This document shows, one piece after another, positions 1 through 64,000 of a stretch of 64,000 nucleotides of DNA. The DNA comes from Aquihabitans sp. G128 (GTDB taxonomy: Bacteria > Actinomycetota > Acidimicrobiia > Acidimicrobiales > Iamiaceae): contig NZ_CP077604.1 in the NCBI RefSeq assembly GCF_019048865.1, positions 3,720,001-3,784,000 of the forward strand, given 5' to 3'. Each line of letters begins with the position of its first letter. Within the stretch, counting starts at the first letter, position 1. Below the pieces are notes generated by a model, which ran no database searches, was not told the DNA's origin, and saw only the letters and a program-made list of their open reading frames with translations. A program made the position numbers and the translations under genes.

Positions 1-281
1 CCGACCCGCTGCGCGACCCCGGCTCGTGCGACATCACCGTCGAGGTCGCCGTCGACCAGCTGGCGACGGTGGCCGAGCCCGACCGGGACCGGGACCAGGC
101 CACGTTCCTGCGGGCCCACGGCATCGACGCCCTGGTGGCCGAGGGCGCCGCCCGCTGGCGCGAGCTCGGCGCCGCCGGCGGCCTCCCCGCCATCGCCGGC
201 CGCAGCCGCGTCCACGAGGCCGACGCCCTCACCGACCCCACCGGCCTCGGCGCCTTCCGCGTCCTGGAGTGGCACGCCTGA
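1..281 (+). CDS. C-terminal fragment of a MidA-like SAM-dependent methyltransferase
   Basis: The open frame enters from the left edge (frame 3) and ends at TGA 279-281, so only about 92 C-terminal residues are present. The visible part reads DPLRDPGSCDITVEV, then TFLRAHGIDALVAEG, and ends LGAFRVLEW. This resembles the end of MidA/COG1565 class I methyltransferases, where a PG..D(I/L)T.(H/E)V segment, a FL..LGI helix and a final (M/L)G.(L/A)F.VL strand recur. The SAM-binding half lies outside the window, so catalysis cannot be checked. Family assignment rests on remembered motifs only. Known members methylate an arginine in mitochondrial complex I, but the bacterial substrate is not clear. Confidence 0.5.
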   Translation, partial: DPLRDPGSCDITVEVAVDQLATVAEPDRDRDQATFLRAHGIDALVAEGAARWRELGAAGGLPAIAGRSRVHEADALTDPTGLGAFRVLEWHA

Positions 282-296
282 CCCACCCTCCCCGCC

Positions 297-348
297 GGAA
301 CGTTGGGTCCCAGGCCCACGCGCGCACGGGTGTGGCACCCGAAGTTCG
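297..348. repeat. 52-bp palindromic element, copy E (decayed arms)
   Basis: A 15-bp arm (GGAACGTTGGGTCCC), a 22-bp loop and a 15-bp arm (GGCACCCGAAGTTCG). The loop is identical to that of copy F 22 bp downstream, but the arms carry several mismatches, so pairing is weakened. It has the same 15-22-15 layout as the elements near 9.2 and 20.5 kb. The pair lies between the convergent methyltransferase and catalase genes. Confidence 0.8.
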
Positions 349-370
349 AGGGGGGCGCGGCCACCACCTC

Positions 371-422
371 GGAACTTTGGGTCCCAGGCCCACGCGCGCA
401 CGGGTGTGGGACCCAAAGTTCG
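371..422. repeat. 52-bp palindromic element, copy F
   Basis: Arms GGAACTTTGGGTCCC and GGGACCCAAAGTTCG pair at 14 of 15 positions around a 22-bp loop that matches copy E exactly. Start-to-start distance to copy E is 74 bp. It may also serve as a bidirectional terminator for the two converging genes, but no T-run follows. Confidence 0.85.
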
Positions 423-469
423 AGGAGAGGGGGACGGACGGGGGAGGAGGGCGCGGCCCCCCCCCGGGG

Positions 470-1975
470 TCAGAAGCCGGCGGTCTTCTCGGGGACGTTG
501 GCCGCGGGGTCGGCCAGGGCGCCGGAGCGGAGGTCCTTCACCGCCGCCTCGACGCGGGCGCCGTACTCGGCGTCGGCGTTGCGGAAGTTGGCGACGGCCC
601 GCTCGATGATGTCGTCGCGGGAGACCTGGGCCAGCGAGCCGGCGATGTTGTCGACCAAGCGGTCCTTGGCGTCGGCGTCGAGGAGCCGGTAGAGGTCGCC
701 GGCCTGGCGGAAGTCGTCGTCGTCGGCGTGGTGCTCGTACGCGAAGTGGCCGCTGCCGCCGTCGGAGGCCAGCGGGGCGTAGAGCTCCTGGCCGGTCTCG
801 ACCGGGCCGTCGAACGAGTTGGGCTCGTAGTTCTTGCTGCCGCCGCCGTTGTCGGTGAACTGCATGATGCCGTCGCGGCGGTAGTTGGCGACGGTGGCCC
901 GCTTGGCCGAGTTCACCGGCAGCAGGTTGGCGTTGCCCGTGAGGCGGTACCGGTGGGCGTCGCCGTAGGCGAACAGCCGGCCCTGGAGCATCTTGTCCGG
1001 CGAGGGACCGATGCCCGGCACGAAGTGCGCCGGGTTGAACGCCGACTGCTCCACCTCGGCGAAGTAGTTCTCCGGCCAGCGGTTCAGGGTCATCGTGCCG
1101 ACCTTGATGCGGGGGTAGTCCTTCTGCGACCAGACCTTGGTGAGGTCGAACGGGTTGAAGCGGTAGGTGGCGGCGTCGGCCAAGGGCATGATCTGCACCT
1201 CGACGCTCCAGCTGGGGAACTCGCCGGCCTCGATCGAGGTGCGGAGGTCCTGGAGGTGGGCTTCGGGGTTGCGCCCGCCGACCTCTTCGGCCTCGGCGTT
1301 GGTGAAGTAGCCGATGCCCTGGTTGGTCTTGAAGTGGTACTTCACCCAGACGGCCTCGCCCTCGGCGTTCACCCACTGGAAGGTGTGGGAACCGAAGCCG
1401 TCCATGTGGCGCACGGAGCTGGGGCGACCCCGGTCGCCGAAGAGCCACGTGAACTGGTGGGTGGTGGCGGGGTGGAGGCCGAAGAAGTCCCAGACGTTGT
1501 CGGGCTCCTGCTGGTTGGTGCGGGGGTCGTACTTCTGCGAGTGGATGAAGTCGGGGAACTTGATGGCGTCGCGGATGAAGAAGATCGGGGTGTTGTTGCC
1601 CACCAGGTCGTAGTTGCCGTCCTCGGTGTAGAACTTCAGCGCGAAGCCCCGCGGGTCCCGGGCCGTGTCCGGGGCGCCCTTGGAGCCGGCGACGGTGGAG
1701 AAGCGGGCGAAGACCTCGGTCTTGGCGCCGGGCTGGAACAGCTTGGCCTTGGTGTACCGGCTGACGTCTTCGGTCACCTCGAGCTCGCCGTAGGCGGCGA
1801 TGCCCACGGCGTGCACGATGCGCTCGGGGATCTGCTCCCGGTTGAAGTGGGCCAGCTTCTCGATCAGGTGGTGGTCCTGGAGCAGCACCGGGCCGCCGGC
1901 GCCGGCGGTCTCCGAGTGCTGGTTGTCGGTGACCGGCGTGCCGGTCTCGGTGGTGAGGGTGGGGCGCTCGCTCAT
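470..1975 (-). CDS. katA: monofunctional haem catalase (clade 3 type)
   Basis: Dismutates hydrogen peroxide to water and oxygen in the cytoplasm. The 501-residue length fits small-subunit catalases. The distal haem histidine is in PERIVHAVG (about residue 55), the distal asparagine in [18 protein letters not shown], and the proximal tyrosine in the [13 protein letters not shown] segment, so all key residues are present. The start was chosen at MSERPTL because GGAG lies 9 nt before this ATG. An earlier in-frame ATG (1984) directly abuts the GGAG. The gene is divergent from a Fur-family gene and the 118-bp gap holds a dyad operator, which suggests peroxide-responsive control. Confidence 0.95.
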
Positions 1976-2013
1976 GGGTTCCATCTCCGGAGGGTGCGGG
2001 GCAGTGACCCTAG

Positions 2014-2036
2014 TCTGGACTTCGTCCAAGTTCAGA
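2014..2036. promoter_or_regulatory. dyad operator between catalase and Fur-family gene
   Basis: TCTGGACTT-N5-AAGTTCAGA is a near-perfect inverted repeat (one mismatch per 9-bp arm). It overlaps GTTCAGAAC, a second small dyad. Position and shape fit a PerR/CatR-type Fur-family operator controlling both divergent genes. Binding is inferred. Confidence 0.6.
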
Positions 2037-2093
2037 ACAACCCCCGACCTGGAACTCTTCCGATCCGGCGGTGCCGCCGGTACCATCGGGAGC

Positions 2094-2516
2094 GTGACCG
2101 ACCTGCTCACCCGCCTCCGCCACCAGGGCTGGCGCCTGACCTCGCAGCGCCGCGCCGTGGCCGAGGTGCTGGCGGGCGAGCACGTGCACCTCACGGCTGA
2201 CGAGGTCCACGCCCGGGCCGTCCGCGTCCTCCCCGAGATCAGCCGGGCAACCGTCTACAACACGCTGGGCGAGCTGGTGGCGCTGGGCGAGGTGCGCGAG
2301 GTCTCGCTCGAAGGGCGGGCCAAGCGCTACGACCCGAACAGCGACGTCGACCACCACCACCTGGTGTGCACCTCCTGCGGCCTGATCCTCGACGTGCCGG
2401 TGGCCGACGGCGCGATCGGCGGGCTGCCCACGGGCGCTCGGCACGGCTTCGAGGTCGACCACGTCGAGGTCACCTACCGGGGCACGTGCCCCGGCTGCGC
2501 TGCTCGCCCGACCTGA
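2094..2516 (+). CDS. Fur-family peroxide/metal-responsive repressor (PerR/CatR-like)
   Basis: 140 residues, typical for the family. An N-terminal winged helix ([13 protein letters not shown], then [14 protein letters not shown] as recognition helix) is followed by a dimerisation/metal domain with the [12 protein letters not shown] histidine cluster and a CxxC pair repeated as CPGC near the end, so a structural zinc site is intact. Start GTG 2094 was chosen because TACCAT at 2081-2086 looks like a -10 box 7 nt before it, giving a leaderless message. No good ribosome site is seen. Its place opposite a catalase argues for peroxide sensing rather than iron uptake control. Confidence 0.85.
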
Positions 2517-2710
2517 ACGGGTGGTTCCGGGCCGGGGCCGTCATGATCGTCCTGGGCTGCGGTCCCACACGGGCGCAGCGGGAGGTCCCGAGCCGGGCGG
2601 AACGGTTTCGGAGCCCGACGCTGCGTGGCCGGAGCCCGCTCGCCGGGCCCGGCCTCTGATCGCGAGGGTCGGCCGTCCTCCCCGGATGGCGTCGGGAGGA
2701 GGAGCGCTCG

Positions 2711-4069
2711 GTGGCAGGACGGAGCACGCAACGGCCGGTGCCGCACCGCTGGCGGACCGACGGCGGGTCGCGCCGAGCGCCCGACGCCGCTGCGCCGACC
2801 AGGGGTTCGGACCTGGTCGCGGAGCTCACCCGCCAGGCGCTGGAAGACCCGCTCACCGGGCTGCCCAACCGGCGGGCGTTCGACCTCGCGGTGGCGTCGG
2901 CGCAGGGCGGGGCCATCGCCGTGCTCGACCTCGACGGCTTCAAGCGCGTCAACGACCGGCTCGGCCACGCCGTCGGGGACCGCCTGCTCCAGGCCGTGGC
3001 GGAGGTGGCGGCGCCGCTGGTGCCGTCGGAGGCGACCTTCGCCCGGTTGGGAGGCGACGAGTTCGCCCTGGTCGTCCCGGCGGCTCCGGATGCCGACGCC
3101 ATCGGGGTCGCGGCCCGGTGCGCAGCGGCGGTGCTCCGCGCGCTCGGCTCCATCGGCTTCGCCGGCCGGCTCTCCGGGTCGGCCGGCGTCGCCCCGGTCA
3201 CCGATCCGGCGGCGGCCCTGCGCGACGCGGGGGTGGCGCTCCGTGCGTCGAAGCGGGCCGGCACCGGCCGGACCACCTCCCTCGATGCGCCGCTGCGCGC
3301 CCAGGCCGCCCGCCACGCAGCGCTCGCCGCCGGGCTCGACGCCGCGCTGGCCGACCACGCGCTCGGGCTGCGGTTCCGTCCCCTCACGGTGCTGCGGTCG
3401 GGCCAGGTGGTCGGGGTCGAGGCCAGCGTCTGGTGGGACCACCCCACCCTGGGCGACGTCGAGGCCGGTGAGCTGTTGGCCGTCGCTGCGCCGGCCGGGC
3501 TGGTCGAGCGCTTGGGCGAACGGGTGCTGCAGCTCGTGGCGGACCAGGCCGACGCGTGGCGGCGCACGGGCGGCCAGCTCCCGATCACCGTCGCGGTGCC
3601 GCCCCTCGAGCTGTGCGAGCCCGGCTTCGGCGACTGGTTCGGCGAGCGCGCCGTCGGCCTGGCCGGGGTGCTCGTGCTCGAGGTCTCGGCGGCCGCCGTC
3701 GAGGAGGCGCCGGCGCGCGCCAACCTGGCCGCGCTCCACGAGCGGGGGTTCGCCGTCACGCTGGCCGGGTTCAGCGATGAGGCGGCGCCCCTGGCCTCGC
3801 TGGTCCAGGTCACGGCGCAGACGGTGAAGCTCGACCTGTCCTCGCCGTCGGCTGCAGGCGACGCTGACCGGGCAGCGGCCGTCCTCGACGCCGTCGCCGC
3901 GCTCGGCCACCGGCTCGGCCTGGTCGTGGCCGCCGACGGCATCGGCGACCTCGCCACCGAGGCCAGGGCGCGCGACCTCGGCTGCGACCTGGGCCTGGGT
4001 CCGGCGTTCGGTGCGCCCGTGGCCGCCGGGCGCCTCCACCAGCCGGCGGCGGCGGTCCACCGGTCCTGA
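2711..4069 (+). CDS. GGDEF-domain protein with degenerate EAL domain
   Basis: 452 residues with no membrane segment seen. Residues about 40-200 form a GGDEF domain: DPLTGLPNRR, DLDGFKRVND and an intact RLGGDEF near residue 114, so diguanylate cyclase activity is plausible. Residues about 215-440 have the order of an EAL phosphodiesterase but the catalytic residues are gone: EAS instead of EAL, AVPP where a metal-binding N is expected, AGFSD instead of DDFG, and AADGIG instead of AEGVE. This half probably only binds or regulates. GTG 2711 follows a strong GGAGGAGG. The preceding 194 bp shows no clear structure. Confidence 0.85.
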   Translation: MAGRSTQRPVPHRWRTDGGSRRAPDAAAPTRGSDLVAELTRQALEDPLTGLPNRRAFDLAVASAQGGAIAVLDLDGFKRVNDRLGHAVGDRLLQAVAEVAAPLVPSEATFARLGGDEFALVVPAAPDADAIGVAARCAAAVLRALGSIGFAGRLSGSAGVAPVTDPAAALRDAGVALRASKRAGTGRTTSLDAPLRAQAARHAALAAGLDAALADHALGLRFRPLTVLRSGQVVGVEASVWWDHPTLGDVEAGELLAVAAPAGLVERLGERVLQLVADQADAWRRTGGQLPITVAVPPLELCEPGFGDWFGERAVGLAGVLVLEVSAAAVEEAPARANLAALHERGFAVTLAGFSDEAAPLASLVQVTAQTVKLDLSSPSAAGDADRAAAVLDAVAALGHRLGLVVAADGIGDLATEARARDLGCDLGLGPAFGAPVAAGRLHQPAAAVHRS

Positions 4070-4112
4070 GTCGCGGGCCACGGCAGTTCACGCGATGGCA
4101 ACGGTCGACGCG

Positions 4113-4128
4113 TTGACAACTTGTTGAA
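4113..4128 (+). promoter_or_regulatory. TGTTGAA-type motif, site 1
   Basis: TTGACAACTTGTTGAA, 63 bp before the first Rieske oxygenase. TTGACA followed 17 bp later by GACGGT could also act as -35/-10. The flank GCCGGGCGACG continues to match site 10484-10499, so more than the -35 is conserved. Confidence 0.65.
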
Positions 4129-4191
4129 GCCGGGCGACGGTGGAGCACGCCGACCGGTCGTCCGTGGACCGGTCCCAGGAGACCGATCACC

Positions 4192-5274
4192 GTGCCCACG
4201 TCCTCGCTCACCGTCTCGTCCGAGCCCGCCGGGCCGTCCGACCTCACCCGGCTGTTCGAGCGCTTCTGGCACCCCGTCGCCACCATCGAGGAGCTCGAGG
4301 CCGCGGCGCCCCACCCTCTCGCCGTCACCCTCCTCGGTCGTCGCCTGGCGGTGGCCGACCTCGGCGCCGGCGGCATCGGCGCGGTGGCCGACCGCTGCCT
4401 GCACCGCTCCTCCAAGCTCAGCGTCGGGTGGGTGGAGGACGGGGCGTTCCGCTGCGGCTACCACGGGTGGCGCTGGGACGCCGCCGGCCGCTGCGTCGAG
4501 ATCCCCTCCATGCCCGACGGCCCGATCCCGCCGCGTGCGTGCATCCCGGCCTTCGACACGCAGATCGCGTACGGCCTGGTCTGGGTCCGCCTCGACGGCT
4601 CGGCCGACACGGTCGTGCCCGCCTGCCCCGCCTGGGCGGACGCCAGCATGAAGGTCGTGGCCGGCGGTCCCTACACCTGGCCGGTCAGCGCCCCTCGGCG
4701 GGTGGAGAACTTCGTGGACCTGGCCCACTTCGCCTGGGTGCACGACGGCAGCCTCGGGCGTCGGGACACCCCGGTGCCGCCGCTGCCACGGATCCGCCGC
4801 GAGGACGGCGAGCTGCGCTTCGAGTACGACCCGCCGGAGATGGAGACCGACGAGACCGCCCTGTTCGGCTTCTCCCGCTACCGCATGCCCATCCCGCTCT
4901 CGGTCAGCATCGACTTCGAGCTGGCCGACGGCGCCCGGCGCAACCTCTGGATGACCGCGTCCCCGGTCGACGACGGCTCGTGCCGCACCTTCTGGTTCGT
5001 GTCCCGCGACGACCGCCACGACGAGGACGACGGCCCGCACATGGACTTCCAGGCCCTGGTCCTGCGGGAGGACGAGCCGCTGGTGACCAACCAGGACCCG
5101 CCCGAGCTCTCGCTGGACCCGACCTTCGAGCTGTCGGTCCGCACCGATCGCGTCTCGATCGAGTACCGGCGCTGGCTGCGCGAGCTGGTGGCCGCCAACG
5201 CCGGTGACGGCACCGAGCTGGCAGCGGTCCTGGCCTCGGCGCGCGCCCTCGGCGAACAGCGCGTCCAGGGCTGA
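4192..5274 (+). CDS. Rieske non-haem iron oxygenase, NdmA/NdmB-like N-demethylase candidate
   Basis: 360 residues. The Rieske [2Fe-2S] ligands are DRCLHRSSKLS and RCGYHGW. The mononuclear iron site is in ENFVDLAHFAWVH (D-x2-H-x4-H pattern). By memory, FWHPV near the N-terminus, HPLAVTLLG, DRC-HRS-KLS-G, R-ENF-D-HFA-H and VSIEYRRWLREL near the C-terminus follow the methylxanthine N-demethylases NdmA/NdmB of Pseudomonas putida, which convert N-methyl groups to formaldehyde. The substrate here is therefore inferred as an N-methylated purine. AGGAG precedes GTG 4192 by 10 nt. It is first in a run with a second Rieske gene, an MFS transporter and a nucleoside hydrolase. No reductase partner is encoded nearby. 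Confidence 0.82.
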   Translation: MPTSSLTVSSEPAGPSDLTRLFERFWHPVATIEELEAAAPHPLAVTLLGRRLAVADLGAGGIGAVADRCLHRSSKLSVGWVEDGAFRCGYHGWRWDAAGRCVEIPSMPDGPIPPRACIPAFDTQIAYGLVWVRLDGSADTVVPACPAWADASMKVVAGGPYTWPVSAPRRVENFVDLAHFAWVHDGSLGRRDTPVPPLPRIRREDGELRFEYDPPEMETDETALFGFSRYRMPIPLSVSIDFELADGARRNLWMTASPVDDGSCRTFWFVSRDDRHDEDDGPHMDFQALVLREDEPLVTNQDPPELSLDPTFELSVRTDRVSIEYRRWLRELVAANAGDGTELAAVLASARALGEQRVQG

Positions 5275-5321
5275 TGCCCGCCCGCCGGCCCACCCGCCCG
5301 TCACGAGGAGGAACCGCCCCG

Positions 5322-5462
5322 ATGGAGCCCACCGACCACCTGCGCAACAACCCCGACGTGGACCGCCATCGCCCGGCCGGGGCCCCGCAGCGGCCGGCCC
5401 CCGTGGCCGTGGTCGTGGTCGAGGTCGACGCCGATGCCGCCGAGCTCGAGGTGGCGGCGTGA
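5322..5462 (+). CDS. 46-residue protein coupled to second Rieske oxygenase
   Basis: Begins MEPTDHLRNNPDVDRHRP and ends with an acidic/valine-rich segment (VAVVVVEVDADAAELEV). GAGGAGG lies 9 nt before the ATG, a better ribosome site than those of the flanking genes. Its TGA overlaps the GTG of the next Rieske gene (GTGA), so translation is probably coupled. Function not recognised. It could be a small accessory protein or a leader that sets oxygenase expression. No cysteine or membrane segment is present. Confidence 0.55.
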   Translation: MEPTDHLRNNPDVDRHRPAGAPQRPAPVAVVVVEVDADAAELEVAA

Positions 5463-6619
5463 TCCCCGCCGTGCTGACCAACGTCGACCCGTCGCTGCGC
5501 CGGGCCTGGCACCCCGTGGGCCGCGTCGATGACCTGGGCGACGGGCCCCGCAAGGTCACCCTGCTCGGCGAGGACTGGGTGGTGGTCCGCCTCGACGGGG
5601 AGCTGGCGGCCTACGCCGACGTCTGCCCCCACCGGCTGGCCCCGCTCTCGCTCGGCCACGTCGACACCGTCGGCGAGCGAGAGGTGCTGCGCTGCGGCTA
5701 CCACGGGTGGTGCTTCGAGGCGTCCGGCACCTGCACCGACATCCCCGCCCTGGGGGCGGGCGCCAAGCTGCCGCCCCGCTCGCGCGCCCGCACGCCGTTC
5801 GGCGTGACCGAGCACCTCGGGCTGGTGTGGCTGGCGCCCGAGGAGCCGGTCACCGCGCTCCCGGACCCGCCGATCGCCGCAGACGAGCTGGACCGCTTCC
5901 AGACCGGCCACCTCCCGGTGATCACCGCTCGGGCCGGGGCCGGGTCCATGGTCGACAACTTCCTCGACGTGGCCCACTTCCCGTTCGTGCACGCCGCCAC
6001 GATCGGCGTCGAGGACGCCACCGAGATCGGCGAGGTGGTCCTCGAGCGCGACGGCCTCTCGCTCACCATGCGCTCCGCCCAGGTCTTCCCGCACCGCGAG
6101 GACCCGGGCGTGGCCAGCGGCGAGCGGCCCCTGCTGCAGACGCGCCACGCCCGGTACCGCTACACCGCGCCCTTCGCCGCCTGGCTGCGCATGGACTACG
6201 AGGAGGCCGGCGGGTGCAACGTCATCACCTTCTTCATCCAGCCGGTCGACGCCGACCACGTCACGCTCTACGCCTCGGTCCACCGCGACGACCTCGACGG
6301 CGACGAGGCCCGGTTGGCCGCCGCCGTCGAGTTCGAGCACGCCGTCACCGCCGAGGACCTCGTGGTGCAGGAGGCCTTCGCCCAGAGGTCGATCCCGCTC
6401 GACCTCACGACCGAGGTGCACGTCAAAGCGGATCGCATGACCGTCGAGCTGCGCCGTATCCTCAAGGACTTCGTGGCCCAGGCCACCCTGATCGCCCCGC
6501 CAGTCGCAGGGCCCGCCGCCGAAGGGGCGGCTGACACCGGGACGCTCCCGGCAGAGAGCAGCAGCGATGAACCCGCCGACGGATCCCTCCACCCCGAAGG
6601 CGCTGCCGCCTCCGCATGA
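5459..6619 (+). CDS. Rieske non-haem iron oxygenase, alpha-type subunit
   Basis: 386 residues. Rieske cluster ligands are DVCPHRLAPLS and RCGYHGWCF, and the iron site is DNFLDVAHFPFVH. It belongs to the one-component-oxygenase branch (VanA/DdmC-like in motif style) that hydroxylates or dealkylates small ring substrates using electrons from a separate reductase. The GTG start at 5459 overlaps the TGA of the preceding small ORF, and the next in-frame GTG (5471) is the alternative. Length and motifs match the frameshifted third Rieske gene at 10.6 kb once that is corrected, so the two are probably paralogues. The 3' end overlaps the MFS gene by 53 bp, indicating one operon. Confidence 0.85.
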   Translation: MIPAVLTNVDPSLRRAWHPVGRVDDLGDGPRKVTLLGEDWVVVRLDGELAAYADVCPHRLAPLSLGHVDTVGEREVLRCGYHGWCFEASGTCTDIPALGAGAKLPPRSRARTPFGVTEHLGLVWLAPEEPVTALPDPPIAADELDRFQTGHLPVITARAGAGSMVDNFLDVAHFPFVHAATIGVEDATEIGEVVLERDGLSLTMRSAQVFPHREDPGVASGERPLLQTRHARYRYTAPFAAWLRMDYEEAGGCNVITFFIQPVDADHVTLYASVHRDDLDGDEARLAAAVEFEHAVTAEDLVVQEAFAQRSIPLDLTTEVHVKADRMTVELRRILKDFVAQATLIAPPVAGPAAEGAADTGTLPAESSSDEPADGSLHPEGAAASA

Positions 6620-8126
6620 GGGCCACCCGGACCGCTGGCGCATCCTCGCGGTGCTGTGCGCGGCCCTGTGCATCGTGGTGCTCGACAACACCATCCTCTC
6701 CGTCGCCGTGCCGAGCGTGGGCGAAGCCCTGCGGGCCGACGAGACCTCGCTGCAGTGGATCACCGCGGCCTACAGCCTGGTGCTGGCCGCCCTGCTCCTG
6801 CCGCTGGCCGGCCTGGGCGACCGCTTCGGGCGCAAGGGCCTGCTCCTGGTGGGGGTGGTCATCTTCGGCTCCTCTTCGGCGGGGGCCGCCTTCGCCGCCA
6901 CGAGCGGCCAGCTCACCGTGGCCCGCGGCCTGATGGGCATCGGCGGTGCCGCCACCATGCCGGCCACCCTGGCGGTCCTGGGCAACGTCTTCCCCGAGCA
7001 CGAGCGCGGGCGGGCCATCGCCCTGTGGTCCGGCGTGTCCGGGATTGCCGGCGCCGCCGGGCCGGTCGTCGGCGGCTTCCTGCTCGACCACTACTGGTGG
7101 GGCTCGGTGTTCCTGGTGAACGTGCCGGTGTGCCTGGCGGTCTTCGTGGCCGCGGCTCGGCTGGTGCCCACGTCGAAGGATCCCGCCACCCCGCCGGTCG
7201 ACGTCGCCGGCTCGCTCATCTGGTCCGCGGCGCTCGCCCTCCTGCTCTTCTCCTGCATCGAGGGCGGCGAGCGGGGGTGGAGCTCGGCGGTGGTCATCGG
7301 TTCGATCGCCGCAGGGCTGGCCCTGCTGGGCGCCTTCGCCTGGTGGGAGCGGCGCACGCCGCACCCGCTGCTCGCGCCCGCTGCGGTCGCCGACCACCGC
7401 ATGCAGGCGGGCATGGTGGCCGTGCCGGTCATCTTCTTCAGCGTGTTCGGCGCCCAGTTCGTGTTCACGCAGTGGCTCCAGGGCGTGCGGGGGCTCTCGC
7501 CGCTCACTGCCGGGCTGTGCTTCGCCCCCAACGCCGCGGCCGTGCTCATCGGCTCGCTCCTCTGCACCCGGCTCGTCGGCCGGCTGGGCCAGGGCCGGGC
7601 CGTGGCCGTCGGGCTGCTGGTCCTGGCGGGCGCGCTGGCCACCGGGGCCCTGTTCCACGGCAGCGTGCTGCCCGTGCTGCTGGCCGTCACCGTGGCCGGC
7701 TTCGGCGTGGGCCTGGCTTGCCCGCCGGCCGTGGAGCTGATCATGGGCTCGGTGCCGCCGGAGCACGCCGGCCAGGCCGCCGGGGTCAACGAGACCATCG
7801 TCGAGGCGGGCGGGGCGTTCGGCATCGCGGTGATGGGCACCGTGCTCGCGGTGACCGCCGGCGGGGTCGGCTCGGTCGCTCCCGATCGGCTGGTCGGACC
7901 GGCCGGCGCCGCTGCTCGGCAGCACTTCACTGCTGCGCTGCACGCCCCCCTGCTGGTGGCGGTCGGCCTGCTGGTGCTCGCCGCTGCGGTCGTGCTGCGC
8001 CGCACCCAGGGCACCTCTGCTGGTCGCCCGTCGGCCGCTGACGCCGGCTCGACGGCCCCGGTCGCCGTCGCGCCGGTCGGTGCCGCCGTCGCCATGCCCG
8101 CCCCACCCTCCGAGGAGCAGCCGTGA
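6567..8126 (+). CDS. MFS transporter, DHA2 (14-TMS) type
   Basis: 519 residues with about 14 hydrophobic segments. The signature GDRFGRKGLLL loop between TM2 and TM3 and the TM5 motif GVSGIAGAAGPVVGG are typical of H+-coupled DHA2 exporters. In this operon it may instead move the purine-like substrate or a toxic product across the membrane; direction cannot be read from sequence. The start overlaps the Rieske gene and its TGA overlaps the GTG of the nucleoside hydrolase, so it is co-transcribed. The C-terminal 45 residues are Ala/Pro-rich and probably unstructured. Confidence 0.85.
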   Translation: MNPPTDPSTPKALPPPHEGHPDRWRILAVLCAALCIVVLDNTILSVAVPSVGEALRADETSLQWITAAYSLVLAALLLPLAGLGDRFGRKGLLLVGVVIFGSSSAGAAFAATSGQLTVARGLMGIGGAATMPATLAVLGNVFPEHERGRAIALWSGVSGIAGAAGPVVGGFLLDHYWWGSVFLVNVPVCLAVFVAAARLVPTSKDPATPPVDVAGSLIWSAALALLLFSCIEGGERGWSSAVVIGSIAAGLALLGAFAWWERRTPHPLLAPAAVADHRMQAGMVAVPVIFFSVFGAQFVFTQWLQGVRGLSPLTAGLCFAPNAAAVLIGSLLCTRLVGRLGQGRAVAVGLLVLAGALATGALFHGSVLPVLLAVTVAGFGVGLACPPAVELIMGSVPPEHAGQAAGVNETIVEAGGAFGIAVMGTVLAVTAGGVGSVAPDRLVGPAGAAARQHFTAALHAPLLVAVGLLVLAAAVVLRRTQGTSAGRPSAADAGSTAPVAVAPVGAAVAMPAPPSEEQP

Positions 8127-9094
8127 CCCGCCGCCTGGTGATCGACACCGACGGCGGCGTCGACGACGCCGTCGCCCTCTGGTGGGCGCTCGGCGCGCCG
8201 GACGTCGAGGTCGTCGCCCTCGTGGCCACCTGGGGCAACGTCGACCGCGACCAGGCGGCGGCCAACCTGTGCCGCCTGCTCCACGCCGCCGGTCGACCCG
8301 AGATCCCCGTGGCGCTCGGTGCCGCCGACCACGTCGGCCCCACCCCGCTCACCACCACCGCCACCCACGTCCACGGCGTCGACGGCCTCGGTGGGGGTGC
8401 GCACCGATGGTCCACCGGCGCCATCGTGCCGGTGGCCGAGCCCGGCACCGAGCTCCTGGCCCGCCTCGCCGCCGAGCAGCCGGGCCAGCTCGACCTGGTG
8501 ACCATCGGTCCGCTCAGCACCCTGGCCCGCGCCCTCGAGGCCGAGCCGGCGCTGGCCGCCGGCTACCGCTCGCTCACCGTGATGGGCGGCTCGGTGCTGG
8601 CCGGCGGCAACGCCCTGCCCCTCGCCGAGGCCAACGTGGGCCACGACCCGCTGGCTGCCGCCCGGGTGGTCGACGGCGGCTGGCGCACCGAGCAGCCACC
8701 GCTGCTGGTGGGCCTCGACGTCACCATGCAGGCGCTGCTCTCGGCCGACGACGAGCTGGCCGCCGCCCGCTCGTCGGCCACCGTCGCCGGCCGCTTCCTG
8801 GCCGAGGCCCTCGCCGGCTACGCCGCCTTCTACGACTCGGTGGCCCAGACCCCGCCCGGCACGTTCCCCTGCCACGACCTCCTGGCCGTGCTGGCCGCCG
8901 CCGAGGTGCCGGTCATCACCGACGCCCCGACCTACCCCCTCGCCGTCGACACCGGCGGCAGCGCGGCCTGGGGGACCACGGTGGCCGACCGCCGCCCCGT
9001 CCCCGAGTCCGCCACCCCCGGCTTCGCCCCCTGGCGCGTCGCCCTCGGCGTCGACCCCGCCCCCTTCCGCCACGCCGTCCGCTCCCTCCTCTGA
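8123..9094 (+). CDS. inosine/uridine-preferring nucleoside hydrolase family protein
   Basis: 323 residues. The calcium/ribose site motif DTDGGVDDAVAL is at the N-terminus (DTDPGIDD in classic members), VMGGS and the GNALPLAEANVGHDPLAA segment supply ribose contacts, and HDLLAV near residue 253 supplies the active-site histidine and aspartate. The family cleaves the N-glycosidic bond of nucleosides to give free base and ribose. In context it would feed free (modified) purine bases to the oxygenases and phosphoribosyltransferases of this cluster. GTG start overlaps the upstream TGA. It is the last gene of the Rieske operon, which ends before the paired palindromes. Confidence 0.85.
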   Translation: MTRRLVIDTDGGVDDAVALWWALGAPDVEVVALVATWGNVDRDQAAANLCRLLHAAGRPEIPVALGAADHVGPTPLTTTATHVHGVDGLGGGAHRWSTGAIVPVAEPGTELLARLAAEQPGQLDLVTIGPLSTLARALEAEPALAAGYRSLTVMGGSVLAGGNALPLAEANVGHDPLAAARVVDGGWRTEQPPLLVGLDVTMQALLSADDELAAARSSATVAGRFLAEALAGYAAFYDSVAQTPPGTFPCHDLLAVLAAAEVPVITDAPTYPLAVDTGGSAAWGTTVADRRPVPESATPGFAPWRVALGVDPAPFRHAVRSLL

Positions 9095-9152
9095 CCAGCC
9101 GGCGCGCACGCGCGCCCGCTTCCCGCCACCGCAACCTCGCGTCCCCCCTCCT

Positions 9153-9204
9153 CGAACTTGTGGGCTGACGCTGCCGTTTTCGGCGCTCTGGGCCCACAAG
9201 TTGC
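9153..9204. repeat. 52-bp palindromic element, copy A
   Basis: Arms CGAACTTGTGGGCTG and GGGCCCACAAGTTGC flank the 22-bp loop at 9168-9189 (contains GCCGTTTTCGGC). The AACTTGTGGGC core pairs perfectly. It lies between the convergent nucleoside hydrolase and adenosine deaminase genes and may also end their transcripts. Confidence 0.85.
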
Positions 9205-9237
9205 AGGGGAGGGGCACGACCTTCGATCGCCCCCCTT

Positions 9238-9289
9238 CGAACTTGTGGGCTGAGGCTGCCGTCTCCAGCGCCCTGGGCCCACAAGTTGC
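9238..9289. repeat. 52-bp palindromic element, copy B
   Basis: Arms identical to copy A; the loop (9253-9274) has diverged but keeps the 22-bp length. It starts 85 bp after copy A. Both arms are in the same order as in copy A and opposite to copies C and D. Confidence 0.85.
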
Positions 9290-9327
9290 AGGGGAGGGGT
9301 ATGGCCGGAGGGGTCTGGAGGGGCGGG

Positions 9328-10326
9328 TCAGGCGACGGCGTCTTCGGCGTCGGCGGCCATCCAGAGGTCGACGGCGTTGTCGGCGCGGGCCTTGAGGGCG
9401 TCGGGGGCGCCGCTGGCTCGGATGGAGCTGCGGGCGATGGCGGCGAGGTCGCAGTCGGTGAGGCCCATCTCGTCGCGGCAGAGGACGTACTCCTCGAGCA
9501 GGCCGGGGCCGAAGAGGAGCGGGTCGTCGGCGTTGAGCGAGCAGCTGACGCCGGCGGCGAGCAGGTCGGGGAGGGGGTGGTCGGCGATCGACGGGAACAC
9601 GCCCAGCAGCACGTTCGACGACGGGCACACGTCGAGGCACACGTCGGCGGCGGCGAGCCGCACCACCAGGTCCGGGTCCTCGACGGCACGCACCCCGTGC
9701 TGGATGCGGTGCGCGCCGAGGGCCTCGAGCGCACCGACCACGCTGGCCGGCCCCTCGAGCTCGCCGGCGTGCGGGGCCGAGAGCAGCCCGCCGGCCAGGG
9801 CGATGTCGAAGGCCTCGGCGAAGGGCTCGGGCGGGAACCCCGTCTCGTCGTTGTGGAGCCCGAAGCTGACCACGCCGTCGGCGGCGTGGCGCACGGCCAG
9901 GCGGGCCTGGGCCACGGCGTCGGCCGGGTCGAGCGTGCGGTCGGCGGCGATCAGGAGGCCGGTGCCGATGCCGTGGCGGGTGCCGGCGTGGACCAGCTCG
10001 TCGAGGATCACCTCCAGCACGTGCTCGTCCGGGCCGAGCAGCTCGCGGTGCTGCGGGATGTAGGTGGCGGGCTCCACCCACACCGCGCCGGCGAGGGCGG
10101 CGTCGGCCACCACCTCGTCGACGAGGCGCCGGAGGCTGGCCTCGCTGGTGAGCACCGCGCACGCCGCGACGTACATCTCGGCGAAGGCGCCGAAGGTGCC
10201 GAAGCCGCGCACCTGGGGCACCGGCACGCCGGCCTCGGCGGCGAGCTCGGCCAGGGTGGCCGGCCGCATCGCCCCCTCGAGGTGGACGTGCAGGTGGGCC
10301 TTGGGCAGCGCGGCGAGGTGACGCAT
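9328..10326 (-). CDS. adenosine deaminase family protein
   Basis: 332 residues. Zinc ligands and catalytic residues are intact: HLHVHLEGAMRP at the N-terminus, HAGELEGP with the catalytic glutamate, RIQHGV, CPSSNV and SLNADDP. The family hydrolyses the 6-amino group of adenine nucleosides, and related subgroups act on adenine or N6-alkyl adenines. The ATG at 10326 sits directly before the HxH strand with no extra N-terminus. It is divergent from the third Rieske gene across 270 bp that hold one TGTTGAA-type motif and a 16-bp direct repeat, so it is probably co-regulated with the island. Confidence 0.85.
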   Translation of the reverse strand: MRHLAALPKAHLHVHLEGAMRPATLAELAAEAGVPVPQVRGFGTFGAFAEMYVAACAVLTSEASLRRLVDEVVADAALAGAVWVEPATYIPQHRELLGPDEHVLEVILDELVHAGTRHGIGTGLLIAADRTLDPADAVAQARLAVRHAADGVVSFGLHNDETGFPPEPFAEAFDIALAGGLLSAPHAGELEGPASVVGALEALGAHRIQHGVRAVEDPDLVVRLAAADVCLDVCPSSNVLLGVFPSIADHPLPDLLAAGVSCSLNADDPLLFGPGLLEEYVLCRDEMGLTDCDLAAIARSSIRASGAPDALKARADNAVDLWMAADAEDAVA

Positions 10327-10380
10327 GGTGCCAACGTACGGACGGACCGTTTCCGTGGCGTTGCGGACGGTGCGCGGTTG

Positions 10381-10477
10381 TGTCAACGCCGCGTGACGCT
10401 CCGAACCCGCAGAAGGACGCTCCGTGACCAGGTCACCGGGGCCTTGCGGGGGCCCGGAGCCTGTCAACGGCGCGTGA
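10381..10477. repeat. 16-bp direct repeat in divergent promoter region
   Basis: TGTCAACGCCGCGTGA at 10381-10396 recurs at 10462-10477 with one change (C to G), 81 bp apart. Both copies lie between the divergent adenosine deaminase and Rieske genes, next to the TGTTGAA-type motif, so they may be a second regulator's sites. The rest of the 10327-10596 gap shows nothing else clear. Confidence 0.5.
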
Positions 10478-10483
10478 ACAACC

Positions 10484-10499
10484 TTGACGAACTGTTGAA
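10484..10499 (+). promoter_or_regulatory. TGTTGAA-type motif, site 2
   Basis: TTGACGAACTGTTGAA, 97 bp before the third Rieske gene and 157 bp before the divergent adenosine deaminase. Flank CCGGGCGACG matches site 4113-4128. Confidence 0.65.
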
Positions 10500-10596
10500 C
10501 CGGGCGACGAGGGAGCCCACACTCGGGATCGTGGCCGGAGCCGTACCGCTGCCTCGCGACGAGCGGGGCCACGGCCGTCGACCACCGGAGGCCTCC

Positions 10597-11758
10597 GTGA
10601 CCACCATCGACAACACCACCCCGGCGCTGCGCTCGGCCTGGCACGCCGTCGCCATGGCCCACGAGCTGGGTGATCGGCCCCACCAGGTCTGGCTGCTGGG
10701 CGAGCCGTGGGTCCTGGCGCGCCTCGACGGGGCGGTGGTGGCCTTCGAGGACCGCTGCCCGCACCGCCTCGCGCCGCTCTCGATCGGCTCGGTCGACGCC
10801 GACCTGGGCCTGCGCTGCGGCTACCACGGGTGGACCTTCGCCGCCGACGGCGGCTGCACCAGCATCCCGGCGCTGGGCGAGGGGGGCGCACCTCCCGCCC
10901 CGAGCCCGGCTCGTGCCGGCGTGGGGGGTGCAGGAGGCCTACGGCCTGGTGTGGCTGGCCCCGGACGAACCGCTGGCGCCCCTGCCGGACTTCGTGGAGT
11001 GGGGCCTCGACGGCTTCGACGGCTTCTGGAACGAGCCCCGGCGCTCGCCCACGAGCGCCGCCCAGCTGGTCGACAACTTCCTCGACGCCTCGCACTTCCC
11101 GTTCGTGCACACCGGCACGTTCGGCACCGACGAGGCGTCGCTGGTGGTGAACGAGCCCGTCGAGCGAGACGGGTGGCAGGTCCAGACGACCTTCGACACC
11201 TGGTACAAGAACTTCGACGACCCGCTGGTGGCCACCGGCGAGCACCCCGAGGTGCAGCCCCAGCGCCTGCTGAAGCAGGGCACCGCCGGCTACTCGGTGT
11301 ACCTGCGCCTGGCGTTCCCGGTCACCGGCGCCACGTTCTCGATCCTCTTCTGCTGCCAGCCCGAGACGGCCACCAGCACCCGCATCTACAAGCTCATGGC
11401 GCGCGACGACCTGGGCGGTGACGCCGCCCGCATCGCGTCGACCATCGACGACGAGCTGCGCATCCTCGAGGAGGACCTGGCCATCCTCGAGCGCTACGCC
11501 GCCATGCAGGTCCACCTCGACACCACCGAGTGCCACACGCGCGGCGACAAGCTGAGCGTGGCGTGGCGGCGGGTGCTGGGCGACCTGCTCCGCGCCACCG
11601 CTGCCGAGCCGGCCGAGGTCGTGGTCGACCTCCCGGCCGCCTCGGCGGCCGACTCGGTGGTGGACGAGCCCCACGCCGGCACGCCGGTGGTCGATGCGAC
11701 CTCGGCCGCCGGGCTGGCCCACGTGTCGGCCGACGCGGTGGCCGAGGCCCGGCGCTGA
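10597..11758 (+). pseudogene. third Rieske non-haem iron oxygenase, frameshifted
   Basis: GTG 10597 follows GGAGG. The first frame gives DRCPHRLAPLS and RCGYHGWTF (Rieske ligands) up to IPALGEG. The G6 run at 10881-10886 then shifts the frame by one, and the +1 frame continues with LPPRARLVPAWG, the iron site DNFLDASHFPFVH and the rest of the catalytic domain. Removing one G restores 386 residues, exactly the length of the second Rieske protein. The downstream frame keeps full coding quality and the next gene overlaps its stop, so I think this is a homopolymer error and the gene is functional. If the shift is real, only a Rieske fragment would be made. Confidence 0.8.
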
Positions 11759-12375
11759 TGCCGGTCGGGGTGCCGTCGGGCCAGCACCACCGGGTGGCCA
11801 TCGGCTCGCAGGAGCTCGACCTGCCGATCGTGCCGGTGGCCGACGGCGTGGCCATCGCCCTCCTGATGACGATCGACCGAGGGGTCGCCTTCACCGCCAC
11901 CGCGGGCGCAGACCTGGCCGACCGGCTGGCGCCGCTCGAGCCCGAGGTCGTGGCGACGGCGGCCACGCTCGGCATCCCGGTGGCCATCGAGGTCAGCCGC
12001 GCCCTCGGCCTCGACGACTACCTGGTCCTGCAGAAGACGGCGAAGATCCACCTCGGCGACGCGCTCCGCGAGCCGCTGTCGTCGATCACCACCACCGGCT
12101 CCCAAGCCCTGCTGCTCGATCGGGCCCGCATCGGGGCCGTTGCCGGCAAGCGGGTCGTGCTGGTCGACGACGTCGTCGCCACCGGCGGATCGATCGCCGC
12201 CTGCCTGCGCCTCCTTCGCGCCGCGGGCGCCGAGGCGGTGGGCATCGGCTGCCTGCTGGTGGAGGACGGCGGCTGGGTCGACGTGCTCGGCGACGACGCT
12301 GCGCTCGTCCACCCGCTCGGGTCCATCCCCACGTTCGCCCCGGCGGCGGACGGCCGGTGGGCGCCCAGCCCCTGA
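11758..12375 (+). CDS. purine phosphoribosyltransferase (adenine/xanthine PRT-like)
   Basis: 205 residues. The PRPP-binding motif is VVLVDDVVATGGS near residue 140. GIPVAIEVSRALGLDDYLVLQKT and the LSSITTTGSQALLLD segment resemble the Apt/Xpt/PurR-type PRTase fold. Such enzymes attach PRPP to a free purine base to give the nucleotide. ATG overlaps the stop of the third Rieske gene (TGATG), so oxygenase and PRTase are translationally linked, which suggests that the product of the oxygenase is salvaged as a nucleotide. Base specificity cannot be read. Confidence 0.75.
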   Translation: MPVGVPSGQHHRVAIGSQELDLPIVPVADGVAIALLMTIDRGVAFTATAGADLADRLAPLEPEVVATAATLGIPVAIEVSRALGLDDYLVLQKTAKIHLGDALREPLSSITTTGSQALLLDRARIGAVAGKRVVLVDDVVATGGSIAACLRLLRAAGAEAVGIGCLLVEDGGWVDVLGDDAALVHPLGSIPTFAPAADGRWAPSP

Positions 12376-12425
12376 CCGCGCCCGCCACCCGACACGCGAG
12401 CGGCGATCCCACTACGGTCCCGGCC

Positions 12426-13622
12426 GTGCTCCGACGTCGCGCCCTCGCCCCGCTCCTCGCCCTCGCCCTGCTCGGCTCGCTCGCCGCCTGCAGCTCCAGC
12501 GACAGCGACGGCACGCCCACCACCACCGCCGCCAAGGGCGACGGGACCACCACCACGAAGCCGGCCGACGTCGGCACCGACGCCGCCTACGAGGGCGACG
12601 GCCCCCACCAGGTGGGCACCACCTCCTTCGCCCTGGCCGACGGCCGGCGAGTGGTGGCCTGGTACCCGGCGGCGGACGCCGCCGAGGACCAGCCGAAGGA
12701 GACCTTCGACATCGCCAGCCTGCTGTCGCCGGCGCTCCAGGCGAAGATCCCGGCCGACAAGCGGCCGATCTACGAGATCGACGCCCACCCCGGCGCCGAC
12801 CAGGCCACCGACGGCCCGTTCCCCGTGGTGCTGTTCAGCCACGGCTACGCCGGCTTCCCCGAGCAGTCGGCCGACCTCGTGACCCACCTGGCCTCCTGGG
12901 GCTTCGTGGTGGTGGCCCCGGACCACGTCGAGCGCAGCCTGAGCGGCCTGCTCGGCGTCGCCGCCAAGGGCGTCCCCAAGCAGACCGACCCGAAGGTGCT
13001 GTCGCTCGCCCTCGATGCCGCCATCGGCGACGCCAAGCGCGAGCAGTCGCCGCTGCACGACCTGCTCGACGTCGACCGGGTGGCGGTGGTGGGCCACTCG
13101 GCCGGGGCCGGTGCGGCCTACGCCGAGGCCACCGCCGAGCCACGGGTGAAGGCGTTCATCTCCTACTCGGTCGGCTTCCAGGGCGAGGGCGACGAAGCGC
13201 CGCCCGCCACGCCGAAGGTGCCGGGCATGGTCATGGCCGGCACCGACGACGGCATCATCCCCTTCGCCGAGAGCGAGAAGGTCTACGCCGCCATGGCGGC
13301 GCCGAAGTACTTCGTGAAGATCGACGGGGCCGGCCACCTGGTGTTCTCCGACCTGTGCCTCATCGGGCGCGACCTCGGCGGCCTGGCCGGGCTCATCAAG
13401 GAGGTCGGCCTCGACCTGCCGGCCCAGTTCAGCCGGCTGGCCAGCGACGGCTGCGAGCAGGGCGACCTCGATCCGGTCAAGGCCTTCCCGGCCATCGACC
13501 ACCTGAGCGTGGCGTTCCTGCGCTCGACCTTCGGCATCGACGAGGCCCCCGTGGGGCTCGAGCCCGGCGTCACCAAGGCCTTCACCGAGGCGAAGGTGAC
13601 GCTCACCGCCGACCCCGGCTGA
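12426..13622 (+). CDS. secreted lipoprotein alpha/beta-hydrolase (PAF-acetylhydrolase/dienelactone-hydrolase-like)
   Basis: 398 residues. The signal peptide LLALALLGSLAAC ends in a lipobox (LAAC), followed by a Ser/Thr/Asp-rich linker, so the protein is probably anchored outside the membrane. The hydrolase fold shows FSHGYAG (oxyanion loop), GHSAGAGAA (nucleophile serine), GTDDG (aspartate) and GAGHLVF (histidine), so the triad is complete. Substrate unknown. TACGGT at 12413-12418, 7 nt before GTG, suggests a leaderless own promoter, so it may not belong to the preceding operon. It converges with the amidohydrolase gene. Confidence 0.75.
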   Translation: MLRRRALAPLLALALLGSLAACSSSDSDGTPTTTAAKGDGTTTTKPADVGTDAAYEGDGPHQVGTTSFALADGRRVVAWYPAADAAEDQPKETFDIASLLSPALQAKIPADKRPIYEIDAHPGADQATDGPFPVVLFSHGYAGFPEQSADLVTHLASWGFVVVAPDHVERSLSGLLGVAAKGVPKQTDPKVLSLALDAAIGDAKREQSPLHDLLDVDRVAVVGHSAGAGAAYAEATAEPRVKAFISYSVGFQGEGDEAPPATPKVPGMVMAGTDDGIIPFAESEKVYAAMAAPKYFVKIDGAGHLVFSDLCLIGRDLGGLAGLIKEVGLDLPAQFSRLASDGCEQGDLDPVKAFPAIDHLSVAFLRSTFGIDEAPVGLEPGVTKAFTEAKVTLTADPG

Positions 13623-13666
13623 GACCTCGTACGCGGCGCGGGCTCGGTCGGGCCCGCGTTCGCCGG

Positions 13667-15010
13667 TCAGCCGTGGCCGCGGACCGCCCGGCTGGTGGCC
13701 GCGGCCTCGAGCACGTCGTCGCGGTCGATCGGGAGCGTGCGGCAGCGGCCGTCCTCCACCACGGCTCGCCCGTCGACCAGGACGGTCCGCACGTCGGTCA
13801 CCCGGCTCTGGCCGACCACGGCCTCGGCCACCGAGTCGTGGGGCCACCAGTGGTCCCCGCCGGTGTCGAGCAGCACCAGGTCGGCCCGCTTGCCCACCTC
13901 GATGGAGCCCACCAGGTGGTCCAGGCCGACCGTCCGGGCCCCATCGATGGTGGCCATGGCGAGCACGTCGTCGGTGGTGACCGGGTCCCGTCGGCCGATC
14001 GACGCCGCCACCGCGGCGCGGGCCTCGCCGAGGAGGTCGAGCCTGGGGTTGAGCGAGCCGTTGTCGAGGCCGAGCCCGACGGTGGCGCCGGCGCGGCGGA
14101 AGGCGGCGACCGGGGTGACGGCGCCTCGCAGGGCCAGGTTGGAGGTGGGGCAGTGGGCGACGGCCACGCCGGCGCCGGCGAGCTCGTCGACGTCGTGCTG
14201 GTCCACCGCCGTGCAGTGCGCCGCGAGCAGGCGGGGGCCGAGGATGCCGGCCGCGGCCAGGTCCGCCGGGCCGAAGGCCGCCCGGCTCTCGGGCGAGGCG
14301 CAGAGGTGCAGGGGGAGCGGCACGCCGAGCTCGCCGGCCAGGGCCAGCGCATCGCGGAGCGCACCGGGGGTGCACAGCTCGCCCAGCTCGGGCGATGGCC
14401 CCACCCGGATGCGGCCCTGCTCGGACCGGTGGTGGCGGGCGGCGAGGGTGACCACCTGGTCGAGCGCGACCGCGGCGGGCGCGAGCACCCGGCCGATGGG
14501 GAAGCCGGGCCGGGCGTGCCAGGCATCGGGCGCGTGCTCGGCGAACATCCGGGCGAACAGCACGCGGGCCCCGGACCGGCGGTGCGCCTCGAGCGAGGCC
14601 TCGGCGGCCGCCAGCGCCCGGCCGGCGTCGGTGCCGTGGTCGATGCCCCAGCAGTCGACGAGCGTGGTGACGCCGCCCGAGAGCGAGGCGGCGACGGCGA
14701 CCGACGTGGCCAGCCCCAGCTGCTCGGGGGTCAGCGCCGCCACCCCTGCGTACTGGGTGTCGAGCAGCCAGCCCAGGAACGTGCCGGGGACGGCGGCGCC
14801 TCGCAGCAGCGAGTCGACCGTGTGCTGGTGGGCGCTCACCAGGCCGGGCAGCAGGACCCCGGCGTGGCGAACCGGCTCCTCGACCGAGTGGAGCGGCGGC
14901 GGGCCCGACCCCACCGCCGTGATCTCGGCGCCGGTGACCCGCACCCACCCCGGCGCCAGCACCCGCCGGAGCGGGTCCATGCACACGACGGCGTCGGCCG
15001 TGATCAGCAC
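13667..15010 (-). CDS. TrzN/AtzA-like amidohydrolase (purine-type deaminase candidate)
   Basis: 447 residues. The beta-barrel amidohydrolase fold has SAHQHTVDS (HxH), LPLHLCAS, LAAHCTAVD and GLGLDNGS for the metal ligands and catalytic aspartate, then the usual GKRADLVLLD before a C-terminal beta strand. The subfamily deaminates or dechlorinates triazines, guanine, SAH or cytosine; AHQHTVDSLLRG and CPTSNL place it in the SAH/guanine-deaminase-like group. GTG start. It is the last gene of the ABC-importer operon (22 bp after permease 2), so the imported compound is probably its substrate or that of a partner enzyme. Confidence 0.75.
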   Translation of the reverse strand: MLITADAVVCMDPLRRVLAPGWVRVTGAEITAVGSGPPPLHSVEEPVRHAGVLLPGLVSAHQHTVDSLLRGAAVPGTFLGWLLDTQYAGVAALTPEQLGLATSVAVAASLSGGVTTLVDCWGIDHGTDAGRALAAAEASLEAHRRSGARVLFARMFAEHAPDAWHARPGFPIGRVLAPAAVALDQVVTLAARHHRSEQGRIRVGPSPELGELCTPGALRDALALAGELGVPLPLHLCASPESRAAFGPADLAAAGILGPRLLAAHCTAVDQHDVDELAGAGVAVAHCPTSNLALRGAVTPVAAFRRAGATVGLGLDNGSLNPRLDLLGEARAAVAASIGRRDPVTTDDVLAMATIDGARTVGLDHLVGSIEVGKRADLVLLDTGGDHWWPHDSVAEAVVGQSRVTDVRTVLVDGRAVVEDGRCRTLPIDRDDVLEAAATSRAVRGHG

Positions 15011-15032
15011 GACGGGCCGCCCCGCCGTGGGC

Positions 15033-15881
15033 TCACCGAGCGTTGGGGTCGGCGGCGAAGCGGGTCAGGACGACCTGCTCGATCGCGGCGATCACCTGGT
15101 ACAGCAGCACGGCGCCGAACGTGATGATGGCCACCGCCGTCCACATCTGGTCGTAGTCGCTGGCGAAGTTGGCCTGCAGCATCAGGTAGCCGAGGCCCTT
15201 GCCGGTGGCCAGGTACTCGGCCAGGTAGGCCCCGATGACCGCCAGCGGTGCCGCCACCCGGATCGACGCGAACAGCGCCGGCAGGGAGTACGGCAGCTGC
15301 ACCCGCACCAGGGTTCGGCCCTTGCTCGCCCCGTAGGCGGTCATGAGGTCGACCGACGACGCCGGCACCGAGCGCAGCGCGAGGGCCACGTTCACCAGCG
15401 TCGGGAAGAAGGTGACGATGCCCGAGATGACGGTGACGCCCAGGAGCCCCCGGTCGAAGATCAGGATGATCAGCGGGGTCATGGCCACGAGCGGCACCGA
15501 CCGCAGCGCCATGGCCACCGGCATCGAGCCCTGCTCGAACACCGGGTAGCGGTTGAAGAGCAGGGCCACGACCAGGCCGGCGATGGTGCCCACCAGGAGC
15601 CCCAGCCCGGCGTCGCGCACGGTGGTCATGGTGGCGTCCCACAGGATGGTCCGCTCGGCGGTGTGGCCCGATGCCGTCAGGTAGTGCCACACCTGCATCG
15701 GCGTCCGGCGGTTGAACGCCGTGAGGTCGGCCTTGGTGATCAGGAACTGCCACACCGCGCAGATGGACACCACGCCGATGACGGCGTTGAGCCCGACCTG
15801 CAGGAGGCGGCTGGCGGCGCTGCCGCGGAAGCCGCCGCCACCGGCGGTCTGGACGATGGCGGGAGGGGTCACGGTGGTCAT
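15033..15881 (-). CDS. ABC transporter permease (NMT1/taurine/nitrate-type)
   Basis: 282 residues with about six membrane segments. The EAA loop that docks the ATPase reads LMTAYGASKGRTLVRVQLP, and the typical IIGE/AYLAEYLATGKGLGYL segment follows. It belongs to the SsuC/ThiX/RibX permease family. ATG overlaps the stop of the other permease by 4 bp (ATGA). Two dissimilar permeases with one ATPase suggest a heterodimeric channel. Confidence 0.9.
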   Translation of the reverse strand: MTTVTPPAIVQTAGGGGFRGSAASRLLQVGLNAVIGVVSICAVWQFLITKADLTAFNRRTPMQVWHYLTASGHTAERTILWDATMTTVRDAGLGLLVGTIAGLVVALLFNRYPVFEQGSMPVAMALRSVPLVAMTPLIILIFDRGLLGVTVISGIVTFFPTLVNVALALRSVPASSVDLMTAYGASKGRTLVRVQLPYSLPALFASIRVAAPLAVIGAYLAEYLATGKGLGYLMLQANFASDYDQMWTAVAIITFGAVLLYQVIAAIEQVVLTRFAADPNAR

Positions 15882-16734
15882 CGGCCGACCTTCGGGGCCC
15901 ACGGCGTGAGCAGCTTGGCGACCAGGGCGGTGACGCCGTAGGCCGCGGCGGACAGGAGGGTGATGGTGAGGGCGATGCCCCACGTGCGCTCGATCAGCAG
16001 CGCCTGCTGGGAGTTGACCATGGCCACGCCGAGGCCGTTCTCCGAGCCGAGCCACTCGCCGATGATCGTGCCGAGCATGGCGGCGGGGGCCGCGATGCGC
16101 AGCCCGGCGAAGAGCGACGGGAGGCAGCTGCGCAGGCGGACCTTCATCAGCTGGGTCCAGGTCCCGCCGCCGTAGGCCCGGACGAGGTCGAGGCTGGATC
16201 GGTCCACCGACTTGAGCCCGACGTGCATGCCCACGAGGGTGGTGAAGAAGCAGGACAGGGCGGCCAGCACGATCTTGGGCTGGTCCCCGGTGGGCAGGGC
16301 CAGGATGAGCACGCCGCCGATGGCGACGGTGGGGAGGCAGTAGCTGGCCACCGCCACCTGCATCAGGATCCGTTCGACGAACGGGACCTGGATGAACGCG
16401 ATGGCCGTCACGATGGCGGCGACGTTGCCGTAGAACCAGCCCTTGGCCGCCACCTTGAGCGTCACCTGGATGTTGGCCCAGTAGAACTCCCAGCCGTCCT
16501 CCTTCATGGTCGACAGGATGTGGGTGGGCGGCGGGACGGTCCTCGACTTCGAGAAGATCGTCAGCCCGACGACCTGCCAGACCACCAGCAGCACGGCGAT
16601 GCCGACCAGGCTGGGGATCCATGCCTTGCGGAACCGGAAGACCTCGCCGAACCACGACCGCTGCTCGTCGGCCACCGGGTCGCCGGTCGGCGCCCCCGGG
16701 GACGACGGCGACGGCGCCCTGAGGTCGATGGTGG

Positions 16735-16738
<4 letters not shown>
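15878..16738 (-). CDS. ABC transporter permease (NMT1/taurine/nitrate-type)
   Basis: 286 residues: a 40-residue cytoplasmic N-terminus, then about six membrane segments. The EAA loop is [19 protein letters not shown], followed by [18 protein letters not shown]. Start ATG 16738 overlaps the ATPase stop. With its neighbour it forms the membrane pore of a thiamine-precursor/riboflavin/pyrimidine-type importer; the ligand is unknown. Confidence 0.9.
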
Positions 16739-17609
<871 letters not shown>

Positions 17610-17610
<1 letters not shown>

Positions 17611-18695
17611 CAGCCCTTGAGCTCCGGGTTCTCCTTGTAGATCTCCTCCAGCAGCGAGGTGTCGATCAGCTGATCGGCCTTGATCTCGATGCCGCCGGCC
17701 TTCAGGGAGCTCAGGGTCTCCTTGATCAGCTCGTCGGAGATGGTCAGGAGCCCGTTGGCCTTGGTGTCGTCGGTGCCGATCAGGGCGTTCTGGGCCTTCG
17801 ACTCCAGGACCTGCTCCTTCTCGTCGAGGCCCAGGTCCCTGCCGTACTTGGTGGCGGCCAGCTTGGCGCCGAGCGCCGGGTCGGCGATGGCGTCGGTCCA
17901 GCCCTTGATGTCGCCGATGAGGGCGGCCTTGATCTTGTCGCGGTCCTTGTCGAGGGAGGACTTCTTCACCATGATCGACTCGGAGAAGTACGGGTAGCCG
18001 TGGTCGTTGAGCAGGAACGTGACGGTGTCGAAGCCCTGCACCTTGAGCGAGTTCGGCTCGTTGGTGACGAACGAGAACCAGCCGTCGACGGTGCCGGTGG
18101 TCAGCGGCAGCGGGTCGAACTGGACCGGGACCTTGGTGATCTTGCTGGCGTCCAGGCCGGCGGCCTTGATGAAGCCGGCCCAGACCGACTCGTTGGTGGC
18201 CTGCACGCCGATCTTCTTGCCGTACATGTCCTCCGGCGTGTTGATCGGGGTGTCGGCCATGCTCATCACGCAGAAGGGGTTCTTCTGGTACTGGGCGCCG
18301 ACGATGATCAGGTCGGCGCCCTTGAGGATGGCGGAGCCGGTGATGTCAGGCGACGACACGCCGATGAGCGCCTTGCCGCCCTGCACGATGTCGTCCTGCT
18401 TCACGCCGGCGCCGCCGGACATGAGGTTGACCTTCGAGAAGCCGGCGTCGGTGTAGTAGCCCTTCTCGATGGCGATGTACTCGCCGGCGAACTCGACGTT
18501 CTTGATCCAGGACAGCTGGTAGTCGAGGGTGCCGAAGTCGCCGCTGCCGCTGGCGCCATCGGAGCTGGAGCTGTCGCTGTCGCTGCTGCCGCAGGCGGCG
18601 AGGAGGGTCCCCCCGCCGGCGGCGAGCACGCCCGCGCCGGCGATGGTGAGGCCGCCACGCCCCAGGAAGGCTCGGCGGTCGTAGGTCTTGCTCAT
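17610..18695 (-). CDS. Tat-exported lipoprotein, NMT1/THI5-like substrate-binding protein
   Basis: 361 residues. RRAFLGRGG is a twin-arginine motif and LLAAC a lipobox, followed by an Asp/Ser linker, so it folds in the cytoplasm and is then tethered outside. The NMT1 domain begins [17 protein letters not shown] and continues with GYYTDAGF. In this family the fold binds thiamine pyrimidine, riboflavin or other nitrogen heterocycles. In this island a purine-like or purine-breakdown ligand is likely. AAGGAG precedes the ATG by 8 nt, and the ATG overlaps the stop of an 83-residue ORF. Confidence 0.88.
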
Positions 18696-18943
18696 TCGGG
18701 TGCTCCTTGGAACGGGTGGGTGACCAGGGTGAGGTGCCGTCGGGTGACGGCTCCTGCACCGGCTTCGGCGGGCCCGGAGGGCGTCGTGGGGGCCGGTGCT
18801 GACGCGGTGCCCACCCGGTCGGTCGGGCTGGAAGGCGGCTGGGGGAGGTCCGGTTCCGAGGTCACCAGCGCGAGGCTCCGGCGCGCGCTCCCCGCCGGGT
18901 GGGCGGGGTGCAGGAGCTTGGAGATCTCGGGCTGTTGCGTCAT
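18692..18943 (-). CDS. 83-residue leader protein of the ABC operon
   Basis: MTQQPEISKLLHPAHPAG start, Pro/Ala-rich middle, and two similar segments RRSLALVTSEP and RRHLTLVTHPF, suggesting an internal duplication. Its TGA overlaps the ATG of the binding protein (ATGA). On the minus strand TACTGT lies 8 nt before this ATG, and the TGTTGAA-type motif lies just upstream of that, so this ATG looks like the first codon of a leaderless message. Function not recognised. Confidence 0.5.
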   Translation of the reverse strand: MTQQPEISKLLHPAHPAGSARRSLALVTSEPDLPQPPSSPTDRVGTASAPAPTTPSGPAEAGAGAVTRRHLTLVTHPFQGAPE

Positions 18944-18965
18944 GCCTGGCGACAGTAAGACCGAG

Positions 18966-18982
18966 TTCAACAAGTTGTTGAC
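18966..18982 (-). promoter_or_regulatory. TGTTGAA-type motif, site 3
   Basis: On the minus strand GTCAACAACTTGTTGAA; the core TCAACAA-N-TTGTTGA is a perfect dyad. It is 22 bp before ATG 18943 of the ABC-importer operon, overlapping the expected -35/spacer. Confidence 0.65.
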
Positions 18983-19000
18983 GAATGCCGTTGCTATCGC

Positions 19001-19017
19001 GTCAACAGCTTGTAAAC
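19001..19017 (-). promoter_or_regulatory. weaker TGTTGAA-type motif in the same divergent gap
   Basis: GTCAACAGCTTGTAAAC on the plus strand matches the motif at 12 of 16 positions on the minus strand. It is 52 bp before the 8-oxoguanine-deaminase-like gene and could serve that promoter. TTGACGAGGTCGAA at 19033 is another partial match. Confidence 0.35.
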
Positions 19018-19069
19018 GCCCAGGTGGGGTGTTTGACGAGGTCGAACGGCCGACCCGAGGATGCGCCCC

Positions 19070-20482
19070 ATGACCACCCCCGAGGCCCCTCTCGAAGCCC
19101 CTGCGGGCCCCCGCGAAGCCGACCTGCTCGTGCGCGGTGCACGGCTCGTGGCCACCGTCGACGACGAGCGCCGCGAGATCCCCGGCGGGTGGGTGGCGAT
19201 CACCGACGGCCTGGTGAGCGGGGTGGGCCCGGCGGGCTCGGAGCCGCCGGCCCGAGAGGTGCTGAGCGCCGACGGCTGCCTGGTCACGCCGGGGCTCATC
19301 AACACCCACCACCACCTGTACCAGAACCTCACCCGGGCCCACGCGCCGGCCAACCAGGACACGCTGTTCGGCTGGCTCACCACGCTGTACCCGCTCTGGA
19401 GCGGGCTCGACGAGGAGGCGGCGTACCTCTCGGCCTGGGTGGGCCTGGCCGAGCTGGCCCTCGGCGGCTGCACGACCTCCACCGACCACCTGTACGTCCA
19501 CCCGAAGGGCGGCGGCGACCTGATCACCGCCGAGATCACCGCCGCCCAGGAGCTGGGCATGCGGTTCCACCCGACGCGCGGCTCCATGAGCCGGTCGAAG
19601 AAGGACGGCGGCCTGCCGCCGGACTCGGTGGTGCAGACCGACGACGAGATCCTGGCCGACAGCGAGCGGCTGGTGGCGCGCCACCACGATCCGAGCCACG
19701 GTGCGATGGTGCGCATCGCCCTGGCCCCGTGCTCGCCCTTCTCGGTGACGCCGGAGCTCATGGTGGCCACCGCCGAGCTCGCCGAGCGCCTCGACGTGCG
19801 GTTGCACACCCACCTGGCCGAGGACCCCGACGAGGACACGTACTCGATGGAGACCTTCGGCATCCGCACCATCGACCACTTCGAGGCCTGTGGCTGGGGC
19901 ACCGACCGCTCGTGGGTGGCGCACTGCATCTACCCGAACCCCGACGAGATCGCCCGCATGGGCGCGTGGGGCACCGGCGTGGCCCACTGCCCGAGCTCGA
20001 ACATGATGATCGGCGGCGGGGGCATCGCCCCCGTGGCCGACTTCCGGGCGGCCGGGGTCCCCGTGGGCCTGGGCTGCGACGGCTCGTCGTCGACCGACTC
20101 CGCCTCGCTGTGGATGGAGGCCCGCAACGCCATGCTGCTGGGCCGCCTCCGGGGCGGCCCCGAGTCCACCGGCGCACGGGACGCCCTGGAGATCGCCACC
20201 CGCGGCTCGGCTGCCTGCCTGGGCCGCGAGGGCGAGCTCGGCCAGCTCGCGGTCGGCGCGGTGGGTGACCTGGTGTGCTGGCCGCTCGAGGGCCTGGCCT
20301 TCGCCGGGGCGGTCACCGACCCCATCGCCGCGTGGCTGCGCTGCGGTCCGAACGCGGCCCGCCACACCGTGGTCGCCGGCAAGGCCGTGGTGCGCGACGG
20401 CCTGCTGGTGCCGCCCGGCGTCGAGGACGTGCTCGCCCGCCACGAGGTCGCCGCCCGCCGCATCCAGGGCGTCCCCGCCTGA
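19070..20482 (+). CDS. 8-oxoguanine deaminase-like amidohydrolase
   Basis: 470 residues. Metal and catalytic motifs: NTHHHLYQNLTRAHAP (HxH and QNLTR), GGCTTSTDHLYVHP, LHTHLAED, WVAHCIYP, CPSSNM and GLGCDGSSSTDSASLW. The NTHHHLYQ-LTR, CDGSSSND-type and QDTLFGWL patterns are those of the 8-oxoguanine/isocytosine-like deaminases of cog0402 (Pa0142 group), which turn 8-oxoguanine into urate. Close relatives act on other 2-aminopurines, so the exact substrate is open. The second ATG (19070) was chosen because GAGG is 9 nt upstream; ATG 19061 abuts it. It is divergent from the importer operon. Confidence 0.8.
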   Translation: MTTPEAPLEAPAGPREADLLVRGARLVATVDDERREIPGGWVAITDGLVSGVGPAGSEPPAREVLSADGCLVTPGLINTHHHLYQNLTRAHAPANQDTLFGWLTTLYPLWSGLDEEAAYLSAWVGLAELALGGCTTSTDHLYVHPKGGGDLITAEITAAQELGMRFHPTRGSMSRSKKDGGLPPDSVVQTDDEILADSERLVARHHDPSHGAMVRIALAPCSPFSVTPELMVATAELAERLDVRLHTHLAEDPDEDTYSMETFGIRTIDHFEACGWGTDRSWVAHCIYPNPDEIARMGAWGTGVAHCPSSNMMIGGGGIAPVADFRAAGVPVGLGCDGSSSTDSASLWMEARNAMLLGRLRGGPESTGARDALEIATRGSAACLGREGELGQLAVGAVGDLVCWPLEGLAFAGAVTDPIAAWLRCGPNAARHTVVAGKAVVRDGLLVPPGVEDVLARHEVAARRIQGVPA

Positions 20483-20509
20483 CCCGCCCCCCTCCCCCCA
20501 GCCCCAGAC

Positions 20510-20561
20510 GCAACTTGTGGGCCCACGCTGCTGCTTTCGGCGCTCTCAGCCCACAAGTTCG
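20510..20561. repeat. 52-bp palindromic element, copy C
   Basis: Arms GCAACTTGTGGGCCC and CAGCCCACAAGTTCG around loop 20525-20546. The arms are the exact reverse complement set of copy A, while the loop runs in the same direction as copy A. Confidence 0.85.
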
Positions 20562-20583
20562 GGGGCTGCCCTCGCCCCCAGAC

Positions 20584-20635
20584 GCAACTTGTGGGCCCAC
20601 GCTGCTGTTTTCGGCGCTCTCAGCCCACAAGTTCG
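20584..20635. repeat. 52-bp palindromic element, copy D
   Basis: Same arms as copy C, loop 20599-20620 one base different from copy C and one base different from copy A. It starts 74 bp after copy C, the same step as between copies E and F. Confidence 0.85.
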
Positions 20636-20722
20636 GGGGGAGGAGGGGTCGGTACCGTCCGTCTGGCTGGTCACGGAGGCGTCACCAACCGGGGCGGCCT
20701 CCGGAAACATTGGCTGCGTACG

Positions 20723-20739
20723 TTCAACAACATGTTGAA
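20723..20739 (+). promoter_or_regulatory. TGTTGAA-type motif, site 4
   Basis: TTCAACA-ACA-TGTTGAA, a perfect 7-3-7 dyad, 129 bp before the second adenosine-deaminase-type gene. Its right half is identical to the other sites. Confidence 0.6.
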
Positions 20740-20872
20740 GCTGCTCCGCGACGTGCTCACCGGTGGCCAGGTGCGACCGATCCCGGCCGGGTCGACCGGC
20801 GCCCGGACCGAGCTGGTCTCGGCGCAGGCCCACGTCAGCCAGACCGCCGCCACGTTCGGCCGCTGCCGGTGA
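20732..20872 (+). CDS. possible 46-residue ORF coupled to the second deaminase
   Basis: MLKLLRDVLTGGQVRPIP start. The TGA overlaps the GTG of the next gene (GTGA), the same coupling seen for the small ORFs at 5322 and 18943. The ATG lies inside the operator-like dyad and no ribosome site is seen, so the start or the ORF itself is doubtful. The remaining gap 20636-20722 shows nothing further. Confidence 0.35.
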   Translation: MLKLLRDVLTGGQVRPIPAGSTGARTELVSAQAHVSQTAATFGRCR

Positions 20873-21936
20873 CGGCCACCCTGCCGAGCCGGCCGACGAC
20901 CCTGGCGGGGGCGCTCGAGCTGCTCCCCAAGGTCGAGCTGCACTGCCACGTCGAGGGCGCCATCCGGCCGACGACGGTGATGGAGCTGGCCGCCAAGAAC
21001 GGCATCGCCCTCCCTGCGGACGACCCGACCGAGCTGTACCGCTACGAGTCGCTCAACGGCTTCCTCGAGGTCTTCTTCCTGGTGCAGGGCGTGCTCGCCG
21101 ACCAGGGCGACTGGGCTCGGATCGCCTACGAGGCAGCCGTGGACGGCGCCGCCCACGGCATGGTCTACCGGGAGTCCTTCTTCACCCCCGCCCGCCTCAT
21201 GGCCAAGGGCCAGGGCCTGGGCGCCATCATCGCCGGGCTCGACGAGGGCTGCGCGGCCGCCGAGGCCGAGACCGGCGTGGTCGTGAACCTGATCTGCGAC
21301 TTCGACCGTGAGTTCGGGCCGGAGGTGGCGCTGGCCACCGCCGAGGAGCTGGTGGCGCTGAAGCGGGCCGGCGCGCCGGGCATCGAGCGGGTGTTGGGCG
21401 TGGGCTACGACTCCATCGAGATCGGCCAGGAGCCGGGCTGGTACGCCGCGGCGTTCCGCACAGCGGGGGCCGGCGGCCTCCGGCGCACCGCCCACCAGGG
21501 CGAGAACTCCGGCCCCGACGCCATCCTGGCCTGCGTCGACCTGCTGGGCGCCGAGCGCATCGACCACGGCATGTCGATCCTGGAGGACCCCGACGTGGTG
21601 TCCCGGTTCGTCGACGACCGCATCGCGCTGACCGTCTGCCCGAACTCCAACATCCGCATCGCCAACGCCTTCCCGGAGCTGGCCCAGCACGTGTACCCCG
21701 CCATGCGGGAGGCCGGGATCCTCGCCACGCTCAACACCGACGACCCCGCCCTGACCGACCTCGACCTGGGCTACGAGTACGCCTCGGCGGCCGAGGCCTT
21801 CGGCTACGGCTGGGACGAGATGGTGGACATCGCCCTCGACGGCGTGGAGGCGTGCTGGTTGGAGGACGCCGACAAGGCCGGCGTGCGGGCCCGCGTGGCC
21901 GACGCCCGCGAGGCGCTGCGCCCCGACCTCGGCTAG
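20869..21936 (+). CDS. adenosine/adenine deaminase family protein with HQGE variant
   Basis: 355 residues. LHCHVEGAIRP, RIDHGM, CPNSNI and LNTDDPA are present, as in the adenosine/adenine deaminases. The catalytic HAGE is AHQGENSGPD here: histidine and glutamate remain but the alanine is glutamine, which sits near the purine N1/N3 side and may alter the substrate. It has a longer insert (LMAKGQGLGAII) than the paralogue at 9.3 kb. GTG 20869 overlaps the upstream small ORF. The gene ends 1 bp before the convergent PRTase gene. Confidence 0.82.
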   Translation: MTATLPSRPTTLAGALELLPKVELHCHVEGAIRPTTVMELAAKNGIALPADDPTELYRYESLNGFLEVFFLVQGVLADQGDWARIAYEAAVDGAAHGMVYRESFFTPARLMAKGQGLGAIIAGLDEGCAAAEAETGVVVNLICDFDREFGPEVALATAEELVALKRAGAPGIERVLGVGYDSIEIGQEPGWYAAAFRTAGAGGLRRTAHQGENSGPDAILACVDLLGAERIDHGMSILEDPDVVSRFVDDRIALTVCPNSNIRIANAFPELAQHVYPAMREAGILATLNTDDPALTDLDLGYEYASAAEAFGYGWDEMVDIALDGVEACWLEDADKAGVRARVADAREALRPDLG

Positions 21937-21937
21937 C

Positions 21938-22453
21938 TCAGCGGGGTGGGAGGCCGGCGACGGGCGGGAGCTTCGACCAGCAGAAGTTGATCCACGCGTC
22001 GGTCTGCTTCCACGAGTAGGTCGGCACGATCACCGAGTGGGGCTTGTGGTACAGCACCGCGGTGCGGGTCTCCTTCACGTGCTGGGCCAGCACCTCGCGC
22101 ACCAGGCGCAGCGTGTGCCCGGTGTCGGCCACGTCGTCGGCGATCAGCACGTCGAGGTCGGTGATGTCGACCAGGTTGAGGCTGGGAGGGAGCACCACCG
22201 GCACGTCCAGGCGGGCGTCGACGCCGGTGTAGAACTCGACGTTGATGGCGCCGCAGTTCTTCACCCCGAGGGCGTAGGCCAGGGCGCCGCCCACGGTCAG
22301 CCCACCTCGGGCCACCGCCACCACGATGTCGGGGATCCACCCGTCGGCGGCGATCTGCTCGGCCAGCTCTCGCGTGGCGGTGCCGAACAGCTCCCAGGTG
22401 AGCTCTTCGCGGTCCTCGGCGTCGGTCGCGTCGGTGGGGTTGACGTCGGTCAT
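21938..22453 (-). CDS. xanthine-guanine phosphoribosyltransferase-like PRTase
   Basis: 171 residues. GWIPDIVVAVARGGLTVGG is the Gpt-like N-terminal strand, and VLIADDVADTGHTLRLV holds the PRPP-binding DD-x4-G-T/H pattern. The WINFCW end resembles the purine-contact region of bacterial XGPRT. It would convert xanthine, guanine or a dealkylated purine to its nucleotide with PRPP. It is 60 bp downstream of the TrzN-like amidohydrolase on the same strand, so deamination and salvage may be coupled. Confidence 0.8.
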   Translation of the reverse strand: MTDVNPTDATDAEDREELTWELFGTATRELAEQIAADGWIPDIVVAVARGGLTVGGALAYALGVKNCGAINVEFYTGVDARLDVPVVLPPSLNLVDITDLDVLIADDVADTGHTLRLVREVLAQHVKETRTAVLYHKPHSVIVPTYSWKQTDAWINFCWSKLPPVAGLPPR

Positions 22454-22513
22454 GCCCGCAGCCTGCCACGCGATCCGGAGGCCCCGGCCCCGCTCCGGCC
22501 GGCGGCCCGACGC

Positions 22514-23851
22514 TCAGGCACCGGCGAGCGCCGCCCGCCGCTCGAAGAGCTCCTCGGCCGCCGCCTGGGCCTGCTCCCGGACGGTGGCGACGTCGAACGT
22601 CGTCGGTCGACCGCCGGCCACCACCCGCTCACCGTCCACGAAGACGTCGCGGACGTCGTGGCCGTTGGCCGAGAAGACGACGTGGGCGGCGACGTTGAAG
22701 TCCCGGCCGTGCAGGACGGGCGTGGTGTGCAGCCCACCCAGGTCGATGGTGATCAGGTCGGCGCGCTTGCCCGGCTCCAGCGAGCCCGACACGTCGCCGA
22801 GGCCGGCGGCCCGCGCGCCCTCGATGGTGGCCATGGCCAGGACGTCCCACGGGTCGCCGGTGGTGGGGTCGAGCGTCGTGACCTTCTGCAGGAGCGACGC
22901 GAACTTCATCTCCTCGATGAGGTCGAGGTTGTTGTTCTCCTTCTCGCCGTCGCTGCCCAGGCCGACGTGCACGCCCTTCGCCCGCAGGTCGCCGATGCGG
23001 GCCGGCCCCGACGACAGCTTCATGTTCGAGCAGGGGCAGTGGGCCACCGAGGTCCCGGTCTGGGCCAGCAGCTCGATCTCGCGGTCGTCGAGCCACACGC
23101 AGTGCGCCACCAGCGTCCGGTCGCCCAGGATCCCGCGGTTGTAGAACTCCTCGATCGGTCGCCGGCCGAACTGCTTCAGCGACTCCTGCACCTCCCAGAT
23201 CGACTCCGACGAGTGGGTGTGGATGCCGGTGTCGAACTCGTCCGCCAGGTCGGCGGCGGCCCGGAACGCCGCGGGGGAGCAGTAGAAGAGGTGCTCGAGC
23301 CCCACCCAGGACCGCACCCGGCCGCCGGCGGTGGTGGCGGTGTGCTCGAGCAGGCGGCGGTTGGTCTCGATGGTCTCGAAGTAGTCGTAGCCCTCGAGGT
23401 CGGCCACGTACGGCACCAGGGTCGCCCGGATGCCCAGCTCGGTGGCGGCCGTCGCGCTGCCCTCCATGAACCGCCACATGTCCACCACCGACACGGTGCC
23501 GGCGAGCAGGCTCTCGGCGTAGCAGTGCAGGGAGGCGGCCTGGGCGATCTCCGGGGTCAGCGCCCTGTGGGCCGGGTCGACGTAGGTCTTGAGCCAGTCC
23601 CACAGCGACATCGACTCCGCGGTCCCCCGCAGCAAGCCCGAGTGGAGGTGGCAGTTGTGCAGCCCCGGGAGCACGGCGTGGCCGGTGGCGTCGACGACCT
23701 CGGCGCCGGCTGCCCGGGGATCGGCGTCGAGCTCGTCCACCGCGCCCACCGCGAGGATCGAGGTCCCCTCGATCAGCACCGAGCCGGGGTCGAAGGCGGT
23801 CGTGCCGCCGGTCATGGGGAGGACGATGCCGTTGCGGACGAGGGTGGCCAT
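22514..23851 (-). CDS. TrzN/SAH-deaminase-like amidohydrolase
   Basis: 445 residues. NCHLHSGLLRGTAE supplies HxH, IHTHSSES, VAHCVWLDD and CPCSNMKL follow, and GLGSDGEKENNNLDL supplies the catalytic aspartate, so the zinc/iron site is complete. The group includes S-adenosylhomocysteine/5'-methylthioadenosine deaminases, triazine hydrolases and guanine-type deaminases. The minus-strand promoter is unusually clear: TTGACG (part of a TGTTGAA-type site), 17 bp, GAGGTT, then 6 nt to ATG, implying a leaderless message under control of that site. Confidence 0.8.
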   Translation of the reverse strand: MATLVRNGIVLPMTGGTTAFDPGSVLIEGTSILAVGAVDELDADPRAAGAEVVDATGHAVLPGLHNCHLHSGLLRGTAESMSLWDWLKTYVDPAHRALTPEIAQAASLHCYAESLLAGTVSVVDMWRFMEGSATAATELGIRATLVPYVADLEGYDYFETIETNRRLLEHTATTAGGRVRSWVGLEHLFYCSPAAFRAAADLADEFDTGIHTHSSESIWEVQESLKQFGRRPIEEFYNRGILGDRTLVAHCVWLDDREIELLAQTGTSVAHCPCSNMKLSSGPARIGDLRAKGVHVGLGSDGEKENNNLDLIEEMKFASLLQKVTTLDPTTGDPWDVLAMATIEGARAAGLGDVSGSLEPGKRADLITIDLGGLHTTPVLHGRDFNVAAHVVFSANGHDVRDVFVDGERVVAGGRPTTFDVATVREQAQAAAEELFERRAALAGA

Positions 23852-23870
23852 CCCCCGAACCTCGCCCGCC

Positions 23871-23886
23871 TTCAACAGATCGTCAA
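23871..23886 (-). promoter_or_regulatory. TGTTGAA-type motif, site 5
   Basis: Minus strand TTGACGATCTGTTGAA, 19 bp before ATG 23851. The TTGACG half is a -35 hexamer with GAGGTT at 17-bp spacing; the conserved TGTTGAA lies in the spacer, where a bound repressor would block RNA polymerase. Confidence 0.7.
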
Positions 23887-23938
23887 CCCTACGGAGCCCT
23901 TGTTCACGGCGCCTTCACGCAGGGCGCCCGGCGCGCGA

Positions 23939-23953
23939 TCAACAGATCGTCAA
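23939..23953 (-). promoter_or_regulatory. TGTTGAA-type motif, site 6
   Basis: Minus strand TTGACGATCTGTTGA, 54 bp before the HTH regulator gene on the plus strand. Probably an autoregulatory site, or a second site for the divergent amidohydrolase. Confidence 0.65.
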
Positions 23954-24007
23954 CCTGTTCACCTTGCCGTCACCGGGGGCGGTGCAGCGCGGCCTAGCGT
24001 TGCGCCC

Positions 24008-24364
24008 GTGCCGGCCCGCCACCCCCTCCTCGCCTCCGTCCAGCCGGTCGCCGACGCTCTCGGAGCCACCGTGGTGGGCAAGTCCCGCCTGCGCTCCGAC
24101 GACATCCCGCTCGAGTGGGAGGGCGTGGTGGTGGGCGGCCTCCGCCTGCCCGACCAGGGCCCCGGGCTGCCCCAGCTGCTCGCCGCCGTGGAGGCCGAGC
24201 TGGGCGGCCCGCTCAGCGGCATGAGCCGCGAGCAGAAGCAGGTCGCGGTGGCCAAGCTCAACGAGCGCGGGGCCTTCCGCTACCGCAAGGCCGTCGAGGA
24301 CATCGCCGACGCCCTCGGCGTCTCCCGCTTCACCGTCTACAACTACCTGAACGCCCGGGGCTAG
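24008..24364 (+). CDS. DauR/YheO-type helix-turn-helix regulator, candidate regulator of the island
   Basis: 118 residues. The C-terminal half reads SREQKQVAVAKLNERGAF, then YRKAVEDIADALGVSRFT and VYNYLN, the pattern of the DauR/YheO HTH, whose recognition helix is SR(Y/F)TVYNYL. The N-terminal 65 residues are shorter than the PAS-like YheO domain and not recognised; they may sense a ligand. TAGCGT at 23995-24000 lies 7 nt before GTG, suggesting a leaderless message. It is flanked by two TGTTGAA-type sites and divergent from a regulon member, which makes it the best candidate to bind that motif. Binding is inferred. Confidence 0.7.
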   Translation: MPARHPLLASVQPVADALGATVVGKSRLRSDDIPLEWEGVVVGGLRLPDQGPGLPQLLAAVEAELGGPLSGMSREQKQVAVAKLNERGAFRYRKAVEDIADALGVSRFTVYNYLNARG

Positions 24365-24462
24365 CGCCCCGGCTCTCCGTCCTGGGCCGCACGGGCCCGT
24401 CGCCTTCGGCGAAGGCGGACGCCCGTGTCCGGCGGCCGAGCACGCTGGGCGGGGTGCGCGAC

Positions 24463-24500
24463 CGGCGGCCTCGACCCGGCGGGATGGGTCGAGGCCGCCG
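24463..24500. terminator. strong hairpin between convergent genes
   Basis: Perfect 15-bp stem CGGCGGCCTCGACCC / GGGTCGAGGCCGCCG with an 8-base loop, no T-run. It lies between the regulator and the convergent amidohydrolase. A smaller hairpin around GCCTTCGGCGAAGGC lies just upstream (about 24399-24416). Confidence 0.7.
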
Positions 24501-24554
24501 GTGCGGTCGCCACCGGCCGTGCGGCCGACCGGGGCGAGGACGGGGTGGCGTGCG

Positions 24555-25775
24555 CTACCAGTCGATGTCGTCGGGCATCTCGCCCCAGGTCTTGCCGGTG
24601 CCGGCGTAGGTGGGCAGCTCGGGGGTGGGGATCCAGGTGCCGGCCCGGACGCAGCCGACGGGCTGGAGGGCGGCGGGGGACTGGACCACCTCGACGCCGT
24701 CGGACACCGGGAAGGGGCCGTCGGTGCGCAGCCGCAGGACCGACACCTCGGCGTCGCGCCCGACCTCGAGCGCGCCCAGCTCGTGGGAGCGGCCGATGGC
24801 CCGGGCGCTGTTGCTGGTGCCCATGGCGATGACGTGGTGGAGGTCCAGGTCGAGCGCCAGCATCTTGGTGAGGGTCTCGGCCAGGGAGAAGACCGGACCG
24901 TTGATGTTGAACACGTTGAGGTCCGTCGACGCCGTGTCGGGCAGGTAGCCCTGGCCCACGAGGCGGCGGGCGTCCTTGAAGCGGAAGTCGGTGCCGGAGT
25001 GGCCGATGTCGAGCACCACCCCGCGGTCGACGGCGTCGCGGAACTCCGGGAGGGCCTTGCCGTCGGGCCCGCACATCCCACCGGCGCCACGGAAGGCGTG
25101 GGTGATGATGTCGCCGCCACGGAGCTGGCGGAGCAGGGCGGTCGGGGTGATCACCGGCGTGAACGGGAACCGCCCGAGGTGGACCATGACCGGCATGTCG
25201 CCGACGGCGCGCTGGGCGGCTTCGAGGAAGGGCGAGAACTCCGGGTCGCCCACGTGGCAGGCCCGGGCCTTGGCACCGATCACCACGTCCTTGTTGCGCT
25301 CGATCGACTCGGCGAGCGAGTCGAAGTCCAGGTTCCGGAGGTCGTTGGCGATCTCCAGCTTGTGGCAGATGAAGTCCTTGGTGGCCAGGTAGAGCTGGTT
25401 GGGGTCGATGAACGACAGCACCCGGGTCTTGGTGTCGGGGTGGTCGATGATCGCCCGGCGGCTGATGTCGAAGGTGGCCACGCCGCTCGTGCCGCCGTCC
25501 ACCAGCACGGGCACGCCCATGCCGACGCCCACCGAGTCGGGCTCCACGCAGAAGTCGCCGAGGCCGGCCATCACGTGGACGTGGATGTCGATGAGGCCGG
25601 GCGTCACCAGGAGGCCCGTGCAGTCGACGACCTCCACCCCGGGCTCGGCCAGGACCGTCGGGTCCAACGTCCCGATGGCGGCCACCTTCCCGTCGCGGAT
25701 CACCACATCGGTGGTCGTGTCGGTCTCCGAGGCCGGGTCGATGACCCGACCGCCCTGCAGCACCAGCGTCGTCAT
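24555..25775 (-). CDS. amidohydrolase of the EF_0837/AHA_3915 (deacetylase) type
   Basis: 406 residues. It begins LVLQGGRVIDPASETDTTTD, with GLIDIHVHVMAG (HxH), VIGAKARACHVGD where the bridging lysine is expected, VMVHLGRFP and IGHSGTDFRF, and ends in the usual beta-sandwich. The dihydroorotase-like fold with HVHV and the GGTSGVATFDI segment suggests the EF_0837 family, whose studied members hydrolyse acetylated or N-acyl compounds. The natural substrate is unknown. It is divergent from a LysR gene, a common regulator-target arrangement. Confidence 0.7.
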   Translation of the reverse strand: MTTLVLQGGRVIDPASETDTTTDVVIRDGKVAAIGTLDPTVLAEPGVEVVDCTGLLVTPGLIDIHVHVMAGLGDFCVEPDSVGVGMGVPVLVDGGTSGVATFDISRRAIIDHPDTKTRVLSFIDPNQLYLATKDFICHKLEIANDLRNLDFDSLAESIERNKDVVIGAKARACHVGDPEFSPFLEAAQRAVGDMPVMVHLGRFPFTPVITPTALLRQLRGGDIITHAFRGAGGMCGPDGKALPEFRDAVDRGVVLDIGHSGTDFRFKDARRLVGQGYLPDTASTDLNVFNINGPVFSLAETLTKMLALDLDLHHVIAMGTSNSARAIGRSHELGALEVGRDAEVSVLRLRTDGPFPVSDGVEVVQSPAALQPVGCVRAGTWIPTPELPTYAGTGKTWGEMPDDIDW

Positions 25776-25811
25776 GGCGCCATGGTGGGCGCGAACCGGG
25801 TGCGGGTCCAG

Positions 25812-25836
25812 TGCATCCTTCTTGTGGGATCATGCA
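25812..25836. promoter_or_regulatory. possible LysR operator
   Basis: TGCATCC and GGATCATGCA form an imperfect inverted repeat in the 69-bp gap between the divergent amidohydrolase and LysR genes, 9 bp before the LysR ATG. This fits autoregulation and control of the amidohydrolase. Confidence 0.45.
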
Positions 25837-25844
25837 GGTCATCT

Positions 25845-26747
25845 ATGGATGAGCTCAGCGGTGACCTGACCCTCCGGCAGCTGGAGTACCTCGTGGCCGT
25901 GGTCGACCTCGGGTCGGTGAGCCGGGCCGCCGCCCTCCTCCACGTCACCCAGCCCACCGTCTCGCACCAGCTGGCGCTGTTGGAGCGACGGGTGGGGGTG
26001 GCGCTGCTCGACCGGGTCGGCCGGGGGGTGCGGGCCACCCCGGCCGGCCGGGCGCTCGCCGGGACCGGGCGCGAGGTGCTCGAGGTCGGCCGCCGCGGGC
26101 TGGAGGTCGCCCGAGCCGCCGGCGCCTCGCAGGAGGTGCTCACCATCGGCGTGGTGTCGTCGCTGGCCGCCACCATCCTTCCGCCGGCGTTGGCGGCCTG
26201 GCACGCCGAGGAGCCGGACGTCGCGGTGCGGTTGCGCGAACACCTGCGCCGGGACGAGCTGGTCGAGGCGCTCCAGCGCAGCGAGGGCGAGGTGGGCATC
26301 GCCGCCCCGCCCACCGGCTGGCCCGGCGAGGTCGTCCCCCTGGGGTGGGAGCGCTACGTGCTCGTGCTGCCGCCGGGCTCGCCGCTGCTCGGTCGCAAGC
26401 GCCCGGTGGGACTCGCCGCGCTGGCGGAGGTCGACTGGGTCCTCTTCGACGCCGACCACGGGCTGCACGACCTGGTGCAGCGGGCCTGCGCCGAGGCGGG
26501 GTTCTCACCCCGCCCGGCGGTCCGCACCCGCCAGATCGACACCGCGGTCCGCCTCGCCGCGTCGGGCCTGGGCCCGGCGCTGGTGCCGGCCATCTCCGTG
26601 CCGGCGGAGCACGCTTCGCTGGTCGCCCCGTTCCGTCCCGCGCTGCGCCGGCCGGTCGCCGCCTTCGGGCCCGGCCTGGCCCGCCCGGCGGTGCGCCGCT
26701 TCCTGGCCCACCTCACCCCGGAGCGCACCGGCCTCGAGCCGCCGTAG
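25845..26747 (+). CDS. LysR-family transcriptional regulator
   Basis: 300 residues, normal length. The N-terminal winged helix reads LTLRQLEYLVAVVDLGSVSR, AAALLHVTQPTVSHQL and LLERRVGVALLDR, followed by a periplasmic-binding-like effector domain (from about residue 95). Start ATG 25845 gives MDELSGDLTLRQLEYL. It is divergent from the EF_0837-type amidohydrolase and probably controls it. No TGTTGAA-type motif is present here, so it may mark the right edge of the island. Confidence 0.9.
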   Translation: MDELSGDLTLRQLEYLVAVVDLGSVSRAAALLHVTQPTVSHQLALLERRVGVALLDRVGRGVRATPAGRALAGTGREVLEVGRRGLEVARAAGASQEVLTIGVVSSLAATILPPALAAWHAEEPDVAVRLREHLRRDELVEALQRSEGEVGIAAPPTGWPGEVVPLGWERYVLVLPPGSPLLGRKRPVGLAALAEVDWVLFDADHGLHDLVQRACAEAGFSPRPAVRTRQIDTAVRLAASGLGPALVPAISVPAEHASLVAPFRPALRRPVAAFGPGLARPAVRRFLAHLTPERTGLEPP

Positions 26748-26750
26748 GGG

Positions 26751-27470
26751 TCAGGCCGAGAAGCCCGAGCCGCCCTCGGGGAGGTCCGGCACGGGGTCGA
26801 CGTCGAGCCCACCGGGGAGGTGGCTGGTGTCGTTGAACCGTCGGACCACCCAGCGGCCGTCCGTGGCGACGAGGTGGGTGATGCCTGCGTTGTCTCCGCC
26901 GACGAACGCGAACGGCCGGCTCCCGGTGGCCTGGCGCAGGACCTCTCCGATGACCCCGCCGTGGGTGAACACCGCCACCCGCTCGCCGGGGTGGGCGGCC
27001 ACGATCCGGCCCAGCCCCGCCGCCACCCGAGCCGCGTAGGCGTCCTGCGGCTCGGCGCCCGGGATGGCGTCCCACCGCTCCTCGGCGAACATCCGGGCCA
27101 CGATCGGGTCGCCCTCGGCCACCTTCACCCGGAACTGGCCGCCTTCCCAGTCTCCCAGGTGCACCTCGCGGAGGTCGGCCTCCACCCGTGGCACCAGGCC
27201 GGTCCGCTCGGCGAGGGGCGCGGCGGTCTCGGCGGTGCGGCGCAGCGTCGTGACGTAGATCGCGTCGATGCCCTGGTCGGCGAGGCGGGCCCCGACCCGC
27301 TCGGCCTGCTCCCGCCCCTCGGGGGCGAGGGCCGGGTCGCCGTGGCCGCCCACCAGCGGGAACGGCCGCCCCGGCACGGCCGGCTCCGATGCGCCGTGGC
27401 GGACGACGAGCAGCTCGGTGGCCCCGGCGGGCGCCTGGTAGCGGTGCTGGCGGTAGGAGGCTCGGGTCAT
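26751..27470 (-). CDS. histidine phosphatase family protein
   Basis: 239 residues. LLVVRHGASEP carries the catalytic RHG, LRRTAETAAPLAERTG is the family's second element, EVHLGDWEG holds the acid/base region and FTHGGVIGE supplies the second histidine, so the phosphohistidine mechanism looks intact. Substrate unknown; members range from phosphoglycerate mutases to small-molecule phosphatases. It lies 3 bp from the LysR stop, convergent. Confidence 0.85.
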   Translation of the reverse strand: MTRASYRQHRYQAPAGATELLVVRHGASEPAVPGRPFPLVGGHGDPALAPEGREQAERVGARLADQGIDAIYVTTLRRTAETAAPLAERTGLVPRVEADLREVHLGDWEGGQFRVKVAEGDPIVARMFAEERWDAIPGAEPQDAYAARVAAGLGRIVAAHPGERVAVFTHGGVIGEVLRQATGSRPFAFVGGDNAGITHLVATDGRWVVRRFNDTSHLPGGLDVDPVPDLPEGGSGFSA

Positions 27471-27582
27471 CGGGCGACCGTACCGCTGCCGAGGGGCCTG
27501 CGGTCGGGGCCGGGACCGGCGGCGTGGGCCCGGGCGGGTGGGCGCGCGTCGCACGGGCCCGTCTGCTGGGTACGTTCGCCGC

Positions 27583-28353
27583 ATGACGACGAACGGCAAG
27601 CTCGACGGCACGGTGGCCCTGGTGACGGGGGCGAGCAGCGGCATCGGCGCGGCGACGGCCCACGCCCTCGCCGCCGAGGGCGCCACGGTGGTGGCGGCGG
27701 CGCGGCGCAAGGACCGGCTCGACGAGCTGGTGGCGGCGATCGGCGAGGAGGGCGGGTCCGCGGTCGCGGTCGAGGCCGACGTCACCAGCGGCGACGCCGC
27801 CAAGGCGCTGGTCGACGGGACCGCGGCCGACCACGGTCGCCTCGACGTCGTCGTGAACAACGCCGGGGTGATGCTCAACGGCCCGATCGAAGGGGCGCCG
27901 CTCGACGAGTGGGAGCGCATGGTCGACCTCAACGTGAAGGGCCTGCTCTACGTGGCCCACGCCGCGCTGCCCCACCTGCTGCGGGCGGCCGCGGGCGACC
28001 CCCGCGGCGTGGCCGACCTCGTCAACATCTCCTCGGTTGCCGGTCGGGTCGCCCGCAACGGCTCGGGCGTCTACAACCTCACCAAGCACGGGGTGGGGGC
28101 GTTCAGCGAGTCGCTGCGCCAGGAGGTCACCGAGCGCCACGTGCGGGTCGCCCTCATCGAGCCGGGGGCGGTGGCCACCGAGCTGGCCACCCACATGCGC
28201 CAGGAGATCCAGGACGGCTTCGCCAAGCGGTTCGCCGGCAAGGAGATCCTCGAGGCCACCGACATCGCCGAGACGATCGCGTTCGTGGTCACCCGCCCCC
28301 GGCGCATGGCCGTGAACGAGGTGCTGATCCGGCCCACGCAGCAGCAGGCCTGA
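27583..28353 (+). CDS. short-chain dehydrogenase/reductase (SDR)
   Basis: 256 residues. NADP-binding TGASSGIGAA, RRKDRLDEL (basic residues after beta-2 favour NADP), NNAGV, catalytic serine in NISSVAG and YNLTKHG with the tyrosine and lysine. C-terminal EPGAVATELATH. TACGTT lies 6 nt before ATG, suggesting a leaderless message. Substrate not predictable. Confidence 0.88.
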   Translation: MTTNGKLDGTVALVTGASSGIGAATAHALAAEGATVVAAARRKDRLDELVAAIGEEGGSAVAVEADVTSGDAAKALVDGTAADHGRLDVVVNNAGVMLNGPIEGAPLDEWERMVDLNVKGLLYVAHAALPHLLRAAAGDPRGVADLVNISSVAGRVARNGSGVYNLTKHGVGAFSESLRQEVTERHVRVALIEPGAVATELATHMRQEIQDGFAKRFAGKEILEATDIAETIAFVVTRPRRMAVNEVLIRPTQQQA

Positions 28354-28393
28354 GCCGGGCCGGCGCCCACCGCCCCACCGGTACCCTGTCTCG

Positions 28394-28630
28394 ATGCCGC
28401 TGGTCGTCGAGTTCACGGTCGAGCCGTTCGTCGAGGGCTCGCCGGGCCCACACGTGCGGGCCGCGGTCGACGCCGCCGAGGCATCGGGCCTCCGGGTCGA
28501 GCTCGGCCCCTTCGGCACCTCGGTGTCCGGCGACGACGACGCCGAGGTCCTCGCCACGGTCGACCGGGTGGTCCGCGCCGCGGTGGGCGCCGGGGCCACC
28601 CGCGTCCTGGTCCAGGTCGAGCGCCCGTAG
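28394..28630 (+). CDS. thiamine-binding-like small protein (MTH1187/YkoF family)
   Basis: 78 residues. VEFTVEPFVEGSPGPHVRAA, then LGPFGTSVSGDD and VDRVVRAAV are the features of the MTH1187/YkoF fold, a ferredoxin-like domain that in known members binds thiamine or its pyrimidine. TACCCT at 28382-28387, 6 nt before ATG, suggests a leaderless start. No thiamine genes are adjacent. Confidence 0.65.
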   Translation: MPLVVEFTVEPFVEGSPGPHVRAAVDAAEASGLRVELGPFGTSVSGDDDAEVLATVDRVVRAAVGAGATRVLVQVERP

Positions 28631-28689
28631 ACCGGGCCCGGAGCCGGCCCGCTCCCGGCTCGGCGGCCGGGGCGCGCCAGACTGGCCCG

Positions 28690-29235
28690 GTGTCCGCCTC
28701 GCCCAAGGCCCTGCTCGCCGCCGCCTTCGTGGCCCTGGCGTTGATCGTGGGCCTCGGCTTCCACCTCCTCGCCCCGGACGACGACGGCGCCCCGCCGGTG
28801 GACGCCACGGCCCGTGCCGCGGCGCTCCGTGCCGAGGCGTCGCGCGACCGTGCGGTCGACCGGATCCTCGGCGCTGCGCCGGTCATCGGCGATGCCCTCG
28901 GCTCCGGGGCCCGGGTGGTCGAGCGCACGGCGTGGTTCCGTGACGGCAAGGGCGCCCCGATCGGCGAGGTGGTGCTGGTCACCTTCCCCGACCCGATCGA
29001 CCTGCCGGCGTCCTACCGGAAGCCGGTCGACGACGGTGCGGCCTCGGGCGGAGCGTTCGGGTCCGGTGGCCGCATCGCCACCGAGCCGATCCCGGCGAGC
29101 GAGCGCGAGGGCGTCGGGCAGCTGGTCGCGCTGGTCGACGTCGAGCGCGGCACCGTGCACGCCGTCAGCCGGATCGGTGCGGCAGCGGCCACCACCACCA
29201 CCGGTGCTGCGGCCACCTCCACCACCGGCGGTTGA
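28690..29235 (+). CDS. membrane-anchored hypothetical protein
   Basis: 181 residues. One N-terminal membrane segment (LLAAAFVALALIVGLGFHLL) with the rest outside, ending in a Thr/Ala-rich tail. The middle (VVLVTFPDPIDLPASYRKP and VDVERGTVHAVS) looks like a small soluble domain, but I do not recognise the family. Possibly a signal-anchor or secreted protein. GTG start. Confidence 0.6.
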   Translation: MSASPKALLAAAFVALALIVGLGFHLLAPDDDGAPPVDATARAAALRAEASRDRAVDRILGAAPVIGDALGSGARVVERTAWFRDGKGAPIGEVVLVTFPDPIDLPASYRKPVDDGAASGGAFGSGGRIATEPIPASEREGVGQLVALVDVERGTVHAVSRIGAAAATTTTGAAATSTTGG

Positions 29236-29285
29236 GCCCGACGGTCCCGGCGTCCGGGGACCGAGGGGGCGACGACGGAGAAATA

Positions 29286-29354
29286 GAGAGCACTGCTCTT
29301 GCTTTCTGGCGCAGAGAGGTGCAGGCTGGGACCAACAACGAGAGCAGTGCTCTC
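29286..29354. promoter_or_regulatory. pair of TetR-type operators
   Basis: AGAGCACTGCTCT (29287-29299) and AGAGCAGTGCTCT (29341-29353) are each perfect 6-1-6 palindromes. With one more base they are exact inverted copies of each other (GAGAGCACTGCTCT / AGAGCAGTGCTCTC), centres 54 bp apart. They lie just before the DDN-family gene, a typical layout for a TetR repressor bound twice. No tetR gene is in the window. Confidence 0.7.
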
Positions 29355-29372
29355 CGAACGAGGAGCCCACCG

Positions 29373-29852
29373 ATGACCGCAGCCACCCGCACCCCCACCG
29401 CCGCCCAGGCCCACTACCTCGAGCCCGGCTGGTTCACCCGCAACGTCTTCAACCGCCTCGTGCGCCGATCCACCCGGATGGGGCTCAGCCTGATGGGCTC
29501 CCGTGAGCTCCGGGTCCGGGGCCGCAAGAGCGGGGAGTGGCGTTCGACGCCGGTCAACCTCCTGGTGGTCGACGGCCAGCGCTACCTGGTGGCGCCGAGG
29601 GGCGAGGCCCAGTGGGTCCGCAACATCCGGGTGGCCGGCGGCGGCGAGCTCCGCGTCGGCCGTCGGGTGGAGCCGTTCACGGTGGTCGAGGTGGCCGACG
29701 GCGACAAGGCGCCCATCCTGCGGCCGTACCTGAAGCAGTGGAAGTGGGAGATCGGCGCCTTCTTCGACGGGGTCGACGCCTCGGCCTCCGACGACGAGCT
29801 GACCGCCATCGCCCCCCGCCACCCGATCTTCCTCCTGGCCGACGCCGCCTGA
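29373..29852 (+). CDS. deazaflavin-dependent (DDN-type) oxidoreductase family protein
   Basis: 159 residues. RVRGRKSGEWRSTPVNLLVVDGQRY, then VAPRGEAQWVRNIRVAGG and the ELRVGRR-x-EPFTVVEV strand are the signature of the split-barrel DDN/F420H2-dependent nitroreductase family. Members reduce quinones or other electrophiles with F420H2, though some have other roles. AGGAG lies 7 nt before ATG. It sits behind two TetR-type palindromes, so expression is probably induced by a small molecule. Confidence 0.8.
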   Translation: MTAATRTPTAAQAHYLEPGWFTRNVFNRLVRRSTRMGLSLMGSRELRVRGRKSGEWRSTPVNLLVVDGQRYLVAPRGEAQWVRNIRVAGGGELRVGRRVEPFTVVEVADGDKAPILRPYLKQWKWEIGAFFDGVDASASDDELTAIAPRHPIFLLADAA

Positions 29853-29969
29853 CGGGCGGCTGTCCCGCTTCGGCACACTCCCGGCGAAGCCGCCGGGGGC
29901 CGTGGGTAGGGTGACCGGCGCCACTTCGCGGCCTCGGCCGCGGCCCGCACCACCAGCGAAGGACGCAGC

Positions 29970-31955
<1,986 letters not shown>

Positions 31956-32004
31956 CCGGCCCGGCGGGGTTGGTCCGGGCGCTCGGCCACGCCACCCTGG
32001 TCGG

Positions 32005-33270
32005 GTGACCGCCACGCCCGACGCCGTCCCCGCCCCCGCCGACGCGGCGGTGGGTCCTGCGCCGGCTGAGGCGAACACCGTGGCCGGGGGCGGGATCAGC
32101 AGGCGGCTCACCCTGGTGCTCGCCGCCGCCGGGGGGGCTCACCGCGGCCAACCTGTACTACGCCCAACCGCTGCTGCACACGATCGGCGCCGAGTTCGGG
32201 ACCTCCGACGGCACCACCGGGCTGCTCGTCACCGCCTCGCAGGTGGGCTATGCCCTCGGTCTGGCCTTCGTCGTCCCCATCGGCGACTTCGTCGACCGCC
32301 GCCGCCTGACCACGGTGCTGCTCGGCCTGGTGACCGTGGTGATGGCCGGCGCGGCCATCGCCCCGGGCCTCTGGGTCATGGTCGGCCTGGTGGGCCTCGC
32401 CGGCCTGGGCTCGGTCACCGCCCAGGTCCTGGTGCCGCTGGCGGCCGGCCTGGCCACCGACGGCGACCGCGGCCGTGTGGTGAGCACGGTCATGACCGGC
32501 CTGCTGCTGGGGATCCTCCTGGCCCGCACGGTCTCGGGCTTGGTGGCGGGGCTGGCCGGCTGGCGGGTGATGTTCGCCATCGCCGCGGCGGTGGCCGTGG
32601 CCCTGGCCACGGTGCTGCGCCGTGAGCTGCCGAGCGACCCCCGCGCGCGTCGGTGGGCTACGGCTCGCTGCTGGCATCGGTGCTCCAGCTCCTGCGGGAC
32701 CAGCGCGAGCTGCGGCGCTCGGCGCTGCTCGGCGCCCTGGGCTTCGCCACCTTCTCGGTCTTCTGGACCACGATCGCCTTCCACCTGGCGGACCCGCCCT
32801 TCGACTACGGCGACGGCGCCATCGGCCTGCTCGGCCTGGCCGGGGCAGCGGGCGCGCTGTGCGCGCTGGCCGCCGGCCGGTTGGCCGACCGTGGCCTGGC
32901 CAAGCCGTCCCGCGTCCTGGCTGCAGGCGCGGTGGCGGGCTCCTTCGCCGTCCTGTGGGCCGGTCGCGCCTCGATCGTCGTGATCGTCCTCGGCGTCCTG
33001 CTGCTCGACGTCGGCGTCCAGGGCATCCAGGTCCTCAACCAGACCGTGATCTACGAGCTGGCTCCCGAGGCCCGCAGCCGCATCAACTCCGCCTACATGA
33101 CCTGCTACTTCGCCGGCGGCGCGATCGGCTCGGCCGTCGGCGCCGCCGCCTACGACCAGGGCGGCTGGGCCCGGGTCTGCCAGCTCGGAGCCCTGCTCGG
33201 TGCGCTGGCGGTCGCCACCGCCCTCCCGGGCGCCCGCCGCGCCCAGGCTGCCGACGTCTCATCCGCCTGA
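32005..33270 (+). pseudogene. MFS transporter (arabinose-efflux type), two frameshifts
   Basis: GTG 32005 starts MTATPDAVPA. At the G7 run 32131-32137 the frame shifts by +1 to give GGLTAANLYYAQPLL, a TM1 typical of the YdhP/NepI-like MFS group. Near the C5 run 32638-32642 it shifts back to give GYGSLLASVLQLLRDQ. Correcting both gives 421 residues with about 12 membrane segments and a GDFVDRRRLTT loop. Coding quality is good in all three pieces, so sequencing error is the likelier cause. Substrate unknown; probably an exporter. Confidence 0.75.
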
Positions 33271-33291
33271 CCGGCGAGGCGGGGTCGAGGG

Positions 33292-34164
33292 CTACCGGGC
33301 GGCGTTCTTCACGAAGTGCTCGCCAGGCGCCTCGTGCAGGGGAGCGCCCGAGTAGAAGCCGCCCCGCAGGTGGCGGCGGATCGCGCCGTCGGCGGTGGCG
33401 CGAGCGGCGGAGTGCCAGAGGTAGGCGTCGTGGAAGAGCAGGTCACCACGCTCGGCGTAGGCCGCGACCTCGCCGCGCACCTTCTCGAAGCGCAGCGGCA
33501 TCGGGAACGGCGCCGGTTCGCTCGAGTAGCCCGCCACGGGCACGGAGCCGTCCGGGACGACGGCGCCGTTCACGTTCTCGAAGGGGGCCGGCGTGGCCCA
33601 GCGGTGGCTGCCGGGCACCACGCGCAGGAACCCGTTGTCGGGGCTGGTGGCGTCGAAGTGGAGCGTGAAGGCCACCGAGGGCCAGATATCGAGGTGGGGC
33701 GCGCTCTGCCAGTCGGCGTGCCAGCCGATGCGGGTGTAGCTGGACTCCCGGCCGGGCCGGGCGTCCTGGTAGACGACGCCGAAGCCCGACTCCTCGCGCA
33801 GCCAGTGCGGACCGATCCACCGCTGGACCGCAGCGGTGATCGTCGGGTGCAGCACCGCGGCGCGCAGGCCGGCGTCGAGCGGGGTCACGTCCACCACGTA
33901 GTTGGCGAACTCCTGGGTGCGCCCGCCGTCCTCGTCGTCCACCAGGGTCGTGGTGCCGTGGCGCTCGTCGAGCTCACCGGCCAGCAGCTGCTCCTGCAGG
34001 CGGGTGCAGCTCGCCTCCAGCGCCGCGAGCTCCGGCTCGTCCCAGAGGCCGCGCAGGATGGCGAAGCCCTCTCGGAGGTAGAAGTCGCGGAGCTCGTCGA
34101 GCTGGTGGGGGGCGAACACCCCGACCTCGGCGCCGATCGTCGACGGGGGCAGCAGGGTGGTCAT
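33292..34164 (-). CDS. phytanoyl-CoA dioxygenase (PhyH) family Fe(II)/2-oxoglutarate oxygenase
   Basis: 290 residues. The iron facial triad is GWHADWQS (HxD) and the distal histidine in FHDAYLWHSA, with RRHLRGG supplying the 2-oxoglutarate arginine. TLHFDATSPDNGFLRVVPGSH is the usual substrate-side strand. PhyH enzymes hydroxylate or dealkylate many small molecules. The gene has a TGTTGAA-type motif 64 bp upstream, the only other site outside the 4-24 kb island, so it may add an oxidative step to the same pathway. It converges with the MFS gene. Confidence 0.82.
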   Translation of the reverse strand: MTTLLPPSTIGAEVGVFAPHQLDELRDFYLREGFAILRGLWDEPELAALEASCTRLQEQLLAGELDERHGTTTLVDDEDGGRTQEFANYVVDVTPLDAGLRAAVLHPTITAAVQRWIGPHWLREESGFGVVYQDARPGRESSYTRIGWHADWQSAPHLDIWPSVAFTLHFDATSPDNGFLRVVPGSHRWATPAPFENVNGAVVPDGSVPVAGYSSEPAPFPMPLRFEKVRGEVAAYAERGDLLFHDAYLWHSAARATADGAIRRHLRGGFYSGAPLHEAPGEHFVKNAAR

Positions 34165-34228
34165 CGCTTCTCGCAGCGAGGTGGGGCCGGGCACATCCCG
34201 GACCGCTCGCTGCGCACGGTACGACGCC

Positions 34229-34244
34229 TTGACGATCTGTTGAA
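34229..34244 (+). promoter_or_regulatory. TGTTGAA-type motif, site 7
   Basis: TTGACGATCTGTTGAA, identical to site 5. It lies between the divergent PhyH gene (64 bp away) and the HAD-like gene (104 bp away), so either or both could be controlled. Confidence 0.65.
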
Positions 34245-34348
34245 CCGTTCCGACCTCCCGTTCACCGAGTCGCAACACCAGCCGCAAGGTCCGCGTCAGG
34301 TCCGGCGGGAGCCGGGCCGCCGGCCCCGTCGGTAGGCTCGCCGTCGCC

Positions 34349-34852
34349 ATGGACGACGCCCCCCGCCCCCTCCGGACGCCGGGGAACTGGCTGTGGCGAG
34401 ACGGCCCGGTGCACGGCGAGGCCGTGATCTTCGACCTCGACGGCGTGCTGTCGGACGCCGCCGGTCGCCAGCACCTCCTGGAGCACGCCCGCCGGAACTG
34501 GCGCGCCTTCTTCGAGGCGGTCGGCGAGGACCCGGTGATCGAGGAGGTCGGCACCCTGCTGCACGCCCTGGACGAGCGCTACGCCATCGTGCTGCTGACC
34601 GCCCGGCCGCTCCACGTGCAACCGCACACGGTGGGCTGGCTGGACCGCAACGAGCTGCGGTGGGACCTGCTCGTGATGCGCGACGTCGGCGACTACGACA
34701 TGGCCTTCGACTTCAAGGGCCGCACCATCGGCGAGCTGCGGGCCGCCCGCATCGAGCCGGTCCTGGCGTTCGAGGACGACCAGCGCAACATCGCCGTGCT
34801 CCGCCACCTCGGCGTGCCGTGCGTGTACATCCACTCCGGCTACTACGACTGA
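34349..34852 (+). CDS. HAD-like phosphatase (polynucleotide-kinase-3'-phosphatase-like domain)
   Basis: 167 residues. VIFDLDGVLSDAAGRQHL carries the DxD nucleophile, LLTARP the second motif (S/T), and FEDDQRNIAVLRHLGV the acidic motif IV. The DGVLSD and LTARP pattern with a VYIHSGYYD end recalls phosphatase domains linked to nucleic-acid or nucleotide ends. True substrate unknown. TAGGCT about 10 nt before ATG may be the -10 box. Confidence 0.7.
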   Translation: MDDAPRPLRTPGNWLWRDGPVHGEAVIFDLDGVLSDAAGRQHLLEHARRNWRAFFEAVGEDPVIEEVGTLLHALDERYAIVLLTARPLHVQPHTVGWLDRNELRWDLLVMRDVGDYDMAFDFKGRTIGELRAARIEPVLAFEDDQRNIAVLRHLGVPCVYIHSGYYD

Positions 34853-34886
34853 GGCCCGCCGCGGCAGCGGTGGTTACCCTCCCGGC

Positions 34887-35726
34887 ATGGTCGACACCGC
34901 CACCGCCCGCAACATCGCCTTCCGGCTCGAGCCCGTGCACGGGTTCATCTACTTCGCCCCGGAGGCCGCCCTGGCCTACGAGGAGCTCGGCCTCGACGGC
35001 CAGGACGGCTACTTCGCCTCGCGGTCGGCGGCCATGGGCCGGGTGGGTGCCGAGGTGGTCATCGCCACCTTCTTCAACTTCAAGCCCGAGCTGGTCCACC
35101 GGGCCCTCCCGTCGGCCTGGGACAAGACGACCCCCGAGGCGGTGCTCGCCGCCCGGCTCCAGGGCGCCGACCAGGCGCTGCGCCGCATGCTCGGCGACGC
35201 CGTCGACCACCCGGACCTGGCCGAGTCCGCCGTCCTCGCCCGGCGCGCCGCCGAGGCCGGGGACCCGTCGGGCCGGCCGATCTTCGCGGCCCACGCCGCC
35301 CTGCCGTGGCCGGAGGAGCCCCACCTCCAGCTGTTCCACGCCGTCACCCTGCTGCGCGAGCACCGCGGCGACGGCCACGTCGCCGCCCTCACCCTCGAGG
35401 GCTACGACGCCGTCGAGGCGCTCGTGACCCACCTCGCAGCCGGGGAGATCGCCCTGCCGGCCTCGCTGCTCCAGGCCACCCGCGGGTGGAGCGACGACGA
35501 GTGGGAGGCCGGCCAGGAGCGCCTGCGGGTGAAGGGCCACCTCGACCAGGCGGGCGCGCTCTCGCTCACCGACGCCGGTCGCCGGGCCCGGGACCGGGTG
35601 GAGGCCATGACCGACGCCGCCGCGCTGGCGCCGTGGAGCGCCCTCGGCGACGACGACGTTGCTCGCCTGAAGGCCATCTCGGCGCCCTTCACCAAGGTGG
35701 TGGCCAAGGCGATGTTCGGGCGCTGA
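34887..35726 (+). CDS. SCO6745-family protein (winged-helix-like)
   Basis: 279 residues. The family is marked by LEPVHGFIYFAPEA near the N-terminus, MGRVGAEVVIATFFNF, a central LALPWP-type segment (AALPWPEEPHLQLFHAVTLLREHRGDGH) and a C-terminal helix rich in Asp/Arg (LSLTDAGRRARDRVE). Actinobacterial members are poorly studied; the C-terminal part resembles winged-helix DNA-binding folds. TACCCT 7 nt before ATG suggests a leaderless message. Confidence 0.75.
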   Translation: MVDTATARNIAFRLEPVHGFIYFAPEAALAYEELGLDGQDGYFASRSAAMGRVGAEVVIATFFNFKPELVHRALPSAWDKTTPEAVLAARLQGADQALRRMLGDAVDHPDLAESAVLARRAAEAGDPSGRPIFAAHAALPWPEEPHLQLFHAVTLLREHRGDGHVAALTLEGYDAVEALVTHLAAGEIALPASLLQATRGWSDDEWEAGQERLRVKGHLDQAGALSLTDAGRRARDRVEAMTDAAALAPWSALGDDDVARLKAISAPFTKVVAKAMFGR

Positions 35727-35806
35727 CCGCTTAGGCGACCTTTCGGACACCGGCGGTACGGTCGGCCCCGCAGGGATCCGAAGGCTGGCTCCCGGGAGAC
35801 GAAGCC

Positions 35807-36658
35807 ATGATGAACAACCTCAAGACCGCCGTGATCCTCGCCACCATCGGTGGCCTCATGATCGTGGTCGGTGGCGCCATCGGCGGCACCGGCGGCGCCG
35901 CCATCGGCATGGGCATCGGGTTGGTCTTCGTGGGCGGCTCCTACTGGTTCAGCGACAAGCTGGCCATCAAGTCGGCCAAGGCCGTCGAGGTGAGCGAGGC
36001 GCAGATGCCCCGCTACCACGCCATCGTCGCCGACCTCTGCCAGCGGGCCGACATGCCGATGCCGCGCCTGTACGTCTCGCCGGACCCGCAGCCCAACGCC
36101 TTCGCCACCGGCCGCAGCCCGAACCACGCCGCGGTGTGCGTGAACCAGGGGATCCTCGACATCCTCTCCTGGGAGGAGCTGCAGGGCGTCCTGGCCCACG
36201 AGATCAGCCACGTACGCAACCGCGACATCCTGATCAGCTCGGTGGCCGCCTCGGTGGCCATGGGCATCACCTTCCTGGCGCGCATGGCCATGTGGGGCGC
36301 CATGTTCGGCGGCGGCGGTCGAGACCGCAACGACAACGTGCTCGGCACCCTGGCGCTGGCCATCCTGGCCCCGGTCGCCGCCACGTTCCTGCAGATGGCG
36401 CTGAGCCGCAACCGGGAGTACGAGGCCGATCGGCGCGGCGCCAAGCTCCTCGGCACGGGCGAGCCCCTGGCCCGAGCGCTCGAGAAGCTGGACCGGGGCG
36501 TCCGCCAGGTGGCCCCGTCGGTGAACCCGGCCCAGGCCACCGCCTACATCGCCAACCCCTTCTCCGGCCAGCGCGGCCAGCTGGCCCGCTTCACCGCCAG
36601 CCACCCGCCGATGGAGGACCGCATCGCCCGACTGCGCTCCGGCGAGTGGCAGCACTAG
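35807..36658 (+). CDS. htpX: HtpX-like membrane zinc metalloprotease
   Basis: 283 residues. Two N-terminal membrane segments, then LAHEISHVRNRDI (HExxH zinc site) and the downstream EYEADRRGA glutamate that completes the site, with two more membrane segments between them. HtpX degrades damaged membrane proteins. GGGAG lies before tandem ATGs at 35807 and 35810; the first was taken. It stands alone and ends before a hairpin. Confidence 0.92.
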   Translation: MMNNLKTAVILATIGGLMIVVGGAIGGTGGAAIGMGIGLVFVGGSYWFSDKLAIKSAKAVEVSEAQMPRYHAIVADLCQRADMPMPRLYVSPDPQPNAFATGRSPNHAAVCVNQGILDILSWEELQGVLAHEISHVRNRDILISSVAASVAMGITFLARMAMWGAMFGGGGRDRNDNVLGTLALAILAPVAATFLQMALSRNREYEADRRGAKLLGTGEPLARALEKLDRGVRQVAPSVNPAQATAYIANPFSGQRGQLARFTASHPPMEDRIARLRSGEWQH

Positions 36659-36662
36659 GACT

Positions 36663-36691
36663 GCGGTGAGCGGGTAGTCCCCGCCCACCGC
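36663..36691. terminator. hairpin after htpX
   Basis: GCGGTG-A-GCGGG / CCCGC-C-CACCGC with a 5-base loop, starting 5 bp after the stop. No T-run. Confidence 0.5.
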
Positions 36692-36737
36692 AAGGTCCGG
36701 GTCGTCAGGGATCCCGCCCCCCGACGACCTGTTGAGG

Positions 36738-36769
36738 AGGTGCCTCGTCTCGCAAGGGACGGGGCACCT
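36738..36769. terminator. hairpin between htpX and yajQ
   Basis: AGGTGCCTCGTC / GACGGGGCACCT with one G-T pair, loop TCGCAAGG. It is convergent-gene placed, so it may end both transcripts. Confidence 0.6.
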
Positions 36770-36834
36770 TCGCGCTCCGCCTGCCCTCGCCGGCGGACGG
36801 GGTCCTCGCCGCGGAGCTGGTGCGACGAGCGCGC

Positions 36835-37323
36835 CTAGTCGCGGAAGTTGTTGAACTGGAGCGGGACGCCGAAGTCCTCGGCCTTGAGCGCCGAGATGAC
36901 GCCCTGGAGGTCGTCGCGCTTCTTGCCGTTGACCCGGAGCGACTCGCCCTGGGTCTGCGACTGGATGCCCTTCAGGCCCAGGGCCTTGATGAACTTGTTC
37001 AGCTCGCGGGCCTTGTCGGAGGAGATGCCGGCCTGGATGGCGGCGGTCTGGCGCACCGTCATGCCGGATGCCTCCTCGACCTTGCCGTAGTCGAGGATCT
37101 TCAGCGAGACCTTGCGCTTGACCAGCTTCTCCTCGAGCAGCGTGCGCAGGGCGACGAGCCGATCCTCCGACGCCGTCGCCAGCTTGATCTCGGTCTCGCC
37201 GAGGTCGATCGACGAGCCCGTGCCCTTGAAGTCGTAGCGGTTGGTGAGCTCCCGCACCGCCTGGTCCACCGCGTTGCGGACCTCCTGCATGTCGACCTCG
37301 GACACCACATCGAAGCTGGCCAT
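36835..37323 (-). CDS. YajQ-family nucleotide-binding protein
   Basis: 162 residues. MASFDVVSEVDMQEVRNAVDQ and NRYDFKGTGSSIDL are the family hallmarks, and LKGIQSQTQGESLRVNGKKR and FGVPLQFNNFRD finish the protein. YajQ-type proteins bind nucleic acid or cyclic di-GMP in some bacteria. It is monocistronic on the minus strand, just before tRNA-Tyr. Confidence 0.95.
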   Translation of the reverse strand: MASFDVVSEVDMQEVRNAVDQAVRELTNRYDFKGTGSSIDLGETEIKLATASEDRLVALRTLLEEKLVKRKVSLKILDYGKVEEASGMTVRQTAAIQAGISSDKARELNKFIKALGLKGIQSQTQGESLRVNGKKRDDLQGVISALKAEDFGVPLQFNNFRD

Positions 37324-37402
37324 GGGTCCGAGGGTACAGGGGGCGCCGACCGCGCTTCGGGTTCGGCGCGGCGGAGGTGACTTGCTATCGTCTCTGTCTC
37401 CT

Positions 37403-37485
37403 GGGTCGGTGCCCGAGTGGCCAAAGGGAACGGGCTGTAAACCCGTCGGCTTCTGCCTACGTTGGTTCAAATCCAACTCGGCCCA
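37403..37485 (+). tRNA. tRNA-Tyr (GTA)
   Basis: 83 nt, class II with a long variable arm. Acceptor GGGTCGG pairs with TCGGCCC (discriminator A), anticodon stem ACGGG/CCCGT with loop CTGTAAA (anticodon GTA), T arm GTTGG-TTCAAAT-CCAAC. CCA is not encoded. Confidence 0.95.
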
Positions 37486-37494
37486 CGTGGAGGT

Positions 37495-37520
37495 GAGCCC
37501 CGCCGGTCTCGGCGGGGCTC
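37495..37520. terminator. hairpin after tRNA-Tyr
   Basis: Perfect 10-bp stem GAGCCCCGCC / GGCGGGGCTC with loop GGTCTC, placed between tRNA-Tyr and the convergent YfhO-like gene. No T-run, as usual for this GC-rich genome. Confidence 0.65.
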
Positions 37521-37540
37521 GTCCGCGTCGTGACCGCCGT

Positions 37541-39794
37541 TCAGCCCGGCCGTGCGGTCGGGCGCCGGCGTCGGAGCACCAGTCCCACCACCGCCAGCCC
37601 AGCGGCCGTCGCCACCGAGGTCGCCACGCCGGCGCCCAGGCCCTCGACCTCGTACCGGAGCTCCACCCGGTGGCGGCCGGCCGGGACCGGCACCGCCACC
37701 AGCAGGCCGTAGGCCGACCGCAGGCGGACGGGTCGGCCGTCGACGGTCGCCCGCCAGCCGGCGGCGCTCGACTCGCTGATCACCAGCAGCTGGGGGGCCG
37801 AGGAGTGGGTCGTGGCGCGGAGGTGGCCGTCGGCGGGGCGCCTGATGGCCACCTCCGCGGTCGCGGGCGGCAGGCGCACGCTGCTGCACGAGAGCTGCGG
37901 GACGACGCCGGTGGGGACCGACGCAGGCTCGGCCAGCCATCCTTCGGCGCGCCGGGCGCCGGTCGACCCGGACCCAACCGGTGTCGCCGACCGGCGCAAG
38001 GGGCCCGAGCGCCGCCAGGCGGCGGGCGGCCGGGCTGCCCCGCCGGGCCGTGATCGTCGACACCCGGAGCAGGTCGAGCACGCCGGCGTTGGCGGGCGCG
38101 AGCAGGCAGGACCGGGCGCTCACCTGGCCGTAGAAGTCCATGCCGAGGGCATCGAGGTACCGCTGGGGTGCCAGCGAGTCGTAGCCGTTCGCGCTCCGCG
38201 CCCCGGACAGGCCGGTGAGCGGGGCCCGCGGGAAGAACCGGTCGGGCTCGTCGTCGTAGCTCCCGATGGCCAGGTAGCGCGTGGTGCCGCCGGGGCTGGG
38301 CGCCACGAGGTCGCGGGCGGTGCCGGCGTCGCGAGCCGTCGCCAGCTCGCTCGACGGGACCCTGACGATGGGCGTCGAGAGGCCCGTGAGGACGACGAGG
38401 TCGAGGGCCACGACCGCGACGACGGCCGAGCCAGCCAGCCGCGTCCACCTCCCGCCCATCGCGGCGACGCCGGCGAACGTGGCCACCGCGAGGGCGACGG
38501 GCAGGACGAGGCCGGTGGCCGAGCGGTGCTCGACCTGGAGGCCGCCGAGCACGGCGCCGGCGGCGAGGGCGTAGGCCGCGGTGGCAGCGCCGCACCAGCG
38601 TCGGATGGCGGCCCGCTCGGCGGCGGTGCCGCGGCGCAGCGTGCGCAGGGTGTGGCCGGCGAGCAGCGCCGCGAGGAGCTCGGGCACCAACCAGTAGCGG
38701 TTCCAGAGGCGGAACCGGGAGAAGGGGGGAAGCTGGTGCACGACGTGGCCGAGCGGCGGGACGAGCGGTGACAGGGCGGCGACCACCACGATCCCGGAGA
38801 CCACGATGGCCGGGAGGATCCACCGCTCCCGGCGCCACGACGGCACGGCGCCGACGGCCAGGACGAGCACGGCGGCGCCGAGGTAGGGGAACGACGCGCC
38901 GGCCACCTGCAGCGGCAGCGTCCCCGACAGGTGGCCGCCGCCGCTCGCGAACGGGAACAGCGTGTAGACGAGCTGGCTCCCGCTGAGGGACAGGCCGGTG
39001 GCCTCGTCGTAGGAGTACGAGCCGCGCGAGGTGCTCGAGAGGAGGGCGAGGCTCGGGAGCAGCTGGAAGGCGCTGAGCCCGGCGCCGGCGGCCAGCCCGA
39101 GCGCGGCGTGCAGGAGCGGGCGCCACCGCTGCACGGTCGACGAGCACGCCCGCACCACCGCCCAGCCTCCTGCGGCGAGCCCCGTCGCGACCACCATCTG
39201 CTGGTGGCCGGCGAGCACCGCGAGGGCCGTGGCGAGGGCGACCAGCACCACGCCGCGGAACCGGCGGCCGGGGGCCTGGGCGATCTCGACGCCGAGGACG
39301 GCCCAGGGCAGCCACGCGACCGACGAGAGCATGGCGGGGTGGGAGAGCTCCGACCAGCGGTAGGGCCCGAGGCCGACCGCCAGGCCGACGAGGGCTGCCG
39401 CGGCGCGGTCGCGCAGGATCCGGTCGGCGAGCAGGTAGCAGCCGACGGCGGAGATGGCGAGGCTGGCGACCAGGCCGAGGTTGTAGCCGAGGGCGTTCGG
39501 CAGGGCCACGAGGAGCAGGTTCAGCGGATAGGCGATGCCGAAGTGCGCCACCGCGAACAGCGGCATGCCGCCGAACTCCACGCCGGTCCAGGCAGGGAGG
39601 CGCCCGCTGCGGAGCGCCTCGGCGCCGATCAGCTTGCCGGGCAGGTCCTGGACCCAGGCATCGGCCGGTGCGATCGGGCCGCCGAAGAGGTGGGGCAACA
39701 GCACCACCACCGGCACCGCGACGAGGAGGCCCATGGCCACCACCTCGCGACGCCGCGTGGTCGACCCCGACCCCGACGATCGTCGACGGTCCAT
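37541..39794 (-). pseudogene. YfhO-like multi-pass membrane protein, frameshifted near the 3' end
   Basis: Start at MDRRRSSGSGS. About twelve membrane segments with LPAWTGVEFGGMPLFA and SFPYLGAAVLVLA loops and a long C-terminal extracellular part (YDDEPDRFFPRAP, GYDSLAPQRYLDALG) follow the YfhO/GT-C-like glycosyl-transfer family. Around 37955-37962 one extra base moves the frame; the second frame continues to WLAEPASVPTG and a final membrane segment. Corrected length is 750 residues. The function in this organism is unknown; related proteins glycosylate cell-wall polymers. The shift is likely an assembly error. Confidence 0.75.
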
Positions 39795-39874
39795 CCGAGC
39801 TCCCCCTCCCGGACGCTGCCAGCCCTGGCGTCCGGGCGGCGACGCTACCGCCCGGAGCAGCGCGGGTGCCCGGC

Positions 39875-41536
39875 TCAGCCCACGACCACGAGCTCGTGGG
39901 CGGCGCGCGACGCCGCCAGGTAGACCTCCGACGGGTCCATGCCCTGGGTGTCGACGACGACGGCGTCGTACTCGACGCCCTTGTGGCTCCAGGTGTCCTC
40001 GACGGTGATGACGGCCACGTTCTCCCACCGGGAGCGGAGGTCCGCCTCTGCCGCGGCCACCACCTCTGGGGCCGGCTCGGGCTCGCCGACGGCGACGCCG
40101 GTGGGGCGGATGCCCACCAGCTCCACCGCGTCGATCCCGTGGTCGGCGGCGTGGTCGTTGAGCCACCGGGCGATCTCCGCCGACATCCGGTACGCCGTGG
40201 TCATCTCGGCGGTGGGCACGCCGAGCAGCTCGGCCGCCGCCCGCAGCCCCAGGCCGTTGGGGTTGGACCGCTGGGCGTCGTCGCCCACCAGGCTGAGCCC
40301 GGTGGAGCGGCGCTGCACGGCGCGCAGCTGGAGCAGCGTGAGGTCCTGGGCCTCGTCGACGATCACGTGGCCGTAGGTGGCGGGGACCCCCTCGAACCGG
40401 GCCCGCACCTCGTCGGCCAGCGCGCCGTCGGCCTTCACGGCCAACCAGGCGTCGACGAGGTCGGCATCGGCGCCGAGCGCCTCGAGCACGGCGCGGTTGC
40501 GGAGCCGGCGCACGGCCTGGGCGGAGGTGACGGCCGGCCAGACGTCGACCGCCGCCCTCGACACCTCGCCGGGCTTGAGGCCGTGCCGGTTGGCGAGCAT
40601 GGCGACGAAGGCCTTGCGCTGGTCCCGGTAGGGGATGGCCCGGCCTCGGATGCGGGCCACCGCCTCGGTCACCTCGTCGAGCCGGATCCGCTTGAGGCCG
40701 ACCTTGATCTCGGCCGGCGTGCACAGGCTGTCGACGAACCGGTCGAGCAGCGGCAGCCACCGCTCGTCGCTGCCGGCCGCGGTGGAGGGCCCGAGCAGCC
40801 GGTCGAAGGTGGTCTGCACGATCCGGGCCTCGCCGAGCGTGGGCAGGACCGCGGAGACGAAGCGCAGGAACTTGTCGCTGGGACCGACCACCAGGATGCG
40901 CCCGGCGGTGAGGCGCGTGTCGTTGTAGACGAGCCAGGCGGCGCGGTGCAGGCCGACCACCGTCTTGCCGGTTCCGGGACCGCCGCGGAGGACCAGCTTG
41001 GCGGTGGGGTCGAGCCGCACCAGCTCGTCCTGCTCGGATTGCAGCGTGGCCACCGCGGCGCGCATCTCGGTGCCTCGGCTGCGCGACAGCTCACCGAGGA
41101 GCGGTGAGGACCCCGCCACCTCGCCGGTGGCGAAGTCCTCCACGAACAGGTCGGCGATGGAGCCCACGTAGGTGACGCGGCGCTCCAGGCCCATCGGCTC
41201 GTCGAAGCGGGCGCGGTAGAAGCCGCCGGCGAACGGCGCCCGCCAGTCGATGACGAGCTGCTCGCCCTCGAGGTCGATCCCGTAGAGCCCCACCCGCCAC
41301 GGCTGGTCGTCGTCGATGCGGCCGAACACCACCAGCTCCTGCTGGAACTTGGCGATGGTGCCGCGCACGACGGCGTCGATGTACTCGTCGGCGAGGGCGT
41401 CGGCGCCGCCGCCGGAGATGGTGGCCAGCGAGCCGAGCTTGCGCTCGACCGCGGCGCGGGCGCGCTCGAGGGCCGCTCGCTCGGTGGGCAGGTCGACGGG
41501 CGCGCCGGAGCGCGCCGAGCTCGTGGAAGGGGGCAC
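39875..41536 (-). CDS. HelD-like UvrD-family helicase/RNA polymerase factor
   Basis: 553 residues. Walker A LRGGPGTGKTVVGLHR near residue 190, the HVIVDEAQDLTLLQ Walker B, GDDAQRSN motif III, the C-terminal VITVEDTWSHKGVEYDAVV motif, and an ERAALERARAAVERKL coiled-coil N-terminus. The N-terminal coiled coil and the LYGIDLEGEQLVIDWRAPF strand point to HelD, which removes stalled RNA polymerase, rather than UvrD/PcrA. It is shorter than most actinobacterial HelD proteins I know. GTG start. It ends 80 bp from the YfhO-like gene. Confidence 0.75.
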   Translation of the reverse strand: MPPSTSSARSGAPVDLPTERAALERARAAVERKLGSLATISGGGADALADEYIDAVVRGTIAKFQQELVVFGRIDDDQPWRVGLYGIDLEGEQLVIDWRAPFAGGFYRARFDEPMGLERRVTYVGSIADLFVEDFATGEVAGSSPLLGELSRSRGTEMRAAVATLQSEQDELVRLDPTAKLVLRGGPGTGKTVVGLHRAAWLVYNDTRLTAGRILVVGPSDKFLRFVSAVLPTLGEARIVQTTFDRLLGPSTAAGSDERWLPLLDRFVDSLCTPAEIKVGLKRIRLDEVTEAVARIRGRAIPYRDQRKAFVAMLANRHGLKPGEVSRAAVDVWPAVTSAQAVRRLRNRAVLEALGADADLVDAWLAVKADGALADEVRARFEGVPATYGHVIVDEAQDLTLLQLRAVQRRSTGLSLVGDDAQRSNPNGLGLRAAAELLGVPTAEMTTAYRMSAEIARWLNDHAADHGIDAVELVGIRPTGVAVGEPEPAPEVVAAAEADLRSRWENVAVITVEDTWSHKGVEYDAVVVDTQGMDPSEVYLAASRAAHELVVVG

Positions 41537-41719
41537 CGGTGCTCCAGCGTTGGGGCGGCTCGACGGGGCCGAGCACCGTACTGCGCCGCCACCCGCTTGA
41601 CCAGAGGTGTCCGTCAGGTCCGGGCCAGGTGGGCGGATCGTCCAGCTTTCCGTCGCTTCGCTGCGCGAAGTGCCCTAGCTTTCGCCGGGTCGGGGGCGAC
41701 GACCACCAGGAGGACCCAC

Positions 41720-43462
41720 GTGCGCACACGTCGGACATGCACCGCGCTGGCCGCAGCAGCGGTGATCGCCGCCGGCCTCGCCGGCACCACCACCACCGGC
41801 TCGGCCGGGGCCCAGCCGGATCGGGTGGCCAAGGCCTCCGGGCCCGCCGCCAGCTACGTCGTGCTGGCCTCCAGCACGGACCAGCTCGCCGCCGCCCGCC
41901 AGGCCGCCACCGCTGCCGGCGGCACGGTGGTCGAGCAGGACGCCGCCATCGGCACCCTCACCGTGCGGGCGCCGGGGCAGGGCTACATCGCCGCCCTCCG
42001 GGGCAAGGCGGGCATCGCCGGCGTGGCCCAGGACCGGGCCATCGCCGCCAGCCCGGGCGTGGCGCCGAACAAGGACCTGGTGGAGCGCGAGTCGGCGCAG
42101 CCCGCCGGCCGCTCGGCCCGGCCACAGGGCACGGGCAAGGGGAGCGGCGGTGGGTCGGCCAAGCCGAAGGGCACCGACACCCTCGAGCCGCTGCAGTGGG
42201 ACATGAAGATGATCCACGCCGACGCGGCCCGCAAGGTCGACCCCGGCTCGTCGCAGGTCCTCGTCGGCATCATCGACACCGGCATCGACGCCTCCAACCC
42301 GGACCTGGCGCCGAACTTCGACGCCGGCCGCTCGCGGAACTTCACCACCGACATCCCCGAGATCGACGGCCCGTGCGAGGTCGCCAGCTGCGTCGATCCC
42401 AACGACGTCGACGACGGCGCCCACGGCACCCACGTGGCGGGCACCGTCGCCGGCGCCGCCAACGGCACCGGGATCGTCGGCGTGGCCCCCGGGGTGAAGC
42501 TGGTCAACGTCCGGGCCGGCCAGGACAGCGGGTACTTCTTCCTGGCCCCCACCCTCGACGCCCTCACCTACAGCGCCGACATCGGCATCGACGTGGTCAA
42601 CATGTCGTTCTACGTCGACCCGTGGCTCTACAACTGCCGGTCCAACCCGGCCGACTCGCCCGACGCGCAGTACGAGCAGCGCACGATCATCACGGCCGTC
42701 AACCGGGCGCTGGAGTACGCGCACCGCAAGGGCGTCACGCTCATCAGCGCCTCGGGCAACGAGAACACCGACCTCGGCAAGCCGGGCCTGGACCCGAGCA
42801 GCCCCGACTACCCCGAGGGCACCGCGTACGACCGGCAGATCGACAACGACGACTGCCTGTCGATGCCGTCGGAGGGCAGCCACGTCCTCAACGTCAACGC
42901 CGTGGGGCCGAGCACCAAGAAGGCCGACTACTCCAACTACGGCCTCGAGCAGACGTGGGTGGCCGCCCCGGGCGGCTGGTACCGCGACGGCTTCGGCACC
43001 GACACGTTCCAGACCGACGGCAACCTGATCCTGTCGAGCTACCCGAAGCACGTCCTCCAGGAGGAGGGCTCCGTCGACGCTGACGGCAACGTGGTCGAGG
43101 GCTTCGAGGGCAGCGTCTTCAAGGACTGCACCAAGGCCGGGGCCTGCGGCTACTACACGTACCTGCAGGGCACCTCGATGGCCGCTCCCCACGCCACCGG
43201 CGTGGCCGCCCTGGCCGTGTCGCGGTTCGGCACGAGAGACCGCCGCAACGGCGGGCTCACCCTGAACCCGGACCTCACCGCTGCGGTGCTGGCCCTCTCG
43301 GCCACCCCTCACGCCTGCCCGAACCCCCGGCTCCAGAGCTACGCCCGAGAGGGCCGCGACGCCACCTTCGACGCCCTCTGCGAGGGCGGCACCCGGTTCA
43401 ACGGCTTCTACGGCTGGGGCATCATCGACGCCGCTCGGACGGTGGGGGCGAAGGTCCGCTGA
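41720..43462 (+). CDS. secreted subtilisin-like serine protease (S8)
   Basis: 580 residues. A signal peptide (AALAAAAVIAAGLAGTTTT), an inhibitor-type propeptide (YVVLASSTDQ, AATAAGGTVVEQD) and a glycine/serine linker precede the catalytic domain. The triad is intact: IIDTGIDASNPDL, DGAHGTHVAGT and GTSMAAPHATG. Internal Ser/Asn-rich loops (residues 260-420) are larger than in Bacillus subtilisins. GTG 41720 is preceded by CAGGAGG. Exported protease acting on extracellular proteins. Confidence 0.92.
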   Translation: MRTRRTCTALAAAAVIAAGLAGTTTTGSAGAQPDRVAKASGPAASYVVLASSTDQLAAARQAATAAGGTVVEQDAAIGTLTVRAPGQGYIAALRGKAGIAGVAQDRAIAASPGVAPNKDLVERESAQPAGRSARPQGTGKGSGGGSAKPKGTDTLEPLQWDMKMIHADAARKVDPGSSQVLVGIIDTGIDASNPDLAPNFDAGRSRNFTTDIPEIDGPCEVASCVDPNDVDDGAHGTHVAGTVAGAANGTGIVGVAPGVKLVNVRAGQDSGYFFLAPTLDALTYSADIGIDVVNMSFYVDPWLYNCRSNPADSPDAQYEQRTIITAVNRALEYAHRKGVTLISASGNENTDLGKPGLDPSSPDYPEGTAYDRQIDNDDCLSMPSEGSHVLNVNAVGPSTKKADYSNYGLEQTWVAAPGGWYRDGFGTDTFQTDGNLILSSYPKHVLQEEGSVDADGNVVEGFEGSVFKDCTKAGACGYYTYLQGTSMAAPHATGVAALAVSRFGTRDRRNGGLTLNPDLTAAVLALSATPHACPNPRLQSYAREGRDATFDALCEGGTRFNGFYGWGIIDAARTVGAKVR

Positions 43463-43656
43463 TCGGCGGGACCGGGAACCGTTCCGGGCCCACCTCTGCG
43501 CACGGCCGCGCCGAGCCCCTTTCGGTTCCCATTCCCAGTTGGAGGTGACCAGGTCCGAGGCCTTTTTCGGATCGGGAACGCTCCGGCCTTGACCCGCAGG
43601 TGGCCGGCCCCCATGGTGGGGCCGGCCGCCTGCTCGGGTGGCCACGAGGAGCGCAG

Positions 43657-44568
43657 ATGGCCCACGACCACGACCACGGCGCCGCCGCCCTTCGGGCCGG
43701 CGCCCGCCACCAGGGCCGGCTCTTCGCCGCCTTCGGCCTGCTCTTCGTGTTCATGGTGGTCGAGGTGGTGGTCGGGCTGGCCTCCGGCTCGCTGGCCCTC
43801 CTGTCCGATGCCGGCCACATGGTCACCGACGTCCTGGGGCTGGGCATGGCGCTGGCCGCCATCCGCCTGGCGTCTCGGGGGAGCCGCGCCCGGCACCGCA
43901 CGTTCGGCCTGTACCGGCTGGAGATCCTCGCCGCCCTGGCCAACGCCGTGCTGCTGTTCGGCGTCGCCATCTACGTGCTGGTGGAGGCGGTGGGCCGCCT
44001 GAGCGACGCGCCGGACGTGGCCGACCGCCAGGTGCTGGTGGTGGCGGTCCTGGGCCTCGGCGCCAACCTGGTGGCGTTCGTGCTCCTGCGGGGCGGTGCC
44101 GCCGAGAGCATCAACGTCGAGGGGGCCTACCTCGAGGTCCTCTCCGACACGCTCGGCTCCCTGGGGGTGATCGTCGCCGCCATCGTGATGGGGGTGACCG
44201 GCTGGTGGTGGGTGGACCCGCTCGTCGGCGTGGGCATCGGGCTGTTCATCCTGCCCCGGACCTGGCGACTGGGCAGCCAGGCCGTGCGGATCCTGGTGCA
44301 GGCCTCCCCGCCTGGCACCGACCTCGACGCCGTCGACGCCGACCTGCGGGCCATCGAAGGCGTGGTCGACGTGCACGACCTGCACGTGTGGACGCTCACC
44401 TCGGAGATGGACGTGGCCTCCGCCCACCTCATGATCGGCGACGGGACCGACGGCCACGCGGTGCTCGACCGGGCCCAGGCGCTGCTGCGCACGAGCTACG
44501 GCATCGACCACGCCACCCTCCAGGTCGAGCCGTCGAGCCACGAGGGCTGCGACGACCTCACCTGGTGA
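43657..44568 (+). CDS. cation diffusion facilitator (CDF) metal/proton antiporter
   Basis: 303 residues, six membrane segments. The N-terminus is histidine-rich (AHDHDHG). SDAGHMVTDVLGLG in TM2 holds the zinc-site residues, and YLEVLSDTLGSLGVIV in TM5 the partner HxxxD-type site. The C-terminal cytoplasmic domain ends VDVHDLHVWTLTSEM. Probably exports Zn or Co. GAGGAG precedes ATG 43657. The 194-bp gap upstream contains scattered GGGAAC/GTTCCC inverted repeats but no clear terminator. Confidence 0.9.
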   Translation: MAHDHDHGAAALRAGARHQGRLFAAFGLLFVFMVVEVVVGLASGSLALLSDAGHMVTDVLGLGMALAAIRLASRGSRARHRTFGLYRLEILAALANAVLLFGVAIYVLVEAVGRLSDAPDVADRQVLVVAVLGLGANLVAFVLLRGGAAESINVEGAYLEVLSDTLGSLGVIVAAIVMGVTGWWWVDPLVGVGIGLFILPRTWRLGSQAVRILVQASPPGTDLDAVDADLRAIEGVVDVHDLHVWTLTSEMDVASAHLMIGDGTDGHAVLDRAQALLRTSYGIDHATLQVEPSSHEGCDDLTW

Positions 44569-44570
44569 GC

Positions 44571-45884
44571 TCAGACCGCGAGCTCGCTGGCCTGGCGGGC
44601 GTCTCGGGGGACCGTCTGCGGTTCGACGAGGGCGACCTCGCCGGTGAGGGCCTCGAGGCGGGCCCAGCTGGCCACCTCCTCCTGGTCGGTGAGGAGGATG
44701 ACCTGCGGTGAGCCGGCCGTGCGGGACAGGAGCTCGAGGAGCGAGAGCTTGGTGGATGCCGGCACGTCGGTGAACGGGTCGTCCAGGATGAGCGGGAAGC
44801 TCTCGCCGCTCGAGCCGAGGGTGCGCAGGCGGGTGAGGTGGGCCACCACCGCATGGGCGATGTCGGCGGTCTCCTCGTCCAGCTCCGGGGCCGTGGACGA
44901 CACCTGGCCCAGCGAGCGGAGCTGGCGGCGCAGGCGGGCCGTGGCCTCGATGTCGTCGTGGTGGGCCATGGCCCACTCGACGCTCACGTCGCCCGCCAGG
45001 CGGGTCCAGTTGACCGCGGCGCTGCGGTGGTCCTCGGCGACGGCGATCAGCCGGCGGCGCTGCTCGGTGCCGCTGAACATCCCGTCCACCCGCTGCACCA
45101 CGAAGCCGAGGTAGGAGTCGGCGCCCGCTGCGGCGAGCGCCGTGGTCTCGGACCGCTGGGCGGCCTCGACACGGGCCCGGTAGAGGAAGGTGAGCAGGAT
45201 CGTCACCAGGCCGATCGCCAGGATCGGCACCGCCTTGGCCGGGTCGACCAGCGTGACCGGCAGGGCGGCGAGCAACGAGGCCGCCGACACGATCGCCGTG
45301 CTGCGGCGCAGGCGCAGGAGCTGCTCGAGCGCCTGCTCCAGCTGCTGGTGGCGCTTCTCGATCTTGGCGACGACCTCGGCGTCCTCGATCGAGAGGTCGA
45401 TGCCGTCGTTCAGGGCCTCGAGCTCGTCGTCGGTGATGCGGACCCGCGCCGCGGTCGACCACAGCTCGGTCTGGTCGAGCTCGGCCAGCCGGTTGACGAT
45501 CTCGTCGCGCTGGGTGTCGGCCGCCAGCTTCGACCGGTCGAGGTGGAGCATGGTGCGGGCCCGGCGGGGGTCGATCCCGTGGTGCGCGAGCAGGTCGATG
45601 CGGCCGTCGGGGGAGCGGAACTCGTCGCTGACGTCCCGGCCCTCGTCCACCTCGATGACCCGGTGCGAGCCGCCCGTTGGGCGGAACACGGCGAGGTGGC
45701 GGCCCTCGTCGTCGGCCAGCTCCAGGTGCACGCCGGAGCGGGTGCTGCCCAGGCCGCCGATCAGCTCGTCGACCAGGCCGGAGCGGACGCGGCCGTCGAC
45801 GCCGGCGACCACGGTCAACCGGGGGTGCAGGGCGAGCGAGACGGTGCTCTGGTCGGCTTCGATGACGAGACGGGTGAACCGCAC
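44571..45884 (-). CDS. SMC-like ATPase with central membrane hairpin
   Basis: 437 residues. N-terminal strand VRFTRLVIEADQSTVSLALHP and, near the C-terminus, LILDDPFTDVPASTKLSLLELL (Walker B with D-loop) followed by VILLTDQEEVASWA match RecN/SMC-type heads. The Walker A is degraded (VVAGVDGRVRSGLV lacks the lysine). Between them is a coiled coil broken by two hydrophobic stretches (IVSAASLLAALPVTLV and VPILAIGLVTILLTFLY), so the protein probably sits in the membrane. Function unknown. The stop abuts the CDF gene, convergent. Confidence 0.65.
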   Translation of the reverse strand: MRFTRLVIEADQSTVSLALHPRLTVVAGVDGRVRSGLVDELIGGLGSTRSGVHLELADDEGRHLAVFRPTGGSHRVIEVDEGRDVSDEFRSPDGRIDLLAHHGIDPRRARTMLHLDRSKLAADTQRDEIVNRLAELDQTELWSTAARVRITDDELEALNDGIDLSIEDAEVVAKIEKRHQQLEQALEQLLRLRRSTAIVSAASLLAALPVTLVDPAKAVPILAIGLVTILLTFLYRARVEAAQRSETTALAAAGADSYLGFVVQRVDGMFSGTEQRRRLIAVAEDHRSAAVNWTRLAGDVSVEWAMAHHDDIEATARLRRQLRSLGQVSSTAPELDEETADIAHAVVAHLTRLRTLGSSGESFPLILDDPFTDVPASTKLSLLELLSRTAGSPQVILLTDQEEVASWARLEALTGEVALVEPQTVPRDARQASELAV

Positions 45885-46081
45885 CCCCCCTACATCGGCA
45901 CCGCTCCGCCCGACTTGAGCCGACGGTGGGCCCGATGGCCCACCCGCGAGGCTGCGACCTGCACGTCGTCGCCGCCTGCGGACCGGGCGGCCGGGCGGGC
46001 GGATCTCGCTTTCGTGCCGGCGGCAGGTGCTCGCTATGATCACCAGCCGGTATCCGCCGCCCTTCGGGGAGGCAGGTCCAA

Positions 46082-46154
46082 GCCTCCTTAGCTCAGTCGG
46101 CAGAGCGCTTCCATGGTAAGGAAGAGGTCGTGGGTTCGATTCCCACAGGAGGCT
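46082..46154 (+). tRNA. tRNA-Thr (GGT)
   Basis: 73 nt. Acceptor GCCTCCT / AGGAGGC, discriminator T, anticodon loop ATGGTAA (GGT) on the stem CTTCC/GGAAG, T arm GTGGG-TTCGATT-CCCAC. 16 bp before tRNA-Met. Confidence 0.95.
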
Positions 46155-46170
46155 CGCAAAGCCAGATCCT

Positions 46171-46244
46171 GGCGGCGTAGCTCAGTTGGTCAGAGCACTC
46201 GGCTCATAATCGAGTTGTCACCGGTTCGAACCCGGTCGCCGCTA
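46171..46244 (+). tRNA. tRNA-Met (CAT)
   Basis: 74 nt plus an encoded CCA at 46245-46247. Acceptor GGCGGCG / CGCCGCT with a G-T first pair, anticodon loop CTCATAA (CAT) on the stem CTCGG/TCGAG (one G-T), T arm CCGGT-TCGAACC-CGG. The first pair and D arm favour the elongator form. An ileucine-type (k2C) reading cannot be excluded from sequence alone. Confidence 0.92.
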
Positions 46245-46329
46245 CCAACACCACCGACGCCCCACCCCCGCGGGTGGGTCGTTGCCATGTAGGAACCCCG
46301 CACACCAGAAACCTCGCAAGGAGCAAGCC

Positions 46330-47517
46330 ATGGGCAAGGAGAAGTTCGAGCGGAACAAGCCGCACCTGAACATCGGCACGATGGGTCACATCGACCATGG
46401 CAAGACGACGCTGACGGCGGCGATCACGAAGACGTTGCACGATGCGGATCCGACGACGGCGTTCACGCCGTTCGACATGATCGACAAGGCTCCTGAGGAG
46501 CGTCAGCGTGGGATCACGATCAACATCTCGCACGTGGAGTACGAGACGGCGAACCGTCACTACGCGCACGTCGACATGCCGGGTCACGCGGATTACATCA
46601 AGAACATGATCACGGGTGCGGCGCAGGTGGATGGGGCGATCTTGGTGGTGGCGGCCACCGATGGTCCGATGCCCCAGACGCGTGAGCACGTGCTGTTGGC
46701 TCGTCAGGTGGGTGTGCCGTCGATCGTGGTGGCGTTGAACAAGGTCGACATGGTCGATGATGACGAGCTGCTCGAGCTGGTCGAGATGGAGGTCCGCGAG
46801 CTGCTGACCGAGTACGAGTTCCCGGGTGATGACACGCCGGTGGTCCGGGTTTCGGCGTTGAAGGCGCTGGAGGGTGATGCGGCTGCGGCGGCGCAGGTGC
46901 TGGAGCTGATGTCGGAGGTGGATGCGTTCGTGCCGGAGCCGGTGCGTGACGTGGACAAGCCGTTCTTGATGCCGATCGAGGACGTGTTCTCGATCACGGG
47001 TCGTGGGACGGTGGTGACCGGCAAGGTCGAGCAGGGTGTGGTCCACACCGGTGACGAGGTCGAGATCGTGGGGATCAAGGCCACGCAGAAGACGACGTGC
47101 ACGGGTGTGGAGATGTTCCGGAAGCTGCTCGATGAGGGCCAGGCCGGGGACAACATCGGTGCGTTGCTGCGGGGCACGAAGAAGGAGGAGGTGGAGCGGG
47201 GTCAGGTGCTGTGCAAGCCGGGCAGCATCACGCCGCACACGAACTTCGAGGGTGAGGTGTACGTGTTGACCAAGGAGGAGGGTGGCCGTCACAAGCCGTT
47301 CTTCGGGAACTACCGGCCGCAGTTCTTCTTCCGCACGACGGATGTGACGGGCACGGTGTCGCTGCCGGAGGGCACCGAGATGTGCATGCCGGGTGACAAC
47401 ACGCAGATGACGGTGGAGCTGATCAACCCGATCGCCATGGACGAGGGTCTGCGCTTCGCCATCCGTGAGGGTGGTCGCACCGTCGGCGCCGGCCGCGTCA
47501 CCAAGATCATCAAGTAG
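46330..47517 (+). CDS. tuf: elongation factor Tu
   Basis: 395 residues. G1 GHIDHGKTT, switch region RGITI, G3 DMPGHADY, G4 NKVD and G5 SALKAL are intact. It carries aminoacyl-tRNA to the ribosome. AAGGAG precedes the ATG by 9 nt. Codon choice is unlike the neighbours: ACG, GCG, GGT, CGT, GAT and TTG are favoured where flanking genes use ACC, GCC, GGC, CGC, GAC and CTG/CTC. It is followed by rpsJ rather than preceded by fusA, so a second tuf elsewhere is possible. Confidence 0.98.
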
Positions 47518-47527
47518 TCCCGCCGGG

Positions 47528-47561
47528 GTCCCCGGGCCGGCCGTCGTGCCGGCTCGGGGAC
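47528..47561. terminator. hairpin between tuf and rpsJ
   Basis: GTCCCCG-N-GCCGGC / GCCGGC-N-CGGGGAC with a six-base loop CGTCGT. It may act as a partial terminator, lowering rpsJ relative to tuf. TTGACA at 47598 could begin an rpsJ promoter, without a clear -10. Confidence 0.65.
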
Positions 47562-47638
47562 GACGGCACCAGCGTTGCCCGGGCCCGGCCCGGATCCTTG
47601 ACAACCGAACCACCGCACTGCACGAGGGAAGACTGGCC

Positions 47639-47959
47639 ATGGCCGACAACAGCAAGATCCGCATCCGCCTCAAGGCGTACGACCACGAGGTCATCGACCA
47701 GAGCACCCAGAAGATCGTGGAGACGGTGGTTCGGACGGGCGCTTCGGTCCGCGGGCCCATCCCGCTGCCCACCGACAAGCACCGCTACACGGTGATCCGG
47801 TCGCCGCACAAGTACAAGGACTCCCGCGAGCACTTCGAGATGCGGGTCCACAAGCGGCTCCTCGACATCGTCGAGCCCACGGCCAAGACGGTGGACTCGC
47901 TCCAGCGCCTCGACCTGCCGGCCGGCGTCGACATCGAGATCAAGATCCAGCAGCCCTGA
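47639..47959 (+). CDS. rpsJ: 30S ribosomal protein S10
   Basis: 106 residues. [41 protein letters not shown] and [13 protein letters not shown] are the conserved S10 elements; the nut/NusB-binding face is preserved. It normally leads the S10 operon before rplC, but here the next gene is a hydrolase, so the operon is split or this is an extra copy. Confidence 0.97.
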
Positions 47960-48000
47960 CCGGCGGCCGCCTGCGGGCGGATCCGAACGAGGCAGAGCAC

Positions 48001-48030
48001 GAAGCAGGCGCCCTCCGGGGCGCCTGCTTC
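48001..48030. terminator. perfect hairpin after rpsJ
   Basis: 13-bp perfect stem GAAGCAGGCGCCC / GGGCGCCTGCTTC with a TCCG loop, 41 bp after the rpsJ stop. This implies rpsJ transcription ends here. Confidence 0.8.
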
Positions 48031-48103
48031 GCGCCCGGGGCCGGGGGCGTGCTTTGCTGGAGCCCTCCCCCGACGCCGCACTGCACACCCCAGGAGCAAC
48101 CCC

Positions 48104-49012
48104 ATGACCGCCGCAGACGTGAACGGCCTCACCCTCGAGTACGAGGTCCACGGCCCCGCTGACGGCGTGGCCGTGCTGCTGGTGATGGGCCTCGGCACGC
48201 AGCTCATCGCCTGGCCGGTCAGCTTCATCGAGCGGCTGGTGGCCGAGGGCCACCGGGTGGTCGCCTTCGACAACCGCGACGTGGGTGGGTCCACCCACCT
48301 CGACGACCACCAGCCTCCGGGCCTCGGCCAGCTGGCGGCGGCCCTCCTGGCCGGTCGCAAGGCCAAGGCGCCCTACGGCATCGAGGACTTCGCCGACGAC
48401 GCCGCCGCCCTGCTCGACCACCTCGGCATCGACCGGGCCCACGTGGTGGGCGCGTCGATGGGCGGGATGATCTCCCAGGAGCTCGCCATCCGGCACCCCG
48501 AGCGGGTGCTGAGCCTCACCTCGATCATGTCCAACACGGGCGCCCGCCTGAAGGGCCGCATGTCGCCGAAGCTGCTGCCGACCTTCCTCAAGGCCCGCCG
48601 CTCCGACAGCCGCGACCCCGCGGACGCCCTCATGGTCTCCCGCCTGATCGCCGGGCCCCACTTCGACGAGCAGGCGGCGCTCGAGGTGCACGAGCTGTCC
48701 GCCAGCCGAGAGCCCTCGGCCACCGCAGCGGCCGACGGGCTGGCCCGCCAGACCCTGGCGGTGCTCACCACCCGGGACCGCACCGCCGACCTGGCCCGCC
48801 TGCAGCTACCGGTGCTGGTGATCCACGGCCTGCTCGACCTGCTGGTGCGCCCCTCGGGCGGCATCGCCACGGCACGGGCCGTGCCGGGCGCCCGCCTGGT
48901 GATGTACCCGGACATGGCCCACGACGTCCCGGACGTGCGGATCCCGGAGATGGCCGACGAGGTGCTGGAGAACTTCGCCCGAGCCACCGCCAAGGTGCCG
49001 GCGCCCGCCTGA
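48104..49012 (+). CDS. alpha/beta-fold hydrolase
   Basis: 302 residues. It begins [20 protein letters not shown], with the oxyanion segment [25 protein letters not shown], and the nucleophile elbow [15 protein letters not shown] (Gly-x-Ser-x-Gly). [12 protein letters not shown] and DMAHDVP supply Asp and His. This is the esterase/aclacinomycin-esterase-like group. AGGAG precedes ATG. Substrate unknown; it lies between rpsJ and the anti-sigma gene. Confidence 0.82.
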
Positions 49013-49033
49013 GCGGCGCAGCCGGCACCCGGC

Positions 49034-49402
49034 TCAGCCGGCCAGCGGCAGGCGGGCCTTGCGGCCCCGGGTGACCAGCACGATGGCGGCGCCGGCGCCC
49101 GCCGCCGCGGTGGCCGCCGCGATGCCGCCCAGGTAGGCGACCTTGCGGCCGGTGAGCGTCGCCCGCACGGCGCTGCGCTCGCCGGCGGCCTCGAGGTGGG
49201 CGAGGACGTCACCGAGCAGGCCGGGCGGCGGCGGTGCCACCTCGGCGCGCAGGGCGTGCATGGCCCGGAGGAGCTTGCGGTACTGCGCCAGCTCGGCCTG
49301 GCAGCGCAGGCAGCGCTCGACGTGGCGCCGCTCGGTGCGGTCGAGGCGGGTGCTGCCGTCGATGACGCCGGCGAGCGATTCGGTCACGGTCTCACACTGC
49401 AC
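49034..49402 (-). CDS. zinc-finger anti-sigma factor
   Basis: 122 residues. RRHVERCLRC supplies the HxxxCxxC zinc motif of the ZAS (RsrA/RseA) family, followed by a linker and one membrane segment (YLGGIAAATAAAGAGAAIVLV), with a basic tail outside. It would hold the adjacent ECF sigma factor at the membrane and release it on stress. It overlaps the sigma gene by 11 bp, so both are made together. Confidence 0.85.
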   Translation of the reverse strand: MQCETVTESLAGVIDGSTRLDRTERRHVERCLRCQAELAQYRKLLRAMHALRAEVAPPPPGLLGDVLAHLEAAGERSAVRATLTGRKVAYLGGIAAATAAAGAGAAIVLVTRGRKARLPLAG

Positions 49403-50117
49403 GGGCCTGCTCCTCGACGTCGTCGTCGATGTCGTCCTCGCCTCGCAGCGGGAACACCTGGGTGCGCAACTTCCGGCGGGCCCGGTGGAGCCGGACCTTG
49501 GCCGCCGATTCGGAGATGCCGAGCTCGTCGGCGATCTCGGCGTGGTTGAGGTCGTAGATGTCGCGGAGGACCACCACGGCCCGGAGGCGGGGCGGGAGGT
49601 CGGCGATGGCCACCTCGAGCCGCTCGCGCAGCAGCGTGGCGTCGGCGACGGCGACCGGGTCGTGTTCGGGGTGCAGGTCGGGCACGGCTACCTCCTCGTC
49701 GAGCTCGTCGTGTCGGTGGCGCCGCCGCTTCCCGAGGTGGGTGGAGGCGCAGTTGGCGGTGATGCGGTAGAGCCAGGTGGTGAACTGCGCGTCGCCCCGG
49801 AACTTCTTGATCGACCGGAACGCCCGCAGGTACGCCTCCTGGACCACGTCCCGGGCGTCCTCGTCGTCGGAGACCAGGCGGCGGGCCAAGGCGTAGGTGT
49901 CGGCGTGGGTGCGCCGGACCAGCTCCTCGAAGGCCACGTGGTCCCCGTCGCGCGCCGCCTCGACCAGCTGGTCGAGGTCGGCCGAGGCCGGGTCGTGGAG
50001 CAACATCGCCCGGTCCGACCCGCCGCCCGGCAGCAGCGTTACCTCCGGGGCCCCGGCTCGGGGGGCGTCGCCGTCCGGACCTTCGTCGCTGGGCGGTCCC
50101 GTCGGGTGCTCGGTCAC
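49392..50117 (-). CDS. ECF RNA polymerase sigma factor
   Basis: 241 residues. Region 2 reads FEELVRRTHADTYALARRL, then DARDVVQEAYLRAFRSIKKF and FTTWLYRITANCA; region 4 reads LPPRLRAVVVLRDIYDLNHA, EIADELGISESAAKVRLHRARR. An acidic N-terminal extension of about 55 residues (GPPSDEGPDGDAP) precedes region 2. GTG 50117 was chosen; a later ATG near 50006 would give a shorter protein. It is transcribed with its own anti-sigma. Target promoters cannot be read here. Confidence 0.9.
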   Translation of the reverse strand: MTEHPTGPPSDEGPDGDAPRAGAPEVTLLPGGGSDRAMLLHDPASADLDQLVEAARDGDHVAFEELVRRTHADTYALARRLVSDDEDARDVVQEAYLRAFRSIKKFRGDAQFTTWLYRITANCASTHLGKRRRHRHDELDEEVAVPDLHPEHDPVAVADATLLRERLEVAIADLPPRLRAVVVLRDIYDLNHAEIADELGISESAAKVRLHRARRKLRTQVFPLRGEDDIDDDVEEQARAV

Positions 50118-50240
50118 CCGCACAGGCTGCCACGGACGGGTGTCGGCCCGGAGGTCGGCGGCCGGTCCGGGGTCGGCGGCGGGCCGCTTGGCCGATCGCC
50201 CGCGACCCCGGCTAAGGTGGCACGCCGAGCATGAACCCCG

Positions 50241-50313
50241 AGGGCAGTAGCTCAACTGGCAGAGCACCGGTCTCCAAAACCGAAGGTTGTGGGTTCGAGT
50301 CCCTCCTGCCCTG
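50241..50313 (+). tRNA. tRNA-Trp (CCA)
   Basis: 73 nt. Acceptor AGGGCAG / CTGCCCT with discriminator G, anticodon loop CTCCAAA (CCA) on CCGGT/ACCGA. The T stem GTGGG / CCCTC has one T-T mismatch. It directly precedes secE, the usual actinobacterial arrangement. Confidence 0.93.
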
Positions 50314-50351
50314 CTCCACCCGATGTCGACGAAATGCGCCGAGGCTGGCCG

Positions 50352-50654
50352 ATGGCGATGAACCGAGAGACCAAGCGGCTGATGCAGCGCCAAGGTCAGC
50401 TGTCCGAGGACGGCTCACCGAAGGCCACGCGTCGCCCCGCCCCATCCCCCAACGCTCCTCGTGAGCCGCGGACGAAGCCGCGCCAGTTCGCGCGAGAGGT
50501 GAACGCGGAGCTCCGCAAGGTGGCCTGGCCCACCCGGCGCGAGACCATGAACCTCTCGGTCATCGTCCTGATCTTCCTGGTCCTCATGACGGCGCTGATC
50601 GCCGGCTTCGACTTCGGCTTCTCCAAGGCCGTCCTCTTCATCGTCGACCAGTGA
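50352..50654 (+). CDS. secE: preprotein translocase subunit SecE
   Basis: 100 residues. A basic N-terminal extension, FAREVNAELRKVAWPTRRET (the SecE amphipathic helix with the conserved VxWP), then one membrane segment LSVIVLIFLVLMTALIAGFDF. It is the single-spanning clamp of SecYEG. Start 50352 was chosen; ATG 50358 is an alternative. Confidence 0.93.
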   Translation: MAMNRETKRLMQRQGQLSEDGSPKATRRPAPSPNAPREPRTKPRQFAREVNAELRKVAWPTRRETMNLSVIVLIFLVLMTALIAGFDFGFSKAVLFIVDQ

Positions 50655-50703
50655 CCCCTGCCGGCCCGCCGGCAACCCTCTCGCCCACCACGGTGCCCCT
50701 TTC

Positions 50704-51508
50704 ATGAGCCTCAACGAACCCACCACGCCCACCTCCGACGAGGCCACCGGCATCGTCGCCGACCAGGTCGACGTGTCGCTCGAGCCCGCCGAGGTCATCT
50801 CCGAGGAGACCGCAGCGGCCGACGCCGCCCCCGTCACCGACGACGGGCCGGTCGTCGTCGACCCCGAGACCGGGGAGATCCTGGCGCCCGCCGCCGAGGG
50901 CGATGCCGCGGTCGATGCCGAGGACCTGCTCGTCGAGGTCGCCAAGGTCGAGAGCCCGGCGGACCGGCCCGGCAAGTGGTTCGTGGTGCACACGCAGTCG
51001 GGCTACGAGAAGAAGGTCAAGCAGAACCTCGAGGCCCGCACCTCGTCCATGAACATGGAGGGCCGCATCCATGAGGTGGTCATCCCCATGGAAGAGGTCG
51101 TCGAGTTCAAGAACGGCAAGAAGGTCGTCGTCGAGAAGAAGATGTTCCCGGGCTACCTGCTCGTGCGCTGCCACCTCGACGACGACTCCTGGTACGTCAT
51201 CCGCAACACCCCCGGCGTGACCGGCTTCGTCGGCCAGGGCACCAAGCCCTCGCCGCTGCGCCGCAAAGAGGTCGAGACGTTCCTGACCGTGAAGGTCGAG
51301 GGCGAGGAGGCACCGGTGCGCAAGGGCCGCCCCCGCCTGGAGTACGAGCTGCACGAGACCGTCCGGGTCAAGGAAGGCCCGTTCGCCGACTTCAGCGGCG
51401 AGATCGTCGAGATCAACGAGGACCAGCTCAAGGTCAAGGTCCTCGTCAACATCTTCGGTCGTGAGACGCCCGTGGAGCTCGAAGTTCTCCCAGGTGGCGA
51501 AGCTCTAG
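50704..51508 (+). CDS. nusG: transcription antitermination factor NusG, frameshifted at the 3' end
   Basis: An acidic N-terminal extension of about 85 residues (actinobacterial type) precedes the NGN domain WFVVHTQSGYEKKVKQNLEAR, FPGYLLVRCHLDDDSW and VTGFVG, and the KOW domain GPFADFSGEIVEI. As sequenced, the frame runs on past 51600 with a nonsense tail. One extra A at 51482-51483 shifts it: in the other frame the normal end FSQVAKL followed by TAG (51506-51508) appears. The corrected protein has 267 residues. Since nusG is essential, this looks like a sequencing error. Confidence 0.9.
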
Positions 51509-51516
51509 CTCGCCCT

Positions 51517-51540
51517 CCGCCGGCCCTCGAGCGCCGGCGG
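51517..51540. terminator. hairpin between nusG and rplK
   Basis: CCGCCGGC / GCCGGCGG with loop CCTCGAGC, 8 bp after the corrected nusG stop. It may separate the secE-nusG and rplK-rplA transcripts or act as a partial terminator. Confidence 0.6.
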
Positions 51541-51618
51541 GCCCATCCGCCACTTGGCACCGCAGGGGCACCCGCCCCTACGCTGTCCCGTCCACGAGAT
51601 TTCTAGGAGCAGGTCACC

Positions 51619-52044
51619 ATGGCCAAGAAAAAGGTCGCGGCCGTCGTCAAGATCCAGATCCCCGCGGGGCAGGCCACCCCCGCCCCGCCCGTCGGCACCG
51701 CACTCGGTCCGCACGGTGTGGCGATCATGGACTTCTGCAAGGCCTACAACGCCCAGACCGAGGCCCAGCGCGGGACCATCATCCCCGTCGAGATCACGGT
51801 GTTCGAGGATCGCTCGTTCACGTTCGTGACCAAGACCCCGCCGGCCCCGGTGCTGCTCCGTGAGGCCGCCGGCGTGGCCAAGGCGTCGCAGAACCCCGGC
51901 AAGGAGGTGGCCGGCTCGGTCACCGCCGCCCAGATCGAGGAGATCGCCAAGATCAAGCTCCCCGACCTGAACGCCATCGACCTCGAGGGCGCCAAGAAGC
52001 AGATCGAGGGCACCGCCCGCTCGATGGGCCTCACCGTCAAGTAG
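51619..52044 (+). CDS. rplK: 50S ribosomal protein L11
   Basis: 141 residues. [37 protein letters not shown], the thiostrepton-region [17 protein letters not shown] and the C-terminal RNA-binding helix (KSMGL-type [10 protein letters not shown]) are all present. AGGAG precedes the ATG. Forms the ribosomal GTPase-associated centre. Confidence 0.98.
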
Positions 52045-52139
52045 CACCACCGTTCTTCCCCGCCCCGCAGCCGCGGGACGGGTCATCGGCTCGACCGGGA
52101 CCACCTCGCCCGGCGGCCTTACCAGTGAGGGAGCCAGAC

Positions 52140-52844
52140 ATGGCGAAGGGCAAGAAGTACTCCAACGCGACCAAGCGATACGACAACGACGCGCTGCACG
52201 GCGTGAACGAGTCGCTGACCCTGGTCAAGAGCCTGGCCTCGGCCAAGTTCGACGAGACCGTCGAGCTGGTCGTGCGCCTCGGGGTGGACCCCCGCAAGGC
52301 CGACCAGATGGTGCGTGGCACCGTGGCCCTCCCGCAGGGCACCGGCAAGGACGTCCGCATCGCGGTGTTCGCCCAGGGCGACGCCGCCGTGGCGGCCCGT
52401 GAGGCCGGCGCCGACATCGTCGGCTCCGACGACCTCGCCGCCGAGGTCGAGGGCGGCATGCTCGACTTCGACCTGGCCATCGCCACCCCGGACCAGATGC
52501 CGGTCGTCGGCCGCCTCGGCCGGGTGCTCGGCCCCCGTGGCCTCATGCCCAACCCCAAGACCGGCACCGTCACCACCGACGTGGCCCGCGCCGTCGCCGA
52601 GTTCAAGGGCGGCAAGGTCGAGTACCGCACCGACCGCTACGGCAACGTGCACGTGCCGCTGGGCAAGGCCAGCTTCGAGCCGGCCGCCCTGGAGGAGAAC
52701 TTCCGGGCCGTCCTCGACGAGCTGCAGCGGGCCAAGCCCGCCTCGGCCAAGGGCCGCTACCTCAAGAAGATCTCGGTCTCGTCCACCATGGGCCCCGGCA
52801 TCAAGGTCGATCAGAACCGCCTCCGCCCGGACCTCGAGGTCTGA
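52140..52844 (+). CDS. rplA: 50S ribosomal protein L1
   Basis: 234 residues. [49 protein letters not shown] and [17 protein letters not shown] are characteristic. L1 also represses its own operon in many bacteria by binding mRNA. GAGGGAG precedes ATG 52140. Confidence 0.98.
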
Positions 52845-52863
52845 GCGGACCGCTCGCTGGAGC

Positions 52864-52902
52864 CGCTCCCCGCCGTCCGCCTCCGGGCGGCGACGGGGAG
52901 CG
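52864..52902. terminator. hairpin after rplA
   Basis: CGCTCCCCG / CGGGGAGCG outer stem with an inner GC-rich stem and TCCG loop, 19 bp after the rplA stop, followed by a short TTT. It implies rplJL is transcribed separately. Confidence 0.65.
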
Positions 52903-52959
52903 CGTTTCGCCGAACGGGTGGGTGCGCCGCTAGCGTCCCACCCGCAACTGCACACGCCG

Positions 52960-53105
52960 AAGACCTCCGGTGCGCCTTCCAGCGCTGAAAGGGCCCCCGG
53001 GCCCGCCAGATGAGGCGGACGAACTTCGTCTGACTCTGTGGGGTGTTCGCCGTGTGCGAACACCCTGTTCGCATTTTGAACCCAACACAGAAACGGAAGG
53101 AGGTG
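52960..53105 (+). promoter_or_regulatory. ribosomal protein L10 leader (rplJL mRNA)
   Basis: A long structured leader before rplJ. The GGCGGACGAACTTCGTC region forms a hairpin around bases 53014-53030, and GGGTGTTCGC / GCGAACACCC (53041-53065) is a perfect 10-bp stem followed by TTCGCATTTT. The position and layout match the L10 leader, which binds the L10(L12)4 complex and represses rplJL. I cannot check the kink-turn directly, so this is family knowledge plus visible stems. Confidence 0.6.
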
Positions 53106-53108
53106 CCC

Positions 53109-53816
53109 ATGGAGAACCCCAGGCCTGAAAAGGTCGCAGTCGTCGACGAGGTCCGAGCCAAGTTCGAAGCCGCCGACGCCGCAGTGCTCACCGAGTACCG
53201 GGGGCTCAACGTGGCAGCCACCGCCGAGCTCCGCAGCGCACTTCGCGCCGCGGGCGGCGAGTACAAGGTCTACAAGAACACCCTGGTGCGCTTCGCCGCC
53301 CGGGACCTGGGCTTGGACATCGAGGACCTGCTGACCGGCCCCACGGCCATCGCCTTCGTCCAGGGTGACCCCGTCACCGTGGCCAAGGCCCTGCGTGACT
53401 TCGCCAAGACCAACCCGGCGCTGGTCATCAAGGGTGGCCTGCTCGGCGACAAGACCCTCACCGAGGACGGCGTCAAGGCCCTGGCCGACGTCGAGCCCCG
53501 AGAGGTGCTGCTCGCCAAGTTCGCCGGAGCGCTCGCTGCCCCCATGCAGCAGTTCGCCGGCCTCCTGCAGGCGCTGCCCCGCGACTTCGCCTACGGCCTC
53601 AAGGCCCTCATCGACATCGGTGGCGCCCCCGGCGCCCCGGCCGACGCCCCGGCGCCGGCAGCCGAGGAGGCCCCCGCCGCCGACGAGACCCCCGCTGCCG
53701 AGGCTGACGCCCCGGCCGACGAGACCCCGGTCGCCGAGGCTGACGCCCCGGCCGCCGACACCGACACCGAAACCGACCCGGCCGATGCTTCGGCCGACAC
53801 CGCACAGGAGAGCTGA
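53109..53816 (+). CDS. rplJ: 50S ribosomal protein L10
   Basis: 235 residues. [50 protein letters not shown] and the helix [19 protein letters not shown] are the L10 core. A Pro/Ala/acidic tail of about 60 residues (repeated [12 protein letters not shown]) is appended, longer than usual, probably disordered. GGAGG precedes ATG 53109. Forms the stalk base. Confidence 0.96.
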
Positions 53817-53818
53817 AC

Positions 53819-54199
53819 ATGGCCACCCAAGAAGACATCCTCGAATCCATCGCCAACCTCTCGGTCCTCGAGCTCTCCGAGCTCCTGAAGGCCTTCGAAG
53901 AGAAGTTCGGCGTCACCGCGGCCGCTCCGGTGGCCGTGGCCGGCCCCGGCGGGGGCGGCGCTGCCGCTGCCGAAGAGGTCGAAGAGCAGGACGAGTTCGA
54001 CGTCGTCCTCATCGCCGCCGGCGAGAAGAAGATCAACGTCATCAAGGAGGTGCGTGCCCTCACCAGCCTCGGTCTCAAGGAGGCCAAGGACCTGGTGGAC
54101 AACGCCCCGAAGCCGATCCTCGAGAAGGCCTCGAAGGACGACGCCAACAAGGCCAAGGACGCCCTCGAGGCGGCTGGCGCCACCGTCGAGCTCAAGTAG
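53819..54199 (+). CDS. rplL: 50S ribosomal protein L7/L12
   Basis: 126 residues. An N-terminal dimer domain ([20 protein letters not shown]), an Ala/Gly hinge, and the C-terminal domain [34 protein letters not shown]. It starts 3 bp after rplJ and forms the ribosome stalk that recruits GTPase factors. It is not followed by rpoB here; about 7.7 kb intervene. Confidence 0.98.
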
Positions 54200-54230
54200 C
54201 ACGGCGCGGGCTCCACGCCCGCACGCAGTC

Positions 54231-54271
54231 CGGACCGGCCGTCGCTCCCCTCGGGGGCGGCGGCCGGTCCG
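54231..54271. terminator. terminator hairpin after rplL
   Basis: CGGACCGGCC / GGCCGGTCCG outer stem with an inner GTCGC-type stem and CCCCTCGGGGG, 32 bp after the stop. Convergent with ileS, so it may serve both. Confidence 0.75.
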
Positions 54272-54298
54272 CGTCCGGGCACGGCCGTCCGGGCGGAG

Positions 54299-57200
54299 CT
54301 AGGCCCGGGCGATGGCGAAGCTCACGTCGGTCCCGTCGAGGGTGCCGGCGATGGGCTCGCTGCCGTCGACGTAGAGGACCTCGGTGGCCAGCACGCTGTC
54401 GGCCAGGGTGCCCTGGTGGGCCTCGACCATGGCCCGCTGCTCGGGCGGGAGCGAGAGGGTGAGGCTGATGCGGTCGGTGACGTCGAGGCCGGTGTCCTTG
54501 CGGGCCTGCTGCACCATGCGCACCAGGTCCCGGGCCACGCCCTCGGCGTGCAGCTCCGGGGTGACGGTGGTGTCGAGCGCCACCACCAGGCCGGTGTCGA
54601 CCATGCGGCCTTCGGGGTCGACGTAGCGCACCGGGGCGGTGGCGACGTCGGGCGCGGTCTGGAGGGCCAGCTCGTACTCGCCGTCGAGGAGCTGGTGGCC
54701 GCCGACGACCACCGAGCCGTCGTCGGCCCGGGACCAGTCGCCGGCCTTGGCCGCCTTGAGGACCGCTTGGACCTCCTTGCCCAGCCGCGGGCCGAGGGCC
54801 CGGGGGTTGGGCCGGACGACCTCGGTGCCGTAGGCGGTGCGGTCGTCGGAGGTGGGCACGGCCTTCACGTTGAGCTCCTGGGAGATCAGGGCGGTGAAGG
54901 GCTCGAGGGCGGCGGCGTGCTCGCCGGCGATGGCCAGCGACTGCAGCGGGAGCCGGCTGCGGAGCTTGTGGTCCTCCCGCAGGCCGAGGCCCGTGGAGCA
55001 GACGGCCCGGACCTCGTCCATGGCCCGGACCAGGTCGGGGTCGGCGGGCAGGTCGTCGGCCGCCGGCCAGTCGGCCAGGTGGACGGACCGCTCGCCGGTG
55101 AGGCCGGTGTGGATCTCCTCGGCCAGCATCGGCAGCAGCGGGGCGACGAGCTTCGAGACCGTGACCAGCACGGTGTAGAGCGTGTCGAAGGCGTCGGCCT
55201 TGTCGGCGGCGGTGCCCTCGCTCGCGGCGTCGACCGCGCCGGGGGCCCAGAACCGCTCGCGGCTGCGGCGGATGTACCAGTTGTTGAGCGCGTCGAGGTA
55301 GGAGGTCACCTGGTTGCAGGCGCCCGCCAGGTCGTAGTCGTCCATGGCGGCGGTGACCGCCTCCACGAGGGTACGGGTCTTGGCCAGGAGGTAGCGATCG
55401 AGCTGGCCGCCGGCATCGGTGCGGTAGCGGGCCTGGTAGCCGTCGGCGTTGGCGTACAGCGTGAAGAAGTGGAAGGCGTTCCAGATCGGGTTGAGGACCA
55501 GCCGCACCATGTCGGTGATGCCGGAGCCGTCCTCGGCGATCTTGAGGTCGCCGCCTCGGAGGATCGGCGAGCTCATGAGGTACCAGCGCAGGGCGTCGGA
55601 CCCGATGGTCTCCATGACCTCTTCGGGGTCCGGGTAGTTGCGCAGCTTCTTCGAGAGCTTGCGGCCCTCGGCGTCGAGCACCACGCCGTGGCAGTTGACG
55701 TTCGTGAACGCCGGGCGGTCGAAGAGCGCCACCGACAGCACGTGCAGCGTGTAGAACCAGCCGCGCGTCTGGGCGATGTACTCGACGATGTAGTCCGCCG
55801 GCGCGTGGGTGTCGAACCAGTCCTTGTTCTCGAACGGGTAGTGCACCTGGGCGAACGGCATCGAGCCGGAGTCGAACCAGCAGTCGAGCACCTCCGGCAC
55901 CCGGCGCATGGTGCTCTTCCCGGTGGGGTCGTCCGGGTTGGGGCGGGTGAGGTCGTCGATGAAGGGCCGGTGCAGGTCGGTGGGGCGCACGCCGAAGTCG
56001 GCCTCGAGCTCGTCGAGGCTGCCGTAGACGTCGGTCCGCGGGTGCTCGGGATCGTCGCTCTGCCAGATGGGGATGGGCGAGCCCCAGAAGCGGTTGCGGC
56101 TGATCGACCAGTCGTGGGCGCCGGCCAGCCACTTGCCGAAGGCCCCGTCCTTCACGTGGCCGGGGATCCAGTTGATGGCCTGGTTGTGCTCGAGCAGGTC
56201 GTCGGTGAGCTCGCTCACGCGGACGTACCAGGACGACATGGCGCGGTAGATGATCGGCGTGTCGGTGCGCCAGCAGTGGGGGTAGTTGTGGTCGTAGGTC
56301 TCGTGCCGCAGCACGCGGCCCTCGCCCTTGAGGTGGCGGATGACGTCGGGGTTGGCCTCGAAGACGTTCACCCCGGCCCACGGCGGGACCTCCTCGGTGA
56401 ACTGGCCCTTCTCGTCGACCGGCACCACCAGCGGGATGCCGGCGGCGTTGCACACCCGCTGGTCGTCCTCGCCGAAGCCCGGGGCCAGGTGGACGACGCC
56501 GGTGCCCTCGGCGGTGTCGAGGAAGTCGCCGGCGAGCACGCGGAAGCTGTCGGGGTTGTCGGCGAAGAACGGGAAGAGCGGCGCGTAGGTCCGACCCACG
56601 AGGTCGGCGCCCTTGCGGGTGCCCACCACGGTGGCCTCGCCGAGCTCGGCGGCGTAGTGGGCCAGGGTCTCCTGGCCGAGGACGTAGAAGGCGCCGTCGT
56701 GCTCGACCACGGCGTAGTCGAGGTCGGGGCCCACGGCGAGGGCCAGGTTCGACGGCAGGGTCCAGGGCGTGGTGGTCCAGGCGAGGATCTGCAGCGGCCC
56801 CGGGTCGCCCTCGACGGGGTCGAGGTCGAAGGCCACGGTGAGCGCGGGGTCCTGGCGGGGTCGGGTGGCGTCGTCGAGGCGGATCTCGAAGTTCGACAGC
56901 GGCGTCTCGGCGCCCCAGCTGTAGGGCAGCACGCGGTAGGCCTCGTAGATGAGGCCCTTGTCCCACAGCTGCTTGAACGCCCAGATGACGCTCTCCATGT
57001 AGGAGGCGTCCATGGTCTTGTAGTCGTCGGTGAAGTCCACCCACCGGGCCTGCCGGTTGACGTAGCGCTCCCACTCGGCGGTGTAGCGGAGCACCGAGGT
57101 GCGGCACGCCTCGTTGAACTTGTCGATGCCGTACTCGTTGATGGCCTTGTGGCCGGCGATGCCGAGCTCCTGCTCCACGGCCATCTCCGCCGGCAGCCCG

Positions 57201-57484
57201 TGGGTGTCCCAGCCGAAGCGGCGGCTCACGCGGTGGCCCCGCATGGTCTGGTACCGCGGGACCACGTCCTTGACGTACCCGGTGAGCAGGTGGCCGTAGT
57301 GGGGGAGGCCGTTGGCGAAGGGCGGGCCGTCGTAGAAGACGTACTCGTCGTCGGCCGGCCGGGCCTCGACCGAGGCCTCGAAGGTGCGGTCCGCCGCCCA
57401 GCGCTCGATGATCGCCCGCTCGATCGCCGGGTAGTCGGCGCGGCTGGGGACCTTCGGGTACGGGGGCTGGCCGTCGTTGCTCAC
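54299..57484 (-). CDS. ileS: isoleucyl-tRNA synthetase (long, type-2-like)
   Basis: 1061 residues. The HIGH motif appears as PFANGLPHYGHLL and the KMSKS motif as RKLSKKLRNYP. GWDTHGLPAEM and the anticodon-binding region YIRRSRERFW-APG are present. The size and PHYGHLL form suggest the eukaryote-like type, which in other bacteria is less sensitive to mupirocin; this is family knowledge, not shown here. GTG start. It lies between rplL and rpoB, transcribed opposite to both. Confidence 0.95.
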   Translation of the reverse strand: MSNDGQPPYPKVPSRADYPAIERAIIERWAADRTFEASVEARPADDEYVFYDGPPFANGLPHYGHLLTGYVKDVVPRYQTMRGHRVSRRFGWDTHGLPAEMAVEQELGIAGHKAINEYGIDKFNEACRTSVLRYTAEWERYVNRQARWVDFTDDYKTMDASYMESVIWAFKQLWDKGLIYEAYRVLPYSWGAETPLSNFEIRLDDATRPRQDPALTVAFDLDPVEGDPGPLQILAWTTTPWTLPSNLALAVGPDLDYAVVEHDGAFYVLGQETLAHYAAELGEATVVGTRKGADLVGRTYAPLFPFFADNPDSFRVLAGDFLDTAEGTGVVHLAPGFGEDDQRVCNAAGIPLVVPVDEKGQFTEEVPPWAGVNVFEANPDVIRHLKGEGRVLRHETYDHNYPHCWRTDTPIIYRAMSSWYVRVSELTDDLLEHNQAINWIPGHVKDGAFGKWLAGAHDWSISRNRFWGSPIPIWQSDDPEHPRTDVYGSLDELEADFGVRPTDLHRPFIDDLTRPNPDDPTGKSTMRRVPEVLDCWFDSGSMPFAQVHYPFENKDWFDTHAPADYIVEYIAQTRGWFYTLHVLSVALFDRPAFTNVNCHGVVLDAEGRKLSKKLRNYPDPEEVMETIGSDALRWYLMSSPILRGGDLKIAEDGSGITDMVRLVLNPIWNAFHFFTLYANADGYQARYRTDAGGQLDRYLLAKTRTLVEAVTAAMDDYDLAGACNQVTSYLDALNNWYIRRSRERFWAPGAVDAASEGTAADKADAFDTLYTVLVTVSKLVAPLLPMLAEEIHTGLTGERSVHLADWPAADDLPADPDLVRAMDEVRAVCSTGLGLREDHKLRSRLPLQSLAIAGEHAAALEPFTALISQELNVKAVPTSDDRTAYGTEVVRPNPRALGPRLGKEVQAVLKAAKAGDWSRADDGSVVVGGHQLLDGEYELALQTAPDVATAPVRYVDPEGRMVDTGLVVALDTTVTPELHAEGVARDLVRMVQQARKDTGLDVTDRISLTLSLPPEQRAMVEAHQGTLADSVLATEVLYVDGSEPIAGTLDGTDVSFAIARA

Positions 57485-57605
57485 GGTCGCCGAGCCTACC
57501 GACCACCCCCAACCCGTCCCCCAGCCGTTCGGCTCGACCGGCCCGGCTCCGGGCCCTGCGGCGCCGGCCGGTCGAGGAGCGGCCGGCGCGGCGCGAGGAT
57601 GGGGC

Positions 57606-57902
57606 GTGCGCCACGCCCGGTTCGACGTCGCCAGCCTCGCCATCGAGCAGGTCGCCGTGCCCCTCCGGGCCGCCTACCTGCTGGTGGCCGAGACCGACGG
57701 CACCGACGTGCCGCAGTGGGAGCTGGTGGCCTACGCCCTGGAGCCGGCGCCGATCGCCCAGGGCCGCTACCAGGTCGACGTCACGGCGCTCGACGGTCGC
57801 CGCTTCACCGGCGAGGCGGCGCTGGTGCGCTCGGTCGACGGGGCCCACGTCCTCCGCGGCACCGGCGCCCTCGACGGCGTGCTCGACGACGACCTGGCCT
57901 GA
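57606..57902 (+). CDS. 98-residue protein of unknown function
   Basis: VRHARFDVASLAIEQVAVPL, then RAAYLLVAETDGTDVP and LVAYALEPAPIAQGRYQVDV, a beta-rich small domain with no cysteine. GTG 57606. I do not recognise the family. It is divergent from ileS and convergent with the next gene. Confidence 0.5.
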   Translation: MRHARFDVASLAIEQVAVPLRAAYLLVAETDGTDVPQWELVAYALEPAPIAQGRYQVDVTALDGRRFTGEAALVRSVDGAHVLRGTGALDGVLDDDLA

Positions 57903-57914
57903 GCCCCGAGGCGG

Positions 57915-58593
57915 TCAGAACAGGCTGACCATGAAGGTGGGCACCGAGCCCACGAGGACCAGCACCGCCACGATCCAGGCCCACGGCAGCCAGCCGATGG
58001 CCGCCCAGGTCCGGCCGAGGCGCTCGGGCGTGAAGGGCACCAGCAGGGCGTGGCGGTCCTCGTCGGGCTGGGCCTGGCCGATCACGGTGCTGGCCAAGCG
58101 GGCCAGGGTGACGCCCTGGCGGAACCGCCCCCGTCGACCCTGGGCCTCCGGCGTGCCGGCCAGGGGCGGGCGGCCGCTGCGCAGCAGCGAGAGCCGGGTG
58201 GCCAGCGATTCGAGCTCGGCGCTGTGGTGCACCCGGCCCACCAGGTCCCGGGCCTGGGCGGCGACCTCCCGGGGGTGGCCGGCGGCGTGGGCGAGGGCCT
58301 TGGTGCGACGCGCCACGTAGCGGGGGGAGCGCGATCGCCGGCAGGCACAGGACCGCCACCACCACCATGGCGATGGCCGACCCCCGGAACGCCAGCAGCC
58401 CGAAGCCCAGGGCCGCCACGCCGGTGACCGTCACCACCATCGCCACCACCCGCACCGCGGTGCCGGCCCGGCTGGAGTACCGGGCCAGCCGGCTGCCGTC
58501 GCTGCTCGCCAGCTCGGCCTCCAGCTCGGCCACCTCGGCCGTCGGGGCAGGGGCAGGGTCAGGGGGGAGCGGCTCGGGCGCGGCGTCGGTCAC
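57915..58593 (-). pseudogene. membrane protein of unknown function, frameshifted
   Basis: The first frame gives a short acidic/proline start, then two hydrophobic stretches (AVRVVAMVVTVTGVAALGFG and IAMVVVAVLCLPAIAL). At the C6 run (58322-58327 on the plus strand as G6) the frame shifts; the second frame gives YVARRTKALAHAAG, a long soluble part (SLLRSGRPPLAG, FTPERLGRTWAAIGWLPWAWI) and a C-terminal membrane segment (AVLVLVGSVPTFMVSLF). Removing one base gives 225 residues. Function unknown. Confidence 0.6.
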
Positions 58594-58637
58594 GGGGCCA
58601 GGCCTACCCCGGCCCGGCCGCCCTCGCACCCGCGCCC

Positions 58638-60119
58638 TCAGGCGATGGTGCGGGCGGTGCGGGTGGTGAGGTCGCGCCACGCAGCCACCAGGCGGTCGAT
58701 CCCCTCCTCGACGTGGGTGGCGGGGCGATCGACGCACAGTCGCAGGTGCGGGTCACCGCCGCCACCCACCACGTGGGCGCCGCCCGGGGTGACGTGGACG
58801 CCGTGGCGGCGGGCGAGGGCGACGTACGCGGTGGCATCGGCGAGGGGGAGCGCCGGCCACAGGGCGGAGCTGCCCTCGGGCCGCTCCAGCTCCCAGTCGG
58901 GCAGGTCGGCGCGGAACCGCTCGACGGCGGCGTCGACGGCCTGCTCCAGGCTGGAGCGACGCCGGGCCGCCATGGCGTCGAGGTGGGGGAGCAGCTGGAG
59001 GGCCAGCAGCTGCGACGGGACCGACGGGCCGAGGTCGTTGGCCACCCGCACCCGGGCGATGCGGTCGGCCACCGTGCCGGACGCCCGGAGCCAACCGATC
59101 CGCAGCGCAGCCCACGCCACCTTGCTGAGCGACTCGACGCTGACGACCGGGGCAACCCGGCACAGGGCGTCGAAGCCGGGCGGGCGGGTGCCGCTGTCGA
59201 AGGCCAGGTCGGCCAGCGTGTTGTCCTCGACCAGGATCGCGTCGCCGTGGTCGTCGAGCACCTGGGCCAGGGCCCGGCGCCGGGCCGGGCCCACCACCCG
59301 GCCGGTGGGGTTGTGGACCCCGGTCTGCAGGTAGACGAGCACCGGGCGCTCCCGACGCAGCACGTCGGCCAGGGCCTCCGGGTCGGGCCCGCCGCGGTCG
59401 GAGCGCACCGCCACGGCCCGGGCCCGGCGGTGGTCCAGCACGTCGAGCACGCCGGGGTACGAGGGGTCCTCGAGCGCCACCGTGCTCCCGGGCGCCACCA
59501 GGGCGTCGATGATCACCGCGATGGCGTGGTGGGCCCCGTGGGTGACCTCGATCTGGTCGGGCTCGGTGAGCCGGCCCAGGGCGGTGTGGCGCTGGGCCAG
59601 CGCCTCGCGGAGCGACACCAGGCCGTGGGGCTCGAGCTGGCCCCGCGCGGCCAGCAGGTCCTCGGTGCGCACCACCATCGGGGGCAGGTGGCTGCCGTCG
59701 GTGGGGACGACCGCGGCGAGGTCGATGCCGGTGGCCCGGCTGGCGAAGTGCGAGCCCACCCGATCGCCCGTCGACCCGGGGTCGGCCCGACCGATCACCT
59801 CGGTGCCCGCCCCCTGCCGCGACGCCAGCAGGTCCTCGGCCCGCAGCTCGTCGAGCGCGGCGGTGACCGTGCTGCGGCTGACCGACAGCAGGGCGGCCAG
59901 CTGCCGCTCGGGCGGGAGCCGGGTGCCGCCGGGGAGGACGCCGCCCGTGATGGCACCCCGCAGGGCTTGGGCCAGGCGGCGAGCCAGGCCGCCGTGGCCC
60001 TGCTCGCTCCAGTCGCCCAGCAGGCCCACCAACCGCTCGTCGGCCACCACCGGGCCGATCGGCCCGCCCACCGTCCTGGTCGCCGCGGAGATTGGCCCGC
60101 TGATTGGCTTGCTCGGCAT
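58638..60119 (-). CDS. MocR-type GntR regulator fused to an aminotransferase fold
   Basis: 493 residues. An N-terminal GntR winged helix (HGGLARRLAQALRGAITGGV, LPPERQLAALLSVSRSTVTAAL) is joined to a fold-type-I PLP aminotransferase: LQTGVHNPTGRVV, LVEDNTLADLAFD and VSVESLSKVAWAALRIGW with the PLP lysine. Such regulators sense PLP or an amino-group compound and control a neighbour. GTG 60050 is an alternative start that would leave the ATTGGC boxes fully upstream; ATG 60119 gives MPSKPISGPIS. Divergent from a small CxxC gene. Confidence 0.85.
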   Translation of the reverse strand: MPSKPISGPISAATRTVGGPIGPVVADERLVGLLGDWSEQGHGGLARRLAQALRGAITGGVLPGGTRLPPERQLAALLSVSRSTVTAALDELRAEDLLASRQGAGTEVIGRADPGSTGDRVGSHFASRATGIDLAAVVPTDGSHLPPMVVRTEDLLAARGQLEPHGLVSLREALAQRHTALGRLTEPDQIEVTHGAHHAIAVIIDALVAPGSTVALEDPSYPGVLDVLDHRRARAVAVRSDRGGPDPEALADVLRRERPVLVYLQTGVHNPTGRVVGPARRRALAQVLDDHGDAILVEDNTLADLAFDSGTRPPGFDALCRVAPVVSVESLSKVAWAALRIGWLRASGTVADRIARVRVANDLGPSVPSQLLALQLLPHLDAMAARRRSSLEQAVDAAVERFRADLPDWELERPEGSSALWPALPLADATAYVALARRHGVHVTPGGAHVVGGGGDPHLRLCVDRPATHVEEGIDRLVAAWRDLTTRTARTIA

Positions 60120-60142
60120 GGAGCCAATGCTGCCACATTGGC
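60091..60142. promoter_or_regulatory. four ATTGGC/GCCAAT boxes near the MocR start
   Basis: ATTGGC at 60091-60096, 60103-60108 and 60137-60142, and GCCAAT at 60123-60128. MocR regulators often bind paired direct or inverted repeats next to their own gene. Binding is inferred. If the GTG start is right, all four boxes are in the promoter. Confidence 0.45.
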
Positions 60143-60179
60143 CCGTGCAACGGCAGGCCCTGATGGCCACGATGGAGCC

Positions 60180-60425
60180 ATGTTCGCCCCCTGGTGCCCC
60201 ACCTGCGCCCGCCGCACCCTCCTCGGCCCCCGCCGCGTCGAGGCGGTGGAGCCCGGCCCCACCGGTCCTCGGGTGGTCCTGCGCTGCTTCTGCGAGACCC
60301 TGCTGGTGTGGTCGGCCGCTGCCGAGGCGCCGCCCGCCCCGGCCCCAGCGGTCGACCCCGTGGCCGGCCGCCCGTGGTCCGAGGACGGCACCCCCGGGCA
60401 CGCCGCCGCCGTGCGCGGCTGGTAG
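60180..60425 (+). CDS. 81-residue protein with one CxxC motif
   Basis: MFAPWCPTCARRTLLGPRRV, a CPTC pair near the start, then VVLRCFCETLLVWSAA and an Ala/Pro tail. Together the cysteines (CPTC...CFC) could form a zinc ribbon. ATGs at 60162 and 60171 are in-frame alternatives. Divergent from the MocR regulator, possibly its target. Confidence 0.55.
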   Translation: MFAPWCPTCARRTLLGPRRVEAVEPGPTGPRVVLRCFCETLLVWSAAAEAPPAPAPAVDPVAGRPWSEDGTPGHAAAVRGW

Positions 60426-60436
60426 CCCGCCCTTGC

Positions 60437-61260
60437 TCAGCCGGGTCGCCCCCGACCCAGGACGTAGCAGGCGATGGCGGCGGCGGCCGCCACGTTGAGC
60501 GAGTCGACCTGGCCGTGGATGGGGATGCGCACCCGTCGGCCCACCCGGTCCATGGTCTCGGCGCGCAGGCCCGGGCCCTCGGCCCCGAGCACCAGCGCCA
60601 CCTTCTCGTCGGGCCCGAGGGTGAGGTCGTCGATGCTCTCGGCCGATGCGTCGGGCGTGAGGGCGAGCAGCGAGAACCCGGCGTCGGTCACCACGTCCAG
60701 GCCGGACGGGAACCGCTCGGCGTAGGCGTAGGGGAGGGCGAAGACCTCGCCCATGGCCACCCGCGAGGCGCGGCGGTACAGCGGGTCGCAGCACGAGGGG
60801 TCGAGGATCAGGGCGTCGGCGCCCAGGCCGGCGGCGCTGCGGGCGATGACGCCGAGGTTGGTCGGGTTGTTGACGTTCTCGAGGACGACGCGCGCGTGGC
60901 GCCGGCCAGCACCTCGGCGGCTCCGGGCACGGGTCGGCGGTCGAACGACGCCATGACGCCCCGGTGCACGCCCATCCCCGTGATGCGCAGCACGAGGTCG
61001 GGGCCGGCGGCGAAGACCGGCGCGTCGGCGGGGATCGCCTCGGGCAGAGGCTGGGACCGGCTGGCGTCGATGAGCACCGACCGCAGGCGGTACCCGGCCC
61101 GCAGCGCCCGTTCCACCACGACGTCGCCCTCCACGATGAAGATGCCGGCCAGGTCGCCGCCCGGCGACTCCCGCCGACGTCGCAGGTCGGCGTCGCGCAG
61201 CCCCAGGAACTCCGCGATCCGCTCGTCGCCCGGATCGTCGACCGGGATCCATCCATCCAT
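60437..61260 (-). pseudogene. TrmH/SpoU-family RNA 2'-O-methyltransferase, frameshifted
   Basis: Begins MDGWIPVDDPGDERIAEFLG with the substrate-binding SpoU_sub domain (AGIFIVEGDVVVERALRAGY). Near 60889-60898 one base is missing (in a CGCGCG run), and the second frame carries the SPOUT knot: NVNNPTNLGVIARSAAGLGA, LVLGAEGPGLRAE and IPIHGQVDSLNVAAAAAI, which bind SAM. Correcting gives 274 residues. Probably methylates a rRNA or tRNA ribose. The shift is likely an assembly error. Confidence 0.8.
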
Positions 61261-61337
61261 GGCCGCCGAGTCTGGCCCACCGGCGGCCCCGCCCGGCCAG
61301 GCCGGCGGGCTCCGGGCGGTCGGCCTAGGTTGCCGCC

Positions 61338-61628
61338 ATGATCCGACTGAGCGTCTTCTACCCGGCCACCGACGGGGCCTCCTTCGACCACGACTACTAC
61401 CGCGACCACCACGTGCCGCTGGCGTCGTCGACCTGGGGCGGCGCCCCGGCCGAGATCGACAAGGGCGTCGACGGTCCCTACGTGGCCGCGGTGCACTTCA
61501 CCTTCGACTCCGTCGAAGCGATGGGGGCGGCCATGGGCGTCCCCGGGACGGGTGACGTGCTGGCCGACGTGGCCAACTACACGACCATCACGCCGGTCAT
61601 GCAGACCAGCGAGATCGTCACCCCCTAG
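61338..61628 (+). CDS. EthD-family protein
   Basis: 96 residues. MIRLSVFYPATDGASFDHDYY and RDHHVPLASSTWGG are the EthD hallmark, a dimeric ferredoxin-like fold. VAAVHFTFDSVEAMGAAM and a final beta strand follow. Members aid oxidation or ring chemistry of small organics; the role here is unknown. TAGGTT 6 nt before ATG suggests a leaderless message. Confidence 0.75.
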   Translation: MIRLSVFYPATDGASFDHDYYRDHHVPLASSTWGGAPAEIDKGVDGPYVAAVHFTFDSVEAMGAAMGVPGTGDVLADVANYTTITPVMQTSEIVTP

Positions 61629-61691
61629 GCACCGCCCGGTCGCCCACCCGTGGCCCCCTCGCCCGGGTGGGCCGATCGGCGGCGGAAGTCC

Positions 61692-61720
61692 TTGACCTGA
61701 CGGGGTCGGCGGTTTACCGT
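61692..61720 (+). promoter_or_regulatory. probable rpoB promoter
   Basis: TTGACC (61692-61697), a 17-bp spacer and TACCGT (61715-61720), close to the actinobacterial primary-sigma consensus, 181 bp before rpoB. The rest of the 273-bp gap 61629-61901 shows no further clear signal. Confidence 0.6.
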
Positions 61721-61901
61721 CACCCCCAATTCGACACCCCGGTCCCGCGTTCTGCGGAACGAGGTTGGCATCGCGCCGCTGGTCCCCCTAGGATCGCCCG
61801 TTGCCGTGGTGCTGCTTGTCGTCCTTCAGAAATGGTTGATCGAAGCGACGCGTCCCGCCACGAGCTGCCACGCGTGATCAACCACTGCTGAGGAGCCGTC
61901 C

Positions 61902-64000
61902 TTGTCCTCCCGCTCGACCATCCGGGATCGTTATTCGTTCGCGAACCTCGACGAAGCCCTGCCCCTGCCGGACCTCATCGCCATCCAGCGCGAGTCCTTC
62001 GACTGGTTCCTGAACCAGGGCCTCGCGGACACGTTCCGCGACATCAGCCCGATCAAGGACTTCACCGAGACGCTCCAGCTGGAGCTGGAGTTCGACACCA
62101 ACGACGAGGACCTCCGTCCCACGCCCAAGTTCTCCGTCGAGGAGTGCAAGGAACGGGACATGACCTACTCGGCCCCGATCTTCGTGCGGGCTCGCTTCAT
62201 CAACGCCAACACCGGCGAGATCAAGGAGCAGACGGTCTTCATGGGGGACTTCCCCAAGATGACCACGAAGGGCACCTTCGTCATCAACGGCACCGAGCGC
62301 GCCGTCGTGTCGCAGCTCGTCCGGTCCCCGGGCGTGATCTTCCAGCCCGGTGAGCGCTTCCGCCTGCGGAACCTGGCCAAGCACCAGCTCGTCACCGGCA
62401 CCATCCACCCCTACCGCGGCGAGTGGATCGAGTTCGACGTCGAGCAGAAGCCCGGCAAGGACGTCACCGCCGGCACCCGCGTGGCCCGCAAGCGCCGCCT
62501 CGGCATCTTCGTGCTGCTGCGGGCCCTCGGCTACGACGAGGAGAACGCCCCCGGCTTCATCGACGCCTTCGTGCGCCACTTCGACTTCCTCGAGGGGCAG
62601 TGGGAGAAGGAGCGCGACGTCGCCACCACCCAGGACGAAGCCCTGGTGGAGATCTACAAGCGGGCCCGCCCGGGCGAGCCCCCGTCGGTGGAGTCGGCCA
62701 AGGCCTACTTCCGCAACGCCTTCTTCGAGTCCCGCCGCTACGACCTCAGCCGCGTCGGCCGCTACAAGCTCGACCGCAAGCTCGGTGGCGAGATCGAGAA
62801 GATCTCCGAGCTGTTCCCGATGCTCGACCTCGACCGCCCCGAGCCCGGCCAGCCCGTGCTCAGCCGCTGCGAGGTCCTCGCGTCGATGACCTACCTCCTG
62901 CACCTCGTGCAGGCCACGCCCGGCTACCGCCTGGACGACCAGGACCACTTCGCCAACCGCCGCATCCGCTCGGTCGGCGAGCTGATCCAGAACCAGGTCC
63001 GCATCGGCCTGTCCCGCATGGAGCGGGTGGTGCGCGAGCGCATGACCACCCAGGACGTCGAGGCCATCACGCCGCAGACGCTCATCAACATCCGCCCGGT
63101 CGTGGCCGCCATCAAGGAGTTCTTCGGGACCTCCCAGCTGTCGCAGTTCATGGACCAGGTGAACCCCCTGTCCGGCCTCACCCACCGCCGCCGCCTCTCG
63201 GCGCTCGGCCCGGGTGGCCTCTCCCGTGAGCGGGCCGGCTTCGAGGTCCGAGACGTGCACTTCAGCCACTACGGCCGCATGTGCCCGATCGAGACTCCGG
63301 AAGGCCCGAACATCGGCCTGATCGGCGGCCTCGCCAGCTACGCCCGGGTGAACGAGTTCGGCTTCATCGAGTCGCCGTACCGCCGGGTCATCGACGGCAA
63401 GGTCACCGACGAGATCATGTACCTCGCGGCCGACACCGAGGAGGAGTACGTCGTCGCCCAGGCCAACACGCCGGTGAACGCCGACGGCTCCTTCGCCGAG
63501 GAGCGCGTGCTCGTGCGGCGCTCGCCGCAGGCCGCCTCCCTCGAGGACCTCCGCCTCCAGCTGGAGCGGGACATCTTCTTCGGCGCCACCACCGACATCC
63601 AGTACGTGCCCGGCGCCGAGGTCCAGCTCATGGACGTCTCGCCCCGCCAGATCGTCTCGGTGGGCACCGCCCTCATCCCGTTCCTCGAGCACGACGACGC
63701 CAACCGGGCCCTGATGGGCGCCAACATGCAGAAGCAGGCCGTGCCGCTGGTGCGGGCCGAGGCGCCCTACATCGGCACCGGCATCGAGGCCCGGGCGGCC
63801 CGCGACGCCGCCGACATGATCATCGCCACCGATGACGGCGAGATCACCGAGGTCGACGGCACCCTGATCACGGTGCAGTACAAGACCGAGGGCAAGAAGG
63901 TCTACAAGCTCAACAAGTTCAACCGGTCCAACCAGGACACGTGCATCAACCAGCGCCCGATCGTCGATGCCGGCCAGAAGGTGGCCAAGGGCGACATCCT
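61902..64000 (+). CDS. rpoB: RNA polymerase beta subunit, 5' part
   Basis: Runs off the right edge; 699 codons are present. [20 protein letters not shown] opens the protein, and [35 protein letters not shown] and [19 protein letters not shown] follow. The rifampicin region is [33 protein letters not shown], then [23 protein letters not shown] 61902 is the only sensible start (AGGAG 6 nt before it, no nearby ATG or GTG). Compared with E. coli numbering, N518 is V, K527 is R and P552 is F. Catalytic core of transcription. Confidence 0.97.

What the first reader, a model, noticed from the sequence alone, without database searches (positions are those of the whole stretch)
4113..26747. Candidate modified-purine uptake, dealkylation and salvage island
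Seen: three Rieske oxygenases, a nucleoside hydrolase, two PRTases, two adenosine-deaminase-type enzymes, an 8-oxoguanine-deaminase-like enzyme, two TrzN/SAH-type amidohydrolases, an NMT1-type ABC importer, an MFS transporter and two regulators in about 22 kb, with tight overlaps (Rieske-PRTase, Rieske-MFS-hydrolase, importer-amidohydrolase). Known: the first Rieske protein resembles methylxanthine N-demethylases NdmA/NdmB by remembered motifs. Inference: imported or RNA-derived N-methyl purines are freed, demethylated, deaminated and returned to nucleotides. No xanthine dehydrogenase or uricase gene is in the window, so salvage rather than ring breakdown is favoured. I do not know this gene set as a described system in Actinobacteria.
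Basis: partly seen in the sequence, partly recalled or inferred. Interest (0 to 1): 0.85.

Follow-up and report, generated by a model that had tools for sequence, protein, structure and literature searches.

The report
Purine demethylation and oxidation gene island
A probable actinobacterium carries a 22-kb gene island that very likely imports and processes purines, including an enzyme closely related to the ones that strip methyl groups off caffeine, which points to a little-explored way bacteria may recycle methylated purines.

Summary
The island is real and recurs as a unit. Corrections: there are four amidohydrolases rather than three, the third Rieske gene is split by a frameshift, and importer and amidohydrolase do not overlap. 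Four relatives (one of the same genus, three of the same family) hold 12 to 18 of the 20 genes near each other, three of them rearranged; 12 of 12 MAG loci with the first Rieske gene (R1) show at least one partner. R1 is sister to the caffeine demethylases NdmA/NdmB and has the NdmB residue pair in 15 of 15 rows of its clade; R2 and R3 form another clade of unknown substrate. The 8-oxoguanine deaminase keeps 9 of 9 checked positions. Best reading: purine uptake, N-demethylation, deamination, then salvage and oxidation. "Salvage, not ring breakdown" does not hold for the genome: a second locus encodes HpxO-, OHCU-decarboxylase-, PuuE- and allantoate-amidohydrolase-type proteins beside two more Rieske genes, while no molybdenum xanthine dehydrogenase was found. 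Closest described kinds: the Pseudomonas methylxanthine cluster and the xanthine-riboswitch purine-oxidation operons of Proteobacteria. No substrate is shown; that R1 acts on N-methylpurines is inference.

The parts
4192..5274 (+). R1: Rieske oxygenase, NdmA/NdmB sister group, probable N-methylpurine N-demethylase
   Evidence: Pfam; PDB best NdmB 1.6e-74; tree; residues
5459..6619 (+). R2: Rieske oxygenase, separate clade, substrate unknown
   Evidence: Pfam; PDB best hits about 1e-25; tree
6567..8126 (+). MFS transporter; its ORF overlaps R2
   Evidence: Pfam
8123..9094 (+). nucleoside hydrolase (IUNH), 4-nt overlap with MFS
   Evidence: Pfam; PDB
9328..10326 (-). ADA1: adenine/adenosine-deaminase-type, HxHxEG motif
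   Evidence: Pfam; PDB best 3rys; start
10597..11758 (+). R3: Rieske oxygenase, reading frame changes near 10885; open in G014 and G020
11758..12375 (+). PRT1: phosphoribosyltransferase, 1-nt overlap with the R3 stop codon
   Evidence: Pfam; sequence; 82% match in G020
12426..13622 (+). alpha/beta-hydrolase lipoprotein, role unknown
   Evidence: Pfam
13667..15010 (-). AH1: amidohydrolase lacking the catalytic Glu
   Evidence: Pfam; NCBIfam
15033..15881 (-). ABC permease 1
   Evidence: Pfam
15878..16738 (-). ABC permease 2
   Evidence: Pfam
16735..17610 (-). ABC ATPase
   Evidence: Pfam
17610..18695 (-). NMT1/THI5-like substrate-binding protein
   Evidence: Pfam
19061..20482 (+). AH2: 8-oxoguanine deaminase
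   Evidence: NCBIfam PRK08203 593.6 bits over cut-off 532; PDB 7ww2; active-site positions
20869..21936 (+). ADA2: adenine/adenosine-deaminase-type, HxHxEG motif
   Evidence: Pfam
21938..22453 (-). PRT2: phosphoribosyltransferase
   Evidence: Pfam
22514..23851 (-). AH3: amidohydrolase nearest MTA/SAH deaminase
   Evidence: Pfam; NCBIfam; PDB 4f0r
24008..24364 (+). small HTH_22-type regulator
   Evidence: 72% identical to L022:4121-4477, which matches PF13309; also in G008, G014, G015
24555..25775 (-). AH4: PRK09237/EF_0837-type amidohydrolase, the most faithful of the three partners tested
   Evidence: NCBIfam; co-occurrence; adjacency
25845..26747 (+). LysR-type regulator
   Evidence: Pfam

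Best explanation
The island is the peripheral part of a purine-utilisation pathway with an N-demethylation branch. The NMT1-type ABC importer and the MFS protein bring in purines (inferred); the nucleoside hydrolase frees bases (family inference); R1, fed by an unidentified reductase, removes an N-methyl group as formaldehyde, most likely at the N3 side since it carries the NdmB residue pair (inferred); ADA1, ADA2 and AH3 deaminate or dealkylate aminopurines (inferred); AH2 turns 8-oxoguanine-type bases into urate (supported by sequence, not assayed). Hypoxanthine and xanthine return to nucleotides through the two PRTases (inferred), and urate goes to the second locus of this genome (HpxO, OHCU decarboxylase, PuuE, allantoate amidohydrolase). 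R2 and R3 are further oxygenases of the pathway with unknown substrates. Shown: gene content, recurrence as a unit, R1's kinship and residues, AH2's catalytic set, the urate locus. Inferred: all substrates and fluxes.
For: R1: NdmB and NdmA are its best PDB matches (254 and 251 bits; next family 107); the R1 clade (15 rows) is sister to NdmA+NdmB+Komagataeibacter (7 rows), joint support 100; at the two positions at which the printed NdmA chains 6ick and 6icp differ (that 6ick is wild type and 6icp a designed variant is recalled), R1 rows have Gln/Leu in 15 of 15 and rows of the NdmB subclade in 3 of 3, versus Asn/Phe in 3 of 3 of the NdmA subclade and 4 of 4 of the HpxD clade. AH2: over the curated cut-off and 9 of 9 checked positions kept in 7 of 7 sequences. 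ADA2 has Glu where adenosine deaminases 6n91 and 6n9m have Asp and where 3rys and 3ou8 have Glu. Unit; matches to R1 and to an ADA-type gene lie 25-72 nt apart on one strand in 5 of 12 MAG loci, and R1 and AH4 matches 0-62 nt apart in 5 of 12. Ring breakdown. NMT1 importers with Rieske and 8-oxoguanine-deaminase-like genes are regulated by xanthine in Proteobacteria (PMC7373994, passages and section 8); RF03054 lies just before the R1-like gene of L081.
Against: No activity is known. R1 is outside the NdmA/NdmB clade proper (about 43% identity to plasmid NdmA/B-like proteins). No reductase of the PDR/VanB kind close to R1 and only a 27% match elsewhere. R2 and R3 do not group with Ndm. No xanthine riboswitch in the window. 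HpxO (485.8 vs 500) and allantoate amidohydrolase (376.9 vs 399) score just under their cut-offs. Four relatives with the island lack OHCU decarboxylase, PuuE and uricase, so breakdown through allantoin is not part of the conserved unit. The importer's binding protein and permeases are only 39-47% identical in G014 and G020. What the Glu/Asp difference means in ADA enzymes is recalled.
Confidence: 0.62

Rival explanations
1. Plain purine oxidation: the Rieske enzymes hydroxylate unmethylated purines (HpxD-like, hypoxanthine to xanthine to urate) and replace the molybdenum xanthine dehydrogenase that this genome lacks.
For: No MoCoBD_1 protein in the genome while controls ring; HpxO and two Rieske genes lie together at the second locus; HpxD is annotated among neighbouring Rieske hits, and hpxDE are described for purine oxidation (PMC7373994).
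Against: R1 is not in the HpxD clade and lacks its Asn/Phe pair; G008, G014, G015 and G020 have R1 plus R2 or R3 and also a molybdenum XDH-like gene within about 3 kb of R1, so R1 does not simply replace it. The second-locus Rieske proteins do not group with HpxD either. MoaA is present.
Confidence: 0.22
2. Breakdown of another N-heterocycle (pterin, lumichrome or other natural product) by a purine-like gene set.
For: Amidohydrolases of the 8-oxoguanine deaminase group are promiscuous (PMC12828455, PMC13054789); R2 and R3 have no close solved relative.
Against: Nucleoside hydrolase, two PRTases, two ADA-type enzymes and, in L049, urate-pathway genes on the same contig all point to purines.
Confidence: 0.08
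3. s-Triazine herbicide degradation (TrzN/AtzB-like hydrolases plus N-dealkylation).
For: Triazine hydrolases are among the PDB matches of AH2 (226 bits), atrazine chlorohydrolase among those of AH3 (150 bits).
Against: The best named matches are 8-oxoguanine deaminase (405 bits) and MTA/SAH deaminase (210 bits); recurrence in 5 genomes and 12 MAG loci at 54-85% identity is unlike a recent xenobiotic cluster.
Confidence: 0.03
4. Loose pile-up of purine genes without joint function.
For: Gene order differs between genomes; R3, PRT1 and AH1 are not in every copy; L044, L048 and L050 show only one partner above the thresholds used in the stretch held.
Against: Rearranged order with kept content, tight same-strand R1-deaminase and R1-AH4 pairs, and AH4 in 5 of 5 genomes with R1 and 0 of 56 without.
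Confidence: 0.05

Closest known systems
Methylxanthine N-demethylase clusters of Pseudomonas putida and Paraburkholderia caffeinilytica
   Same: Rieske N-demethylases, purine transport and transcriptional regulators together; R1 is the sister group of NdmA/NdmB with NdmB's Gln/Leu pair
   Different: Here NMT1-ABC and MFS transporters rather than a nucleobase:cation symporter; no PDR-type reductase and no glutathione-formaldehyde gene among the ORFs examined; but many deaminases, a nucleoside hydrolase and PRTases
Xanthine-riboswitch (NMT1) purine-oxidation operons of Proteobacteria (PMC7373994)
   Same: NMT1/tauA-type importer, Rieske oxygenase, 8-oxoguanine-deaminase-like amidohydrolase; same combination in L081, L084, L085, riboswitch found in L081
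   Different: No riboswitch here; R1 only about 30% identical to those Rieske proteins; extra salgage-type genes (nucleoside hydrolase, PRTases)
HpxD/HpxE molybdenum-independent xanthine hydroxylase and hpx cluster
   Same: Rieske oxygenases plus an HpxO-type gene and allantoin genes in one genome without a molybdenum XDH
   Different: R1, R2, R3 and the second-locus Rieske proteins are outside the clade of the two annotated HpxD proteins
8-oxoguanine deaminase of Pseudomonas aeruginosa (7ww2) and the N2,N2-dimethylguanine hydrolases (PMC13054789)
   Same: AH2 is 47% identical to 7ww2 with all 9 checked positions
   Different: Between the Gln and the first Trp, AH2 and 7ww2 have 17 residues' spacing (counted by eye), the dimethylguanine hydrolase 11 by its numbering (Q74, W85)

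Membership tests
NdmB-type methylxanthine N3-demethylase (R1) | Rieske CxH-CxxH and mononuclear-iron motif | tested here: met
NdmB-type methylxanthine N3-demethylase (R1) | Gln/Leu pair where NdmA has Asn/Phe | tested here: met
   15 of 15 R1 rows (14 distinct proteins, L027 and L040 being one record); Q287 and L291 also invariant in alignment A2, which holds G020
NdmB-type methylxanthine N3-demethylase (R1) | falls inside the NdmA/NdmB clade | tested here: not met
   sister to it, joint support 100
NdmB-type methylxanthine N3-demethylase (R1) | cognate PDR-type (NdmD-like) reductase | tested here: not met
   one 27% match about 1 Mb away; the query was a PDR/VanB reductase from L136, not NdmD itself
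NdmB-type methylxanthine N3-demethylase (R1) | N3-demethylation of methylxanthines | not testable with these tools
   needs assay
8-oxoguanine deaminase (AH2) | over the curated NCBI cut-off | tested here: met
   593.6 vs 532
8-oxoguanine deaminase (AH2) | Gln after strand 1, metal His, Glu, His, Asp and aromatic pocket residues | tested here: met
   9 of 9 positions in 7 of 7 sequences
HpxD xanthine hydroxylase (R1) | groups with annotated HpxD | tested here: not met
Xanthine-riboswitch purine-oxidation operon | NMT1 importer + Rieske + 8-oxoguanine-deaminase-like gene | tested here: met
Xanthine-riboswitch purine-oxidation operon | RF03054 riboswitch | tested here: not met
Adenine-type deaminase (ADA1, ADA2) | Glu instead of Asp in HxHx(E/D)G | tested here: met
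   for ADA2; ADA1 read by eye; meaning of the residue recalled
MTA/SAH deaminase (AH3) | over a curated cut-off | tested here: not met
   under the cut-offs of all 25 families shown of 43; catalytic Glu, His, Asp and metal His are kept

The most novel reading that the evidence does not exclude
An undescribed actinobacterial pathway in which NdmB-like Rieske enzymes demethylate N-methylated aminopurine bases released from nucleic acids (such as 3-methyladenine or methylguanines), coupled to adenine-type deaminases and AH4, with two alternative ends: HpxO-allantoin degradation in some genomes, and a molybdenum hydroxylase plus luciferase-like monooxygenase module without allantoin genes in others.
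Probability: 0.28. Interest if true: 0.8.

Novelty: new variant of a known kind. Interest (0 to 1): 0.58.

Why it matters
How bacteria dispose of methylated purine bases from RNA and DNA turnover is, in my judgement, little charted; the Rieske N-demethylases that have been characterised come from caffeine degraders. A deep sister group of NdmA/NdmB, placed next to deaminases, salvage genes and (in some genomes) urate breakdown, gives a concrete set of enzymes to test and suggests that caffeine demethylases may have arisen from older purine-recycling enzymes.

Tried and rejected
Considered and rejected: triazine degradation; loss of molybdenum cofactor synthesis as the reason for the missing XDH (MoaA present in 9 of 9 genomes); an apparent allantoinase-aminotransferase fusion at the second locus (the allantoinase model is split over two frames there, so the fused frame is probably an indel artefact). 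Less favoured: dimethylguanine hydrolase for AH2 (loop length). A PDR/VanB-type reductase was sought and none found near R1. Mistakes mended: one search aligned three R1 loci on the wrong strand (redone); one search used native numbering on tagged chains (redone); the cut for L081 was out of frame and is ignored; the HTH, and PRT1, the alpha/beta-hydrolase and the HTH, were translated in the wrong frame (redone, which replaces those three rows). Structure prediction was not used.

Literature: the listings show no paper on NdmA/NdmB-type enzymes in Acidimicrobiia; four were cut (12 of 709, 12 of 32, 15 of 144 and 12 of 13 papers shown), and the library holds open-licence papers only. Papers: PMC13054789 abstract, passages and sections 7-8; PMC12828455 abstract and section 5 part 1 of 3; PMC7373994 passages and section 8; PMC8752792, PMC9830774, PMC4408171 and PMC12709175 passages. 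The last three bear on background only.
Full report
OBSERVATION. The window is 3720001-3784000 of a single 4.94-Mb contig. Family scans of selected ORFs confirm the listed genes, with the corrections given in the observation check. Tight coupling is real for R2-MFS-nucleoside hydrolase, R3-PRT1 (1 nt) and the importer genes (1-4 nt), but importer and AH1 are about 22 nt apart. R3 has its Rieske domain and its C-terminal domain in different frames, changing near 10885 at a run of G; in G014 and G020 one frame is open through that place. The allantoinase at the second locus is split over two frames too, and completeness is given as 92% for one contig, so uncorrected indels are a likely cause; this is inference.

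ORGANISM. Its habitat is not known to me.

RECURRENCE AS A UNIT. Of 61 genomes (own plus 60 relatives), 5 hold an R1 match of 69% or more: G000, G008, G014, G015, G020 (41 of 61 have some match at E 0.001). G008 (same genus) keeps LysR, AH4, HTH, AH3, PRT2, ADA2, AH2, NMT1, ATPase, both permeases, the alpha/beta-hydrolase, ADA1, NH, MFS, R2 and R1 in the window's order; R3, PRT1 and AH1 were not seen there. G014, G015 and G020 (same family) keep a good part of the set rearranged: AH1 and PRT1 were seen in G020 only, R3 in all three, R2 not in G014, and NH, ADA1, PRT2 and MFS not in the G015 stretch held. AH4 was found in exactly those 5 genomes (p 1.7e-7, not corrected for relatedness). AH2 is wider: 15 of 61. 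R1 and an ADA-type match lie within 72 nt on one strand in 5 of 12, R1 and AH4 within 62 nt in 5 of 12.

RIESKE PROTEINS. R1's best solved relatives are NdmB (1.6e-74) and NdmA (1.3e-73), then a drop to about 1e-29. In a tree of 106 Rieske rows (quick IQ-TREE), R1 and its orthologues (15 rows, support 98) are sister to NdmA, NdmB and plasmid relatives from Paraburkholderia caffeinilytica, Pseudomonas putida and Komagataeibacter (7 rows, 99), joint support 100. G020's R1 is not in the tree (cut between two loci). The two annotated HpxD proteins fall in another clade. R2 and R3 sit together in a further clade of mostly actinobacterial rows without a characterised member among them. Several rows are long-branched and the support is SH-aLRT alone. 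At the two positions that differ between the NdmA chains 6ick and 6icp, R1 rows have Gln and Leu in 15 of 15, as NdmB does; NdmA has Asn and Phe, as do 4 of 4 HpxD-clade rows; the second-locus pair member has Gln and Ala. That these residues steer N1 versus N3 choice is recalled; PMC8752792 (passages) says that loop and active-site exchanges between NdmA and NdmB alter the activity.

HYDROLASES. AH2 exceeds the NCBI cut-off for 8-oxoguanine deaminase, is 47% identical to the P. aeruginosa enzyme and keeps 9 of 9 checked positions in 7 of 7 sequences; the role of these positions is from PMC13054789 (sections 7 and 8) and PMC12828455 (section 5, part 1). AH3 keeps the catalytic Glu, His and Asp but not the Gln of guanine deaminases, and is nearest MTA/SAH deaminase. 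AH1 has Ala in place of the catalytic Glu in both copies examined. ADA1 and ADA2 are nearest 3rys and 3ou8; ADA2 has Glu where adenosine deaminases 6n91 and 6n9m have Asp. That 3rys and 3ou8 are adenine deaminases is recalled; PDB calls them adenosine deaminases.

WHERE THE PURINE GOES. G000 has no MoCoBD_1 protein (5 of 14 control genomes ring) and no uricase (0 of 9 genomes), but its second locus (G000:C1:4690001-4710000, L028) encodes HpxO (485.8 bits, cut-off 500), PuuE allantoinase (433.7, cut-off 424.6), an allantoate-amidohydrolase-like protein (376.9, cut-off 399) and an aminotransferase, OHCU decarboxylase and two Rieske proteins related to R1 and R2. G003 of the same genus has OHCU decarboxylase and PuuE. 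MAG locus L049 holds HpxO (483.5), PuuE (483.5), an allantoate-amidohydrolase-like protein, AH4, R1, ADA1 and AH2 together. In contrast G008, G014, G015 and G020 carry an XDH-like molybdenum hydroxylase within about 3 kb of R1 (74-76% identical to that of G015; the G015/L040 protein scores 822 against a cut-off of 830 for selenium-dependent XDH), with a luciferase-like monooxygenase and an amidohydrolase between (only the L040 monooxygenase was scanned, the others are its BLAST kin), but none of OHCU decarboxylase, PuuE or uricase. HpxO at E 1e-60 was found in 1 of 61 genomes, G000 itself. So the island seems to feed two different ends.

COMPARISON. PMC7373994 (passages, section 8) describes, in Proteobacteria only, xanthine-riboswitch genes for NMT1/tauA-type transporters, Rieske enzymes like HpxD, 8-hydroxyguanine-deaminase-like amidohydrolases and nucleoside transporters. 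The same combination appears in Burkholderiales loci L081, L084 and L085, and L081 has the riboswitch just before its Rieske gene, L084 and L085 none at the gathering score; the window has none. Hence the kind of system is known, but the Ndm-sister enzyme, the deaminase pairing, AH4 and the salvage genes make it a variant. The methylxanthine-type clusters on plasmid stretches L133 and L134 hold a symporter, reductase and formaldehyde genes not seen here.

VERDICT. Purine island: very likely. R1 as N-methylpurine demethylase: likely, untested. R2 and R3: unknown. Salvage only: not so at genome level.

Noticed in passing
window 10597-11758: R3 reading frame changes near 10885 at a run of G; one open frame in G014 and G020. 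Possibly an assembly indel.
   Followed up: partly
window 13667-15010: AH1 has Ala where related deaminases have the catalytic Glu, also in its G020 orthologue; what it catalyses is unclear.
   Followed up: partly
L020, L023, L024, L040, L042, L043, L045: A luciferase-like monooxygenase gene lies beside R1 with an amidohydrolase and often an XDH-like molybdenum hydroxylase; in the four of these genomes tested (G008, G014, G015, G020) OHCU decarboxylase, PuuE and uricase were not found. Could be a different purine-oxidation end.
   Followed up: partly
L041:6694-7902: A PhyH-type dioxygenase sits between the importer and a Rieske gene; PhyH-type bacterial enzymes demethylating 2'-O-methyl nucleosides are described in PMC12709175 (passages read).
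   Followed up: no
L028:7111-9183: OHCU decarboxylase and an allantoate-amidohydrolase-like domain appear in one open frame at the second locus.
   Followed up: no
L057, L059, L061, L062: Three R1-like Rieske genes within about 10 kb in several Acidimicrobiia or Acidimicrobiaceae MAG contigs; the residue pair varies in this group.
   Followed up: no
L081:5339-5391: Xanthine riboswitch RF03054 directly before an R1-like Rieske gene in a Comamonadaceae MAG.
   Followed up: yes
window 470-4069: Catalase and GGDEF-EAL genes lie on the side of R1 where G008 has the luciferase-like and XDH-like genes.
   Followed up: partly
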